Positions 1 through 64,000 of a stretch of DNA of 64,000 nucleotides are shown in pieces. The notes beneath the pieces were generated by a model, which was not told the DNA's origin, made no database searches, and worked only from the letters and a program-made list of their open reading frames with translations. The position numbers and the translations under genes are program-made. How positions within the stretch are numbered: position 1 is the stretch's first letter; each line of letters starts with the position of its first letter. Source of the stretch: Caenorhabditis remanei (taxonomy: Eukaryota; Nematoda; Chromadorea; Rhabditida; Rhabditidae); NCBI RefSeq assembly GCF_010183535.1, contig NC_071331.1:20274001-20338000 (forward strand). The letters are read 5' to 3'.

Positions 1-1725
1 CATCTGTAAGACATTACTAATGTTTGTCTAATTGATTAGTTACCTGCTATATTTCTTGCAATGTGACAACCCCTTCTTTGATTGTGGAGTGAGATGGGCG
101 TCGAAGCACATTCTACTTCGAAAGTAAATATTACAAAAGCTGCAATGAATGTTCTCATCTTCTTGTTTGCATCCTGTGGTACCACATCTCTTGCATTTGG
201 CTTTACATTTTCGATAATGCTGGTTGTCGTCAAAAGTAGAGCATTGGAAACAAAACCTAATAATAAAAATATCTTATAACGATCAATTGATAACTTACCT
301 TGATGCATGTTTTCCTTTGGTGTGATTCACATGTTCATAATGTCCTTCATAATAAAATAATCCAATAAATCCTTTGCCATCGGGATTGAAGCGCTTTTCT
401 TCAGTTGGGACGGCTTGATTTTTGTTTGCAGTCCACAATATTATTTGATAGTTTGAAAGATAATTTGCAAGCTCTATAAGATCTTTTCGGCCATGCTCCT
501 CTTTGTTCACATCCATCCCTGCATCGGCCAAAAGCTGCTTGGCAAGCTTTCCTTGTGATTCACTTTTGAATTTTGGGGTTATCTGTAAAAAGCACATATT
601 ACGGACAATCAAAGAGTCTAAAGGTACCTCTGGTCTTACGAGGCTTCGATAAAATTTTTCCAATTTCTGCCTTTCGTCTCCGTTGGTCGTAGTTTCTATA
701 TCACTTTCCAGTTTTCCTAGTGCAAGTGCTTTTGGTAGACAGTGGCTCATCCCTGTGATCCTGCTGAGGCTAACACCAAAATGTTGTTTCTGTTATAAAA
801 TATATTATAGTTTGACAAAAGACAGTATGCCTTACCAATAGTGTTTTTCTTATTTTTTCAATTTTATCAGTTTTCCGAGTATTCTGTGTTCCCCTGCCTC
901 GTAGTTGTGATTGTTTATCCTTGAAAACGTTCATAGCAACAGTAAAACTTTCATCTAAGCGTAGCTCTTTATTAGATTGCATCTGCTTAGCAATTTCATT
1001 CATTATCACTCCTCCATCAGCCACTGCATACGTTTTGTGGGTTACAAAGAAACCATTTCTATCGGTATACCCATCATGGTTCAGTCTGTAAACGTTCTTC
1101 TTAAGATTTGAAAGTATGATAAAACTTACTGAAGCCAATATTTGGTTGTTTTCAGATTTCCTCCAGCTTTTTTGAGCATTTTACGAATAAAAATGTCCAA
1201 GAGCTTGGCCACATGTTGATGGAGTATCTTGTTGTCTTTTACTTTATCAAGATTAACAAATTTCATTCTGACAGTGTCCGCAATCAGAAACTGGCTGTTG
1301 TGTCTTCGAAAATGTGGTTCATTAGAAGTTATAACATTTTCTGTGAAGAACTCTTCTTCCTCAGGTGTTGGAAAGGCCTCGCTTCTTTCAAAGTCTCGTA
1401 ATTGCATTTTTCGCTGCGGTCCTCTGCCATCTAAAATGAATAATTGAAATTCTTTATGTTTTCATTATCACTCACGTCTTTGTGTCGAAACTATTCTGGC
1501 TGGCTTAGACTGTCTTTTCTTTTCTTTTGAAAATCCTTCTTGATTCTGAGCTGGACTTGTTGATGGTTCATATTTTCTCTTCATATCCGTTCTTGCGTGG
1601 TCTTTGGTCACTTCTTCTCCAAGAAATATACTTTCTGGTTTTTTCTTTTTCGTCTTTGGCTCAAGACTAGTTGGTGGAGGGGGTCCTCCTGTTGAATTGT
1701 GAGTGTTTAGCGTTTTGCGTTTCAT
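1..1725 (-). CDS. Polinton/Maverick-type DNA polymerase B, N-terminal part (partial)
   Basis: I assembled six exons: 1476-1725, 1130-1430, 836-1085, 299-789, 44-256 and 3 to beyond position 1. All phases agree, giving about 500 codons before the window ends. The ATG at 1725 lies 2 nt after a TTTTTCAG acceptor, suggesting spliced-leader addition. The N-terminus is basic and proline-rich with KKKKP-like stretches, probably nuclear. Near the end of exon 4 comes a segment reading FIGLFYYEGHYEHV. Exon 5 is a Cys/His array with the spacing CxxC, HxxxC, CxxC, HCxxC, CxxH. In protein-primed polymerases of the DNA_pol_B_2 family (Polintons and linear plasmids) such an array lies between the N-terminal region and the exonuclease domain. 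The catalytic domains would be off the left edge. Polintons are large self-synthesising transposons; whether this copy is active or domesticated cannot be seen here. Assignment rests on motif pattern, not a search. Confidence 0.68.
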
Positions 1726-2079
1726 AACTGAAAAAGAAAAGATGAAGAAGGATGAATAAACGGACGATACGAAACGAGAAAAGAAATGAGAAATGAGAGC
1801 TTAAAAATAGGTCACCATTTACCATGCGGTAAAAAGATGAGAATGAGCCACAGATTATGAATATCTCAAATCACTCTCTGCAAACGTCAGCTGTTACTTT
1901 TTGGTTGATGACGTCATCACTAACTTTTATTTTGTTTTCTTCGTCTCTCCTTTTCATACTCTCTCGTTCTATGGTTTTAACCGTCACGCAAAATTGTCAT
2001 TCGTGATTTATTACGTGATAGTGGTAGGTGACCTGTTTCTGAGTTCTCTCTTTTCTATAATTGTTTTCCAGAATTTCTA
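1726..2079. promoter_or_regulatory. Divergent intergenic promoter with CRE-like palindrome
   Basis: This 354-bp gap separates two divergently transcribed genes. It contains the perfect 14-bp palindrome TGATGACGTCATCA at 1906-1919, which embeds the ATF/CREB core TGACGTCA. A TTTTCCAG acceptor ends at 2071, 8 nt before the rightward ATG, and a mirror acceptor lies just before the leftward ATG; both fit trans-splicing. Shared regulation of the two genes is inference. Confidence 0.5.
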
Positions 2080-2672
2080 ATGCCTCCAAAACTATCCGGT
2101 AACCGTGGCAAACGATGTAACTGTATGGACCCTCTTCGTAATATTCGATCAAAATATACAAGTCAATGTAAGATGTTTCGTACTTTTCGTGAAATAAGAT
2201 ATCGTGGTGGTTTGGGCATAGAATGTGGACTCCTGCAGGATTCGGAAACTTTACGGTACAGAATTGCTGACCAATTGGCAAAAGATGAAGCAATTTTCTA
2301 CTATAAGGACGGTCGAATTCTTGAATACTGTGAAGTGATTACAAAATGTCCAAGTGAAGTCCCCTCGATCCAAGACGGTGTTAACTTGCTTGAATTTTAC
2401 AACAGCAGGCTCAAGGAGAATATTACTGATGAACAATTTGTTGTGATGGATAAGCAAAGGATATACTATCCTATTTCTGAACTGTTTATTGCCAAAGTTC
2501 CGTAAGTGATCATCGATATATTTGTTAACATTTCTTCAAATCTTTCAGAACACCGTGCTCCTCATGTAAAAACTTTCCACACTCCACAACAACCATCTTT
2601 CCAAGACTATTTTTCCAAAACTATCTTTTCCCAGATCGAATGAAGCCGCGGATACCCGGAAAGTCTAAATAA
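2080..2672 (+). CDS. Unrecognised two-exon protein, 181 aa
   Basis: Exons 2080-2501 and 2549-2672 are joined by a 47-bp intron (GTAAGT donor, CTTTCAG acceptor, phase 2) and end in TAA. The start is supported by a TTTTCCAG acceptor 8 nt upstream. The protein is basic at its N-terminus with scattered cysteines (CNCMDP near residue 14). A charged middle follows (DQLAKDEAIFYYKDGRILEYCEVI), and a CSSC pair sits in exon 2. I recognise no domain. It is divergent from the Polinton-like polymerase and could be an accessory gene of that element or an unrelated host gene. No signal peptide or membrane segment is visible. Confidence 0.55.
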
Positions 2673-3301
2673 TAATATTCTATGTTCGTCTCCAATGTCT
2701 ATATATTTTTTTTTTTTGGATGTAAATTATTTTAAAACGGTAAAATGTTGAGAATTAATGAAAAAACAATAAAATTTTAATCACTAGCATTTGAATGTGA
2801 CTCACAAGCATGAAAGCGTCTTCTCTGTGGATGCGTCATACATATGTCAAATGAGAATTTTCAACCGGTGTATGAAAAAAGATCCCCTTGTAAGAGAATA
2901 AACCACACTTACTTATGCCCTCGACTCGCACAATCCTTGCCTGGTTGTGTGAGGTGAGGAGTCTCTCACAATTTTAACAACATAGAAGATAAAACAAAAA
3001 CTTTTTACCCATCAGGTTTTACATGATTGTGCCTTTCCTACAATCATCATCATCAGATCAAACATTGAGTGAAAATTGATAAAAAGCCTGGCCATGAACT
3101 TGACAAAACGTGTAAATTTGGAGATCTGTCCTATGTGCCTAGAACGCGCGAGAACCTCCCAAAAACATGGACTCTGTGGGCCTCACATTACCCACACTTG
3201 ATGTTCACATGACGGAAAGTCAGGTCTACGGGTCACGGATCAAAGTTTAATGATAGTGGGTGGTTTCGTCTATCTAAGCAACCTTGAATCTGGCCCCAGA
3301 T
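2673..3301. other. Intergenic stretch without recognised gene
   Basis: No open frame of note and no exact piRNA core motif. A poly-T run lies near 2707. The base composition is more even than in the AT-rich DNA further right, which fits a boundary between the Polinton-related segment and piRNA territory. Confidence 0.5.
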
Positions 3302-3765
3302 CTCACAGAAGAGAACCCCATGGTGAAATTAACTACATCTGAGGATAGGCTGGGCGGTGTGAATTTAACCATATGACCCAATAGCTAGAGCCAGCTGGCG
3401 CACCTTCGACGTCTTTTTGAGCTCCTATTCTGAGCCAGTGAGCGTGTGAGAATCTACTGAGCCTAGTATTTGATTGTAGGTGACTGGTCAACTCACAACA
3501 TAATATCTCGTGGTAAAATTATCACCATTAGGAGTGTGGTTCAAATGCGGTTAATTTACCCATATGACCCTATAGTTTAGGTCCCCTGGAGCATCTTCGA
3601 CACATTTTTGAGCTCTTTTTGCTCAAGCTCTGGTCAGCTCTCTGGCCAGTCTTCAATCTTGAGTCATACGCTAATGCCATCAGTCACAAAATCTCATGGT
3701 AAATTTGACGACATGGTGGTAAATTTCACCTACCAATCTACTCATAATAAATTGAAAATTTTTAT
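3302..3765 (+). repeat. Degenerate 190-bp tandem repeat, about three units
   Basis: Related segments start near 3302, 3491 and 3684. Each begins with a CTCACA or GTCACA word followed by TGGTRAAATT and ACAT/CCAT. The first two share a downstream block: CATATGACCC, then TTCGAC, then TTTTTGAGCTC, 193 bp apart. The third unit is truncated. Strongly diverged, so old. Confidence 0.6.
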
Positions 3766-3875
3766 TAAAGAGCATTGAAAATCGACATAGAAATTTTAGA
3801 AACTTTTGTAGAAGCTTTGATCTTTTGATAATCGCATTGTACCATGTTTCAATGAATTCTCAGTTAGAAGGGTTG

Positions 3876-4145
3876 TTATACTTGAAGAATTCCATATGTT
3901 ATCTGATTTCTCGGACCCAACATTCTATCGACGTCTCGATTAAATCCAAGTTGATGAAGAATGAGAGGAACGCAGAAAGCTGGAACAGAAAATGTTGAAA
4001 ATTTGAAATTGCACCTGAAACAAAAAACTAACTTTCCAGAAGAATTTCCTATCGAGAGAAGACGGCCATCCGGTAGAGAATGTACGATAAAAACTGAATT
4101 TCCTCTTCTCCTTTCTTTCTCGAAGACTAGTTCCAACTCATTCAT
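3876..4145 (-). pseudogene. GPCR-tail-like segment, copy 1
   Basis: Antisense frame of 89 codons. Its second half (HQLGFNRDVDRM) resembles the terminal exons of the GPCR paralogues further right (YQLGFNLEVTNM at 39,239-39,451). The GTTAGT...TGTTTCAG stretch that precedes those exons is also present. It then diverges and the rest of the exon is lost. Upstream GPCR exons are absent, so I read it as a relic; the open frame itself may be chance. Confidence 0.4.
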
Positions 4146-4350
4146 CGTGGCAGCAGGTTTTTCAAATCAATTGGGGCAAGGTCAGCCTATAAAAATAATA
4201 TTGGTTTTACTGAAAATACAGAAAAGTTCGCGGGAAAATTAGCCATGATGAAACTAATATAAAAATTGAGTTTTTTAGGCAGGTTCTGGGCTTTTAGTTC
4301 CCACCAAAACGTGGTAGCCGAGTTAGTGAAATCTTGACCAAAATATTTTT

Positions 4351-4416
4351 CTGTTTCAAAAAACAGTAAAATGTATTTATCTTTATACATTTCGATAATA
4401 GTCCGAATTTACAAAT
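4351..4416 (+). ncRNA. Candidate 21U-RNA (type I piRNA) gene
   Basis: Core CTGTTTCA at 4351-4358. The YRNT box CGAT places the 5' U at 4396, 38 nt after the core. Confidence 0.65.
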
Positions 4417-4585
4417 CCAATAAACAGAAAAAAACGATTTTGAGTATTATCAGAATAGAATTCACTAATGAAGTTTCAGTAATATTAATTCTGTTCAAAT
4501 GTGGAAACTGTTATTCCGAAATGAGTATCCAACGTTCACGCAGGTCTCCTAAAGTTGTCGTTTTCAGGTGAAAATTCAAATTTTA

Positions 4586-4651
4586 CTGTTTCAAATATAT
4601 TGTTTTTGATATCGAAGGATATTTATTTGATCGGGAGATAATTATTCTAGT
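4586..4651 (+). ncRNA. Candidate 21U-RNA (type I piRNA) gene
   Basis: Core at 4586-4593 in a TTTTACTGTTTCAAA context. Box TGAT, 5' U at 4631, spacing 38 nt. Confidence 0.68.
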
Positions 4652-4863
4652 TTTCAAAATGAAAAAATAAGTATGAAAGAAGGCGATCGTTCTGTCATCA
4701 AGCAAAAAAATATTTGTTCGATTAAAATCCGAAATATTTTCTGTTTCTGAGAACAAATTTCTTATTTCAACTATGTTTTTGTGTAGTTTAGTTTTTAGGT
4801 AATATTTATGATAACAAATAATAATTGAAGCCACATCATCATTTGACTAAAACAACCTCTTTA

Positions 4864-4929
4864 CTGTTTCAAGCCTATTAAGTAATATGTGAAATTTTAA
4901 TTATATAATTTCATAGGAAGTCTATTTTT
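4864..4929 (+). ncRNA. Candidate 21U-RNA (type I piRNA) gene
   Basis: Core at 4864-4871, preceded by TTA. Box TAAT, 5' U at 4909, spacing 38 nt. Confidence 0.68.
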
Positions 4930-5854
4930 CATAATTTTGTTCAGCCAGTTATAACACTTGCAGAAATGAGATAAATCACTTTATAAGTTTCTTTTTATAA
5001 ATATTAGCTCGGCACAGTTTTTATCATTGCGTCTCTAATAATGAGAGGATTCAAGAGTAAATGTGACAGCAAAAAGTTTTCAGATCAACCGTTGATATCG
5101 AATTGTTGTAATTGATCAAAAGCCACACGTATATTTTCAGAACAGTAAACGGAATTCAAATATTTTTTTCTTGCGAAAGACTTTTTTCAAAATTCGATGA
5201 TAACAAAACTCATAGAATTTGAAAATATTCAGCATTCAGATTCTATAACTGATATTTATAGTTGAGCATAATTACACACAAAAACTGCACGACAAAGTTC
5301 CTTTTTTTGAGTCTCTACTCACTTTTTTTCTTGAGACAAGCGAAATTGTTCGGATTGAGATAGTATGTTTTCAGTAACTGTGGAAGGTGCCAAACGCTAC
5401 AATACGACGGTATTTTGTCTCGTCTTTTTCATAATATTTTGTATTGTTATTTGCATGAAATAGTAGTTGTTGATCAACAATTAAAGGTTCAAAAAGGTAA
5501 AAATAAAATGCAAATTACCAGCGGCGGAAAAGAATGAGTATTTTCTGTTTCACAATTTTTTGTTTCAACAGAAATTTAATTGATAAAGGAGATTTTTAAA
5601 AATACTTTTAATTGCATGAATGAAGTTGACAAAATAAAAATTAAGAAACGCCTGTATTAAATTCAAAAATGTACTTCTTCAACATTTGTTCGTTCATATT
5701 TTTTGAATGCACTTTTCATAACGTAGAAGAGAACTTACAACAGTTTTTCTTGTTTCAAAATAATCTTTTATTTCGGGTTCAGGATTTTCCTTCAATGCGT
5801 TCAGAAGTTTCAAAATGAACTAGCCTTAATCCTGATTTTTTGTCTGAAAAACTA

Positions 5855-5922
5855 CTGTTTCATGAAACCTCTATACTTCCAATGATCGAAATTATCTCTA
5901 GTAGGTTTCATCATCAAATCTC
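5855..5922 (+). ncRNA. Candidate 21U-RNA (type I piRNA) gene
   Basis: Core at 5855-5862. Box TAGT, 5' U at 5902, spacing 40 nt. A paralogue lies at 9581 in the duplicated block. Confidence 0.6.
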
Positions 5923-6039
5923 AAAAAAGACAAAGAAAGTACAATCATTGTGAAAATAAACAGCCTATAGTAGGTAGTGATTTTTCGTGTTGGAGACATT
6001 ATGAAAAAAATATATATTGTTTTTGTATTTAAAAATTGT

Positions 6040-6106
6040 CTGTTTCAACAAAAATTATTTTACTCCAAGAAACAATTTTGAACAATTTCATAAATGAACT
6101 GTTTCA
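6040..6106 (+). ncRNA. Candidate 21U-RNA (type I piRNA) gene
   Basis: Core at 6040-6047. Box CAAT, 5' U at 6086, spacing 39 nt. The predicted RNA overlaps the core of the next locus at 6099. Confidence 0.6.
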
Positions 6107-6165
6107 AACAAAAATATTCATGTAGAATACAAATTTTCTTTTAATAAATGTCTACTCCTGACTCT
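6099..6165 (+). ncRNA. Candidate 21U-RNA (type I piRNA) gene
   Basis: Core at 6099-6106. Box TAAT, 5' U at 6145, spacing 39 nt. Confidence 0.62.
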
Positions 6166-6273
6166 TATTTTTCCTGATTCAATTTCCACTATTTCAATAT
6201 AATTTTCACATGGGGGAAAATAATTGCCTTTTGATTAATTGAAAATGAATGTTCTGTTCGAACAAAACGTTTA

Positions 6274-6343
6274 CTGTTTCAAAAACATGTCAATCTACGC
6301 CCCCGACCTAATCTGAATTCGATTGAGACAATAAATAGAATTA
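6274..6343 (+). ncRNA. Candidate 21U-RNA (type I piRNA) gene
   Basis: Core at 6274-6281 in a TTTACTGTTTCAAAA context. Box CGAT, 5' U at 6323, spacing 42 nt, at the long end. Confidence 0.5.
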
Positions 6344-6802
6344 CTGTTTCCAGAAATTGATTTATTCTAAACACTCAATAAGACACCTGGTTTTACAGTT
6401 AAAGGCCGTGTTCGTGAACAGATAATAATGAAATCTGATTACAATTATTCCATATATTAAATGAAAAAAGGTTTCTCATCATGGTTTTAATATTTCATTC
6501 GGGAAACTGTGAGTTCATTGAACATTTTTTACACAAAAATTATTCAATTTAGAATACTTAAAATAGGTTTCTCATTATAGTTTTAATGTTTCATCCGGAA
6601 AATTGTGAGTTTACTTTTTATTTTCAACAAATTGGTTTAATTCTGAAATAGAATTTTTTACACTAACTGCGTTGACTCAACTTCTCAGTCTTCAATTTTA
6701 CTATTTCACAGAAACTATTTGTAACTAAAATTTTATAGATGTTTTCAATGTTATATGGTATCAAAGTTTCTATATAGTCATTATTTCATAACTCAAAGTT
6801 CA

Positions 6803-6867
6803 CTGTTTCAAAAAATTCTTTAGCTGTGAAAACAAATATTTTTCGCTTCTGCAATAATTTTTTTAAT
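6803..6867 (+). ncRNA. Candidate 21U-RNA (type I piRNA) gene
   Basis: Core at 6803-6810. Box CGCT, 5' U at 6847, spacing 37 nt. Confidence 0.58.
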
Positions 6868-7383
6868 AACTGTCGAACTTCATTAGTTTACAGAACAAAA
6901 ACACCTGGCTCATGATTTTTCATATTTCAAAATTTACTGTTTTCAGAAAAATTCTTATCTGGTAGTGAGGAGAGTTTATTAGTCGTTCGGTCACAACATA
7001 AAGCTAGAGAAACTCAGTTCCAAAAAAATGTTGTTTCTATGAAATTATATACTCATGATACCAAAACCACTCATTTTTTGCGATTTTTACCTTTGAAAAA
7101 TAAATATATTGCACACTCCGAAAAGAACTGCAAAAAACATGAAGATGATTTTTTCACGATCTATCTTATGGCCCAGAAAACTGGCATCTTGGTCAAAAAT
7201 TGACTTTTTGATACGAGGAACCGATTCCGTCGTCTGGAAACCTGAAAATTCTGCATTTTCAGTGCAAATAAAGAAAGAATTGAATTAAAATCTGAAAAAA
7301 TCGGCTTCAAGTTTCTTGCAGTCATTTTTCACTGTGTGGGAGACCGTGAATTGTGAATTACTCTTTTTCAATTTCAATATTCA

Positions 7384-7449
7384 CTGTTTCAACATACAGT
7401 TATCATTCAAAAACATGTCTATCTACAGTCGATGCCACAATTTCTACAA
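7384..7449 (+). ncRNA. Candidate 21U-RNA (type I piRNA) gene
   Basis: Core at 7384-7391. Box CAGT, 5' U at 7429, spacing 38 nt. Confidence 0.65.
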
Positions 7450-7616
7450 TACATTTTTAGAATTTTCTGTTACAAAGTATCTTAAGTACTGTCAATGAGT
7501 GGAACATTAAATGTTTTTGTATAAGGTTCGAAGAAAAAATAATTCCCCCTTGAAAATCGGCATTTGAAGAAAAATTGACCTCACTAATGACAATCAAAGC
7601 AAAGTTATGTCATTCT

Positions 7617-7682
7617 GGTTACTTTTTTGGCAGTGTAACATCATGAGATTAAATAATTTTAGATTGCAGGATTGTGAAACAG
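7617..7682 (-). ncRNA. Candidate 21U-RNA (type I piRNA) gene
   Basis: Core on the minus strand at 7675-7682. A YRNT box puts the 5' U at 7637, spacing 38 nt. Confidence 0.62.
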
Positions 7683-7926
7683 TGAGCATATTTTGATAAA
7701 TAAGGTACAAAGCGGTTTTCCAGATTAAAATGTAATCTGATATCAGAAGCCAACGATTTGACACTCCGCTTGACTAGAGACTACACAAAACACAAGGATG
7801 CGATTCTTATTGAGCAGTAAGTTCGCAATTTTTGCTGTTACAGGGGAAAAGAAAAAAAAATATGGTTTTAGGTTTTGTTTAGTTTTTGATAGGTTATTGA
7901 TATTTCATAATTATGGAATAATGTAA

Positions 7927-7994
7927 CTGTTTCAGAGAATATTAGTAAAATGGAAATTTTGAGTTTTGTTCGTTTTATATGAAACGACAATTGA
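7927..7994 (+). ncRNA. Candidate 21U-RNA (type I piRNA) gene
   Basis: Core at 7927-7934. Box CGTT, 5' U at 7974, spacing 40 nt. Confidence 0.6.
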
Positions 7995-8111
7995 GAGCCG
8001 GGAAACTCAAGTGCTTTTATTCATTTCGAATAATTTTGTATTTCAATCCACAAAAACAAAATTCTATGCACAAATATTTATTTAAAAATATTGAAAATCG
8101 ACATGGAAACT

Positions 8112-8459
8112 TTAGAAACTTTTGTTTAAGCTTTGCTCTTTTGATAATAGAATAGTTCCATGATTCAATGAATTCTCAGTTAGAAGGGTTGTTATTCTTG
8201 AAGAATTCCATCTGTTATCTAATTTGGGATCCAACATTTTATCGACGTCTCGATTAAATCCAGGTTGATGAAGAATGAGAGGAACGCAGAAAGCTGGAAC
8301 AGAAAATGTTGAAAATTTGAAATTGCACCTGAAACAAAAAACTAACCTTCCAGAAGAATTTCCTATCGAGAGAAGACGGCCATCCGGTAGAGAAGTTACG
8401 ATAAAAACTGAACTTCTCCTTCTCCTCTGTTTCTCGATGACTAGTTCCAACTCATCCAA
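8112..8459 (-). pseudogene. GPCR-tail-like segment, copy 2
   Basis: Antisense frame of 115 codons, closely similar to the one at 3876-4145 over its first 75 residues (for example SLPDGRLLSIGNSS and LILHQPGFNRDVDKM). It has a different, longer end. No upstream receptor exons are present. It is probably a relic of the GPCR 3' region that was duplicated with the block; conservation of the frame between copies may only reflect recent duplication. Confidence 0.4.
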
Positions 8460-8679
8460 CGTGGCAACATGTTTTTGAAATTAATAGGGGCAAGGTCAGG
8501 CTATAAAAAATTTAAATTTATTTTACTGAAAATACAGAAAATTTCACGGGAAAATTCACCATGATGGAATTGTTTTTTTTGTAACTAATATTTAAAAATT
8601 ATGTTTTTAGGCAGGATCTGAATAGTTTCTCATCAAAATGTGGTAGACGAGTCAGTAAGATCTGGGCCACAATTTTTTA

Positions 8680-8746
8680 CTGTTTCAAAATACAATGCAA
8701 TTTTCCGTTCTTTATGTATTTCTGATATGCATTGGAATTTATCGCG
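8680..8746 (+). ncRNA. Candidate 21U-RNA (type I piRNA) gene
   Basis: Core at 8680-8687 in a TTTTTACTGTTTCAAAA context. Box TGAT, 5' U at 8726, spacing 39 nt. Positional paralogue of the 4351 locus. Confidence 0.62.
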
Positions 8747-9319
8747 CATATAAACTGAAAATGGAATTTGTAAGTATTATCAGAATATCATTCACTGAAA
8801 ATGTTTCAAATATAGAAACTGTTATTTCGAAACGGGGTTGTTATGGGAATCAAGTGATATTTATTTGATTTCATTGTCTTTTGAGTGAGGAAAGAAGCCG
8901 ATCGTTCTATCAATGAGCAAAAATAAGAAATTCCGAAAAATTCTCTGTTTCTGAGAAGATACCTCTTGTTTAACTATGTTTTTATTTAGTTTAGTTTTCA
9001 TATAATATTTATCATACTAAAAGATTTTTGAAGCCGCCATCATTTTACTAACTACTCACCGTGAAGTATGAGAAAATAACTATCGAAGGCCACGTGGATA
9101 TTTTCAGAACAGTAAAGGGAATTCAAGTACATTTTTTCTTGCAATTTTTTTCTGTTTGGAAATTCAATGATAGCGAAACTTGTGGGAGGTGCCTAATTCC
9201 ATTTTCAACTTGTTTGGAATTCTATTTTGCTTAAAATAGTAGCTTTTGATCGTTTTCCTTCAAAAAGACAGCAATTTGTGATTAAAAGCATCAGACTATG
9301 TTCACTGTTACAAAATTTA

Positions 9320-9387
9320 CTGTTTCAACAAAAATTTAATTGGAGAGAGAAGTTTTTTTGAAGTACTTGCACGCATACATTGAATCT
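9320..9387 (+). ncRNA. Candidate 21U-RNA (type I piRNA) gene
   Basis: Core at 9320-9327. Box TACT, 5' U at 9367, spacing 40 nt. Confidence 0.6.
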
Positions 9388-9580
9388 AAAAATGTACTTT
9401 TTCAATACATTTTTTTGTTCAAATTTTTAAATGCACTGTTCAGAACCTATTGGAAAACTTACGACAGTTTTTCTTGTTTCAAAATAATTATATACCCAGA
9501 ATTCAGAAATTTCCTTAAATAACTTTAAAAGGTTAAAAATAAATTAGCTTGAATCTTAATTTTTTTTGTCTGAAAAACTA

Positions 9581-9647
9581 CTGTTTCATGAAATACATTT
9601 ATTTTGAACATTTACGATTTCTATAGTCAGCAAAGAGTAAATTAATA
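9581..9647 (+). ncRNA. Candidate 21U-RNA (type I piRNA) gene
   Basis: Core at 9581-9588. Box TAGT, 5' U at 9627, spacing 39 nt. Paralogue of 5855. Confidence 0.6.
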
Positions 9648-9753
9648 TTTCATAGTAAATATTGAAAACATTATGAGATTAAAGAAAACACTCTTTTTGA
9701 ATATAATAATGTTCTATTTCAACAAAAAAATGTTTTACAAGAGAAACAATTCA

Positions 9754-9821
9754 CTGTTTCAATATAATTTTACATTGGGGGGAAAACACTTGACTTTTGA
9801 TTAGTTTAACCGAGACTGCAA
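9754..9821 (+). ncRNA. Candidate 21U-RNA (type I piRNA) gene
   Basis: Core at 9754-9761. Box TGAT, 5' U at 9801, spacing 40 nt. Confidence 0.6.
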
Positions 9822-10329
9822 ATAAAACAATGCGTGTTTGACCTAGAACGGTCTAAACGTGTCATTTTTCTGAAAAATGAAAAACGTGTTTTCCGTTTTC
9901 TGAGAAAACTAAACATTTGGGTGAAACGAAAGTGTGTTCATTGAATTCTACGTACTCGACTACAAAGGGTTAAAAAGTGTTCATTCTGTTTTAGCGTTCT
10001 GGGCTCTCAGGGCAGACCGTCAAACATTTCGATAATCTCAAAATGACGTCCCAATTGGGGGAGTTTAAAGACGATTCGAAACTGAATCAAGCCCATTGGA
10101 GATCAAGATATCTCGTAATCGTAGAATATTGTAACCGTTTCAGAAAATATTAGTAAAATGGACACATCTTGGTTGGAACTTTCACACGGGACATTAGCAG
10201 ACTGATAATTTACAAGCATCCTTCAGTTGAAACAACAAAACCGGGAAACTCAAGTGTTTCTATTCATTTTGAATAATTATTTCTTCACAAAATTGCTGAA
10301 AATTCAATATTTTCAATTTAAAATTTTTC

Positions 10330-10394
10330 CTGTTTCAAGAAAATGAAGCATATTTTTGAGATTGAGTCGGTGATATTTCCATATGGAATACCTT
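10330..10394 (+). ncRNA. Candidate 21U-RNA (type I piRNA) gene
   Basis: Core at 10330-10337. Box TGAT, 5' U at 10374, spacing 37 nt. Confidence 0.58.
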
Positions 10395-10646
10395 TGAGTG
10401 CTTACTATTAGCATAGCAAAAAATAAGATGTAAACAAAAATCGTTTGCAAAACTCCTTTCAGTTTCTTAAAATTTTGAAAACGTTAATTTTATTGAGAAA
10501 TCCGTAAAAATGTATCAATGTGTTTCATGTCAACCACAGGGCGTACAAAACATAATGATGCGTTTAAAAGAGCAAATGAGTAACCAAGTTTTGAAACTGA
10601 AACTTTTAATTGATGGGTATCTCTCGCGCTCTATTCTCTAGTATTC

Positions 10647-10714
10647 TTTAGTATTATTCGCTTTGCATCACTCTTGATAATCTGGGAACTAGATTTCATA
10701 TTTCCTTGAAACAG
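10647..10714 (-). ncRNA. Candidate 21U-RNA (type I piRNA) gene
   Basis: Core on the minus strand at 10707-10714; 5' U at 10667, spacing 40 nt. Related loci at 23,267, 48,107 and 55,203 share the flanks. Confidence 0.58.
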
Positions 10715-11329
10715 AACTTTCAAAATTTTCCATGTTTCTTTACTTTAAGATTAATTTTTTAAAGCGTTTGTATAATGTCTAAACTCTCCAAAAATCTACT
10801 TTTTCAAATAAACTAATTCGGTCTCAATTTATTTTTTATTGTTCCAAAATGATTATTTACTGTGAATGAAAATAATTGTGTACTGTTTCGAGATTTCTAG
10901 TTTTTAAAAAAATAAACGCGGGTTTGTTTAATTTCGCAATGATGTTTTTTTCGGAAATGAGAGTTCACAGAAAATGAACTAAAAAATGAAAGCAAATATT
11001 TAAAAATCGGTTCAATATCTCCCTCCATGACTATTCCGATTGTGATGTTTCTCGTATTGTAAACTCCCGTTGTTTCCTAATTTCTGATTATCATAAAAAA
11101 TCACACTTGTCTATTTCAAATGTGACACCTTTTGATTGTTTCGAGAACAGTTCATTGTCACTGTACTCCTACAGTAGTTTCGGTGACCGTCTACAAAATA
11201 CGAAAGCCTTAGCTACCAGTAACTAGGTCCGTCCCATTTGAAATAGTAGTCGAACCACTTGAAATAGTAGTCGAAAACAGACACTCCACCGTAAATCAAT
11301 CAGGCTCACTTGTCTGAAACACACATAAA

Positions 11330-11466
11330 CCTGTCACGGTCACCTGGCAACCTATAGTATAAAAGAAACAGAAAAAGAAGTGGACTCCATATTCGAGCCA
11401 CGACAACTCTTCCTTTCTTGTTGTTTTTTTTTCTCATCTGGAGAGCTGCGAGGATAAGATGATCCG
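11330..11466 (+). pseudogene. Decayed upstream signal-peptide exon, unit 1
   Basis: A CTATAGTATAAAAG element (11,352-11,365), then an exon-like stretch ending in GAAC and a GTAAGTGAG donor. The matching stretch in unit 2 has an ATG followed by a leader-like frame. Here a few bases including that ATG are missing, so no start remains. Confidence 0.45.
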
Positions 11467-11487
11467 AACGTAAGTGAGGTTTTATTC

Positions 11488-11503
11488 GGGGGGGGGGGGG
11501 GGG
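11488..11503 (+). repeat. G16 homopolymer
   Basis: Sixteen consecutive G follow a GTAAGTGAGG donor-like sequence. The same site in unit 2 (23,955-23,960) has only six G, so the tract expanded or contracted after duplication. Confidence 0.9.
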
Positions 11504-11974
11504 TCTAGCATTAGGTTTTGGGGAAGTAGAATAAGAAAAGGTTAGTGTGAAGAGTCAAGAAGTGAATAGAAAACTGATTTTGAGAATAGTAAAGAAAATG
11601 AGCGTTTTTGTTACGGTAAGAACTCAACATGGTAAATGGGGTAGCCTTCTTTTCAAATCAGATTTTTGAGGGGCTTGAAGGATAGATAGTCCTGAGGACC
11701 CTTTAAGGAAACTCACCAGCGCTCAGGTGTGCTGGTTTCTCAGCTAGGGTACCCTTCTGCTAAAAATGATTATTAGTATGCGGTAGTAGAGTAGTACCGT
11801 TCCGATTTTAAAGTTTTCTGAAATATTAGAATACGGTTTTTTGTAAAAACGCGAACTAGAACACCTGACAGAAAAGTTGCTAGATAGCAAGTTTCCAGAC
11901 AATAAAATTTGCAACTCGGCATATTTCCCATCAATCAAAACCTGAAATTTGTAAAACCAAAAACTCAAAATCGT

Positions 11975-13065
11975 TATGCCACGACAATAGCAACGATAAC
12001 CAGGAGCACCTTTCTTCTTCAAAGGACTAACCGCCGAAATGCATTTTCTCGAACCCATAAATTCGTCAGACTTTTCATGCCAGACAATAGCGACGGTAAC
12101 CAGGAGCCTTCCTCATTTTCAAAAAACGAACCGAAATGTATTTTCTCCAACCCATAAATTCGTCAGTTTCCCCTATTCCGTCCACTCATAAACCTGTCAC
12201 TGACTGCTTAGTTACCTGCTTAGTAACCCATCCCGTTTTTCAACTCTTCCTTTCATTTCTTTTTGAGAAGAAGCCCTGGGTGGTTAGTCTACCAAAATGC
12301 GCTTCGGAATCAAATACTCCTTTTGTAAATATTCTCTCCTGTATTAATTTTGTATGCTAACAAAATATTTTCACAGACTATTTCTCTCTTTTTGTCTTCT
12401 TTTCTCAGCATTTCCAGATTTCACAATTGTTCTCCTCATTGAATTGCTCATTTTTTCTCGTTTCACTATCTTCCAAGTGTTCATCATATTGTTCTAACCG
12501 ATGTTTTTTCTATTCTCAATACATTTTCGTTTTTTTCTCTTCTCTAATAATCTCTAATAGCATTTTTTCAGATCTCGTAAAGTTTACCAACTTTTGTACT
12601 AACTCCTATATAAAGAAGGCTATAGCTACCTGTTGCTACATCTATTCCACTCCGATCACTTGTCTGGAATAAAACTAAAAAAAAACAGAAAAAGAAGATT
12701 CTTCAACAATGCGACCAATTATTTTACTCTGTCTTGCTGTTCTTGTATTGTGGACAGCTGGAGGTTCTAAACGTAAGTGCCATTTCAGGATTCTGAAAAA
12801 ATAGGGAGAGTGCCAGGGAGGACTTTGAGGTCAGAAAAATCCGGTGTAGAAGTTTGAGAGCTCATAACTTTCGTCAAAGAGCCCAGAATTTTCATGCCAG
12901 ACAATAGCGACGGTAACCAAGAGCCTCTTTCCTTTTCAAAAAACTAACCGAAATGTAATTTTTTTCAACTCATAAATTCGTCAGTTTCCCCTATTCCGTC
13001 TACTCATAAACCTGCCACTCGCTACTTAGTAACCTGCTCAGTAACCCATCCAGGAGCATCCTTTC
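11975..13065 (+). repeat. Dispersed 150-bp repeat upstream of and in intron 1 of receptor gene 1
   Basis: A unit with the words CCAGACAATAGCGACGGTAACC, CCCATAAATTCGTCAG and ATTCCGTC(C/T)ACTCATAAACC occurs near 12,078-12,235 and 12,893-13,060, with a partial copy at 11,978-12,065. The same family recurs in unit 2 near 24,470-24,720 and 26,165-26,310. No coding role is seen. Confidence 0.65.
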
Positions 13066-16000
13066 TTTCTACTTTTTTAAAAATTCTATTTTGAGAAAAT
13101 GCTATGGCTAGTTGTTTATTAACCTATTGTTACTATCCTTCAAAACTTTTAGATGAACCTCCAAACAAGGACAACGAAATCAGGAAAATCGGCAAAAGAT
13201 CTGTGAGCGATAAAAAAACAGTAAAAACTGGTGCCACAGGAAGCCCAGGCTATTCTGGAACTGATCAGACTAAGGATGATACTGAAACCACGCCGAAAGA
13301 AGTGAGCTCAAGTGTTTCGGCAACAACTACTTTAGGTAAGAAATGACAGAAGTTTTAGGTAAGAAATGACAGAAGTAACACACTTAGACTCCCTTGTAAC
13401 ACATAGGCGTCCATCAAGGTTTTTTGAAGAGTTGTTTTAATCTCTAAATCAAAAGCTTAACATATAATAGTTTTGAATCTAGTATTTTATTTCTAGGAAC
13501 TCAATTCTAACAGTAAAACGTTTAATTTCCAGATTTCACGACCACCAGTGCTTCTACTACCTCTTCATCGAAACAACTCGAATTTGACTCCATTGAAAAC
13601 AGTTCCGAGGAAGAGGGATCTTCCGAATCAACAACTTCTGAAAAAACGACTTTCTCCACAACGAAATCCGCTGAAACTTCCTCTCCAGTGACATCAACAA
13701 TAAGTACTTCTCCGAGCACTGAAACTTCAACCCAAGGCACCTCTGAAACCACTACATTGCAAACTTCGACGAACACTCTTGGTGGTTAGAGTAGATTGTA
13801 AAAAATAGAGCTTAAATGTCTAAAATTTTAGATTCTACGACCACCAGTGCTTCTACTACCTCTTCATCTAAACAACTCGAATCGGATTCCATTGAAAATA
13901 GTTCGGAGGAAGAAGGATCTTCCAAATCAACAACTTCTAAAGCAGCGATCTCCACAACGAAATCCACTGAAACCTCCTCTCCAGTGACATCAACGATGAG
14001 TACTTCTCCGAGCACTGAAACTTCAACCCAAGGCACCTCAGAGACCACTCAATTGAAAACTTCTACGAACACTCTTCAAGGTGAGAGTTGATTTGTGACA
14101 GATGCTGAAATGCCTAAAATTCCAGATTCCACGCCGACCCGTGCTTCTTCAACCTCTTCATCGAAGAATCTTGAATCAAGCTCCAATGAAAATAGCTCGT
14201 CTTCCAGAACTGACACAACTTCCACACCGGCGACAACCTCTTCCACCAACCGCCCATCTTCATCGCTCCCAACTACTCCACGAGTCACCACAACCACTAA
14301 AAAGGCGCCACTGACCATCTCTGAATTGGTAGAAAGTATAGAAGAGGGAGTGGAGTACACGATAGACGGAGTGCAGATTGTGACCTGTCCGTCATACAAA
14401 ACAACTACGAAGACAACGCGTGGGACGTCAGCTATCAGTAGTAAATCAACCGAAACCTCTCCCACGACAGTCAAATCAACTTCTACTCCAAAACAGGGAT
14501 CATTTGGTTCGTTGACAAAAATTAGGTTGTCGTATGTTTGAACATTTATTTTCAGAAGCGACTACATCATCTGCAGACATGACGTCTTCATCAGCTACCC
14601 TTTCAGGAAGTTCTGTCTCAGTTTCATCTCCCTCTGCATCATCTGTATCTGCTTCTACGACCTCTTCTTCTCGTTCTCCCTTTTCATCCGCCACGTCATC
14701 TTCTACAACCAAAAAACCAATTGATGGAATTGAAAACGGAGAATCAAGGACAACTACTAACACCTCCACGCAAGAAAACACTTCATCATCTAGCAGTCGT
14801 TCATCAGAGACCTTCACGACGGCTCCGGTTTCATCGATATCTTCAACGACAGGAACGAGCTCGTCAAGTGGAAGTACATCCGGAACTACTAGTGTCGTCA
14901 CTGGTAGATCATCATCTTCTTCTCCTTCTTCTTCTTCAAAGTCTACCAGCATCTCGATCGACAAAGAGACTACCAGGGTGACCTCAACAACAATTGGCTC
15001 TTCAACATCAACTGATGTTACCAATGTCTCTCCGGGCTCCACTACTCCAAAACTCCAAACTTCAAATTCTTCGACCAGTGAACAAGGCTCCCCTTCTACC
15101 AGTTCCGTCACCGCAATCTCTGATGCATCGACAGTTGTGACTGAGATCCAATCGACGACACCTGCAACGATTCCCACTGATTCTTCACCGGAAACGAAAA
15201 CTACAAGCTTGGAAGCGTCTACAGTGCAATATCACTCATCTGACATCGTGAGCACCACCGAACAGTCATCTGAGGCTACATCTTCATCGAGCAGCTCGGA
15301 GGACGAAGAATCTTCGAGAGGATCGTCGACGACATTTGAGACAAACCTGAGACATACTACTGGAACAGAAAATGAGTCGTCTAGTGGAAAAACCCAAAGC
15401 ACCACACACTCTACGGATAGTGCCTTGACAACAGAAGAAACGTCGGATTCACCACTTCCGAAGACATCAACCAAGGCCACTGGAACTTCTGACGAGCAGA
15501 CCAAATCCACTGAAAAAGTCTCGAGCAATACTTTGAATACTTCGACGAGCAAGACAACCGATGAAAAATCCACGAGTGAATTGAAAATAGGTAAGCTGAC
15601 ATAACATCTTATTAGATGCACTGTTTCTTTCTTCTTGCAGAAACTCCAACCACGTCTTCCGGAAATGTTTCCACTTCCTCTCAAACAACCAGTGCATCCA
15701 CTACGGTAACCGGTTCTTCTACCGTTTCGAAAATTGAAGATTCATCGTTGGATGTGACTAACACGACGACACCCATGAAGTCCACTCAGCCGACGCCTTC
15801 TGCAACGTTTGAGCCTTCTTCAGGAACCGAATCCACGAAAACTTCCTCGACTACTTCTGAATCGACGACAAGGAAGACAAGCAGCACAACATCTACTCCA
15901 ACATCTGTGAAGCCATCAATATCGTCATCAACTTCAACCATCTCCACTGACTCCTCTACAGTCACGTCTTCTGTGAAGACCACGTCAACAACTCCAATGA

Positions 16001-19000
16001 GCCCAGAGACTACAGCTACCAGTCAGTCAACGAAGGCTACAAGCTCTGCTCCTTCTTCGAGAGCTCCAGCTACAAAAGAGACCACCTCCAATGATGTGAC
16101 CACAATGGAGAATTTGAAGACATCATCGTCTACTCCAGCAACCACCTCCGCCACTTCGAAACAGAGTTCCGCGAGTACAACAGATTCATCGACCACTCGC
16201 TCTTCTTCGTCGTCAACGTCGTCAACGAGATCAACTGCTCCGAAGTCTACCAGCTCTCCAAAATCGACCAATTCCGTGCAGCCTGCCACTACTCCAAAAT
16301 CTTCTTCTCCATCGTCTTCATCAACTCCGACATCTTCTCAGTCATCTACTTCGGCTTCTTCATCGATAAAATCCTCTCAAACGTCTCCAACCCTTTCCAC
16401 AAGTTCTCGATCCACCGCCTCCACAACGGAAGACCCACGATGCCGTCAACAATGTCCAGATGGATATCTTATTGGAACAAAGTATTGCTACCTGCTGTAC
16501 CGTGGCTCGTCTCGAATCAGCTCTTACCAGGCCGCTTTGTCTCAATGCAAGACCGTCGACCGTCAGACACTGGCGTCATTCGATAAGATCGAGAACAAGG
16601 CGGACATTCAAATGATTCAACAGAGTGCAGCACTTAAGAATATTGACTGGGTTTACACCAACGGACTTGGAGGATATGCAGAGAGGTTTAACAAGGCAGC
16701 GTCGGTTTACAGTATCTACAACCAGACTGTTGTCGGCACTCCAATCATCAAGACTGTTGGCATTTCGAAAACAGCGGAGAACATCACAGCACTCTGTGTA
16801 CTTCCACGTAAGTTTCTTGAATTCTAAAAATCAATTTAAAATAGGATGATTTTCAGAGTACTGCAACCAGAACGAGTGCAACATTGGAAGACTCTTCATG
16901 GCATACGGTTACTTCGAGAACTTCCATCACAGTACCGACCTCCTCCAGCCACAACAAACTGCCACTGTCACTTGCATTTATGGAAATCAGAAGTTCGCTA
17001 CTGTAACGTGTAACAGTCTCGGAGCCATCTATCCCAGCCCGAGTCTAATCGATTGTGAGGAGAAGAAGTACATGAAACTGGAAGACACCACCAATCAGAC
17101 AGTTGCGAATTGTGGAATGTGCTACCTGAGAGGAACAGAAGATTGTAAAGTTGTGGATGAGAAGGAGAAGACATTCAGATGTATCTGCAATAAAGACTAC
17201 TATGTGAGTAGTTTCAAACTGATAGAATTAAAAGGTTCTTTTCTAGTTTAGATAACCTTTAAAAACTCGAATGTCCCAAAAAGCACTAAAACGTCCCTTA
17301 AAACACTGAGACGTCCATTAAAACACTTAGACATCTTTTGAAATCCCAAAAGTTGGATTTGAATATTTAGTCGTCCCAAAAAATATTTAGACGTCCATTC
17401 AACACTAAAAGAAAAATCTAAAAAAGTTACTGAAAGTGTTCATGGGACGTTTAAACGTTTTTTGGGACGTTTAAACATTTCTGAGCACTTTTGGGACCAC
17501 AAAGAACGATTAAATGTGTTGAGGGACGTATATGTGTTTTCTGGGACATTTGAATTTTCAAAAGGCATTTAAACTGGAATAGAGCCAATTAAACTGATAT
17601 ATTGCAGATGAGAACCTGCTGGAAGATGTTCAATCCGTGTAATGCGACTGTCTGTGGACCAAATGGGAAATGTGGATTCAATGGAACGGCGATGTTTTGC
17701 ACATGTGGTTGGGGATGGACAGGAGAACGTTGTGAGCAACTGTTAAAGGAAAAGTATACCGGAAATAAAGGATACTCAACGACAGTCGGAGCAACCATCA
17801 CTCTCGGAGGATTCTTGTTCCGAGCTCTCAAGGTAGCCTTCATTGGAATCACATTCTCGGAACAAGAAGATGTGAGTTTCAGGAAACTATTTTTGTTTGT
17901 GATTCAATTCTTCAATTTTCAGGATCCGCAAGACACCCACCAACGCTTCCGATCGTACCTAATGTCTGCCGCTGGAATCATCATGACACTCTTCAGTAAC
18001 CCGACGGTGTTCGGAATCGACCAACCAACGTGCCGATTCTACTTCATTGCACTACACTTCTGCTACATCATGGGTTAGCTTATTTTTGAAATTTCAAAGA
18101 TTCAAAAAATTAAAGAATTTCAGCAATGACCCAGTGGGTCTGGGAGGGATTCAACGTGAACCAAGTGATCCGATTCGTCCATGCAAATGAATGGGAACGG
18201 GATTGGTACGGAAACCGGCCACTGGGAGTCCAACTGGCGCCTCGAATGATCGGAACAACTGTTGTGGTGTCCTCCTTCCTTCTCATCACATTCCAGACAG
18301 GATGGTATCGATTGGCTGCCGATTGGACCTGTGTCGGAGTCGTCTGTCAGCAGACAGTGAACATTTGGCTTCCCATCTTCTTCGGAGTCTGCATTCTCGG
18401 AATCACCGGATTAGGCCTCTATGAGTGCAGCTTCCTTATCGAACGGTGAGTTTCAATAAGCCTCTTTTAATACATATTTCATCAATATTCCAGTCGTCGC
18501 CCACTTCTCGGATACATGATCGATATGAAGATAGAAAGAGAGTTGGGTCATGTCGTTGGCCGTCGTATCCAGAAGTGCAGGGACAACGATTTCATGGCTC
18601 TGATGGGGCTCGTGCTCCTAATCATCCAATGGATCTCCGTCATCTTTTCCTCCGATCGTCGAGATGACCCAATGTGGGGAATGTAAGTTGTCAGACAGGT
18701 GGTTATGGATTAGAAGTCGTTGAATTTCAGCATCACCGTCGTCGCGGCTGGAATCTACTCGGCGTTTTGTGCCTTCCAGGAAATGATGACTTGTCCAGAG
18801 GTTAGTTTTATTATTGGAAAACTATTAACTGAATACTATTCCAGGACAAGGCCAAGTTCGTGGAACTTCTCCAACGATTTGCTCCAGACTTCTTCGCTCC
18901 AACATACAACGAAACGACGATGTGGTCGATCTTTGAAGTGCGTCAGATGTTCAAACTGCCGAAGGAGGAAAGAGAAGCAGTGATGGAAGGATACCTGACG

Positions 19001-19930
19001 ATGAATGAGCAGTTGCACCTGCATCATCGATGGAATCTCCGTCTGAATCACTTCTTGGGAGAAGAACTTGTATCTGTTGAGCCAGATGACAAAATAAATG
19101 AGGCATTGCAAAGAGTCTACTTGGAGGAAATGAGACGGATAGAGGACAACAACGGAACCGAGGAGGAGAAACAAAGTGTTCAGTGAGTTTGATGGTCTCT
19201 ATTCCAGTTTTGATGTCCTTTGAAAAGTCGAACGACCTCAAACACACTTAGACGTCCCAATAAACATTTAGAAGTCTCAAAAAACGTTTAAACGTCCCAT
19301 AAAATGTTTAGACGCACTTTGAAATTCCAAAATATTGTTCTGAATATTTATACGCCCCAAAAAACGTTAAGACGTCCCAATAACCTTCAAACGTCCTTTA
19401 AACGTGGTTTTTGGGACGTTTAAACATTTCTAAGCACTTTTGGAACCACATAGGACGTTTTTTTAAATCTACTCAGATTCCAATGAAATTTTTTGATCTA
19501 CTCTAGATTCTGATGAAATCGATTAATTTTTCAGAGAAGCATTCGCTGAGTACCATAATTCGATCCCGTTCAAAGTAACACCGGATGCCGGAGAACTGGA
19601 AGGAAGACTGGAATTGGTGACACTAGCCTCAGAGGATCCCAAATTTGGAATTCGACTAGCCAAGTTCTTCATCGTTCCCGAATTTCATACGTTTCAACCA
19701 GAAGTACCCGCACCAGGACAACCGTATGAAAGATGGAGAGAGACGTTACACGAGAGGAGATTTTATCAGAATTTAGAAAAGGTCCGTTTGGATTAGAGCG
19801 AGTTTGCTATCTTGAAATCAACGAGTTTCAGGACATCTACCTGATCACCCGTCAAGCAGCTCATGAACAGGCGACATTCATCAATTCGGCGATTCTCTTC
19901 TCGGTCTATGGCAACAATGTCGCGAGATGA
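12709..19930 (+). CDS. Mucin-like/C-type-lectin-like/EGF seven-transmembrane protein, copy 1 (1785 aa)
   Basis: Sixteen exons in consistent phase: 12709-12772, 13153-13335, 13533-13784, 13832-14080, 14126-14506, 14556-15590, 15641-16807, 16857-17203, 17608-17871, 17923-18073, 18124-18445, 18494-18682, 18731-18800, 18845-19182, 19535-19781, 19832-19930. Residues 1-20 form a signal peptide. About 70-985 is Ser/Thr-rich, mucin-like and probably O-glycosylated. About 985-1110 (CPDGYLIGTKYCYLLY) resembles a C-type-lectin-like fold. A Cys-rich part follows, then one EGF repeat near 1237-1268 (CGPNGKCGFNGTAMFCTCGWGWTGERC, split here only by the domain edge). Seven hydrophobic segments span 1283-1556, then a cytoplasmic tail of about 230 residues. 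TM3 reads TQWVWEGF after a Cys, like the WxxxEG of secretin/adhesion receptors, and a Cys in the next loop could pair with it. No GPS cleavage motif is seen. Likely a surface receptor; ligand unknown. The exon 5 donor GTTCGT and exon 15 donor GTCCGT are unusual. Confidence 0.88.
17230..17590 (+). repeat. GACGTCCC minisatellite in intron 8 of receptor gene 1
   Basis: Loose tandem units of the type TTAGACGTCCCAAAAAAC switch orientation mid-intron to GGGACGTTTAAACG, so the intron could fold on itself. Related arrays lie at 19,200-19,475 and in the same introns of gene 2. Confidence 0.7.
19200..19475 (+). repeat. GACGTCCC minisatellite in intron 14 of receptor gene 1
   Basis: Same 18-20 bp unit family as in intron 8 (ACGTCCCAATAAACATTTAG-like), again with the reverse-complement form near the end. 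Confidence 0.7.
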
Positions 19931-19986
19931 AAACGGGGGCGTTGAGTGATAATTTAGAATTTAGAGTGATTGTTGATACTGGTTTT

Positions 19987-19992
19987 AATAAA
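19987..19992 (+). terminator. Poly(A) signal of receptor gene 1
   Basis: AATAAA 57 nt after the TGA stop codon. The equivalent site in gene 2 is conserved. Confidence 0.75.
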
Positions 19993-20276
19993 GGGTGTAA
20001 GTGGGAAGTGTTTCTTTGATTTAACGTTGAGAGCAGGCTTATACGGAGAATACTATTCTTTTGAGAAATCGGAATCGAAATGAACTGAGCAACTACAAAC
20101 TACAAAATCTTATGAACCGAGTATTCTACGCTCTAATTATCAATGAACAGAGTGTGTTCACTGTTTCGAAATTTACTGTTTCAACAAAAACTTAATCAGG
20201 TTTTTAAAATGATTGCATAGATATGAGTTGAAGAAACAAAACTTAAAAAAGTGCCTGTATTGAATTCAAAAATGTA

Positions 20277-20495
20277 TACTTGTCAAGGTCAGGCCCCGCC
20301 CAACAAGGCCTTCTGAAAATATTTCGAAGGCCCGGCTTCAAAAAATAAACCAATTTTTTCAATTTTTCATCGAAACTGTGAAAATGTCTGATGATTTTTC
20401 AGAATTTTTTCTAATTCTGAATGCAAAAATTTGAAAAAATTTGAAAAAATTTGAAATTTGAACTTTGGCGCCAAACACCCGGGCCTTGACAAGTA
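20277..20495. mobile_element. MITE-like element with TACTTGTCAAGG ends, unit 1
   Basis: About 219 bp bounded by TACTTGTCAAGG and its reverse complement CCTTGACAAGTA. It has GC-rich subterminal words (GGCCCCGCCC, CACCCGGG) and an AT-rich middle. A copy sits at the same place in unit 2, so insertion predates the duplication. Confidence 0.7.
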
Positions 20496-20621
20496 TGAAT
20501 CAACCCTAATTCATAATTCCAACTCTTCACTTCACGATTTCAAACTATTCACTTTTTCTTCGAAACAGTGAAAAATATATTATAACGAGAGATTACATAG
20601 AAAAAGAGGGAGACAGATAGG

Positions 20622-20688
20622 AGAAAGTTTAAATCAAAGTGAATAGACTAACTGTGTTCATTGAGGAGATCAAATATTTTTGAAACAG
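20622..20688 (-). ncRNA. Candidate 21U-RNA (type I piRNA) gene
   Basis: Core on the minus strand at 20681-20688; 5' U at 20642, spacing 39 nt. The core is lost in unit 2, where that stretch is deleted. Confidence 0.58.
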
Positions 20689-20810
20689 TGGATTTCTTAA
20701 ATTTCGAAAAAAATTTATACAAATATAGTTTTTTAACAAGGATAGTTGTGTTATTGCCATAATTTTCGATAATTTTGAACTATTTCCCATTGCTTATTAG
20801 CACGACACGC

Positions 20811-20922
20811 TTCTTACAACCGCGCTCTACCAAAACTCAAGACAATTGTGTGCGAAATAGAAAGACGCAGAGAAAAAGAAACATTTCTCAAGGTGATTCC
20901 GGTGGAGCGCCATTGTAAGAAC
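20811..20922. mobile_element. Small palindromic MITE (CTTACAACCGCGCTC ends), copy 1
   Basis: About 110 bp. It starts CTTACAACCGCGCTCTACC and ends GGTGGAGCGCCATTGTAAG, near-perfect inverted ends. The middle contains AGAAAGACGCAGAGAAAAAG. Sister copies lie at 36,802-36,913, 63,621-63,729 and 63,912 to the window end. Confidence 0.7.
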
Positions 20923-21712
20923 TGTTGTGAGATACTTAATATTGCAATCGTCGAAATTTGAAATTATTCACGTTTCCTTTGAAACGGTAATAAATCTAAC
21001 TTGCCTATTCAACTTTTTGAGATCAGTATTTCGTTTTTTGGAAATTCATCGCTTAAAATATCTCTAATGTTCAGGAAACCTCTTGAACTTTATAACTTGT
21101 TTATAATAACAGTGAAAAATGAGGTCGCAGTTGTATCAGCTAGATTTAGAAAAGTTTAAAAAATACGATTTCAAGATTTTTGTTAACATTTTTAGAAGCA
21201 AACATTAGATTTTTTTATATTTTTTTTGCCTACGATCGAAATTTCAGCACTTTAAAAATTTCAGCAAATAATAGTATTGCCCTAATGTCATCGATGCTTT
21301 AAAAGTTTTAAGCTATAAAACAGTAAAATATCCCCCTTTATCCTATGGTAAAAACCACCAAGTAGAAACAAGAAAAAAAGGAAGGTATTCAAACAAGTGA
21401 CTCAATTGATAAAACGTTGCCTAACTTGCCAGATCGGAAAGTTTTGAAAAAAGAAAAAAGACGGACATTGCGAGGGGCAAATTTCTGATTTTTTCGTCCA
21501 ACTTTGAACAAAATTGGTTCAGTAGGGACGGCGGTAGGATTGACGATCTACAAGCACACACACAGAATTTGGTGTTTGTTAATAGTAAAAATCCTTCTCA
21601 GGTTCAGTTTCATTATGGATCCATAATTATGATTGTGTTATCATTAGAAATGCGTTCGTTCAAATTATGAGTTTCACTCTTACGATTATCTCATTTGTCT
21701 CATGAAAATTCA

Positions 21713-21778
21713 CTGTTTCAACGAACTTTCGTTATTTTAGAAGTCAGTTGATATTGATAAGTAGTTTTTTTTTCGACG
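21713..21778 (+). ncRNA. Candidate 21U-RNA (type I piRNA) gene
   Basis: Core at 21713-21720. Box TGAT, 5' U at 21758, spacing 38 nt. Duplicated as the 37,460 locus. Confidence 0.65.
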
Positions 21779-21925
21779 TAAGCATCGTATTATTGCACCA
21801 TCTATTCTGTTTAAATGGAAGCAAATATTCATAACCATTAATGACGTCACGTTTTTGAATCCGAGTTCAGATAGTAAATGAAATGGAGAAACATTTTTCA
21901 GAGAATAATTTCAAAATTTTTCTTA

Positions 21926-21991
21926 CTGTTTCAGATATATCTTAATTGAAATATGTACAGTACCGTTCAATAGGATATGAACTTTGGCCGT
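21926..21991 (+). ncRNA. Candidate 21U-RNA (type I piRNA) gene
   Basis: Core at 21926-21933. Box CAAT, 5' U at 21971, spacing 38 nt. Duplicated as the 37,678 locus. Confidence 0.65.
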
Positions 21992-22380
21992 TTTTAGTTG
22001 AAATTCTCCAACTTTGAGAGTGTGTCATGGTAATTCTGATTGTCACACTTAGTAGGTTTTTACTGGACCCTACAGATCGAAAGTAGTGCACCATTTTTGT
22101 AGTTGACGACCTTTTTGTACCAGCACTTCCTTGTAAGTTACCTATCGCCAAAGTAATTTCTCCCTCAAATCGACCAATTTTAGTGCAAAGTCGTGCTATT
22201 TTTGAGCTGCCTTCTTAAAGTGACTACAACTATCTAGGGAGTGTCCGTACAAAAAAGTTATCAGCTACAAAAATGAAGCTCTATTCTTGGTCTGTTTGAT
22301 CCATAAAAATTTATTTAGTGGGACAGTTAGTTTTACCATGACACATTCTCAAAGTTGGATAATTTCAACTGAAAACAACA
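21975..22380. mobile_element. Foldback element, unit 1
   Basis: The left arm (AGTTGAAATTCTCCAACTTTG, here in two parts: AGTTGAAATT then CTCCAACTTTGAGA) pairs with the right arm near 22,325-22,375 (TCTCAAAGTTGG then AATTTCAACT). Arm homology covers most of the element. It is also present in unit 2. Confidence 0.7.
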
Positions 22381-22541
22381 ATTCAGCGGAAACTCTTAAT
22401 TTTTTAGGAGGAAATTACAAAATTTGGGGACAACTTCCAAGTATTTGTTAATCACTTTCCCTGAACTGAAAGCTTTTTTTAACAAACAGGTTTCAAATTA
22501 GTAATTATAATGATTAACTCCTATCCAGTTTTTCTGTCTGA

Positions 22542-22610
22542 AAGAATTATTAACCTTTGCTACTGATTTTTGCTTAAAATGCAGAAGGAGATAGAAAACA
22601 CTTGAAACAG
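22542..22610 (-). ncRNA. Candidate 21U-RNA (type I piRNA) gene
   Basis: Core on the minus strand at 22603-22610; 5' U at 22562, spacing 41 nt. Duplicated as 38,885. Confidence 0.52.
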
Positions 22611-22744
22611 TGAACTTTCTGAAAATGAATGTTTTGATCCCATCATGTGGTTTAATGTTTCTTATGAAACTTAAAGTTTCCTTGAAATTATTTTTAGCAC
22701 TTTGGCAACCAAATCCATTTTGAAACAGCAAACAACTTCCCTCG

Positions 22745-22960
22745 AAGACCAAACAGATTTGCTCTCTGGTTCCCGGCACTCAAATAAAACACAAAAACTT
22801 AATTCAAATAATTTATTCGTTCCACAAAACAATAAAATTCATCTCAGTACTAATAATACAATATAGAGTTGTTTTGAATCGGTAATTTTTACCGGAAATC
22901 AATAAAGATAATTAAAAGAGAAGAAAACGAAATATTGATATAGACTAGCTCTTTCACTAC
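22745..22960 (-). pseudogene. 3' UTR fragment of a GPCR paralogue, cut at the duplication junction
   Basis: Matches the DNA just downstream of the GPCR stop codons at 39,239, 44,973 and 56,498, including AATAAA-containing stretches on the minus strand and the GGTTCCCGGCACTC word. It stops at the stop codon (CTAC), where unit 2 begins. No coding exon remains. Confidence 0.75.
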
Positions 22961-23044
22961 AAACTCCTTTCAGTTTCTTAAAATTTTGAAAACGTTAATT
23001 TTATTGAGAAATCCGTTAAAATGCATGAAAGTGTTTCATGTCAA

Positions 23045-23110
23045 CCACAGGGCGTACAAAACATAATGATGCGTTTAAAAGAGCAAATGAGTAACCAAGT
23101 TTTGAAACAG
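23045..23110 (-). ncRNA. Candidate 21U-RNA (type I piRNA) gene
   Basis: Core on the minus strand at 23103-23110; 5' U at 23065, spacing 38 nt. In unit 1 the matching position reads TGAAACTG, so the core is intact only here. Confidence 0.62.
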
Positions 23111-23208
23111 TAATTTTTAATTGGTAGTTATCTCTCCCGCTCTATTCTCTAGTATTCTTTAGTATTATTCGCTATTGCATCACTCTTGATAATTAAATAG
23201 AGGTAGTG

Positions 23209-23274
23209 TAGTCTTTGTGTTTTTGTGCATTGTAGTAAAACATTGTAGTAAAATTTCATATTCCCATGAAACAG
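23209..23274 (-). ncRNA. Candidate 21U-RNA (type I piRNA) gene
   Basis: Core on the minus strand at 23267-23274; 5' U at 23229, spacing 38 nt. Paralogue of 10,707. Confidence 0.62.
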
Positions 23275-23819
23275 AACTTTTCAAAATTTTCCATGTTTCT
23301 TTACATTACGATAAATTTTTTAAAGCGTTTGTACAATGTCTAAACTCTCCAAAAATCTACTTTTTCAAATATACTAATTCGGTCTCAATTTATTTTTTAT
23401 TGTTCCAAAATGATTGTACTGTTTCGAGATTAGTAGTTTTTGAAAATAAACGGGGTTCGTTTAATTTCGCAATGATGTTTTTTTCGGAAATAAGAATTCC
23501 CAGAAAATGAACTGAAAAATATAAGTAAATATTTAAAAATAGGCTCAATATCTCCCTCCATGACTATTCCGATTGATGTTTCTCGTATTGTAAACTCCCG
23601 TTGTTTTCTTCACTCGCTGATTGTTTCAAAAACAGTTAATTGTCACTGTACTCCTACAGTAGTTTCGATGACCGTCTACAAAATACGAAAAGCCTTAGCT
23701 ACCAGTAACTAGGTCCGTCCCATTTGAAATAGTAGTCAAAAACAGACAAGCCATTCCACCGTAAATCAATCAGGCTCACTTGTCTGAAACACACATAAAC
23801 CTCTCACGGTCACCTGGCA

Positions 23820-23936
23820 ACCTATAGTATAAAAGAAGAAGAAGTGGACTCCCCATTCGAGCCACGATGCGCCCAACTCTTCCTTTCTTGTTGCTTTTTC
23901 TCATTTGGAGAGCTGCGAGGATAAGATGATCCGAAC
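23820..23936 (+). pseudogene. Possible alternative or decayed first exon of receptor gene 2
   Basis: A CTATAGTATAAAAG element precedes an ATG at 23,867 with a 20-codon leader-like frame (MRPTLPFLLLFLIWRAARIR). This ends in TGA at 23,927-23,929, 7 nt before a GTAAGT donor. The frame resembles the real leader MRPIILLCLAVLVLWTAGGSK, so it is probably a duplicated first exon that lost its frame. It could also act as a non-coding leader exon. Confidence 0.4.
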
Positions 23937-24968
23937 GTAAGTGAGGTTTTATTCGGGGGGTCTAGCATTAGGTTTTGGGGAAGTAGAATAAGAAAAGGTT
24001 AGTGTGAAAAGTCAAGAAGTGAATAGAAAACTCATTTTGAGAATAGTAAAGTTTTTGTACGGTCAGAACTCAACATGGTAAATGGGGTAGCCTTCTTTTC
24101 AAATCAGACATTTGATAGGCTTGAATGATAGATAGTCCTGAGGAGACATTAAGGAAACTCATCAGTGCTTAGGTGTGCTGGTTTCTCAGCTAGCGCACAA
24201 TTCTGCTAAATATTATTAGTATGCGGTAGTAGAGTAGTACCGTCCCGATTTTAAAGTTTTCTGAAATATATGAATAGGGTTTTTTGTAAAAACGCGAACT
24301 AGAACACCTGACGCAACCATGTTCCCGGAAAAGTTTAAACGGGCGGCTGCTCAATAAGCAGAAAAGTTGCTAGATAGCAAGTTTCCAGACAAAAAAATTT
24401 AGCAACTCGGCATATTCCCCATCAATCAAAACCTGAAATTTCTAAAACCAAAAACTCAAAACCGTTATGCCACGACAATAGCACCTTTCTTCTTCAAAGG
24501 ACTAACCGCCGAAATGCATTTTCTCGAACCCATAAATTCGTCAAACTTTTCATGCCAGACAATAGCGACGGTAACCAGGAGCTTCTCTCTTTTTCAAAAA
24601 ACTAACGGAAATGTATTTTCTCCAACCCATAAATTCGACAGTTCCCCCTATTCCGTCCACTCATAAACCTGTCACTGGCTGCTTAGTTACCTGCTTAGTA
24701 ACCCATCCAGCAGCATCCTTTTTTTCAACTCTTCCTTTTATTTCTGTTTGAGAAGAAGCCCAGAAGCCCAAAATGCACAAATTTGTTGTAAATATCTAAA
24801 CTTTTATTCAGCGCTTCGGAATCAAAGATTCCTTATATGCTCTCCTGTATTAATTTTCACAGACTATTTCTTTCTTTTTGTCTTCTTTTCTCAACATTTC
24901 CCATTTCCAGATTTCACAATTGTTCTCCTCATTGAATTGCTCATTTTTCTCGTTTTACTAACTGCCAG

Positions 24969-25293
24969 GCAGGGTTGGGAAATTCCGGGCCAGTCAGGGC
25001 CGAGCCGACTCGTCAGCTCCTGCCCGGCTCGGCCCGGGCTGGCCCGGATTCAAAAATGTGCACAATTTTTTCTCAATTTTCATTAAACAATAGTCAAAAT
25101 TCTCCAATATTCTCGTACGCTTCAATTTTTATCGATGTTCCAAAAAATAGTCGAAAATTCGACTTTTTTGGAAAAAATTCAAATTTTTTGAAAATCACTC
25201 AATTTTCTACAGGAGCCGGGCCGGGCTGGGCCGGGCCGAGGAAAATTCTTCAGTCGGCCCGACCCGGCCCGGTCCGGAATTTCCCAACCCTGC
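24969..25293. mobile_element. Nonautonomous TIR element, present only in unit 2
   Basis: 325 bp with perfect 20-bp terminal inverted repeats GCAGGGTTGGGAAATTCCGG and its reverse complement. Subterminal GC-rich (CGGGCC)n-like arms flank an AT-rich core. Unit 1 has an uninterrupted empty site near 12,475-12,485, so insertion followed the duplication or was lost from unit 1. Confidence 0.85.
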
Positions 25294-25514
25294 TTCCAAG
25301 TGTTCATCATCTTGTTCTAGCCAATGTTCTTTTTCTACTACATATTTTCGTTTCGTTATTTTCTGTTCTCTTATAATCAATCTCCAATAACATTTTATTC
25401 AGATCTCAAAAAGTTTACCAACTGAATTCTTTCTTTGTACTGACTAGTCTGTTCCACTCCGCTCACTTGTCTGGAATAAAACTAAAAAAAACAGAAGAAA
25501 AAGAATCTTCAACA

Positions 25515-28500
25515 ATGCGACCAATTATTTTACTCTGTCTTGCTGTTCTTGTATTGTGGACAGCTGGAGGTTCTAAAGGTAAGTGTCATTTCAGAATTCT
25601 GAAAAATAGGGGGAGTGCCAGGGAGGACTTTAAGGTTAGAGAAATTTGGCGCGGAAGTTCGGAAGCTAATAACTTTCTTCAAAAAATTGCGAAAATGTGT
25701 TTTTAAGAAACTTTATTCATGTCTTTTTTTTTCCTGATGATAAATTATTGAATATTAACAACAGTGAATTGCATTAGTTGTTCAATGATTCTGTGGATAT
25801 CAGAAGATTCAAACATCAAAATTGATATCACATCAAAATTGATATCGATTTGGCCCCAAAAGCTTCATAGTTTGTAACTTAATTTTATACATACCTAATA
25901 CATATTGTTGAAAACATCTAATAATGAGATGAGGATAAGATTTTTCTCACAGCGTGATTCCGAGAGTTGAATTCCTTTTTATGTCTGTCATCCAACACAC
26001 TCACTTAAACCCTCAAATTTGAATATTCACGAGATTGGAAAACATAAGTTTTTGAATACGCATTCTTATCTTCTCGTAAATTAGGATGAAACTATTTTTT
26101 GATTCGAAAACCACAACATCTTTATTGAAAGTAGGACCAGGAGCAGAGCCACTTTGTGTTAGGTAGTAGCGACGTAACCAGAAGTTTCTCCTTTTCAAAA
26201 GACTAACCGAAATGTATTTTTTCCTCCACCCATAAATTCGTTAGTTTCCCTATTCCGTCCACTCATAAACCAGTCACTAATTACTTAGTACCCTGCTCAG
26301 TAACCCATTGAGGTACATCCCTTTTTTTCAGCTTATCTCTTCATTTCTTTTTGAAATGCAACGACTAGTTTGGTTTTTGTATTTATCTTAAAAGCTGTAT
26401 TTGAGTTGCATGCAACTCCATTGTTCAGAGGGTCCGTCGGAGTGCAACTCTATTAGAAAGGCAATTCAAAGTCGGTGCACCTCTATTTTTCGTCGACGGA
26501 TTCGCCCGACCTCGATACCCAACTATCTTTTGAATTTGTTTGATTTTATTAGTTTTAATGCCAAAATCATCAAACTGTAAAATACCAGATTGCGCCTGCT
26601 CTGTATTTTAGTATTTCTGTCTGTCTTAGGTACATTCTTGATGATTGCAATCATTTATTGGCCGGTATAGGAAAGAGAGTGACTTGTGGTCACCATCTTC
26701 CACCAGTGAATGTATAATATAATGCCGAATGTAAAGAGGAGATGTGTGTGCCTGCCCGAGGTTGTTTACACTACCGCGGGGCAGATGGTAATCAATCTTC
26801 TCAATCCAGAGATAGAACCCGAGGAAAAGGAAGAATAGACAGGACAGATTTTGGCCTGTGACAAAACCTTAACGAAAAAAAAACGGAGAACATCCTGAAT
26901 TTCTATTGCACACTATGTTTTTAACATTAAAAATGCTGAAAAAGTAAGAGAGAGAACAGTTCGGAGTCAGTTAACGATGATATTAGAGAAATTTGTAAAT
27001 CGCTGGAGGACAACTGTATTAGAGAAGCACCTCAATTAGAGGGGCACCTCAAATACAGTTTTTAAGGTACTTGTGTTTTTTTATTGAAGTTGCATGCAGA
27101 TTTTGGTTAATTCTATGACCCTCTAGCACAATAGGTTTGTTTTGTACTTTCCCAAATGCTAATTGCATTTCAAAGTAGGTCGTGTGCACGACTTTCATAG
27201 ATTCACGGTTTCTCACTTCTCACTGAAAATAATCCGATCAGTGTAACGTAACTATCTTTCTAATTTTCAGATGAACATCCAAACGAGAGAAACAAAATCA
27301 GAAAAATCAGTAAAAGATCTGCGAGCAACCTGGTACTAGAAATTGGAGCTTCAGGAGGAGGAGCAAAACCAGGATTCTCTGTAACTGGTCAGAGAACTAA
27401 GGATGAGACAGCAACCACGCCAAAGGAAGTGGGCTCAAGTGTTTCGACGACGACTGGTGGTAAGTGATGACAGAAGTTGATAGTCTTGAGGAAAATTAAA
27501 ATATATCAAAACAGAGTTTTCAACGAGTTCTTAAATCTCTAAATCTAAGCTTAACATGTAATATTTTTAAATATAGTAGAAACAGTTAGAAAATGTTCAC
27601 ATTTATTTTTTAAAATAACCATTTATGTTCAGATTGGGTCTAGGCTGAAAAATAGTAGTTTTTTCAAATGTCTTCAGCACCAAAACTTGCCATGCAAATG
27701 CTGATGCCTCGCTCTTTTTTCCATCATCCGCTCCATTTAAGCCTCCCTTCGCAGTAGTATTATCTACTTTGTAGGACCAACCATTTGGGTACTTTGTGAC
27801 ATACCACTCATTATTCTCACAGACTACTCCGTAATAAGTAACAAAATCTATGATTGATGACAAAGTTAGGTCAGCTGTATGTGAGTCAAAATACTGAAAA
27901 GAGTTTTAAAAGGCTTGAACTTTTCTGAAAAGTAGGATCAAATTTTTACCACTGTATCTGATGCTGCGTTTTCGGGTTTTGTGATCTCCGTACGATCAAA
28001 GTTTGTAGCTATAAAGCTATAATAGCCAGTGCGACAAGTAACATTGCGAACACATCCCGGTCCTTCACTATATAAAGTGTTATTTGGATCTGAAGGATAT
28101 GAAAATGGTACAGACCGTTTCTATTCTTATAAATCCTATACTGAATCATTGATATACATATATTTCAAAACTCACGAACAAAACGTTCAGACAAATCTGG
28201 ACATGGACAAGAATCTTGACAACTAGTTGCTAGGCTGAGAATAAAAACAGAGCAGATCACAGCAAGAGATAAAAGTAGTTTCATTTCGGTGGGTTTAGTG
28301 TTGTTGGATAGTTGATTCCTCCGCTTTTATTTTGATATGCTAATTTTCTGAGGATGAATAATTGAATATTAACTGCAGTGATTTGCATAAGTTGTTCAAC
28401 GATTATTTGGATATCAAAAGATTCAAACATCAAAATTTATATTAATCTGAAAAGAGAACAGTACAACTCGTTAGCACATACTCACGTCTAAAATTGTTGA

Positions 28501-31500
28501 CAACTTCACATAATGAAATATAGTTTTCCTACAAATGTGATTATGAACCATATTTTCTTATCTTCTCGTAAATTATCCTACAATTATTTTTAGATTCGAA
28601 AACCACTACTACTTCATTGAAACCGAAGGGAGGCTCAAATGAAAACAGTTCCGAGGAGGAGCAATCTGAGTCATCTTCCAAATCAACAACTTCTGAAGAG
28701 ACGCCTATCACAACAACACAAAGCCAGTCTTCAACTACAACAAAACCTGCTGAAACTTCCTCTCCAGTGATATCAACTACGACTACTTCTCCGAGCACTC
28801 TAGAAGGTGAGTATTGATAAAAGATGTTATGAGAGAAAATGAAAATGTTGAGAAGGAACTTGTTAAAAATCCGCCTAAGAATGTTCAAGATTTTTGTGTA
28901 GTTATTGTTGTATTCAAGGGACCGTAGAAATGCATTTACCTCAGAAATTACAGTCCATGTTATGGTAAACTTTAAAAAAAGCGTTTTCAGATTACACGAC
29001 GACTCGTGCTTCCAGAACCTCAACTCAAGTCACCTCAGAGACCACTACTATGAAAACTACTGCGAGCACTCTTCAAGGTGGTGAAAGTTGATATGTGGCA
29101 GATGTTGAAATGACTCATTTTCCAGACTCCACTTCTACTACCTCTTCATCGAAACAACTCGAATCTGATTCCAATGAAAACAGTTCCGAGGAAGAGCAAT
29201 CTACCAAATCAACAAATTCTGGAGCAAAGACTATCTCCACAACAAAATCCGCTGAAACTTCCTCTCCAGTGACATCAAATTCTCCAAACACTGAAGCTTC
29301 AACCCAAGGCACCTCAGAAACCACTACATTGGAAACTTCGACGAGCACTCTTGGAGGTAAGAGTTGATTTTAAAAAAATCCTGACAGATGCTGAAATGAC
29401 TTAATTTCCAGATTTCACGACCACCAGTGCTTCTACTACCTCTTCATCGAAACAACTTCAATCGGAGTCCATTAAAAACAGTTTCGAGGAAGAGGGATCT
29501 TCCACATCAACAACTTCTGAAGAAACGACTTTCTCCACTACAAAATCCACTGAAACTTCCTCTTCAGTGACATCAACAATGAGTACTTCTCCAAACACTG
29601 AAACTTCAACCCAAGGCTCCTCTGAAACCACTACATTGCACACTTCGACGAGCACTCTTGGAGGTAAGAGTTGATTTTAAAAAAATCCTGACAGATTCTG
29701 AAATGACTTAATTTTTAGATTTTACAACCACCAGTTCTTCTACTACATCTTCATCGAAACAACTCGAATTGGACTTCATTGAAAACAGTTCGGAGGAAGA
29801 GCAATCTTCCAAATCAACAAGGAAGAGCAATCTTCCAAATCAACATTCAACCCATCGCACCTCTGAAACCACTTCATTGGAAACTTCGACGAGCACTCTT
29901 GGAGGTAAGAGTATTTTGATTAAAAAAATAGTATCCTGAGAGATTCTGAAATGCCTAAATTTCCAGATTCTACGACCGCCCGTGCTTCTACTACCTCTTC
30001 ATCGAAGAAGCTTGAATCAAGCTCCAATGAAAATAGTTCGGAAAAGGAGTCAACTCTATCGTCTACCAGAACAGACACGGCTTCCACCAACAGCCCATCG
30101 TCATCAACGACTAAGCCACTTCCAACTACTCCACGAGTCACCACAACCACTAAAAAGGCGCCACTGACCATCTCTGAATTGGTAGAAAGTTTGGAAGAGG
30201 GAGTGGAGTACACGATAGACGGAGTGCAGATTGTGACCTGTCCGTCATACACAACAACTACAAAGACAACGAGTGGTACGCCAGCTATCAGTAGTAAATC
30301 AACCGGAACCTCTCCCACAACAGTCAAATCAACTTCTACTCCGAAACAAGGATCATCTGGTTCGTTGACAAAAATTAGGTTGTCGTATATTTAAACATTT
30401 ATTTTCAGAAGCGACTACATCATCTGCAGACATGACGTCTTCAACATCTACTCGTCCAGGAAGTTCAGTCTCAGTTTCATCTCCCACTACCTCATCTGTA
30501 TCTGCTTCTACGACCTCTTCCTCTCGTTCTCCCTATTCATCCGCCACGTCATCTTCCACAACCAAAAAACCAATTGATGGAATTGAAAAAGGAGAATCAA
30601 GGACAACTACTAACACCTTCAAGCAAGAAAATACTTCATCATCTAGCAGTCGTTCATCAGAGACCTTCACGACGGCTCCGGTTTCATCGATATCTTCAAC
30701 TACAGGAACGAGCTCGTCAAGTGGAAGTACATCCGGAACTACTAGTCGATCATCATCATCTCCTTCTCCTTCTTCTTCTTCAAAGTCTACCACCACAAGC
30801 ATCACGATCGACAAAGAGACTACCAGGGTGACCTCAACGACAACTGGCTCCTCAACACCAACTGATGTTACCGATGTCTCTTCGGGCTCCACTACTCCAA
30901 AAGTCCAAACTTCAGCATCTTCGACCAGTGAACAAGGCTCCCCTTCTACCAGTGCCGTCACCGCTATCTCTGATGCATCGACAGTTGTGACTGAGATCCA
31001 ATCGACGACACCTGCAACTTTTCCCACTGATTTTTCACCGGAAACTAGAACTACAAGCTTGGAAACGTCTACAGTGCAACATCACTCATCTGACATCGTG
31101 AGCACCACCAAACATTCATCTGAGGGTACATCTTCAACGAGCAGCTCGGTGGACGAAGAATCTTCGAGAGGATCGTCGACGACATCTGAGACAAACCTGA
31201 GACATACTACTGAAACAGAAAATGAGGCGTCTAGTGGAAAAACCCAAAGCACCACACACTCTTCGGATAGTACCTTGACAACAGAAGAAACGTCGGATTC
31301 ATCACTTCCGAAGACATCAACCAAAGCCACTGGATCTTCTGACGAGCAGACCGAGTCCACTGAAAGAGTCTCGAGCAATACTTCGACTACTTCGACGACC
31401 ACGAGTGAATTAAAAACCGGTAAGCTTACATATCATCTTATTAGATGCGCAGTTTGTTTCTTCTTTCAGAAACTCCAACCACGTCTTCCGGAAATGTTTC

Positions 31501-34500
31501 CACTTCCTCTCAAACAACCAGTGCATCCACTACGGTAACCGGATCTTCTCCCGTTTCGAAAATTAAAGATTCATCGTTGGATGTGGCTAACACGACGACA
31601 CCCATGAAGTCCACTCAGCCGACGCCTTCTGCAACGTCTGAGTCTTCTTCAGGAACCGAATCCACGAAAACTTCCTCGACTATTTCTGACGCGACGAGAG
31701 GGAAGACAAGTAGCACCACATCTACTCCAACATCTGTGAAGCCATCAATATCGTCAACAACTTCAATCATCTCCACTGACTCCTCTACAGTCACATCTTC
31801 TGTGAAGACCACGTCAACAGCTCAGAAGAGCCCAGAGACTACAGCTACCAGTCAATCGACGAAGGCTACGAGCTCTGCTCCTTCTTCGAGAGCTCCAGCT
31901 ACAAAAGAGACCACCTCCAATTATGTGTCTTCCACCAGAACGGAGAATTTGAAGACAATATCATCTTCTCCAGCAACCACCTCCACCACTTTGAAACAAA
32001 GTTCCTCGAGTACAACAGCGAAACAGGAATCGACCAAGCCATCGACCACTCGTACTTCTCCGTCGTCAACGGTATCCTCCTCAATTGCTCCAAAGTCAAC
32101 GAGCTCTCCAAAATCGACCAATTCGGTGCAGCCAGCCACAACTCGGAAGTCATCTTCTCCATCGTCTCCATCTACTCCGACATCTTCTCAGTCATCGACT
32201 CCGACTCGGACTTCTTCAGCGGTGAAGTCATCTCCATCGTTCTCTCAAACGTCTTCAACCCTTTCCACAAGTCCTCGATCCACCACCTCCACCACCTCAG
32301 ACCCGCGATGCCGTCAACAATGTCCAGATGGATACCTTATTGGAACAAAGTATTGCTACCTGCTGTACCGTGGCTCGTCTCGAATCAACTCATACCAGGC
32401 CGCTTTGTCACAATGCAAGACCGTCGACCGTCAGACACTGGCGTCATTCGATAAGATCGAGAACAAGGCGGACATTCAAATGATACAACAGAGTGCTGCA
32501 CTCAAGAATATTGACTGGATTTACACCAACGGAATGGGAGGATATGCAGAGAGGTTTAACAAGGCAGCGTCGGTTTACAGTATCTACAACCAAACAGTTG
32601 TCGGCACTCCAATCATCAAGACTGTTGGCATTTCGAAATCTGCGGAGAACATCTCGGCACTCTGTGTACTTCCACGTAAGTTTCTTGAATTCTAAAAATC
32701 AAAAAAAGATGATTTTCAGAGTACTGCAACCAGAACGAGTGCAACATTGGAAGACTCTTCATGGCGTACGGCTACTTCGAGAACTTTCGTCACAGTACTG
32801 ACCTCCTCCACCCACAACAAACTGCCACTGTCACTTGCATCTATGGAAATCAGAAGTTCGCGACAGTGACGTGCAACAGTCTCGGAGCCATCTATCCCAG
32901 CCCGAGTCTGATCGATTGTGAGGAGAAAAAGTACATGAAACTCGAGGACACCACCAATCAGACAGTTGCCAATTGTGGAATGTGCTATCTGAGAGGAACA
33001 GAAGATTGTAAAGTTGTGGATGAGAAGGAGAAGACATTCAGATGTATCTGCAACAAAGACTACTATGTGAGTTGTCTTTAACTGATAGAATTAAAAAGTT
33101 CTTTTTTAGTTTAGATAACCTTTAAAAACTCGAATGTCCAAAAACACACTAAAACTTCTTTTAAAACACTTAGACATCCCTTGAAATCCCAGAAGTTGGA
33201 TTTGAATATTTAGACGCAAAAAACATTTAGACGTCCATTCAACACTAAAATTTACTGAAAGTGTTCAAAGGACGTTTAAACGTTTTTTGGGACGTGTTGA
33301 TAATTTTTGGGACGTTTAACCATTTCTGAATACTTTTGGAACCCCAAAAGACGTTTAAGTGTTTCAAGGGACGTCTTAGTATTTTTGGGACGTTTCAGTT
33401 TTCAAAAGACATTTAAACTGGAATAGAGCCAATCAAACTTAAACATTCCAGATGAGAACCTGCTGGAAGATGTTCAATCCGTGTAATGCGACTGTCTGTG
33501 GACCAAATGGAAAATGTGGATTCAATGGAACTGCGATGTTCTGCACATGTGGTTGGGGATGGACAGGAGAACGTTGTGACCAACTGTTAAAGGAAAAGTA
33601 TAAGGGAAACAAGGGATACTCAACGACAGTCGGAGCAACCATCACTCTCGGAGGATTCTTGTTCCGAGCTCTCAAGGTAGCCTTCATCGGAATCACATTC
33701 TCGGAACAAGAAGATGTGAGTTTCAGGAAACTATTTTTGTTTGTGATTCAATTCTTCAATTTTCAGGATCCGCAAGACACCCACCAACGCTTCCGATCGT
33801 ACCTAATGTCTGCCGCTGGAATCATCATGACACTCTTCAGTAACCCGACGGTGTTCGGAATCGACCAACCAACGTGCCGATTCTACTTCATTGCCCTCCA
33901 CTTCTGCTACATCATGGGTTAGTTTATTTTTGGAAGTTTAAAAGAAGGAATGAATTCCAGCAATGACCCAGTGGGTTTGGGAGGGCTTCAACGTGAACCA
34001 AGTGATCCGATTCGTCCATGCAAATGAATGGGAACGGGATTGGTACGGAAACCGACCACTGGGAGTCCAACTGGCGCCTCGAATGATCGGAACAACTGTT
34101 GTGGTGTCCTCCTTCCTTCTCATCACATTCCAGACAGGATGGTATCGATTGGCTGCCGATTGGACCTGTGTCGGGGTCGTCTGTCAGCAGACAGTCAACA
34201 TTTGGCTTCCCATCTTCTTCGGTGTCGGCGTTCTCGGAATCACCGGATTAGGCTTCTATGAGTGCAGCTTCCTCATCGAACGGTGAGTTTCAATAGGCCT
34301 CTTTTAATACATATTTCATCAATATTCTAGTCGTCGCCCACTTCTCGGATACATGATCGACATGAAGATAGAAAGAGAGTTGGGTCATGTCGTTGGCCGT
34401 CGTATCCAGAAGTGCAGGGACAACGATTTCATGGCTTTGATGGGTCTCGTGCTCCTAATCATCCAATGGATCTCCGTCATCTTCTCCTCCGATCGTCGAG

Positions 34501-35957
34501 ATGACCCGATGTGGGGAATGTGAGTTGTCAGATAAGAGCTCATGGATTAGAAATCGTTGAATTTCAGCATCACCGTCGTCGCGGCTTCAATCTACTCGGC
34601 GTTTTGCGCCTTCCAGGAAATGATGACTTGTCCAGAGGTTACTTTTATCATGGGAAAACTCTTAACTGAATACTATTCCAGGACAAGGCCAAGTTTGTGG
34701 AATTCCTCCAACGATTTGCTCCTGACTTCTTCGCTCCAACGTACAACGAAACGACGATGTGGTCGATCTTCGAAGTGCGTCAGATGTTCAAATTGCCGAA
34801 GGAGGAAAGAGAAGCAGTGATGGAAGGATACCTGACGATGAATGAGCAGTTGCACCTGCATCATCGATGGAATCTCCGTCTGAATCACTTCTTGGGAGAA
34901 GAACTTGTCTCTGTGGAGCCAGATGACAAAATAAATGAGGCATTGCAAAGAGTCTACTTGGAGGAAATGAGACGGATAGAGGACAACAACGGAACCGAGG
35001 AGGAGAAACGGAGTGTTCAGTGAGTTTGATCGGCTCTATTCCAGTTTAGATGTGTCCTTTGAAAAGTTGAACGTCCTCAAACACACTTAGACGTCCCTTG
35101 TAACACATAGACGGCCATCAAAACACTTAGACGTCCCAAAAAACCTTTAAACGTCCCATAAAATGTTTGGACGTACTTTGAAATTCCAAAATATTGTTCT
35201 GAATATTTATACGTCCCAAAAAACGTTAAAACGTCCCATAAAATATTTAAACGTCCCTTGAACACTAAAAGTCACTGAAAGTGATCAAGAGACGTCTGAA
35301 TATTTTATGGGACGTCTAAATGTTTTTTGGGACGTTTAAACATTTCTGAGAACTTTTGGGACCACAAAGGACGTTTAGATGTTTTGAGGGACGTCGTATT
35401 GTTTTTTGGGACGTATAAATATTAACAACTACATTTTGAAATTTCAAAGGACGTCGAAACATTTTATGGGACGTTTAAACGAATTTTCGATCTACTTTAG
35501 ATTCCAATGAAATTTTTTGATCTACTCTAGATTCCGATGAAATCGATTTATTTTTCAGAGAAGCGTTCGCCGTGTACCATAACTCGATCCCATTCAAAGT
35601 AACACCGGATGCCGGAGAACTGGAAGGACGACTGGAATTGGTGACACTAGCCTCAGAGGATCCCAAATTTGGAATTCGACTCGCCAAGTTCTTCATCGTT
35701 CCCGAATTTCATACGTTTCAACCAGAAGTACCCGCACCAGGACAACCGTATGAAAGATGGAGAGAGACGTTACACGAGAGGAGATTTTATCAGAATTTAG
35801 AAAAGGTCCGTTTGGATTAGAGCGAGTTTTCCATCTTCTTGAATTTAACAATTTTCAGGACATATACCTGATTACCCGTCAAGCAGCTCATGAACAGGCT
35901 ACATTCATCAATTCGGCGATTCTCTTCTCGGTCTATGGCAACAATGTCGCGAGATGA
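25515..35957 (+). CDS. Mucin-like/C-type-lectin-like/EGF seven-transmembrane protein, copy 2 (about 1953 aa)
   Basis: Nineteen exons in consistent phase: 25515-25578, 27271-27459, 28594-28806, 28991-29080, 29126-29356, 29412-29663, 29719-29904, 29967-30359, 30409-31419, 31470-32675, 32720-33066, 33452-33715, 33767-33917, 33961-34282, 34331-34519, 34568-34637, 34682-35019, 35559-35805, 35859-35957. Same domain order as copy 1: signal peptide, Ser/Thr mucin region, C-type-lectin-like domain, Cys-rich part, one EGF, seven membrane segments, long tail. The lectin-to-tail part is nearly identical to copy 1. The mucin part has about three additional short exons (28,594-29,904), all phase 1 at both ends so any can be skipped or duplicated. 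The exon 4 end could be 29,077 instead of 29,080. Intron 2 hosts an antisense gene. Likely a cell-surface receptor with an adhesion-receptor-like architecture. Confidence 0.87.
25733..26125 (+). repeat. Direct repeat flanking the unit-2-specific insert, left copy
   Basis: Shares with 28,343-28,612 the series TGAATATTAAC, GTTGTTCAA(T/C)GATT, GGATATCA(G/A)AAGATTCAAAC and TTATCTTCTCGTAAATTA, ending in the start of a mucin exon (GATTCGAAAACCAC). The left copy of that exon is a nonfunctional fragment. Confidence 0.75.
26387..27067. mobile_element. TIR element in intron 1 of receptor gene 2
   Basis: About 681 bp with inverted ends CTTAAAAGCTGTATTTGAG and, at the right, CTCAAATACAGTTTTTAAGG. Near each end are short repeats such as GTGCAACTCTATTAGA and CTGTATTAGAGAAGCACCTC. 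No transposase frame; absent from unit 1. Confidence 0.75.
27603..28284 (-). CDS. Small secreted protein gene nested antisense in an intron of receptor gene 2
   Basis: Exons 28180-28284, 27950-28090 and 27603-27893 give 178 aa with a clear signal peptide (MKLLLSLAVICSVFILSLATS) and Cys-rich start (CQDSCPCPDL). The mature part contains GPGCVRNVTCRTGYYSF and later VVCENNEWYVTKYPNGWSY. This style resembles nematode-specific secreted families such as DUF281, but I cannot confirm membership. The obvious donor GTGAGT at 28,175 breaks the frame to exon 2. The frame is kept only with a GTTCGT donor 4 nt upstream, so the gene is either spliced unusually or newly broken. The whole gene is missing from unit 1. 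Confidence 0.55.
28343..28612 (+). repeat. Direct repeat flanking the unit-2-specific insert, right copy
   Basis: Matches 25,733-26,125. Its right end runs into the intact mucin exon at 28,594. The pair brackets the TIR element, receptor exon 2 and the antisense gene, suggesting a local duplication built the enlarged intron region. Confidence 0.75.
33095..33425 (+). repeat. GACGTCCC/GGGACGT minisatellite in intron 11 of receptor gene 2
   Basis: Equivalent of the array at 17,230-17,590, with several units lost. Confidence 0.65.
35050..35475 (+). repeat. GACGTCCC/GGGACGT minisatellite in intron 17 of receptor gene 2
   Basis: Longer than the equivalent in gene 1 (19,200-19,475). Units such as CTTAGACGTCCC in the first half and GGGACGTCTAAATG in the second half form a foldback arrangement. 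Confidence 0.7.
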
Positions 35958-36013
35958 AAACGGTGGCGTTGAGTGATAATTTAGAATTTAGAGTGAATAT
36001 TGATACTGGTTTT

Positions 36014-36019
36014 AATAAA
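36014..36019 (+). terminator. Poly(A) signal of receptor gene 2
   Basis: AATAAA 57 nt after the TGA, at the same spacing as in gene 1. Confidence 0.75.
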
Positions 36020-36284
36020 GGGTGTAGATGTGAAGTGTTTCTTTAATTAAACGTTGAGAGCAGGCTTATGCGGAGAATACTATTCTCATAAGAAATCGAA
36101 ATCGAAATGAATTAAGCAACTACAAACTACAAAATCTTATGAACCGAGTATTTTACGCTCCAGTGTTCACTGTTTCGAAATTTACTGTTTCAACAAAAAT
36201 TTAGTCTGGTTTTTAAAGTGATTGCATAAATTTGATTAGACGAAACAAAAATTAAAAAGTGTCTGTATTGAATTCAAAAATGTA

Positions 36285-36514
36285 TACTTGTCAAGGTCCG
36301 GCCCCGCCCGGCAAGGCCTCCTGAAAAACTTTCGAAGACCCGGCCGGGCCGGGCCGAACTTTCTCTTGACCCGGCCCGGCGAAAATGTTAGATGATTTTT
36401 CTGAATCGTTTCTAATTCTGAATGATAGACCAAAATTTGACTTTTTCGCAAAAACAAATTTGAAAAAATTTGAAATTTGAACTTTGGCGCCAAACACCCG
36501 GGCTTTGAAAAGAA
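36285..36514. mobile_element. MITE-like element with TACTTGTCAAGG ends, unit 2
   Basis: Copy of 20,277-20,495. It is richer in GGCCGGGCC words than the unit 1 copy, and its right terminal repeat is degraded (GGCTTTGAAAAG). Confidence 0.65.
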
Positions 36515-36801
36515 TGAATCAACCCTAATTCATAATTCCAACTCTTCATTTCACAATTTCAAACTATTTACTTTTTCTTCGAAACAGTGAAAAATATCTG
36601 TAATTATAACGAGAGATTACATAGAAAAAGAGTGAGACAGATAGGGAAAGTTTAAATCAAATTGAATAGACTAACTGTGTTCACTCACTAAATTTTGAAA
36701 AAATCTTAAACAAATATAGTTTTTTAACTAGGATAGTTGTGTTATTGCCATCATTTTCGATAATTTTGAACTATTTCCCATTGCTTATTAGCACGACACG
36801 C

Positions 36802-36913
36802 TTCTTGATGCCGCGCTCTACCAAAACTCAAGACAATTGTGTGCGAAATAGAAAGACTCAGAGAAAAAGAGAAATTCCTCAAAATGATTCCGGTGGAGCG
36901 CCGTTGTAAGAAC
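36802..36913. mobile_element. Small palindromic MITE, copy 2
   Basis: Unit 2 counterpart of 20,811-20,922, with a damaged left end (CTTGATGCCGCGCTC). Confidence 0.65.
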
Positions 36914-37459
36914 AGTTGTGAGATACTATTTATTGCAATTTTCGAAATTTGAAATTATTCACGTTTCCTTTGAAACTGTAGAAAATCTAACTTGCCTATT
37001 CAACTTTATGAGGTCAGTCTTCTAGAAATTCCCCGCTTAAAATATCTCAAATGTTAAGGAAACATCTTGAACTATATAACTTGTTTATGAAACAATGAAA
37101 AATGAAATAGTAGTTGTATCGGCTAGATTTGGAAAAGTTTAAAAAAATACGATTTCGAAGATTTTTGATAACATTTTTAGAAGCAAACATTAGATTGGTT
37201 TGTTACGCACGGGCATTGCGAGGGGAAAATTTCTGTTTTTTGGTCCAACTTTGAAGAAAATTGGTTCAGTAGGGAGGGCGGTAGGATCGGCGACATACGG
37301 ACAAACACAAAGAATCTGGTATTTGTTAATAGTAAAAATCCTTCTCAGGTTCAGTTTCATTATGGGTCCATAATTATGATTGTGTTATCATTAGAAATGC
37401 GTTCGTTCAAATTATGAACTTCACTCTTACGATTATCTCATTTATCTCATGAAAATTCA

Positions 37460-37525
37460 CTGTTTCAACGAACTTTCGTTATTTTAGAAGTCAGTTGACA
37501 TTGATTAAGTTTTTTTTATTGACGT
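37460..37525 (+). ncRNA. Candidate 21U-RNA (type I piRNA) gene
   Basis: Core at 37460-37467. Box TGAT, 5' U at 37505, spacing 38 nt. Paralogue of 21,713. Confidence 0.65.
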
Positions 37526-37677
37526 AAGCATCGTATAACTATTATTGCACCATCTAATCTGTTTAAATGGAAGCAAATATTTATAACCATTAATGACGTC
37601 ACGTTTTTGAATCCGAGTTAAGCTAGTAAATGAAATGGAGAAACATTCTCCAGAGAATAATTTCAAGATTTTTTTTA

Positions 37678-37743
37678 CTGTTTCAGATATATCTTAATTG
37701 AAATATGTACAGTACCGTTCAATAAGTTTGACCGTTTTCAGTT
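37678..37743 (+). ncRNA. Candidate 21U-RNA (type I piRNA) gene
   Basis: Core at 37678-37685. Box CAAT, 5' U at 37723, spacing 38 nt. Paralogue of 21,926; the two predicted 21-mers differ because the copies diverge right after the start. Confidence 0.65.
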
Positions 37744-38128
37744 GAAATTGTCCAACTTTGAGAGTGTGGAATGGTAATTCTGATTGTCACACCTAATAGG
37801 TTTTTACTGGACCCTACAGATCGAAAGTAGTGCACCATTTTTGTAGTTGACGACTTTTTTGTACGAGCACTTCCTAGTATGTAACCTATCGTCAAAGTAA
37901 TTTCTCACTCAAATCGACCAATTTTAGTGCAAAGTCGTGATATTTTTGAGCTGCCTTCTTAAAGTGGCCATAACTCTCTAGGAAGTGTCCGTACAAAAAA
38001 GTTGTCAGCTACAAAAATGGAGCTCTACTTTTGATCTGTTTGATCCATAAAAAGTTATTTTGTGGGGACAGTTAGTTTTACTATGACACACTCTCAAAGT
38101 AAGGCATTTTCAACTGAAAACGGTCAAA
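37735..38128. mobile_element. Foldback element, unit 2
   Basis: Counterpart of 21,975-22,380. The outer arms include GTTTTCAGTTGAAA on the left and TTTCAACTGAAAAC on the right. Confidence 0.7.
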
Positions 38129-38129
38129 G

Positions 38130-38650
38130 TTCGTTTCCTAACATTTTTCTGTTTCATTAAATATTATTCAAATTTCCAGTTAATTGTTATTAATCCAAAG
38201 TGGACATCTACTGATTTATTTTTTTTTTCATTTTCACCGATTCTTAAAATAATGGTCAGAATTTTAATAGATTAAAAGTTCTAGTTCGCGATTCTGGTTT
38301 TTCTGAAACATAAGCATTTTCAGAACTTATTTTCTTGAAAAAGTGTGACACGAAATTTTGTAAAAAACAAACCAAGAAAAAAAGGAATTGTGAAATTATT
38401 TTGTCCGAGAGGACTACACGGTGGGGAAAATTCGCATGGGAAAACTCTTCCACGCAAGCACTTTTTGAACCAGGAAAACGGGAATTTAGAGCGTTTAGAG
38501 CGATTTTCAGCACATGCTCCAATGATGAAAGTTACTCAGAATTTTCTGAAGTATCAGAATCTCAAATAAAAAATATGACTACAGTCCTCCTTTATGATAA
38601 TTGAATAACAATGAGATAATCTCAACCGGTCAATATATAAAAAAGAAATG
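38130..38650. other. Unit-2-specific stretch of about 0.5 kb
   Basis: No counterpart in unit 1, where the foldback is followed directly by the AGGAGGAAATTAC word. It holds a piRNA candidate at 38,149 whose flanks match the GPCR intergenic blocks at 43,793, 48,517 and 55,593. The 89-codon frame at 38,335 is not convincing. Confidence 0.5.
38149..38214 (+). ncRNA. Candidate 21U-RNA gene, member of a four-copy family
   Basis: Core at 38149-38156. Box TAAT, 5' U at 38194, spacing 38 nt. Paralogues at 43,793, 48,517 and 55,593 keep core, spacing and a TCCAAA start. Confidence 0.68.
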
Positions 38651-38823
38651 ACAAAAATTCATCGGAACTCTCAATTTTCTAGGAGGAAATTACAAAATTT
38701 GGAGAAAACTTCCAAGTATTTGAAGTGGTTGATTAATCATTTTCTCTGAAACTGAAAGCTTTTTTTTAACAAACAGGTTAGTAATTATAATGATTAACTC
38801 CGATCCAGTTTTTTCCTGTCTTA

Positions 38824-38892
38824 AAGAATTATTAACCCTTGCTACTGGTTTTTGCTTAAAATGCAGAAGGAGATAGAAAACACTTGAAACAG
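38824..38892 (-). ncRNA. Candidate 21U-RNA (type I piRNA) gene
   Basis: Core on the minus strand at 38885-38892; 5' U at 38844, spacing 41 nt. Paralogue of 22,603. Confidence 0.52.
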
Positions 38893-39484
38893 TGAACTTT
38901 CTGAAAATGAATGTTTTGATCCCATCATGTGGTTTAATGTTTCTTATGAAACTTAAAGTTTCCTTGAAATTATTTTTTAGCACTTTGGCAACCAAATCCA
39001 TTTTGAAACAGCAAACAACTTCCCTCGAAAACCAAACAGATTTGCTCTCTGGTTCCTAGCACTCGAATAAAACACATAAACTTAATTCAATTATTTTATT
39101 CACTCACAAAACAATAAAATTCATCTCAGTGGTAATAATACAATTTTGAGTTGTTTTGAATCGGTAATCTATACCGGAAATCAATAAAAATAGTAAAAAG
39201 AGAAGAAAACGAAATATTGATATAGACTAGCTCTTTCACTACACAATGGAGCCATGTAGATCCAATTCTTCAGTGATTTTCAGACTTTTTTGGGAGAGAA
39301 TTTGGAGAAGAAGACGGTGGAAACGATGGATCGTCCTCTCGTTGCTCGCTTTGAACTTCTGCAATCCGAGTTCCACGTCATCTGATTTGAGATCATGCAT
39401 GTTGGTGACTTCTAGATTAAATCCAAGTTGATAGACAATGAGAGAAGAGATCTGGAAGAGTAAGAATTCGTAAATTGGTAGATC

Positions 39485-39492
39485 TGAAACAG
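39485..39492 (-). promoter_or_regulatory. CTGTTTCA word inside a splice-acceptor-like site
   Basis: The octamer is part of TTTTCTGTTTCAG just before the GPCR terminal exon of copy A. Matching sites lie at 45,219-45,226 and 56,740-56,747. No YRNT box sits at 37-42 nt in any of the three, so I treat them as acceptors, not piRNA promoters. Confidence 0.5.
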
Positions 39493-39849
39493 AAAACTGA
39501 CCTTCTAGAAGAACTATCTAGAGAAGGGAGCAGAAGAGCATCCAGTGAAGAAGTTTGGATTAGAACTAAAGTTTCTCTCTTCGTTTTGTTTCGAGAAGAA
39601 TAGTTCCAAATCATCCAACGTGGCAACACGTCATTTCGATTAGTAAGAAAGATATGGTAGGGCAAGTTCACGGTGTTATTTTTTCGTAATTGCATTGTGA
39701 ACCAACCCAATCACATTGCGTTCGAACTTTACAGAAACAGAAAATAATTTCATTTTCACGGTCTCCTACACGTGAAAAATTTTATTAATTTGCACGTCGT
39801 CTGCGTCTCTCACTGTGATTTTTATCTCTTTATAAACGTAACTTCAAGC

Positions 39850-40240
39850 TATCTGGTGACTTGGAAAAAGCAGGATTTTGATTGATTTTTATGAAAAGTA
39901 GATGGAGTAAGACATTCCCAGCATTTTCATATATGAATCATATTATTCTGCCGTCTATGGAGCTCATTATCTCTTGTGTAATCGAATGGAGTGTTTTGAC
40001 CCATTTTCGGAGATGTAGTCTACTTTTCGTTCAAAATTGGATAGAATATTGTTAATGAAGGCTTCCGTAAGCAGTTTGTAAACCGAAACCGTTCAGAAAA
40101 ACATCAGATGGATGAAAAAATTAGGAATTCAGTAGATAATATGATGATTTTCTACTGCCGATGACCTAATTACGATGTATTTCAAAAATCGCTTGCCATG
40201 AGTTTTTAGAGAATCTGAAATTAATCAGTTTGCATCTTGA
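39850..40240. other. Gene-free AT-rich DNA
   Basis: Lies inside the fragmented GPCR A locus. No exon-like stretch and no exact piRNA core found. Confidence 0.4.
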
Positions 40241-40367
40241 AATTTTGATTTTAGGCAAAAACTGAAAAAGTTGATTCAAAAATACAATTTCAGTACAAAA
40301 ATACGATCTTTTCGTACTTTTTGGCAAATATCTTGAAAACAAAGTAAAAAATCAAAAAACTGGCCCC

Positions 40368-40585
40368 ATGCGAAGTTTCTAAATTTTATTCTGATTCGAA
40401 TGAGCCATAAATCGAGAATTTTCGTTGAAAAATAAAAAAGTAGATGCATATATAAGAATTACTACTCAGTCGAAGGAAATTCTTAAAACTAGATCAACTT
40501 TTTTATTTTCCAATGAAAATTCTTCATTGACGGCTCATTAAAATCAGTATAAAATTTAGAAACTTTGCAAGATGCCACATTTTCG
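40368..40585. mobile_element. Foldback element
   Basis: Two arms of about 85 bp: GCGAAGTTTCTAAATTTTAT and AATGAGCC on the left pair with GGCTCATT and ATAAAATTTAGAAACTTTGC on the right, around a loop near 40,450-40,490. No coding capacity; present once in the window. Confidence 0.7.
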
Positions 40586-40755
40586 AAGTTTGACCTAATT
40601 CTTGAGAAAAATCGGAAAATGTACAGAAAATTTGCCATTTTGAACTGACATCGAAAATTGGGATCTGCTTTTTTGGTTTTGCTCCAGGAAGATTCATTCC
40701 ACTTGAATAATCAGATCAAGAATTTCTACAACCCCATGGAAACAGTTTTTAATCA

Positions 40756-40817
40756 AATGTCGTAATTAGGTATACGGTACCTAATTACGACATTTGCCTC
40801 TCCCTGAGAGGCAAATG
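40756..40817. repeat. Two adjacent perfect hairpins
   Basis: AATGTCGTAATTAGGTA pairs with TACCTAATTACGACATT across a CGG centre (40,757-40,794). This leads into CATTTGCCTCTC pairing with GAGAGGCAAATG (40,791-40,817). A third TGTCGTAATT follows at 40,817-40,826. No origin is recognised; it may be a remnant of a foldback element. Confidence 0.7.
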
Positions 40818-41255
40818 TCGTAATTCTCAGGTGACTGAATATTGGTTGAGAACGGAGTGTATAGGAACATAAAAAGATTTCCAGACGGTTTTTCAGAGCT
40901 AAACGATCACTAACAACTTGTTCAACATAATTATAGCGCATGAACAACAAATAGTCGATTACATTTCTCAAATTCGGTCAAGTTTCTCAGTTTTTCTGTT
41001 TCTCGTTCACTGGCTTCCAAAGCCTAAGTTCATATTACTGTTGTATATCAAAATGTAGGGATTTTTTTCCTCTATTCGTTTTGAAAACTTCCAGTCAAGT
41101 TGATACTTTTTCTTGAAGCTAGAGCGTTCTAAACAATTGCCCTACTTTTTTCTCAAAAATAGCCAAGGACAATACTCAGCGTGAAAGGTCAGATGATGTG
41201 GAAATTTATTTAGAATTTTTTACGCGTAGGAAACCGTGATTTTGAGAAAATGTTT

Positions 41256-41320
41256 CTGTTTCAACAAAGTACGAAATAAAGCTTTCGTTGACAGATCAAT
41301 CAGTTACTCATAAGATACTT
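41256..41320 (+). ncRNA. Candidate 21U-RNA (type I piRNA) gene
   Basis: Core at 41256-41263. Box CAAT, 5' U at 41300 (spacing 37); an alternative CAGT start is at 41304. Confidence 0.55.
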
Positions 41321-41546
41321 TTTTGATAATTGGAAAAAAAGTAAAGGTTGAAATTGAAATAATATTTTTAGAATCATCCTAAATTAGTGGGATTGTATAT
41401 CTTGTATCCCAATATCAGAAACAAATAATTTGAAACATAACTTTTTTCGAGTTTCTTACTAGAACTTTCTGTTTCGAACAACTTAAATATAAGACGTAGG
41501 CTAAAAAGGAGTTGATTATTTTTCCAACTTAATACACGTTATTTCT

Positions 41547-41612
41547 TCTGATTCTAGCCAAAAATCACTACCTTCAATTCAATTGCTAGATGATCAAATT
41601 TCTTTGAAACAG
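41547..41612 (-). ncRNA. Candidate 21U-RNA (type I piRNA) gene
   Basis: Core on the minus strand at 41605-41612; 5' U at 41567, spacing 38 nt. Paralogue of 45,973. Confidence 0.63.
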
Positions 41613-41984
41613 GAAAAAACTGGGAATTTCTCGCAAAAAAATCAGTTTCAAGGGAATGGAAATTGCAACTCGCGAATGAATTGGATGAGATACCAAAATA
41701 ATAAGATGATAAAATCGAAAAGATAATTTCTTAAACTATTGTATTCTCTCTTCGAAGACTCAGCGTACAACTCACTGGCGTTTTTGGAGATTGTCTGGAA
41801 AATAAAAATTGGAAATTTTACTGTTTTACGGGAAGCTTTTCTATATTCTGAGATTTATCAATACATTCCGTATATTGGATGTGATGCTCGAAAAATAACT
41901 TTTGAAACGGAAGAAATTGTAGAATAGCTTATTCATTGGAACTTTAAAAACAGTTTTTCCATTTACTGAAGTTTTCCACTTTAC

Positions 41985-42051
41985 GCACATCCGGCAACGG
42001 ACTGATTAAATTTCAAATTTTTATAAAAGTTTCTATATTTTATTGAAACAG
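41985..42051 (-). ncRNA. Candidate 21U-RNA (type I piRNA) gene
   Basis: Core on the minus strand at 42044-42051; 5' U at 42005, spacing 39 nt. Paralogue of 58,536. Confidence 0.6.
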
Positions 42052-42829
42052 TTACTTTTTTTTCGGCTCCTCTTCTTTCAAATACACTTATTATAACCAA
42101 AGGCTGGTCAACATATTTCATAAAATTCGGTGGAAATTTGTTGAATTGGGAGTCAAGAAGAAAAGTTTTGAATAAGAAGTTAATAGTGTTCACAAATTGT
42201 TTAATTTGTATAATTTTTTTTTGAAAAACGGAATTTTTAAATTCACGGAAGGTTTTTAGTTTTCGATCAGCAAACAACTACCTGATTGGATTTTTTTTGT
42301 TTTTTTAATATTTAATATTTTATTAAAACTGTAACTATTTTCAAATTGATTAGTATATTTATACCTCTGCGGTTCTCATAATTAGATTACTTACTTCTAG
42401 TAAACACCGTCAATCGCACAAAAATGAATTCTAGATTATATTTAGAACATTTTCAAATTAAAAAAATTATGTTTCAAATATTTTTCAAATGCCTGCGGTA
42501 AATAACTTTTTCACTAATATTCTTCGAAACGAAAATTAGCATGCGACCCTGTTGAAGAATTCAATTCAATTCTAGACACAACGATAATGTTTACCGTTTC
42601 AGAACTGTCTCGGTTAGTTTCAATATAACTGGAAACCATTATAGAAATTACTAATATCACTTTTATGTTACCAGAACTCACCTCGAATTAGCCAATTGAT
42701 ACAGTACTGCAATATCCATGACAATAGTTAGAAGAAATGGGAATGCATAGGTGATGAATGCCTCTCCGATTGCAAGGATACGGTAGCCGAAGTCACTGAA
42801 ATAAAGGGACTGCAAGAGAGTCATTTTTA

Positions 42830-42897
42830 CTGTTTCAAAATATTTTAATTTTTGAATTCTTCTGGGCAAGTTTTGATCTTTGCGAAAATTAATTTCC
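42830..42897 (+). ncRNA. Candidate 21U-RNA (type I piRNA) gene
   Basis: Core at 42830-42837, just upstream of pseudo-exon 4 on the other strand. Box TGAT, 5' U at 42877, spacing 40 nt. Confidence 0.58.
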
Positions 42898-43792
42898 GTT
42901 TTGAAAGTGGATAATTTGAAACTAACTCCGGTATTGTTGTCAAGCTGTGTACTCAAAACATTTTCTGCTTCGAAAAAAGTAAAAGTTATGTTTTAATTTG
43001 TGATCAGTCCGAAATGCGCATCCGCGCAATAATAAATAAATAGTGATGTTTGCTGATATTTACTGTTTCAAATGGATCAATGAATCTAAATTTCCAGCAA
43101 GCATTGAAGTTATATTAGTCCGTTTTGAGAATTTATCAATGTTTTCAAAGTCTGTATCATTACATGAATGATTTTATATTCACTGTTCCAAAAGTTTCAC
43201 TTCAATAATTTTAAACGGCGATTAGAAAAATATTAACGGGATAAGAAAAATTAACGGGGAAACATCATGGGAAGGTACAATTAGTTAGTAATTACAGGAA
43301 TTTAAAGTGAGAAATTTAGATACATTCAGTGTTGTTGAGTTTGGATGAGAAAACAGGCATCCAAATTATGAAATGGAAATTTTTATTCAAGATCATCTAT
43401 ACAAGAATTATATAGAAGAGCAAACGGTGCCAACCGTACAAAGTCTATTACGCTTAATAATCTGAGAACTAGATTTCAGATTTCTTTGAAACTTTTCGTT
43501 CAAAAAGTTTTCAAATTTTCCTGTTTCAAAAAGATGATATTAAAACAACGTTTGAACAATGTCTAAACATTCCAAAAAAGTTCAAAATCAATTAATTTCA
43601 GCTTTAATGTATTTTTCATTTTTCCAAATAGACCGATGACTGTTAACAAAAACCAAAAAATAATTTGAAAATAAACGGAGTTTTGTCTGATTTTGTGATC
43701 ACTGGTATAATTCAACAATTAGTCAAATCAAAACAATAATAGTTTTCTTTTATCAATAATTCTGAAAAAAAACAGCACTTCTGTTTTTTTTT

Positions 43793-43858
43793 CTGTTTCA
43801 GAGAATATTTATCAAATTTCTAGTTAGTTGTTATTAATCCAAAATGGCCATCTACAGT
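43793..43858 (+). ncRNA. Candidate 21U-RNA gene, member of a four-copy family
   Basis: Core at 43793-43800. Box TAAT, 5' U at 43838, spacing 38 nt. Paralogue of 38,149. Confidence 0.68.
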
Positions 43859-43986
43859 TTCTGTGAAATTTTCTTATTTTTTGCTGATTCTGATAATATC
43901 GGTTTAAATTAAATATATTCTGGCATTTCCTAGAAAAATCCTTATTCAAAGTTCATTTTCGCACTAATTTTGAGTGTAAAAATTTT

Positions 43987-44053
43987 CTGTTTCAGATATT
44001 TTCTAACTTTACTGATAGACTTGCCAATCTGCTCTTGATAATCTGAAGTCTGT
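43987..44053 (+). ncRNA. Candidate 21U-RNA (type I piRNA) gene
   Basis: Core at 43987-43994. Box TGCT, 5' U at 44033, spacing 39 nt. Paralogues of the promoter at 48,737 and 55,795. Confidence 0.58.
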
Positions 44054-44098
44054 ATTTACACTTTTGAAACAGAACATTTCATGAAATCATCTCAATTA

Positions 44099-44165
44099 CT
44101 GTTTCAATTGAATATCAAAAAAACATACTGAAATGGAATGACATTGGTAACTGTTTTGATTTAAA
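44099..44165 (+). ncRNA. Candidate 21U-RNA (type I piRNA) gene
   Basis: Core at 44099-44106. Box CATT, 5' U at 44145, spacing 39 nt. Paralogues at 49,046 and 55,960. Confidence 0.6.
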
Positions 44166-44347
44166 CCCTGTCTGAAAATTTAGATTTAATAGAAAGACTC
44201 TTTGAAACTGAAAGAAAAAAACAGAAAAGTATGAAGTGTTTTGAGTCAACTGAGTTTTCGATAAAAAAGTGAAACATTTTTTGTAGTTTTTTTCAAGTTT
44301 TGTTACTGTAGATAATTGATATTCAATAGTTTTTGGTTTGATCAGGT

Positions 44348-44415
44348 ATACTCCTCATAATTAATGCAATGAGTTTGACAAAATCCTGCAAAAATGTATT
44401 TATAGTTTGAAACAG
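44348..44415 (-). ncRNA. Candidate 21U-RNA (type I piRNA) gene
   Basis: Core on the minus strand at 44408-44415; 5' U at 44368, spacing 40 nt. Confidence 0.58.
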
Positions 44416-44485
44416 TCCACTTCTCGTACCATAGAGATCGCATCAGAAAAACTCAAACTTTCATTTTTCTCAATGGAAACAACTG

Positions 44486-44553
44486 ATTTGGAGAGGAATG
44501 AAAACATCAAGTATTCAAAGCAGTTAATTTATTAATCACTTTTCTTGAAACAG
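44486..44553 (-). ncRNA. Candidate 21U-RNA (type I piRNA) gene
   Basis: Core on the minus strand at 44546-44553; 5' U at 44506, spacing 40 nt. Confidence 0.58.
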
Positions 44554-44649
44554 AACATTTTTTTGAAAAGCGAAACTAATCTGAGAGTATGTACTAATAT
44601 TGCAAAAGACAGAAGAAATAAAAAATTTGAATGGTACACTTTTATGAAT

Positions 44650-44715
44650 ACATGGAGATTGGGGAACAAAACAAAACAAAATTCTAGAAAATCCGAAATC
44701 AGTTTCTTGAAACAG
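44650..44715 (-). ncRNA. Candidate 21U-RNA (type I piRNA) gene
   Basis: Core on the minus strand at 44708-44715; 5' U at 44670, spacing 38 nt. Confidence 0.6.
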
Positions 44716-45507
44716 CAAAAAAACTTTGATCCAAGTTCAAAAAAGAGTCCCCAAACTGATAGGCTATCTGGTTCTCAAACCGACTTACTCTCTGGTTCGC
44801 ACTCAAATAAAACACATATAAAATACAAAAACTTAATTCAATTAATTTATTACCTAATAATAGAAGAAATAATACAAATCAGAGTTGTTTTGAATCGGTA
44901 ATCTATACCGGAAATCAATAAAAATAATAAAAAGAGAAGAAAACGAAATATTAATATAGACTAGCTCTTTCACTACACAATGGGGCCATGTAGATCCAAT
45001 TCTTCAGTGATTTTCTGTTTTTTTCGGGAGAGAATTTGGAGAAGAAGACGTTGGAAACGATGGATTATCCTCTCGTTGCTCGCTTTGAACTTCTGCAATC
45101 CGAGTTCCACGTCATCTGATTTGAGATTATTCATGTTGGTGACTTCTAGATTAAATCCAAGTTGATAGTCAGTGGAGAGAGAAATCTGGAACCGTGAGAA
45201 TTCGTAAATTGGTAGATCTGAAACAGAAAACTAACCTTACAGAAGAACTTTCTAGAGGAGGGTACAGAAGAGCATCCAGTGAAGAAGTTTGAAGAGAAAC
45301 TGAAATTTTCTTTTTGATTTGTTTCGGGAAGAATAGTTCCAAATCATGCAACGTGGCAACACGTCATTCCAATGAAAAAGAAAAATACGGTAGGGCGAGG
45401 TCACGGTGTTTTTTCCTTTTTCACAGTATTGACGTTAAATTTTATTCTGTTTCCAGAAAAAGCATTTTGATTCGTTTTTTACCCCAACAAATTAGTCAAT
45501 CATCATT

Positions 45508-45573
45508 CTAAGCGCAAGTCGGGTCGCATTGTAAGCCAATCCAATCGCATTGCGTTTAATTTTTTTGAAACAG
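45508..45573 (-). ncRNA. Candidate 21U-RNA (type I piRNA) gene
   Basis: Core on the minus strand at 45566-45573; 5' U at 45528, spacing 38 nt. Confidence 0.63.
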
Positions 45574-45603
45574 AAAATAATTAAATTTTGCGGATTTGAA
45601 GCT

Positions 45604-45672
45604 CTGTTTCAAAAGAATACGAAACAAAGGTGTCACTTCAATCAGTTATATTCGAATAGAATTCTGAAGGTT
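45604..45672 (+). ncRNA. Candidate 21U-RNA (type I piRNA) gene
   Basis: Core at 45604-45611. A YRNT box puts the 5' U at 45652, spacing 41 nt. It forms a divergent pair with the 45,566 promoter, 30 bp apart. Confidence 0.55.
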
Positions 45673-45722
45673 TTTTGATAGTTGGAAAAAAGTTGAGGAT
45701 AAAATTGAAATAATATTTTCAG

Positions 45723-45789
45723 AATCATCCTAAATTAGTGGGATTGTTTATCGTCCACCCTGATATTACAAACAAATAATTTGAAACAG
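45723..45789 (-). ncRNA. Candidate 21U-RNA (type I piRNA) gene
   Basis: Core on the minus strand at 45782-45789; 5' U at 45743, spacing 39 nt. Confidence 0.6.
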
Positions 45790-45914
45790 AACTTCTTTTT
45801 TTCGAATTTCTTATTAGAAGTTTCTGTTTTAAACAACTTAAATATGAGGCGTTGGCTATAAAGGAGTAAATGGGTACTTTCTCTTTTCTTTCCAACAGAA
45901 AACACGTTACTTCT

Positions 45915-45980
45915 TCTGAATTTAGCCAAAAATCATTACCGTCAATTCAATTGCTAAATGATCAAATTTCCTTGAAACAG
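45915..45980 (-). ncRNA. Candidate 21U-RNA (type I piRNA) gene
   Basis: Core on the minus strand at 45973-45980; 5' U at 45935, spacing 38 nt. Paralogue of 41,605. Confidence 0.63.
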
Positions 45981-46011
45981 GAAAAAACTGGAAATTTTTC
46001 TCAAACAAAAT

Positions 46012-46078
46012 CTGTTTCAAGGGAATAGGAAATTCTACTCCCGAATGAATTGATTGGTTGATTGATTTGCTTGTTTTG
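46012..46078 (+). ncRNA. Candidate 21U-RNA (type I piRNA) gene
   Basis: Core at 46012-46019. Box TGGT, 5' U at 46058, spacing 39 nt. Divergent partner of 45,973. Confidence 0.58.
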
Positions 46079-47578
46079 AAAAGTGAAGTTACCGTTTTGA
46101 CAATGCTTCCTTCACGTAGTTCAATGAAAATCACCACTGCAAATAAAAAACTGGAGCCACAAATTTATCACTGAAATACTAGCAGAAAAAATTAAAATTA
46201 AAAATGATGAGATCACAGGAAAAAAGTGAAAAAAGCAAAAAAGTCAAATAGATGATTGTTTAAAACATTGTTAGAACTCACTGGCATTTTTGGAGGCTGT
46301 CTGGAAGAAAACCTTTATTTTAATTTCACTGTTACATAGAAAGTGTTTCTATATTCTGACATTTATCAATACATTCCGTGAATTGGCTGTGAACCTTGAA
46401 AAACGACTTTTGAAACGGAGGAAATTGTATAATAGCTTATTAATTGGAACTTTAAAAACAGTTTTTCCATTCACTAACGTTTTCCACTTTACGCACATCC
46501 GGCAACACATTTAAACTTTAATAAGAGTTTTTGAATTTCATTGTAACAGTAAATCTTTTCCAATTAAATCAGATTTAGATTTCTTAAAATTCGGTGGGAG
46601 TTTTGTTGAATAAGCAGTCAGGATAACTTTTGAAACGGGAAAATAGCTGCATAGCTTTTTTAGTTTATAGTGTTCATAAATTGTTAAAGTTGTTGAAATA
46701 ATTTTTTCAGAAACGGAAGATTTTCAGTTTTCGTTTAGCAAGCAACTACCTGATTGAATTTTCAGTTTTTTCTGAAAACTTTTAACATTTTACTGAAACT
46801 GTAATTTTTTCAAATCGATTAGTATATTTATACTCATGCGGTACTCATAATTAGATTTAGTATTTCTAGTAAACAAAATCAATCACCCGAAAATGAATTC
46901 TAGTATCTTTAGAACTTTTTCACTCATATTCCTCGAAACGAAAACTAGCATGCACCCTGTTGAAAAATTCAATTCAATTCTAGACACAACGATAATGTTT
47001 ACCATTTCAGAGCTTTCATATAGCTTCTTCAAATTTCTAAAACTTTGATAGTTAGTTTCAATATCTTTCGAATTTCTTTTAACAATTATACTAATGCCAC
47101 CTTTTTTGTCGCCAGAACTTGTCTCGAATTAGCCGATTGATACAGTACTGCAATATCCATGACAATAGTTAGAAGAAATGGGAATGCGTAGGTGATGAAT
47201 GTCTCTCCGATTGCAAGGGTACGGTAGCCGACGTCACTGAAATGAAGGGAACTTGTGATGCGATAGAGTTTCTTAACAGTCTCGGGATATCTTACAATTA
47301 ATTTCAGAATGATTCTGGCGAGTTTTGATTAGCGCGAAATCAAAACTCTTTTCAAAGTGGATTATTGGAAACTTACATTGGTATTGTTGTGTAATTTACT
47401 GTTTCGAAAAAAGTAAATTGTATTTTTTAATTTGTGATTAGTCGTTCCGAAATGGCCATCCACAGAATAATCAATAGTGAAGACTAATATTTATTGTTTC
47501 AAATGAATTTAGATTTCAAACAAGCAGTGAAGTTATTAGTTTGTATTATGTAGGAATTCAACACGGTTTCCAAAGTTT

Positions 47579-47647
47579 CTGTTTCATTACATGAACGTTT
47601 TTACAAAATTCACTGTTCTAAAATGTTCATTTTTATAACTTCCTGTT
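47579..47647 (+). ncRNA. Candidate 21U-RNA (type I piRNA) gene
   Basis: Core at 47579-47586. Box TGTT, 5' U at 47627, spacing 41 nt. Confidence 0.53.
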
Positions 47648-48046
47648 CCGTTACAAATTCTTCAATTAATAAAAAATCGACACTGTCTGTATGTTTTTTA
47701 CAGTTTCTAATAAATAATATAATGCTTTCAAATCAGACAGGAGTATTTCACAATTTGTAACGACTTTTCCTTTCCCAATATTTGGCTAATTGATCCAAAA
47801 GGATCATTCAATAATAGCGTATATTTACAGTTTCAGAAATCTATACAATCTTAAATGAATGAACTATTTATTTGGTAAAGGACAATCCTCTTATACGACA
47901 ACCGGTAAAGGATAGAATCAACATGATGAGGGATATATTTACTTAGTAATCGCTGGAGTTTAAAGTAAGAAATTTAAACAAATCCAATGCTGTTATCATG
48001 AGTTTGAAATATAAATAAGGCATCCAAATTATGTGACTGTAATTTT

Positions 48047-48114
48047 GAATTCTAGAACAATACCATATCATTTTTAATAATCTGATAACTAAATTTCATA
48101 TTTATTTGAAACAG
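48047..48114 (-). ncRNA. Candidate 21U-RNA (type I piRNA) gene
   Basis: Core on the minus strand at 48107-48114; 5' U at 48067, spacing 40 nt. Family of 10,707, 23,267 and 55,203. Confidence 0.58.
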
Positions 48115-48292
48115 AATTTTTCATTCTAAAATGTTCAAATTTTCCTGTTTCAAGGATATTGAAAAACTTTAAAACAATGTCTAAAGTCTCCAAAAACCTA
48201 CCATTTCAAAAATTTAATTTCTTGTCTCAATTTATTTTTCATCAGTCCAAAACGACCGTTGACTGTTAACAAAATCCAAAAATAATTATGTA

Positions 48293-48359
48293 CTGTTTCA
48301 AGATTTGTAGTTTTTCAAAATAACGGGATTTCGGTTAATCTTGCGTTCAAAGCTGGGAT
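48293..48359 (+). ncRNA. Candidate 21U-RNA (type I piRNA) gene
   Basis: Core at 48293-48300. Box TAAT, 5' U at 48339, spacing 39 nt. Paralogue of 55,371; related sites at 10,883 and 23,419 read CTGTTTCG. Confidence 0.6.
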
Positions 48360-48516
48360 TCTACAATCGCTTCAAAACAACACAAATTTTGTTTGATCTA
48401 TCATTTCGAAAAGTAGAAACTTGTTTTTACGGTTTCAGATCATTCTTAATATTTCGTTAAATTAAGTTAATGGGTATATCATTCGTCAATCCCAATGCCT
48501 TCTGTCAAAATTTGTT

Positions 48517-48582
48517 CTGTTTCAGAAAATATTATTTAAATTTATAGTTAGGTGTTATTAATCCAAAATTTCCATCTTTTCT
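48517..48582 (+). ncRNA. Candidate 21U-RNA gene, member of a four-copy family
   Basis: Core at 48517-48524. Box TAAT, 5' U at 48562, spacing 38 nt. Paralogue of 38,149, 43,793 and 55,593. Confidence 0.68.
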
Positions 48583-48736
48583 TTCTGGGATTTATTATTA
48601 TTATTTTTACTGATTCTGATTATATTGGTTTAAATTTTTTAAAAATTCTAGCATGTTTAACTTTGTATTTGTAAGAGAAATCCTACTTCAATGTCCATCT
48701 CACAACCGTCGCAGTAAGTTTAAGTCTGAAATTTCT

Positions 48737-48803
48737 CTGTTTCAGACATTTTCTAACATTTTACTGATACATGTCTTTCTAATCCAAAGTGGGAAGCTAC
48801 TGA
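48737..48803 (+). ncRNA. Candidate 21U-RNA (type I piRNA) gene
   Basis: Core at 48737-48744. Box TAAT, 5' U at 48783, spacing 39 nt. Confidence 0.6.
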
Positions 48804-49045
48804 GAAATCAATTGAAAAAATCTTTGAGTGTAATTATAGTTTCGTTGTTTGACATTTTTTAGTATTCAAAAACCGATTTGTGTTACCTTAATGAAAATCT
48901 GAATAAATCAATTGAATTAAAGAATCGAGTAGAACTTGAAAATTGTACTTTCATTATATTTCTACGGAAACAGAATATTTCATGAAAAGTCATTTCAATT
49001 TTCTCAATACAGTTTCCTAACTTGTTTGTGATTTCAGAAAATTTA

Positions 49046-49111
49046 CTGTTTCAACTGGACTTCAAAAACACATATTAACTCAATAAATGTTTTCCTTTAA
49101 CTAATTTGTCT
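49046..49111 (+). ncRNA. Candidate 21U-RNA (type I piRNA) gene
   Basis: Core at 49046-49053 in an ATTTACTGTTTCAAC context. Box TGTT, 5' U at 49091, spacing 38 nt. Confidence 0.65.
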
Positions 49112-49264
49112 GTATGTTTAGTTTCAATATATAGACAGTTTGAAACTGACTGTGAGAAATGAAGACTATGAAATGTTTTAAGAATTTTTTGTAGTTTTTG
49201 CAAGCTTTGTTACTGTAAACAGTTGTTATTCAAAATGAAAAAGTCAATTTTTTTTTATTTTAAT

Positions 49265-51340
49265 TATAATAATAATATAATTTTTGATTTGATCAGGTAA
49301 ACTCCCGAATAAATTATTTCTTTGATGAAGGGCATTCCATATACGACAAGCGGGATACAAAAAATTAACGTGGAAACATGATGGGAAAATAAAATAATTA
49401 AGTAGAACCAAAGCAAAGTTATGTCATTCTGGTTAAGCTCTATTTCTTTGCAAAAAAACATCATGAGATTAAATAGATTTAGTTGGCAGAGTTGTGAAAT
49501 TAGTGAATGTTTTCAAAGAGAACTCTCATTGTTTATCATTGGAGAAACTAGTCATTCACTAATTAACTTCTATCACATAAAATTGAAGAAACATAATTTT
49601 TTGATACTGATTCTTATGTAATGGATAGTAGCAGGTGTCGTGAATATTTTGATTAAAAAAATACAACCCGGATTTCAAGATGAAAGACTGAGATCATTTA
49701 CAGATCAGAGACAACGATTTGGCACTCCGTTGGGTTAGTACAGATACGGTAATAATACAGTTTTTACGGAATGTAATTTTGGGTTAAAAAAAATATATTT
49801 CGTAGTCTCTTAGCCATGTTTGGTTTAGGAAATTTATGGAGAATTTTCAAACAGGAGAAGCGCCCTTCTAATTGAGACGCTCTCTGACTTCCGCTTTGAA
49901 TGATTGTGGCGCACCAACTACTTTGAATTGAGGATTCTAGTGAGATTTGCTCAGAGAAAACGTTCTGGTACAAAATTGAAGACTTGATAGGTGTAAGATA
50001 AAGTTTTTCCGGTATACATGGTGGCTTCTCACTCTTTCGAACACGTTTTCATCTTCTTTTTTTATTTTTTCTCCCCTGACCCCCTATCAATAATTAGAAC
50101 AAAAAAACAACAGATGTCGTAATCCAATGTGAACATGTCAATCTCACTCTCTTTGTCTATTGTTTGGGTCGATTGTTGTCACAAATACCACCTGCCATGT
50201 TATCTTCTTGAGAAATCGGACCATATACAGTGCAAATTCCCCGCCCCCTGAAGATATGAGGTTGGTTGATACATTCAGTTGTTCCTTTCAATTCCCTTCC
50301 GAGTAGTTCTCTTTTTGGGCTCTCACTGTTTCTAATTGCATTCGACCTATCTTGAAATACTCTGTTTTTCAATATTTCCAACCTCGGAATCTTTGTTAAT
50401 TTCTTATCAAATTTTCTGAATATGATATGCTTCACTGTTTGTCGATATCTCTTATAAAAAGAAATTTACGCAATTTTTCAAATTATGAGACTGACGATCT
50501 AGGGCTGGTATTTTCAATATTTCAAACCTGTATCCTTGTTAATTTGTTTTCATACATTCTAGCCACAACCCCACTTTCTACAAATATCAAGAAAGTATCA
50601 CATTATCCATATAATCGATATTCTTATTTCTATTTTAGTTACCTTACGAAAGCTTAAGTTTTCCCTGGCCCCTATTATTATTCCAACTGCGCTAATTTGT
50701 GTAAATAACAAATGTCTTTATCCAACGTAAACATGTCAACTAATTCACAGATTGTCTCTCTCTCTCTCTCTCTCGATCTATTGTCTGCGACATTTTTCTT
50801 CACATATTACCATCTGCCTCCTTATCTCCTTGGGAAATCTGTCCGAATGGATGAGAAACTTGGAACCTTTAACGGTCGGATTAGAGAACACACCTGTCAT
50901 TCCCCAGATGATTGTCTTCTTATTTCATCTGACTTTGAACTATCATGTTCTTTTTGACCTCAGCGACTCCTTTCCCCCTTTCGGTATGGCTTTCCCAAGA
51001 CAACATAAAATAGATAGATTCTCCCTCCCCATTCGGGTCGAGAGAATTAGTTTTCTTTGGTCCTAGGCTAAAAAGAGGAAAGTTGATTATTAACAATATT
51101 CGATATTACAGAATTTATTGGGTTTTGTGTTCCAGAAATTGGTAGCGATAAATGATACAGCATAATCTATGATTAATCAATAATCCGTAATGAATTTACA
51201 TGATGACCGGTTTAATTTGGGTGATCCGAACAGGGTTAGTAAAACGGAAACAACTAAAATAGAACGGGAACGGTAATTAATAAAACAGAAACAAATAACG
51301 TAGATTAACGGGAAAGGTAATTAGGTAATTTGACAACATG
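49265..51340. other. Motif-free intergenic DNA left of the recombinase gene
   Basis: No exact piRNA core and no convincing gene. It holds a (CT)n microsatellite at about 50,756-50,774. Two related stretches near 50,185-50,220 and 50,800-50,840 share ACCACCTGCC/ACCATCTGCC and TTATCTTCTTGAGAAATC-like words; a third relative lies at 52,625-52,660, on the other side of the recombinase gene. Confidence 0.5.
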
Positions 51341-51348
51341 GACTGATC

Positions 51349-52299
51349 TCATCCTTCTTCTGGCTGACGTACTAGCACCGGTGGTCCATCCTCCTTCTCC
51401 TCCGCTCCCGCCGATATTCCTTGCGCTTCGGGCGTATCCACCAAGTACCTTTCGAGGCCAGCATCAGATCGCCATCTCCCACGCGCCTTGATCTCCTCCT
51501 TCGAAAATCCTTGTCGTTGCAAGTCGTTGGCGGCTCCTCGTCTCAATGAGTGGTGAGTCCCGTCTATCCCGAACTCTATCAGCTTCTTTTTAACTATGGA
51601 GCTTATCGCACTCGCCGAGAGCCCAGCTCCGTTATTCAAATTTGAAAACAAATACTCGCTCTTTCTCGATCGTAGAGATTCGCAAACTTTCCATCGCTTG
51701 AGGCGACAGTCCAAATCCGAACTATCCGGACAAGGAATGAACGTGCTTCGACCGAGTGCCTGTTGATCGTTCTTTGCTTTTCTCACTCGGATTTCCAAGA
51801 TTCCATTAGTTTGAGTTAGGTCCGACCATTTCAGATTCGCGGCTTCCTCAGCTTTCAGTAACGCTTGATGAGACAGTAACAGAATCAATGTGTCTCTTTC
51901 ACCTTTCTCATCGTTGCTCTTCGTTCCAGCGACGACTTGCAGCTCACTCCACGACACTGCTTTTGGTTGTTGCCTCGTCTGCACCTCTTTCCTCCGTGTG
52001 GCTCGAACCACATCTGCTGCCAGCTGACGTCCAACTTTTGACATTTCTGTGTTAGACATCTTGAATGCTGCCACGATTTTCGCCAGCGAACCACCGCCCA
52101 CCAACTCCGACCTGGATGCCAAGTATATCAGAGTGGATGTCTCGTTGAGTGGAAGACCGTTATTTTGTATCCACTTCCTTCTAGCGGCGTTCTCTTTCAA
52201 GTAGTCCCGAGCTGTCGACGGTGATTTTCCTTCCAGAGCCGCCCTAGCCAAAAATTCGATTGCCTTCACAAGGTTTCCCGGTCCGAGCGAGCTGACCAT
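51349..52299 (-). CDS. Tyrosine recombinase (phage-integrase-like fold) of eukaryotic mobile-element type
   Basis: 316 codons from the first ATG; the frame stays open upstream to a TTTTTGCAG acceptor at about 52,330, so a spliced or trans-spliced leader is likely. Near residue 145 comes LLLSHQALLKAEEAANLKWSDL, the box I region, where the usual catalytic Arg appears as Lys. Near 246 comes HHSLRRGAANDL with the HxxR pair, then GRWRSDAGLERYLV with the Trp/His-position residue and the nucleophile Tyr. This box II layout matches recombinases of DIRS/PAT retrotransposons and Cryptons. It strand-exchanges DNA at short cores. No reverse transcriptase or other element gene is seen, so it is a solo copy, a Crypton-like element or a domesticated gene. 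It is markedly GC-richer than its neighbours. The box I change may reduce activity. Confidence 0.75.
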   Translation of the reverse strand: MVSSLGPGNLVKAIEFLARAALEGKSPSTARDYLKENAARRKWIQNNGLPLNETSTLIYLASRSELVGGGSLAKIVAAFKMSNTEMSKVGRQLAADVVRATRRKEVQTRQQPKAVSWSELQVVAGTKSNDEKGERDTLILLLSHQALLKAEEAANLKWSDLTQTNGILEIRVRKAKNDQQALGRSTFIPCPDSSDLDCRLKRWKVCESLRSRKSEYLFSNLNNGAGLSASAISSIVKKKLIEFGIDGTHHSLRRGAANDLQRQGFSKEEIKARGRWRSDAGLERYLVDTPEAQGISAGAEEKEDGPPVLVRQPEEG

Positions 52300-52732
52300 G
52301 TTTTTGACGAACGCCAACTTCTCTCCTTCTGCAAAAACTTATTATTTCTTTTCAGCCTTCTTGAACTGTCCTGCCCCTTTTTCTCTCCCTCTCTCCTGTT
52401 CGTGTTCGTTGGGTCCGGGTGGGAGGGACGTTAACGAACACGTAGAATGAGGAAAAGATGACCGGCCCGCGCATAGCGTGGGTGGCTGTCGCGACGGGAC
52501 CTTTCTCGCGTAAAAGTCTCTGCGCCTTTAAACCGTTTCTCGTCTACTCATACTATAGTACAAGACTACCCTTCCCAAGAAAACAAATAATACTTTCCTT
52601 TTGTCTCATTACTCTGTCTCAACACAAACCACCTGCTCACTTATCTCCATGAGAAATCACTTTTTATGGCATATACTATTAGACCATCAGATGGCTGCAA
52701 TCTACCAGACTCCGCCCACTGGTCCACAGTAT

Positions 52733-53042
52733 CCTCATCTCATCTTCTTGGTTCAGTCGTCCACCATTTCTCCGTACTGGATGGTAACTCTTCTATTTTC
52801 CCTTTTTGGCCATCCTTGAGATATCCAAATAACCATGACTTATCTCGTACTCATATTCCTTATCGTTTATTAAGATTACAAATTAATGCTTTCTTTTTCA
52901 GGGACGAGAAGAATCAGACGACGATCATGACGACCGCCCGATGGCCCCGAATCTCCATTACTCATCTTTTTGGTTTCACCATCTCTTCGTACTGGATGAT
53001 GACTCTACTATCTTCTCTTTTTTGGCCATCTTTGAGATACGA
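52733..53042 (+). repeat. Direct repeat of about 93 bp, two copies 218 bp apart
   Basis: Copies at about 52,733-52,826 and 52,951-53,042 share TCATCTTTTTGGTT-like, TCCGTACTGGATG-like and TTTTTGGCCATC words. An open frame runs through both, but its similarity to itself is explained by the DNA repeat, so I do not call a gene. Confidence 0.65.
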
Positions 53043-53105
53043 CGATAGTTTTGATGGACGTGAGTTATAACCCCTAGAATCTAGATACTTTATCGCTCTT
53101 CACTT

Positions 53106-53318
53106 TGACTTCCCCCACCATTCTTATCTGTGTCGGTACCGGATAGACTCGTCGATCAGAGGATGTAGTAGTCTGTACTAACCGGGCTGAAGTGTACTTC
53201 AGTAGACGCGGGTTTGAATCCTCCCGGGTTAGAAATCATTAAAATTATTTATAAATTTATCAAAAAACGGGATATTTTCTATGAAACTGACTTCCCCCAC
53301 CATTCTTATCTGTGTCGG
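53106..53318. repeat. 31-bp perfect direct repeat flanking a tRNA-like sequence
   Basis: The 31 bp at 53,106-53,136 (starts TGACTTCCCCCACC, ends TGTGTCGG) recur exactly at 53,288-53,318. They bracket 151 bp with the tRNA-like sequence. This is too long for an ordinary target-site duplication, so a tandem duplication or repair event is more likely. Confidence 0.75.
53140..53230 (+). pseudogene. tRNA-like sequence or tRNA pseudogene
   Basis: GGGTTTGAATCC at 53,209-53,220 fits a B-box / T-loop. A perfect 6-bp hairpin CTGAAG-TGTA-CTTCAG (53,187-53,202) precedes it like a long variable arm. AACCGGG upstream can pair loosely with CCCGGGTT. An intact cloverleaf with an anticodon arm could not be drawn, so it may be a decayed tRNA or tRNA-derived short element. 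Confidence 0.3.
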
Positions 53319-53501
53319 AAAGAAAAGAAAACAGTATTAATGGAATGGTCCAAAAATGCTTGAATTTTTGAAATTTTTCTTCAATTATCTGAACTTTTGA
53401 AATTTCAACCGTCTTATATGTTATTTTTAAATTTGTGATCAGTCGTTTCGAAATGCGCATCCGCACAATAATAAATAAATAGTGATGTTTGCTAATATTC
53501 A

Positions 53502-53568
53502 CTGTTTCAAATAAATCGAAATTCCAAACAAGCATTAAGACTATTAGTTTGTCTCAATAATTCCACGT
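53502..53568 (+). ncRNA. Candidate 21U-RNA (type I piRNA) gene
   Basis: Core at 53502-53509. Box TAGT, 5' U at 53548, spacing 39 nt. Paralogous promoter at 43,063 lacks a well-spaced box. Confidence 0.58.
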
Positions 53569-53886
53569 ATTTCAAGATTCACTGTTCTAATTGTAAACGT
53601 TTCACTTCTAGTCTTTAACTTCCTGTTGCGTTACAAATTCTTCTACTATACCAATTTTTCCCTTTTCAAATATGTGGTTAACCGTTCCAAAATGATCATT
53701 CAATCAATAAGAGCTTATATTTAACGTTTCAGTTATTTGAATATTTTTATATCAGAACGTTTTTGTATTTTTTTTGTAAAAAATCAGATAATTTACTGAT
53801 TCAAATGATATTGAATGTCTACTGGAAATAATTAGACACACTAAGTAGCATGTAACCATGCTATCCTTATTTCTAGATAAATATTA

Positions 53887-53954
53887 CTGTTTCAGAACTT
53901 TCTTATAGCTTCTACGAATTTCTAAAAGTTCGATGTGAGTTTTGATGCCTCCAA
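53887..53954 (+). ncRNA. Candidate 21U-RNA (type I piRNA) gene
   Basis: Core at 53887-53894. Box CGAT, 5' U at 53934, spacing 40 nt. Confidence 0.6.
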
Positions 53955-54134
53955 TTTCCTATAACAATTACTTTACTCACCTCAAATTAGCCGATTGATA
54001 CAGTACTGCAATATCCATGACAATAGTTAAAAGAAATGGAAACGCGTAGGTGATGAATGCCTCTCCGATTGCGAGGATACGGTAGCCGAAGTCACTGAAA
54101 TAAACGGAACTTGTGATGCGATAGATGTTTTTCA

Positions 54135-54199
54135 CTGTTTCAGGATATTTTGAGTTGTGCTGACATGTTTTCATTTAATTGATGAAGACTTATTGTTTC
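54135..54199 (+). ncRNA. Candidate 21U-RNA (type I piRNA) gene
   Basis: Core at 54135-54142. Box TAAT, 5' U at 54179 (37 nt), or TGAT at 54183 (41 nt). Confidence 0.53.
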
Positions 54200-54491
54200 A
54201 AATTAGTTTATTCAGAATGATATTTTGCATAGTTTTGCACTTCAGAAATATTCTGCTTTGAAACTAGTAAATTGTATTTTCAACTTGTTGAAACCCCACA
54301 AAATGCACACTAAATGTTCACTTCTCGCCGAAAAGAAGTTTCGTATGATCACAGATTATTCTACTGATAATTTTCTGTTAATTGATGCGAAATACCAATT
54401 GAACAAAAAACTATCGTGTAAATTGAAATATTCAAATGTGAATGTTAAATTCAATTCTTACAACGAAATTATTCAAAATGAAATTTTCTCA

Positions 54492-54556
54492 CTGTTTCAG
54501 TTCTTAGCCAAATAATTTATGTTTTGCAGTTTTAGTGATTTTTCATTGACTCTCTC
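54492..54556 (+). ncRNA. Candidate 21U-RNA (type I piRNA) gene
   Basis: Core at 54492-54499. Box TAGT, 5' U at 54536 (37 nt); TGAT at 54539 (40 nt) is equally possible. Confidence 0.55.
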
Positions 54557-55143
54557 ATCATTTAATTTTCTTTAATTTTCCTATTTAAAACATTTTGAAA
54601 TAATGATTCAAGCAGAGGTATGTCTTATTCAACTATTTCTAGTTAAATACGTAAATGTACTATAATAGAAACAATTTTCTCCAAAAGCTTACCTCATAAT
54701 ATCAACATCCCTTTCACAGACACCAATCAGTTGATCATCGTCAGTTAACATTGTGACTTCTTCGATGAGTATCAATGACCAACTTTGCAAGAATCACTTC
54801 GCCGCACTGTTTTGTATGTTTTTTTTTACTTTTGATCAATGTTTGATTGAAGTTTCAGAATCACTTTGTAACGATTTTTCCGTTTCAAATGTGTGATTAC
54901 TCGTTCCGATATGATCATCCATTCAATTATGTTTACAGTTTCAAAAATCTACCTAACCTTGAACGAATTTATTATTTGTCCTGCAAAGTGGAAGCCTCTT
55001 ATACGACAGCCTAAAAATAATTAACAGAGAAACATGATGGGGGAGATAAAATCAATTAGTAATTACACGAGCTTGAAATGTGAAGTTTAGGTAAATCCAG
55101 TGTTGTAAATCATGAAAAAGAAAAAGGAAACGGGTATCCAAAT

Positions 55144-55210
55144 TTTGAATCTGTATTTTTTTAATTGTGGAGTTATACACAGGACAGGATTTCTCATTTC
55201 TTTGAAACAG
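55144..55210 (-). ncRNA. Candidate 21U-RNA (type I piRNA) gene
   Basis: Core on the minus strand at 55203-55210; 5' U at 55164, spacing 39 nt. Confidence 0.6.
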
Positions 55211-55241
55211 TGCTTTTTATTCAAAAAATTTTCAAATTTTT

Positions 55242-55308
55242 CTGTTTCAAAAAGATGATATTGAGAAAACGTTTGAACATTGTCTAATCTGTTCAAGAAC
55301 ATAACGTT
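55242..55308 (+). ncRNA. Candidate 21U-RNA (type I piRNA) gene
   Basis: Core at 55242-55249. Box TAAT, 5' U at 55288, spacing 39 nt. Divergent from the 55,203 promoter. Confidence 0.6.
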
Positions 55309-55370
55309 TCTAATCGGAATTGTTTCAAACGGTCATTTCACTAATTGTAAAACCCGAAAATATTTGTGTA

Positions 55371-55438
55371 CTGTTTCAAGATTTGTAGTTTTTGAAAATA
55401 AACGGGGTTTTGTTTAATTTTTGATCGATTTGATGATT
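55371..55438 (+). ncRNA. Candidate 21U-RNA (type I piRNA) gene
   Basis: Core at 55371-55378. Box TAAT, 5' U at 55418, spacing 40 nt. Paralogue of 48,293. Confidence 0.6.
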
Positions 55439-55592
55439 TTACAATCAGTCGTTTCAACACAATAATCGTGTTCTTTTATCTTTAATTTCGAAAAATAACA
55501 TCTTTGTTTTAACTGCTTCAGAGCGTTCTTAATAAAATCATATTATTGGGTATGTCATTCATCGATCCAATCAGTATTTTACAAAATTTGTT

Positions 55593-55658
55593 CTGTTTCA
55601 GAAAAAGTCATTCAACTTTCTAGTTAGCTGTTATTGATCCAAAGTGTCCATCCACACT
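55593..55658 (+). ncRNA. Candidate 21U-RNA gene, member of a four-copy family
   Basis: Core at 55593-55600. Box TGAT, 5' U at 55638, spacing 38 nt. Paralogue of 38,149, 43,793 and 48,517. Confidence 0.68.
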
Positions 55659-55959
55659 TTCTGTTAATTTTTTCTATTTTTGCTGATTCTGATCACATTG
55701 GTTAAAATTAAAAAATCTTGTTGCATGTTCAAAAAAATTCATTCTTCAAAGTTCTTCTCACGACCGTCGAAGAAATTTTGAGTCTAAACATTTACTGTTT
55801 CAGACATATTCTAACAGTTTAATGATAAAAGTGTTGTATCCATATTTTTTTGAAAATTGTATTTCTATTATTACACTTTTGAAACAGAACATTTCATAAA
55901 AGGTCATCTCACTTTTCTGAATACAGTTCTATAGATTGTATGGGATTTCAGATCATTTA

Positions 55960-56027
55960 CTGTTTCAACTGGATTTCAAAATAATTTCCGAAATTGGATG
56001 AAATGTTTCAATCATGGAATTGATTAG
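55960..56027 (+). ncRNA. Candidate 21U-RNA (type I piRNA) gene
   Basis: Core at 55960-55967. Box TGTT, 5' U at 56007, spacing 40 nt. Paralogue of 49,046. Confidence 0.6.
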
Positions 56028-56182
56028 TTTCATTAACAAACTTATCTTTGTATTAAGTTTTAATATATAGAGTTCGACTGAGTTCTCGATGAAAAAGTGA
56101 AACATTTTTGTAGATTTAATAAGTTTTGTTACTGTAGACAGTTGTTATTCTATTATTTTTAGCACTGATTACTCCATTCCTG

Positions 56183-56249
56183 TGAAAAAGATGATCATAT
56201 CCAACAAAATTCTGGAAAATCTGTCGACGAAATCAACTTTTTGAAACAG
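56183..56249 (-). ncRNA. Candidate 21U-RNA (type I piRNA) gene
   Basis: Core on the minus strand at 56242-56249; 5' U at 56203, spacing 39 nt. Confidence 0.58.
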
Positions 56250-56497
56250 CAAAAAACTTTTATTCAAGTTAAAAAAATACTACAAACTGATTTGTTCTCT
56301 GGTTCCCAACGCTCAAATGAAACAAATAGTCGTGATTCAATTAATTTATTAAATCCATAAAACAATGGAATACATCTCATATGAATAGTACAAATAATAC
56401 AAGTCAGAGTTGTTTTGAATCGGTAATCTATACCGAAAATCAATAAAAATAATAAAAAGAGAAAAAAACGAAATATTAATATAGACTAGCTTTTTCA

Positions 56498-56706
56498 CTA
56501 CACAATGGGGTCATGTAGATCCAATTCTTCAGTGATTTTCAGACTTTTTCGGGAGAGAATTTGGAGAAGCAGACGTTGGAAACGATGGATTATCCTCTCG
56601 TTGCTCGCTGTGAACTTTTTCAATCCGAGTTCCACGTCATCTGATTTGAGATCATTCATTTTTGGTGACTTTTAGATTAAAGTTGATAGACAATGGAGGG
56701 AGAGAT
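56498..56706 (-). pseudogene. Terminal-exon-like segment downstream of GPCR C, frame-shifted
   Basis: Corresponds to the open terminal exons of copies A and B (213 nt each) but is 209 nt. It has lost 5 nt (near 56,680) and gained 1 nt, so entry from the CTGTTCCAG acceptor meets a stop. From an internal ATG the remaining frame (MNDLKSDDVELGLKKF...LDLHDPIV) is still open. It probably no longer contributes to the receptor, whose exon 6 has its own stop. Confidence 0.5.
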
Positions 56707-57365
56707 CTGGAACAGTAAGAATTTGTAAATTGGTAGATATGAAACAGAAAACTAACCTTCCAGAAGAACTTTCTAGAGGAGGGAGCAGAGGAGAATTCAG
56801 TGAAGAAGTTTGGATGAGAACTGAAGATTTTCTTTTTGTTTTGTTTCGGGAAGAATAGTTCCAAATCATCCAACGTGGCAACACGTCATTCCAATGAATA
56901 AGAAGTATACGGTAGGGCGAGGTCACGGTGTTTCTTTTTCCGAATTGTATAATTATCCCGTCAAAATTGAATAATTGATTGTGTAATGAAAGACTGCGAG
57001 ACGTTTCGAAACCAGACACTTCGGAACCAGACGTGTTGAAGCCGTTAAATAGGTTACTGAAAAGGATAAATTTAAGCGATTTACAGAGCAGAATTGCTTT
57101 ATCGAAATGTCAGTCGTCTCGGTTTCAAAATGCCCGATTTCGAAACGTCCAGAGCCAAATAAATCTATTGGGAAAGGTTTTGAGATTACCTAATATGAAT
57201 GATTTATTGCAGGAAAACCGTGAATTCTAGTTTGTGTTTTCTTGATTTGCAACAAAAACAATTTTTCGGTTTCAAGAAGAGAACAGTTGCATATACATCT
57301 CAATGACTCAATTTCATAATAAACAATCAGTTTCAAAATTGAATTGACAGAACATTCCTTTTTAG

Positions 57366-57432
57366 TAATTTGATAGAAACATGTGATTGTATTTCGGGTA
57401 TTCCAAAATCACAAATAAATATTTTGAAACAG
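57366..57432 (-). ncRNA. Candidate 21U-RNA (type I piRNA) gene
   Basis: Core on the minus strand at 57425-57432; 5' U at 57386, spacing 39 nt. Confidence 0.58.
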
Positions 57433-57463
57433 GATTTATTTTCAAAATTCTTACTAGAAGCTA

Positions 57464-57531
57464 CTGTTTCATACGATTCAATTAAAAGGTTCGGGTTTTA
57501 TAAAAATTAATTAGACTCTTGAATTTGGAAA
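57464..57531 (+). ncRNA. Candidate 21U-RNA (type I piRNA) gene
   Basis: Core at 57464-57471. Box TAAT, 5' U at 57511, spacing 40 nt. Divergent from 57,425. Confidence 0.58.
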
Positions 57532-57640
57532 ACATGTTATTTCTACAAATCACCACCAAGACCATTACCAACAAACTTGATTCTTATATAACAATTTTTC
57601 CTTGGAACAGGAAAAATGAAAAATTTTTGAACAAAAAAAT

Positions 57641-57705
57641 CTGTTTCAGGGGAATTGTGAATACTATTCAATGGATTTGTCTAATGATTTTCATCGGAAA
57701 CATTT
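57641..57705 (+). ncRNA. Candidate 21U-RNA (type I piRNA) gene
   Basis: Core at 57641-57648. Box TAAT, 5' U at 57685 (37 nt), or TGAT at 57688 (40 nt). Confidence 0.53.
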
Positions 57706-57846
57706 CGATTCACAAAAGCTCTTTACTTCTAAAAAACTGGATTTTCGGTCACAAAATTTATCACAGAAACTATATCATAACGAATAATAAATTAATAGAG
57801 ATGAGATCACAGCAAGAATACATGAAAATAGTAAGAAATCGATAGA

Positions 57847-60483
57847 TTAAACTATTGTATATTCACTCCGAAGACTTGATGTACAGCTCACTGGCATTTT
57901 TGGAGGTTGTCTGCAAAAAATTTATATTTGAAAGTTTACAGTTTCACCGGAATATTTTCTAGATTTTGAAATTTTTACGTCGGTCTATACAATGACAGAG
58001 ATTGCATAAAAACCTCACTCACCGACAACTTTTACCGCGTGGTGAGACCAGAAGATTAGTGTAAAAGTAGATCATAGAGAATTGAGTCAAATAAATAAAG
58101 TATAAGAAGGCATCGAGATACAAATAGACATGTGTAGACGTTCTCAAACTGAATATCTCATCACACAACTGTAATGTGTAGTATGGAGCATTGAGGGACA
58201 CTTGAATAGTCGCCATCATCAAACATCGCCTCATTGCTTGATGTCTCCGTCGATTCGATTGTTTTATCGATTGAGATGACTGGATTTTGACGGTTTCATT
58301 CACTTGGAGCAGGACACTGTGTTCCGTTCGAATGTTTTCAGCCGACATTACCACGAAACTGAAATTAACTTCTGATTCATCATGAGAATATTGAGTAGCT
58401 GCTGTGAGCCTTGAAAAGGAACTTTGGAAACGGGAGAAAATTGTTTCAAAGCGTAAAGCATTGAAGACTATTTTTCCATTCATAAGCTAAAGAGTGATTG
58501 AATTTTTAATTTTTATAAAAATTTCTATATTTCATTGAAACAGTAAATTGTTTCAATTAAGCTTATAATAACCAGTGGTTGGCTGCCATGATTAAAATTG
58601 ATAAGTTTATCACTAAAAACTGATTATAGTTCTGTTAGAACCCTTTTCAGATGACAAAATCCAGTTTCAAGAATCTACTATAATAATTTAATTACACTGT
58701 GCAATTTGAAATTTTCATATTCTAGATAATTCTTACAGTTTCAGAATTTTCTTATAGATTCTACAAACTTCTAAAAGTTCAATAGAAGTCTTGCAGTTAC
58801 TCCGATTTCTTATAACAATTACTGTACTCACCTCGAATTAGCCGATTGATACAGTACTGCAATATCCATGACAATAGTTAGAAGAAATGGGAATGCGTAG
58901 GTGATGAATGCTTCTCCGATTGCAAGGATACGGTAGCCGAAGTCACTGAAATAACTGTGTTTTTATTTCGTTTGACAGTTTTCTCACTGTTCCAAGATTT
59001 CCTAATTATCAAATTGTTTTGATAAGTTATGATCTAGTTGGAAGTACGATTTTGTTTGAAAATAGTTAATTCAAAATGATGTTTTACACTCCAGAAATAT
59101 TCTGTTTCATAAATAGAAGATAGTTGTTTCAATTTGTTGTGAATTTGTTTGTAAGAGAAATTTAATCAAAGTTTCGAACCCTCTTTGCAACACTTTTTCT
59201 TTTTCCAATATTTGATTAATCGTTTTAAAATGGTTTTAAAATGGCAATCAATTAGAGCACCCATATAATAATGTTTTAAAGAAAATTAATTTTAATAAAA
59301 TTTTGAAAAACCCCCATTGTTCTATTTGTTTTTTTTTTCACTGTTTCAATAACTATTGTTCTCGAATCGGTCAGAAGCAATGAGCATATGTACTTCAAAA
59401 ACCTATTTCCAACAAATGACAAAAAAAACAGTTCTACATGGGATGTTATAGAGATCTTTCAGAAAATTCCTGTTTCAAAAAACTCAATTAGTTACAAAAA
59501 TGTAATTTCCATTGTTTCCGGAAATAAAAATTTTCAATTAAATTCAGTTCTTAGCCTAATTATGTTTTTTATTAATTGTTCATTAGTTTTTCTCCTATAT
59601 ATGTAACTCTGATCGGACAAATAACTTAATTTAGTAACAAAGACACTTTACCATTGTTAAATTTTTAATACATTTTCTGTTTCAAAAATTCTGAATTAAT
59701 GATCCAAGCAGAGTATTTTAATGAGCCAAGCAATAATTCGACATCTTATTTTAACAATTTTAGGTACCTACGTATATTTATTAGACACAATTTTCTCCAA
59801 AAGCTTACCTCATAATATCAACATCCCGTTCACAAACACCAATCAGTTGATCATCGTCAGTTAACATTGTGACTTCTTCAATGAATATCAATGACCAACT
59901 CTGCAAGAATATCTTTGTACTCTTCTTCTTTTTATCCCATCTTCATCCTCTTCATACCTGCGTCAGAAGTGCAAAACAAGCGGTCGCAAGAATCAGTTTC
60001 TTCCCAGACCTCATAAATCCAAAGAATCCATGAGAAGACCGTTTCATCGGGTAAAAAAGAATGAAAAATCTCTGAGAGAAGAGACATAACCAGATCCAAT
60101 TTATGAAACACGCGGCGCTGTTCGAGAAGAAAAGTTCCAGTTTGCAGACGAGCGTTCCTGGAAAAAAATATAAGATTGAAAACTACTTTAGCTGTTTTTA
60201 AATTTATGAAAATTTGAAACGGGAGCTTTAATTTTAATACTTCTTGCTTTGACTCACCTTTAAACGAAAAGTTAAAAATATCGAATAGAATAATGAGAAG
60301 AGTGATAACATTAGCAGCAATGATACTTATCAAGAATACGAAATAATTGGATCTCTTCCTCTTAATCAAATTGAAAAATGCTTTGGCGACTAGAAGTAAA
60401 GAGATCAAGACGGTGCAGAGGATGATCCAGAATTGACATTTCGATATGAACATCCATAGTTTCATGTGCTCCGAACCATTCAT
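57847..60483 (-). CDS. Rhodopsin-like G-protein-coupled receptor, copy C (343 aa), apparently intact
   Basis: Six exons in consistent phase: 60258-60483, 59958-60157, 59809-59900, 58832-58945, 58023-58358, 57847-57910, ending in TAA. The ATG lies 4 nt after a TTTCCAG acceptor, fitting trans-splicing. Seven membrane segments can be placed: TM1 FWIILCTVLISLLLVAKAFF, TM2 FVFLISIIAANVITLLIILF, and TM3 LELFFSNSAACFINWIWLCL followed by FSQRFFILFYP in place of DRY. TM4 is in exons 2-3, TM5 YAFPFLLTIVMDIAVLY, TM6 MMATIQVSLNAPYYTLQLCD (NAPYY for the CWxP region) and TM7 YLTQFSMIYFYTNLL. The style recalls nematode neuropeptide-type receptors such as the AEX-2-related group, but I cannot assign the subfamily or ligand. 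Introns 3 and 4 hold piRNA promoters. An alternative donor in exon 6 (CCA/GTGAGC) could lead to the terminal-exon-like segment at 56,498. Confidence 0.85.
58477..58543 (-). ncRNA. Candidate intronic 21U-RNA gene
   Basis: Core on the minus strand at 58536-58543, in intron 4 of the GPCR and in the same orientation; 5' U at 58497, spacing 39 nt. Paralogue of 42,044. Confidence 0.58.
59470..59536 (+). ncRNA. Candidate intronic 21U-RNA gene
   Basis: Core at 59470-59477 in GPCR intron 3, antisense to the host. Box TGTT, 5' U at 59516, spacing 39 nt. Confidence 0.58.
59687..59754 (+). ncRNA. Candidate intronic 21U-RNA gene
   Basis: Core at 59687-59694 in GPCR intron 3, antisense to the host. Box CAAT, 5' U at 59734, spacing 40 nt. 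Confidence 0.58.
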
Positions 60484-60531
60484 TTTCCTGGAAATTTGAA
60501 ATTATCAACAAAGTGAGAATATTTTAAAGAA

Positions 60532-60599
60532 CAACACGAGTAGAAAACGGAATCACCAATTTCAAAATGAGGGCGGGGTATCTGGACCTTTTGAAACAG
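60532..60599 (-). ncRNA. Candidate 21U-RNA (type I piRNA) gene
   Basis: Core on the minus strand at 60592-60599, about 110 bp upstream of the GPCR start codon; 5' U at 60552, spacing 40 nt. Confidence 0.58.
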
Positions 60600-61013
60600 T
60601 ATTTAATTTTTTCAGGGGTTGCAGTTCATAAGATTCAAATTATCGCGTTTATTTGAAAAACTGTTTACCTAGAATTCATCGTTTGAAGATCACTATATAA
60701 TTCATTTCAAGTTTCGATTCATTGGGAATTTCAAAATATAGACTCGTTGAAACTGTATATTTGTTCTTGAAGGTTACTGTTTCAAGCGACTGATTACTAT
60801 AATCAAATGTGGTTGCCAATGGACATTCACTTCACAAAAAAGTTATTTCACAAAAAGCAATAGTTATTCACAAAACTGGAATTCCTATTGTTTCTGGAAA
60901 TTAAAATGCTCTTGAATGAATGTTGAATTGAATTCTATAATAAAGTTAGTTCCGATTTATTGGGAATTTCAAAATATGGACTCGTTGAAACTGTAAATTT
61001 TTCATGAAGGTTA

Positions 61014-61079
61014 CTGTTTCAAGCGACTGACTACTGTAATCAAATGTGGTTGCTATAGTTCGAGTAATCTCACTTCCTT
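61014..61079 (+). ncRNA. Candidate 21U-RNA (type I piRNA) gene
   Basis: Core at 61014-61021. Box TAGT, 5' U at 61059, spacing 38 nt. The promoter is duplicated at 60,777, where the box spacing is 36. Confidence 0.62.
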
Positions 61080-61205
61080 CATATTCTGATAATTTTAGAG
61101 GTGGTAAACATGTGTTATTGAGTACAAGAAGTGCAGAAATTAAAAAACCATATGCTACTATTCGCAAATCGGGAATTGGTGTATCTAGAGTTTTTGAAAC
61201 GGAAT

Positions 61206-61650
61206 TTAATTTTTGGCTCCGCGGCAATTCGCAACTGCGACATTCCGCAACTGCGACATTTCGCAACTCACGTAGGTTTCGCAACTGCGACACTTCGCAA
61301 CTGCGACATTTCGCAGCTAGCCATTTCGCAACTACGACATTCCGCAACTACGACATTTCGCAACCACGACGTTTCGCAACCACACCGCATTTGCATATTT
61401 AGGTCAGTTGAAAATGTTGAAACCGAAGGGTCTGGGAACATATTTGAAAACATTAAATAGGAGAAAAAGTTATCTGACCCATTTTTAGACAAAACTAGGT
61501 AAAAATATTGCTAGTTCTATGGTTGCGAAACGTCGTAGTTGCGGAATGTCGCAGTTGCGAAACGAACAGTTGCGAAATGTCGCAGTTGCGGAATGTCGCA
61601 GTTGCGGAATGTCGCAGTTGCGAATTGTCGCGGAGCCTAATTTTTAGGGG
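61206..61650. mobile_element. Foldback element made of inverted CGCAACTGCGACATTT minisatellites
   Basis: The left half (61,215-61,390) is about ten copies of a 15-16 bp unit CGCAACTGCGACATTT with variants (ACTACGAC). The right half (61,515-61,637) is its reverse complement. The ends GGCTCCGCGGCAATTCGC and GCGAATTGTCGCGGAGCC mirror each other. No coding frame; the ORFs across it are repeat artefacts. Confidence 0.8.
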
Positions 61651-62000
61651 GGAGCAGTTCATAAGCTTAAAATAATTAAGATTATTTAAAAAACTTTTAG
61701 TTTGAAATTTATCACATGAAGAACACCGATAAATCAAATATAGCTCCGATTTATTGGAATTATTACAATTTCGACTCTTTGAAACAGTAAATTTGTCTTT
61801 GAAGATTATTGTTTTATCGAACTGTTGATTGTAATCAAATATGGTTTCTATAGTTCATGCGTTGTTTTTGGAGCCCTCATTCATATTATTCTGGATGTAA
61901 AAAATGACTGAATTAACTTTCCGTTGGTTTATTGCTTTTGAGCTGAATATGTTGTCTGAACCACATTATTGGAAAATTTAAATAAGGTTCTGAGCAGCTT

Positions 62001-62367
62001 ACTAGGGAAGGCCCTCGACTCGGTCTGGAGTTATGGGTCGTGACCCATATCTTTGAAAGCTGAGAAAACGCCGATTCCAAATATATATTCATTTTTTGCC
62101 CTCGAGGCCTGGAATTCGAGAAAAACAAGATCAAAGTTTGTAAAAATGACAAATTATTGCCTTTCTGACACGCGAAAAACGTTTTTAAATTTTTTTGCGA
62201 TAAAAAGGCAATAATTTGTTAGTTGTCCAAACTTTGACCTCATTTTTCTCAAAAACCAGGCCTCGAGGGCAAACTGAATATATAATTGGAATCAGCGTTT
62301 TTTCAGCTTTTCAATGATATAGGTCTCGATCCATAACTCCAGACCGAGTCCATGACCTTCCCTTGTT
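62001..62367. mobile_element. Long foldback element, arms about 160 bp
   Basis: The left end ACTAGGGAAGGCCCTCGACT and the right end GAGTCCATGACCTTCCCTTG are inverted, as are GGTCTGGAGTTAT/ATAACTCCAGACC, TTTGCCCTCGAGGCCTGG/CCAGGCCTCGAGGGCAAA and AATTATTGCCTTT/AAAGGCAATAATT. The central loop is about 30 bp. Likely a nonautonomous DNA element or a hairpin source of siRNA. Confidence 0.82.
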
Positions 62368-62463
62368 AGAAATGAAAAATTTTTTGAAGCAGCAATTTTT
62401 ATGTCAAAAAATAGAAGGACGCTTAGAAAAATGATACATATATGTGGCCTATGATAGCTAATT

Positions 62464-62530
62464 TCAAAAAAACGAGAATTAAAATTACATTGTCCAGTTA
62501 ACAACACGTTTTGAAATTTTCTTGAAACAG
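62464..62530 (-). ncRNA. Candidate 21U-RNA (type I piRNA) gene
   Basis: Core on the minus strand at 62523-62530; 5' U at 62484, spacing 39 nt. Confidence 0.58.
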
Positions 62531-62962
62531 AGAGTTTTTTTGAAAATTTGCTATTGGAAATATATATTTTCGCAGGGTAATTTGATAACATGGAGATCTA
62601 GATTAGCGTTGCTTATTCAATTCTGAGAAATTAGAAATTGATAAATGAAAGCAAAGAACGGATAGATCCTGAAGAACTACTTTATACAAAACTTAATTTC
62701 AGAAGTTTCTCATCTGAAACCGCAAATTTTTGAAAATTCTGTAAATTAAGCAAGTTTCAAAGAAATCTAATAAAAAACATTGGAATAGAATGTTAAAATA
62801 AAAAACGTTCTGTAGCAGGCACATCTTAAATAAAATCATCCAAAATCTCATAATTTGAATTTATTTTAAAACAGAAATTTGTTTTCCTAAAAAATGAAAG
62901 AGTTTGATTTTAAAGTGAATAGAATACATTAGCATTAAAATGCTATGAATAAAAATATAGCG

Positions 62963-63029
62963 AACGAGTGATTCGACATTTGAACAAGATTCTCAATTTT
63001 TGATTAGACATATTCATTTTTTGAAACAG
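62963..63029 (-). ncRNA. Candidate 21U-RNA (type I piRNA) gene
   Basis: Core on the minus strand at 63022-63029; 5' U at 62983, spacing 39 nt. Confidence 0.58.
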
Positions 63030-63600
63030 CAACAAAAAATCTCTCATCCCTTTCTGTTCCCATCCAAAATGAGCAAGAGACATATGAATGATTCAGAAGA
63101 ACGCGACTAGGACTACTCTCTCTCTCCTCTCTGATCCCCCCTCCTTTCCCCAACGGATTACATCAAATCCCCTCGTTTCCCAACAAGCCCCGCCTCCTTT
63201 TAGGCGGGCTCAAAGAGCAATTCCCCTTTTTTGTGCGCTCATTTGAATAGAGATGGGATATGTTTGATGAATGGAATTGAAAAAAACGGGAAAAAATGTA
63301 ATGGAAAAAATGATGATGAGGGGTTGTTGCAGATAGAAAATTGAGGGAAAAGAAGTCAAATAATTGGGAAAAGAGAGAGAAGAAGTGCAAAGAAGGGATC
63401 ATTAGAAAAGGACGAAACCTTTGAAGAAAAGGATTCAGAGCTCTGAAAAAAAACATGTGATTTTTAAAGATGAGGGGTTTCTAGAAAAAGCAGATTTGAC
63501 TGAAATAACTTTTTCACTGTTTCAAACATTCATGTTTCATTATTTGAATTTTGGAACAGAAGTTTTGGATGGTAAGGGCAGAAGGAAATGAAATTTCGTG
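63030..63600. other. Gene-free, purine-skewed stretch
   Basis: A pyrimidine-rich then strongly purine-rich stretch (63,290-63,450, GGGAAAAG-type). One exact core at 63,517-63,524 has no YRNT box at the expected spacing. No gene supported. Confidence 0.45.
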
Positions 63601-63620
63601 TTATACTAGCTCACCACAGT

Positions 63621-63729
63621 TTATACAACTGCGCTCCACCAAAATTCCCTTGAAAAATGTCTCTTTTTCTCTGAGTCTCTCAATTTCGCAAACTACTTCC
63701 TTAGGTCTCGGTAGAGCGTGGTTGTAAGC
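63621..63729. mobile_element. Small palindromic MITE, copy 3
   Basis: Related to 20,811-20,922, in the opposite orientation internally; ends ACAACTGCGCTCCACC and GGTAGAGCGTGGTTGTAAG. Confidence 0.68.
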
Positions 63730-63911
63730 AGCGTGCTACTGTTCCAAAATACTTACTTTTTAGAGTTTTTTTCTCAAATTCATGATCATTTACTTTTTTA
63801 TGAAATAATACGACCCAGTGACGGAAAATATCTTGTTCCCATTTTAAAATTTTTTTGAAACCGTAACTTTTTTGGAAAACATTTCAAAAAGGTACATATT
63901 TGTGCATAAAT

Positions 63912-64000
63912 ATTCTTACAACCGCGTTCCACCTAACTCCTTTGCAAAATTTCTCTTTTCTCTTAATTTCTCTTTTAGTTTCGATAGAGCGCGATTGTGT
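63912..64000. mobile_element. Small palindromic MITE, copy 4 (cut by window end)
   Basis: Starts TTCTTACAACCGCGTTCCACC and reaches GATAGAGCGCGATTGTGT at the window end, so the element is almost complete. Confidence 0.65.

Follow-up and report, generated by a model that had tools for sequence, protein, structure and literature searches.

The locus analysed here raises the question of whether a surplus of one short motif, CTGTTTCA, marks a cluster of piRNA genes and, if so, how such genes are arranged and how they diverge. The window, a stretch of 64,000 nucleotides from chromosome IV of C. remanei PX506 (20.274-20.338 Mb), contained 88 exact copies of CTGTTTCA (56 on the plus strand and 32 on the minus strand), whereas dinucleotide shuffling gave an expectation of 4.67 (sd 2.45) and a maximum of 12 in 100 shuffles. 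A sequence-only reading had reported 86 cores (55 + 31) against 2-3 expected. The surplus was confirmed and the outermost core positions that it gave, 4351 and 63524, were exact, but the tally differs from the recount, and the expected value is slightly exceeded by that from the shuffles. The wider context that it proposed, TTTACTGTTTCAAAA, lies near the column consensus but is not a constant form, the exact 15-mer being present only three times in the window (6270, 8676 and 42826). Genome-wide, TTTACTGTTTCAAAA had 122+133 matches versus 2+6 for the reversed pattern, and the 100 matches listed, of 255, were all on chromosome IV; a contig-ordered listing would mean that contigs C1-C3 carry none. 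Scans of the window for tRNA genes and, at gathering scores, for Rfam families returned nothing.

A weight-matrix scan, which the same reading had suggested as a check, placed the signal far over background. With a 32-column matrix, 880 sites were found over 264 kb versus 38 in one third-order Markov resample, the matrix having been trained on the same 264 kb that it scored. In the window, 158 sites (97 plus, 61 minus) reached at least 12 bits, and 156 of these fell in four blocks (~2.7-10.9, 20.2-23.4, 36.2-49.0 and 53.5-63.9 kb), with two isolated. From first to last core, the blocks extended over 2733..10883 (37 sites), 20161..23419 (14 sites; in part a diverged copy of the third block), 36170..49046 (63 sites) and 53502..63856 (42 sites). 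Parts of the blocks were diverged copies of one another, and because of this duplication the 88 cores are not all independent. Exact cores numbered 5-42 per 10-kb stretch of the cluster (20 stretches), compared with five in 40 kb elsewhere (20 stretches). Columns rich in A/T spanned about -10 to +21 around the core, as determined from 553 of 574 exact cores, those <150 bp from a piece end having been dropped.

Downstream of the core, a YRNT with its T at +45 to +47 nt from the core start was present for 62 of the 88 exact window cores. Among matrix sites in the 264 kb, it was present in 69.3% of the 875 scored (of 880, the rest being too near piece ends) versus 23-25% at five control offsets; by chance, a YRNT at +45 to +47 is expected at about a quarter of sites. 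Some of the 26 exact window cores that have no YRNT in this interval may be dead or may use other starts. Over predicted 21U positions 1-20, G+C was ~0.335, compared with ~0.275 over positions 22-37 (n = 608, the sites with a single predicted start among 877 of 880 away from ends). On the other side, the profile also falls inside the predicted RNA itself, at positions 11-13 and at position 18. A melting (G+C) signature is tied to pausing in the accessible part of PMC6436959. As examples, the plus-strand core at 55242 predicts a 21U-RNA at 55288..55308 (plus strand), and the minus-strand core at 55203-55210 predicts one at 55144..55164 (minus strand), both with the T at +46.

The features of type I genes were found together in the window: clustering on chromosome IV, the upstream core CTGTTTCA with A/T-rich flanks, a YRNT ~40 nt downstream with its T as the 5' U, and a pausing-associated melting step after the 21U, judged by G+C only. 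The type II class, in which the Ruby motif is absent, does not describe the window sites, which are defined by that motif. The core, the A/T-rich flanks, the YRNT distance, the G+C pattern and the dense location on chromosome IV support the interpretation as 21U loci, and the window almost certainly lies in a cluster of type I piRNA (21U-RNA) genes on the right arm of chromosome IV in C. remanei; the dense cluster claimed earlier was supported by every sequence feature that could be tested. A cluster of this kind is already known and is expected in a Caenorhabditis genome; from the sequence we infer the expression of single loci. Each core would serve as the promoter of its own tiny Pol II gene of ~70 bp. 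By established biology, Pol II would pause and be terminated shortly past 21 nt, and trimming of the capped precursor would yield the 21U-RNA that PRG-1 binds. In the known type I class, these precursors are 25-29 nt long and begin 2 nt upstream of the 5' U, and the genes depend on PRDE-1/USTC. Paired units may be served by one common upstream platform, and the cluster would grow by block duplication followed by rapid change of the guide sequence.

That the cores are instead pieces of a satellite or dispersed repeat, carrying CTGTTTCA by chance and having no promoter role, is extremely improbable. Part of the cores do sit in duplicated blocks, and repeat copies bearing CTGTTTCA occur elsewhere (C2 at about 1.141-1.150 Mb, C79, and C4 at 23.714 Mb); however, the 880 sites represent 646 alignment families sharing no common sequence beyond the motif and the start, the YRNT and the G+C step stand at a fixed distance, and the core varies less than the flanks between copies, although the pairs compared were selected on the presence of the motif in one of the copies.

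The cores are frequently arranged head to head. After collapse of the matrix sites to the 646 families, 56 divergent pairs with spacings of 17-55 bp were found versus 23.7 expected (P 1.3e-8), whereas in the same test convergent pairs (7 versus 24.8 expected) and same-strand pairs (16 versus 76.7 expected) were depleted. Same-strand pairs were scarce below ~65 bp, and 21U units rarely overlap. Among exact pairs genome-wide, divergent ones numbered 232 at gaps of 20-45 bp and 99 at 200-225, versus 28 and 115, respectively, for convergent ones. A start was predicted on both members in 30 of 69 pairs, compared with 0-7 at control offsets. In the window, the core starts were 39 bp apart in the pairs at 55203..55249 (YRNT start predicted at +46 on both arms) and 57425..57471 (predicted starts on both, +46 and +47), 38 bp apart at 45566..45611 and 48107..48152 (predicted start on the minus arm only in each), and 34 bp apart at 44065..44106 (plus arm only); an exact pair at 45973..46019 (39 bp) includes a plus core, at 46012, scoring <12 bits. 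A fixed spacing of 38-39 bp, considered from the window pairs, was rejected: over 264 kb the spread was 17-55 bp, and four such window pairs form one duplicated family. That these four are mutual copies indicates that block duplication spreads pairs, and it could also mean that the pairs arose when a single gene was duplicated in inverted orientation, and not from a common promoter platform. This origin was rejected as quite improbable, since the downstream arms of 70 pairs were no more alike than shuffled arms (similarity 7.80 versus 7.98), and the variable spacing likewise argues against it.

Local duplicates differed least in the core and most in the 21U body. Duplicate pairs (n = 181) were taken from alignments covering the site from -20 to +94, excluding those <150 bp or with identity of at least 97%. 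Divergence of the 21U body relative to the flanks gave a ratio of 1.46 (95%, 1.29-1.65) in the 138 families left after those with too few positions were dropped. The controls gave 1.01 for a reversed matrix, 1.005 for random positions drawn within the alignments that contain the real sites and, in one run, 1.08 (0.91-1.28) for a column-permuted matrix. Base composition was rejected as the cause of the excess, the adjusted ratio still being 1.40 (1.22-1.59). Positions within the motif or body of other sites were masked for the ratio of 1.46 and for the start-class ratios given below (1.64 and 1.27), and no such masking was applied in the lost-motif, composition-adjusted, 63/99-family, motif-strength and sub-region tests.

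Since some results fit selection poorly, selection, mutation and constrained flanks are all kept as readings of the body excess. Diversifying selection on the piRNA repertoire, by which new guide sequences would be favoured in duplicates, is a possible explanation, held with limited confidence. The divergence peak matches 21U positions 2-21, the adjoining YRNT is not raised (0.91 [0.72-1.12]), and the ratio is smaller at positions 22-28 (1.20 [0.98-1.45]). The excess is also greater where the start is kept in both copies, aligned on the predicted T (1.64), than where neither has it (1.27 [1.05-1.52]), and greater in strong-motif (1.64) than in weaker-motif pairs (1.30). However, it persists in that class with no start in either copy, and it is equal in 28 pairs whose partner has lost the motif (<6 bits; 1.49 [1.21-1.78]), while 32 pairs with the partner at 6-12 bits gave 1.16 [0.91-1.46]. 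The seed (1.30) is not the most changed part, positions 9-14 giving 1.53, and the body diverged less than its own flanks in 63 of 99 families having both motifs, so that the excess is an average effect. The accessible part of PMC9683057 likewise reads selective pressure on piRNA sequences as slight.

A mutation hotspot in the body, caused by transcription in the germline and by the pausing or termination of Pol II at that place, seems somewhat unlikely. It would agree with the growth of the excess with motif strength, with its weak extension beyond the 21U (1.20 at +67-73, 1.21 [1.04-1.39] at +74-83) and with fewer transitions in the body than in the flanks (197/270 versus 649/672; p 0.011, uncorrected). 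A drop at the mature 3' end would not be expected from it, although the drop is not sharp; the YRNT lies within the transcript and shows no increase, but constraint acts on it; and the excess is no smaller in pairs of which one copy has lost the motif. It is likewise doubtful that change in the body is neutral and that the flanks are weakly constrained, by A/T phasing or by nucleosome or promoter signals. The A/T-rich columns running about -10 to +21 are in line with such constraint, as are the A/T-rich motifs beside the Ruby motif in C. briggsae clusters (PMC9683057, accessible part). In matched alignments (64 of 229), however, DNA far from sites, which may include coding DNA, diverged less (0.095) than the flanks (0.136), with the body at 0.203.

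In the accessible parts of PMC6317315, PMC4015492, PMC4050365 and PMC6436959, C. elegans type I 21U-RNA genes have the core CTGTTTCA, an A/T-rich spacer and a YRNT in which the T provides the 5' U. The C. remanei cluster resembles them in these elements, in its individual small genes and in forming clusters on the Mb scale on chromosome IV, and differs in the narrow window, 45-47 nt from the core start, in which the T lies. Neither head-to-head pairing of Ruby cores nor faster divergence of the 21U body, both found here, was found stated in the accessible parts of the literature searched, including that on C. elegans type I clusters. The type I clusters of C. briggsae, as described in the accessible part of PMC9683057, share the Ruby motif, the YR before the T, the chromosome IV location and adjoining A/T-rich motifs, and their 21U sequences diverge while promoters are kept; that study compares species and sees little selective pressure, whereas within-genome duplicates are compared here and the body exceeds the flank rate. 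The predicted bidirectional starts recall those of the small RNAs at C. elegans type II piRNAs, which are described in the accessible part of PMC7917558 as having no Ruby motif, whereas the C. remanei pairs carry a Ruby core on both arms.

The head-to-head pairs suggest common or bidirectional use of an upstream complex. More tentatively, and with the balance against it, the clusters might be viewed as an immune-type generator of diversity, in which autonomous genes, often head to head on a shared platform, would be locally block-duplicated, with selection keeping promoter and start and driving the guide beyond the neutral rate. Local duplicates, in which promoters are retained and guides altered beyond the flank rate, provide a measure of piRNA guide evolution without cross-species alignment, and they bear on selection on guide sequences and on the origin of new piRNA genes, a question raised in the accessible part of PMC9683057.

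The octamer CTGTTTCA, the core of the Ruby-type upstream motif, occurred 88 times in the window (56 on the plus and 32 on the minus strand, spanning 4351 to 63524) versus 4.67 expected by chance (100 dinucleotide shuffles, maximum 12), and the 86 counted in the sequence-only reading were correct to within two. That reading had also proposed a matrix scan; with a matrix of 32 columns, derived from and trained on cluster sequence, 158 sites scored 12 bits or more, of which 156 fell in four blocks at 2.7–10.9, 20.2–23.4, 36.2–49.0 and 53.5–63.9 kb. Four of the 88 exact cores scored below this threshold.

The window (G000:C4:20274001-20338000, chromosome IV of the C. remanei assembly; genome total 130,466,896 bases) lies in the right arm, since the latter begins at about 17.1 Mb in PX506 according to the available part of PMC10461856 (Table 1). 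Twenty 10-kb stretches of chromosome IV (lying within 19.44–19.65, 20.26–20.38 and 23.13–23.17 Mb) contained 5 to 42 exact cores each, although these were selected by motif matches or by adjoining the window and are therefore not a random sample of the chromosome; outside the cluster, a total of 40 kb yielded 5 exact cores (twenty 2-kb stretches, 15 on other chromosomes and 5 on chromosome IV). Between 20.37 and 23.10 Mb, a gap separating two dense stretches, no exact TTTACTGTTTCAAAA was among the places listed. A CTGTTTCA-rich repeat in several orientations was observed on contigs C2 (about 1.141–1.150 Mb) and C79 (16.6–22.2 kb) and at 23.714 Mb of chromosome IV, with identical stretches across the three.

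A motif-free gap of the cluster contained an ORF of 329 aa (51349–52338, minus strand), probably a piece of a mobile element, in which a domain of the tyrosine-recombinase type was identified (Pfam PF00589, E 4.4e-12). A 5.5-kb segment was duplicated with 90% identity (14022–19403 and 29846–35263), both copies starting with a tandem repeat of 296–307 bp; none of the long ORFs scanned in them reached the Pfam cut-off, one sub-threshold EGF-like match being present in the copy at 29846–35263. Two arrays at 61228–61380 and 61522–61631 faced each other, built from the 16-bp unit TTCGCAACTACGACAT and a sequence close to its reverse complement.

The known gene model was checked by three predictions at the sequence level. 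In 553 exact cores, A-rich and then T-rich positions preceded the core, and the same order followed it. The start signal YRNT, whose T is the 5′ U of the predicted 21U-RNA, showed clear enrichment at just three distances of this T from the start of the core, 45, 46 and 47 nt (2.3-, 3.9- and 2.8-fold over baseline, respectively), and was present there in 69.3% of 875 matrix sites versus 23–25% at five control offsets. In the window, 62 of the 88 exact cores had YRNT at the expected distance, as did 60 of the 84 also passing the matrix, versus 12–29 at eight control offsets. In 608 sites aligned on the predicted T, G+C was about 0.335 over 21U positions 1–20, with dips at 11–13 and 18, and about 0.275 over positions 22–37. 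This step in G+C resembles the high-then-low melting signature tied to Pol II pausing in the available text of PMC6436959. The A/T flanks, YRNT spacing and G+C step thus support the earlier type I piRNA reading: judged by these features, the window is a dense cluster of predicted type I piRNA genes of C. remanei, a known kind of locus, and we infer that individual loci would be expressed.

Among the 880 matrix sites in 264 kb of chromosome IV cluster sequence including the window, same-strand neighbours were scarce below about 65 bp and frequent from there up, a limit consistent with a unit made up of motif, spacer and 21U; short-range convergent neighbours were also scarce. Five same-strand pairs were 15 bp apart, including 20161/20176 and 36170/36185 in the window, with no further same-strand pair below 19 bp. 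Divergent (head-to-head) neighbours were over-represented at 17–55 bp, a range set after the distances had been inspected, with 56 pairs versus 23.7 expected (Poisson P 1.3e-8), compared to 7 versus 24.8 for convergent and 16 versus 76.7 for same-strand pairs; each alignment-family pair was taken once and expectations were derived from distances of 101–1000 bp. With exact cores alone, at 17–45 bp, 36 pairs were divergent, 5 convergent and 3 same-strand. Genome-wide, in lower bounds with repeats uncollapsed, there were at least 232 exact divergent pairs at gaps of 20–45 and at least 99 at 200–225, and at least 28 and 115 convergent ones, respectively (reversed-pattern controls: 3 and 1 divergent, 1 and 8 convergent), in agreement with the divergent excess in the 264 kb; repeated families were visible on the left arm of chromosome IV among the matches listed. 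Predicted starts were present in both members of 30 of 69 pairs (0–7 at eight control offsets), in one member of 31 and in neither of 8. Past the motif, similarity between arms was absent (mean local score 7.80 versus 7.98 shuffled; 1 of 70 pairs above the 99th percentile). Since the arms share only the motif, the pairs appear to be two different piRNA genes on a single upstream stretch. Eight window pairs passed the matrix, and four exact window pairs were copies of one duplicated family.

Parts of the cluster blocks were diverged duplicates of each other. In 181 aligned-site pairs (138 families after filtering), difference rates were 0.151 in the flanks, 0.220 in the 21U body (+47 to +66) and lowest, 0.093, in the core, the last partly owing to how pairs were chosen, since one or both copies had to carry the motif, a choice not applied to body or flanks. 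The body/flank ratio was 1.46 (family-bootstrap 95% 1.29–1.65, and 1.28–1.67 in another run), 1.40 (1.22–1.59) after adjustment for composition, 1.49 (1.29–1.73) in 112 pairs of exact-octamer sites and 1.33 (1.12–1.55) in 56 pairs (43 families) entirely within the window. Controls gave 1.01 (0.89–1.18) with the reversed matrix, 1.08 (0.91–1.28) with one permuted matrix, and a mean of 1.005 (sd 0.052) at random positions in the same alignments, 0 of 300 reaching 1.46. The ratio was 1.64 (1.36–1.97) for pairs with a start in both copies, which were aligned on the predicted T, 1.29 (1.00–1.65) for those with a start in only one and 1.27 (1.05–1.52) for those with none; it was 1.64 (1.33–2.07) with both motifs strong and 1.30 (1.03–1.61) with weaker ones.

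That selection for new guides drives this divergence is a tentative possibility, and several results count against it in its simple form. Pairs whose partner had lost the motif (below 6 bits) were still at 1.49 (1.21–1.78), with 1.16 (0.91–1.46) for partners of 6–12 bits; taken singly, 63 of 99 families that kept both motifs had a body below the flank rate, as had 34 of 46 in which one motif was lost; and the closest duplicates (88–97% identity, 20 pairs) gave 1.42 with a range including 1 (0.85–2.43). Likewise, the seed was less raised (1.30) than positions 9–14 (1.53), a slight excess persisted up to +83 (1.21, 1.04–1.39), and the share of transitions was lower in the body (197/467 versus 649/1321, p 0.011 uncorrected). 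Transcription-linked mutation of the body is a slightly less likely cause, and so, to an equal degree, are constrained flanks. The three readings are weighted near one another and address the divergence, not the identity of the loci.

In the available text of PMC9683057, 21U sequences diverge fast between C. briggsae and C. elegans and are judged to be under little selective pressure, and the origin of new piRNA genes is posed as a question; that of PMC6436959 reports selection on the motif. In the literature searched, which lacked most subscription papers, neither type I genes arranged head-to-head, divergently or bidirectionally nor, in work on selection, diversity and rates, raised 21U-body divergence was found, and absence from print is not claimed for either. 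Two features of this cluster are worth following: its excess of head-to-head pairs, and guides that diverge more than their flanks between duplicates.
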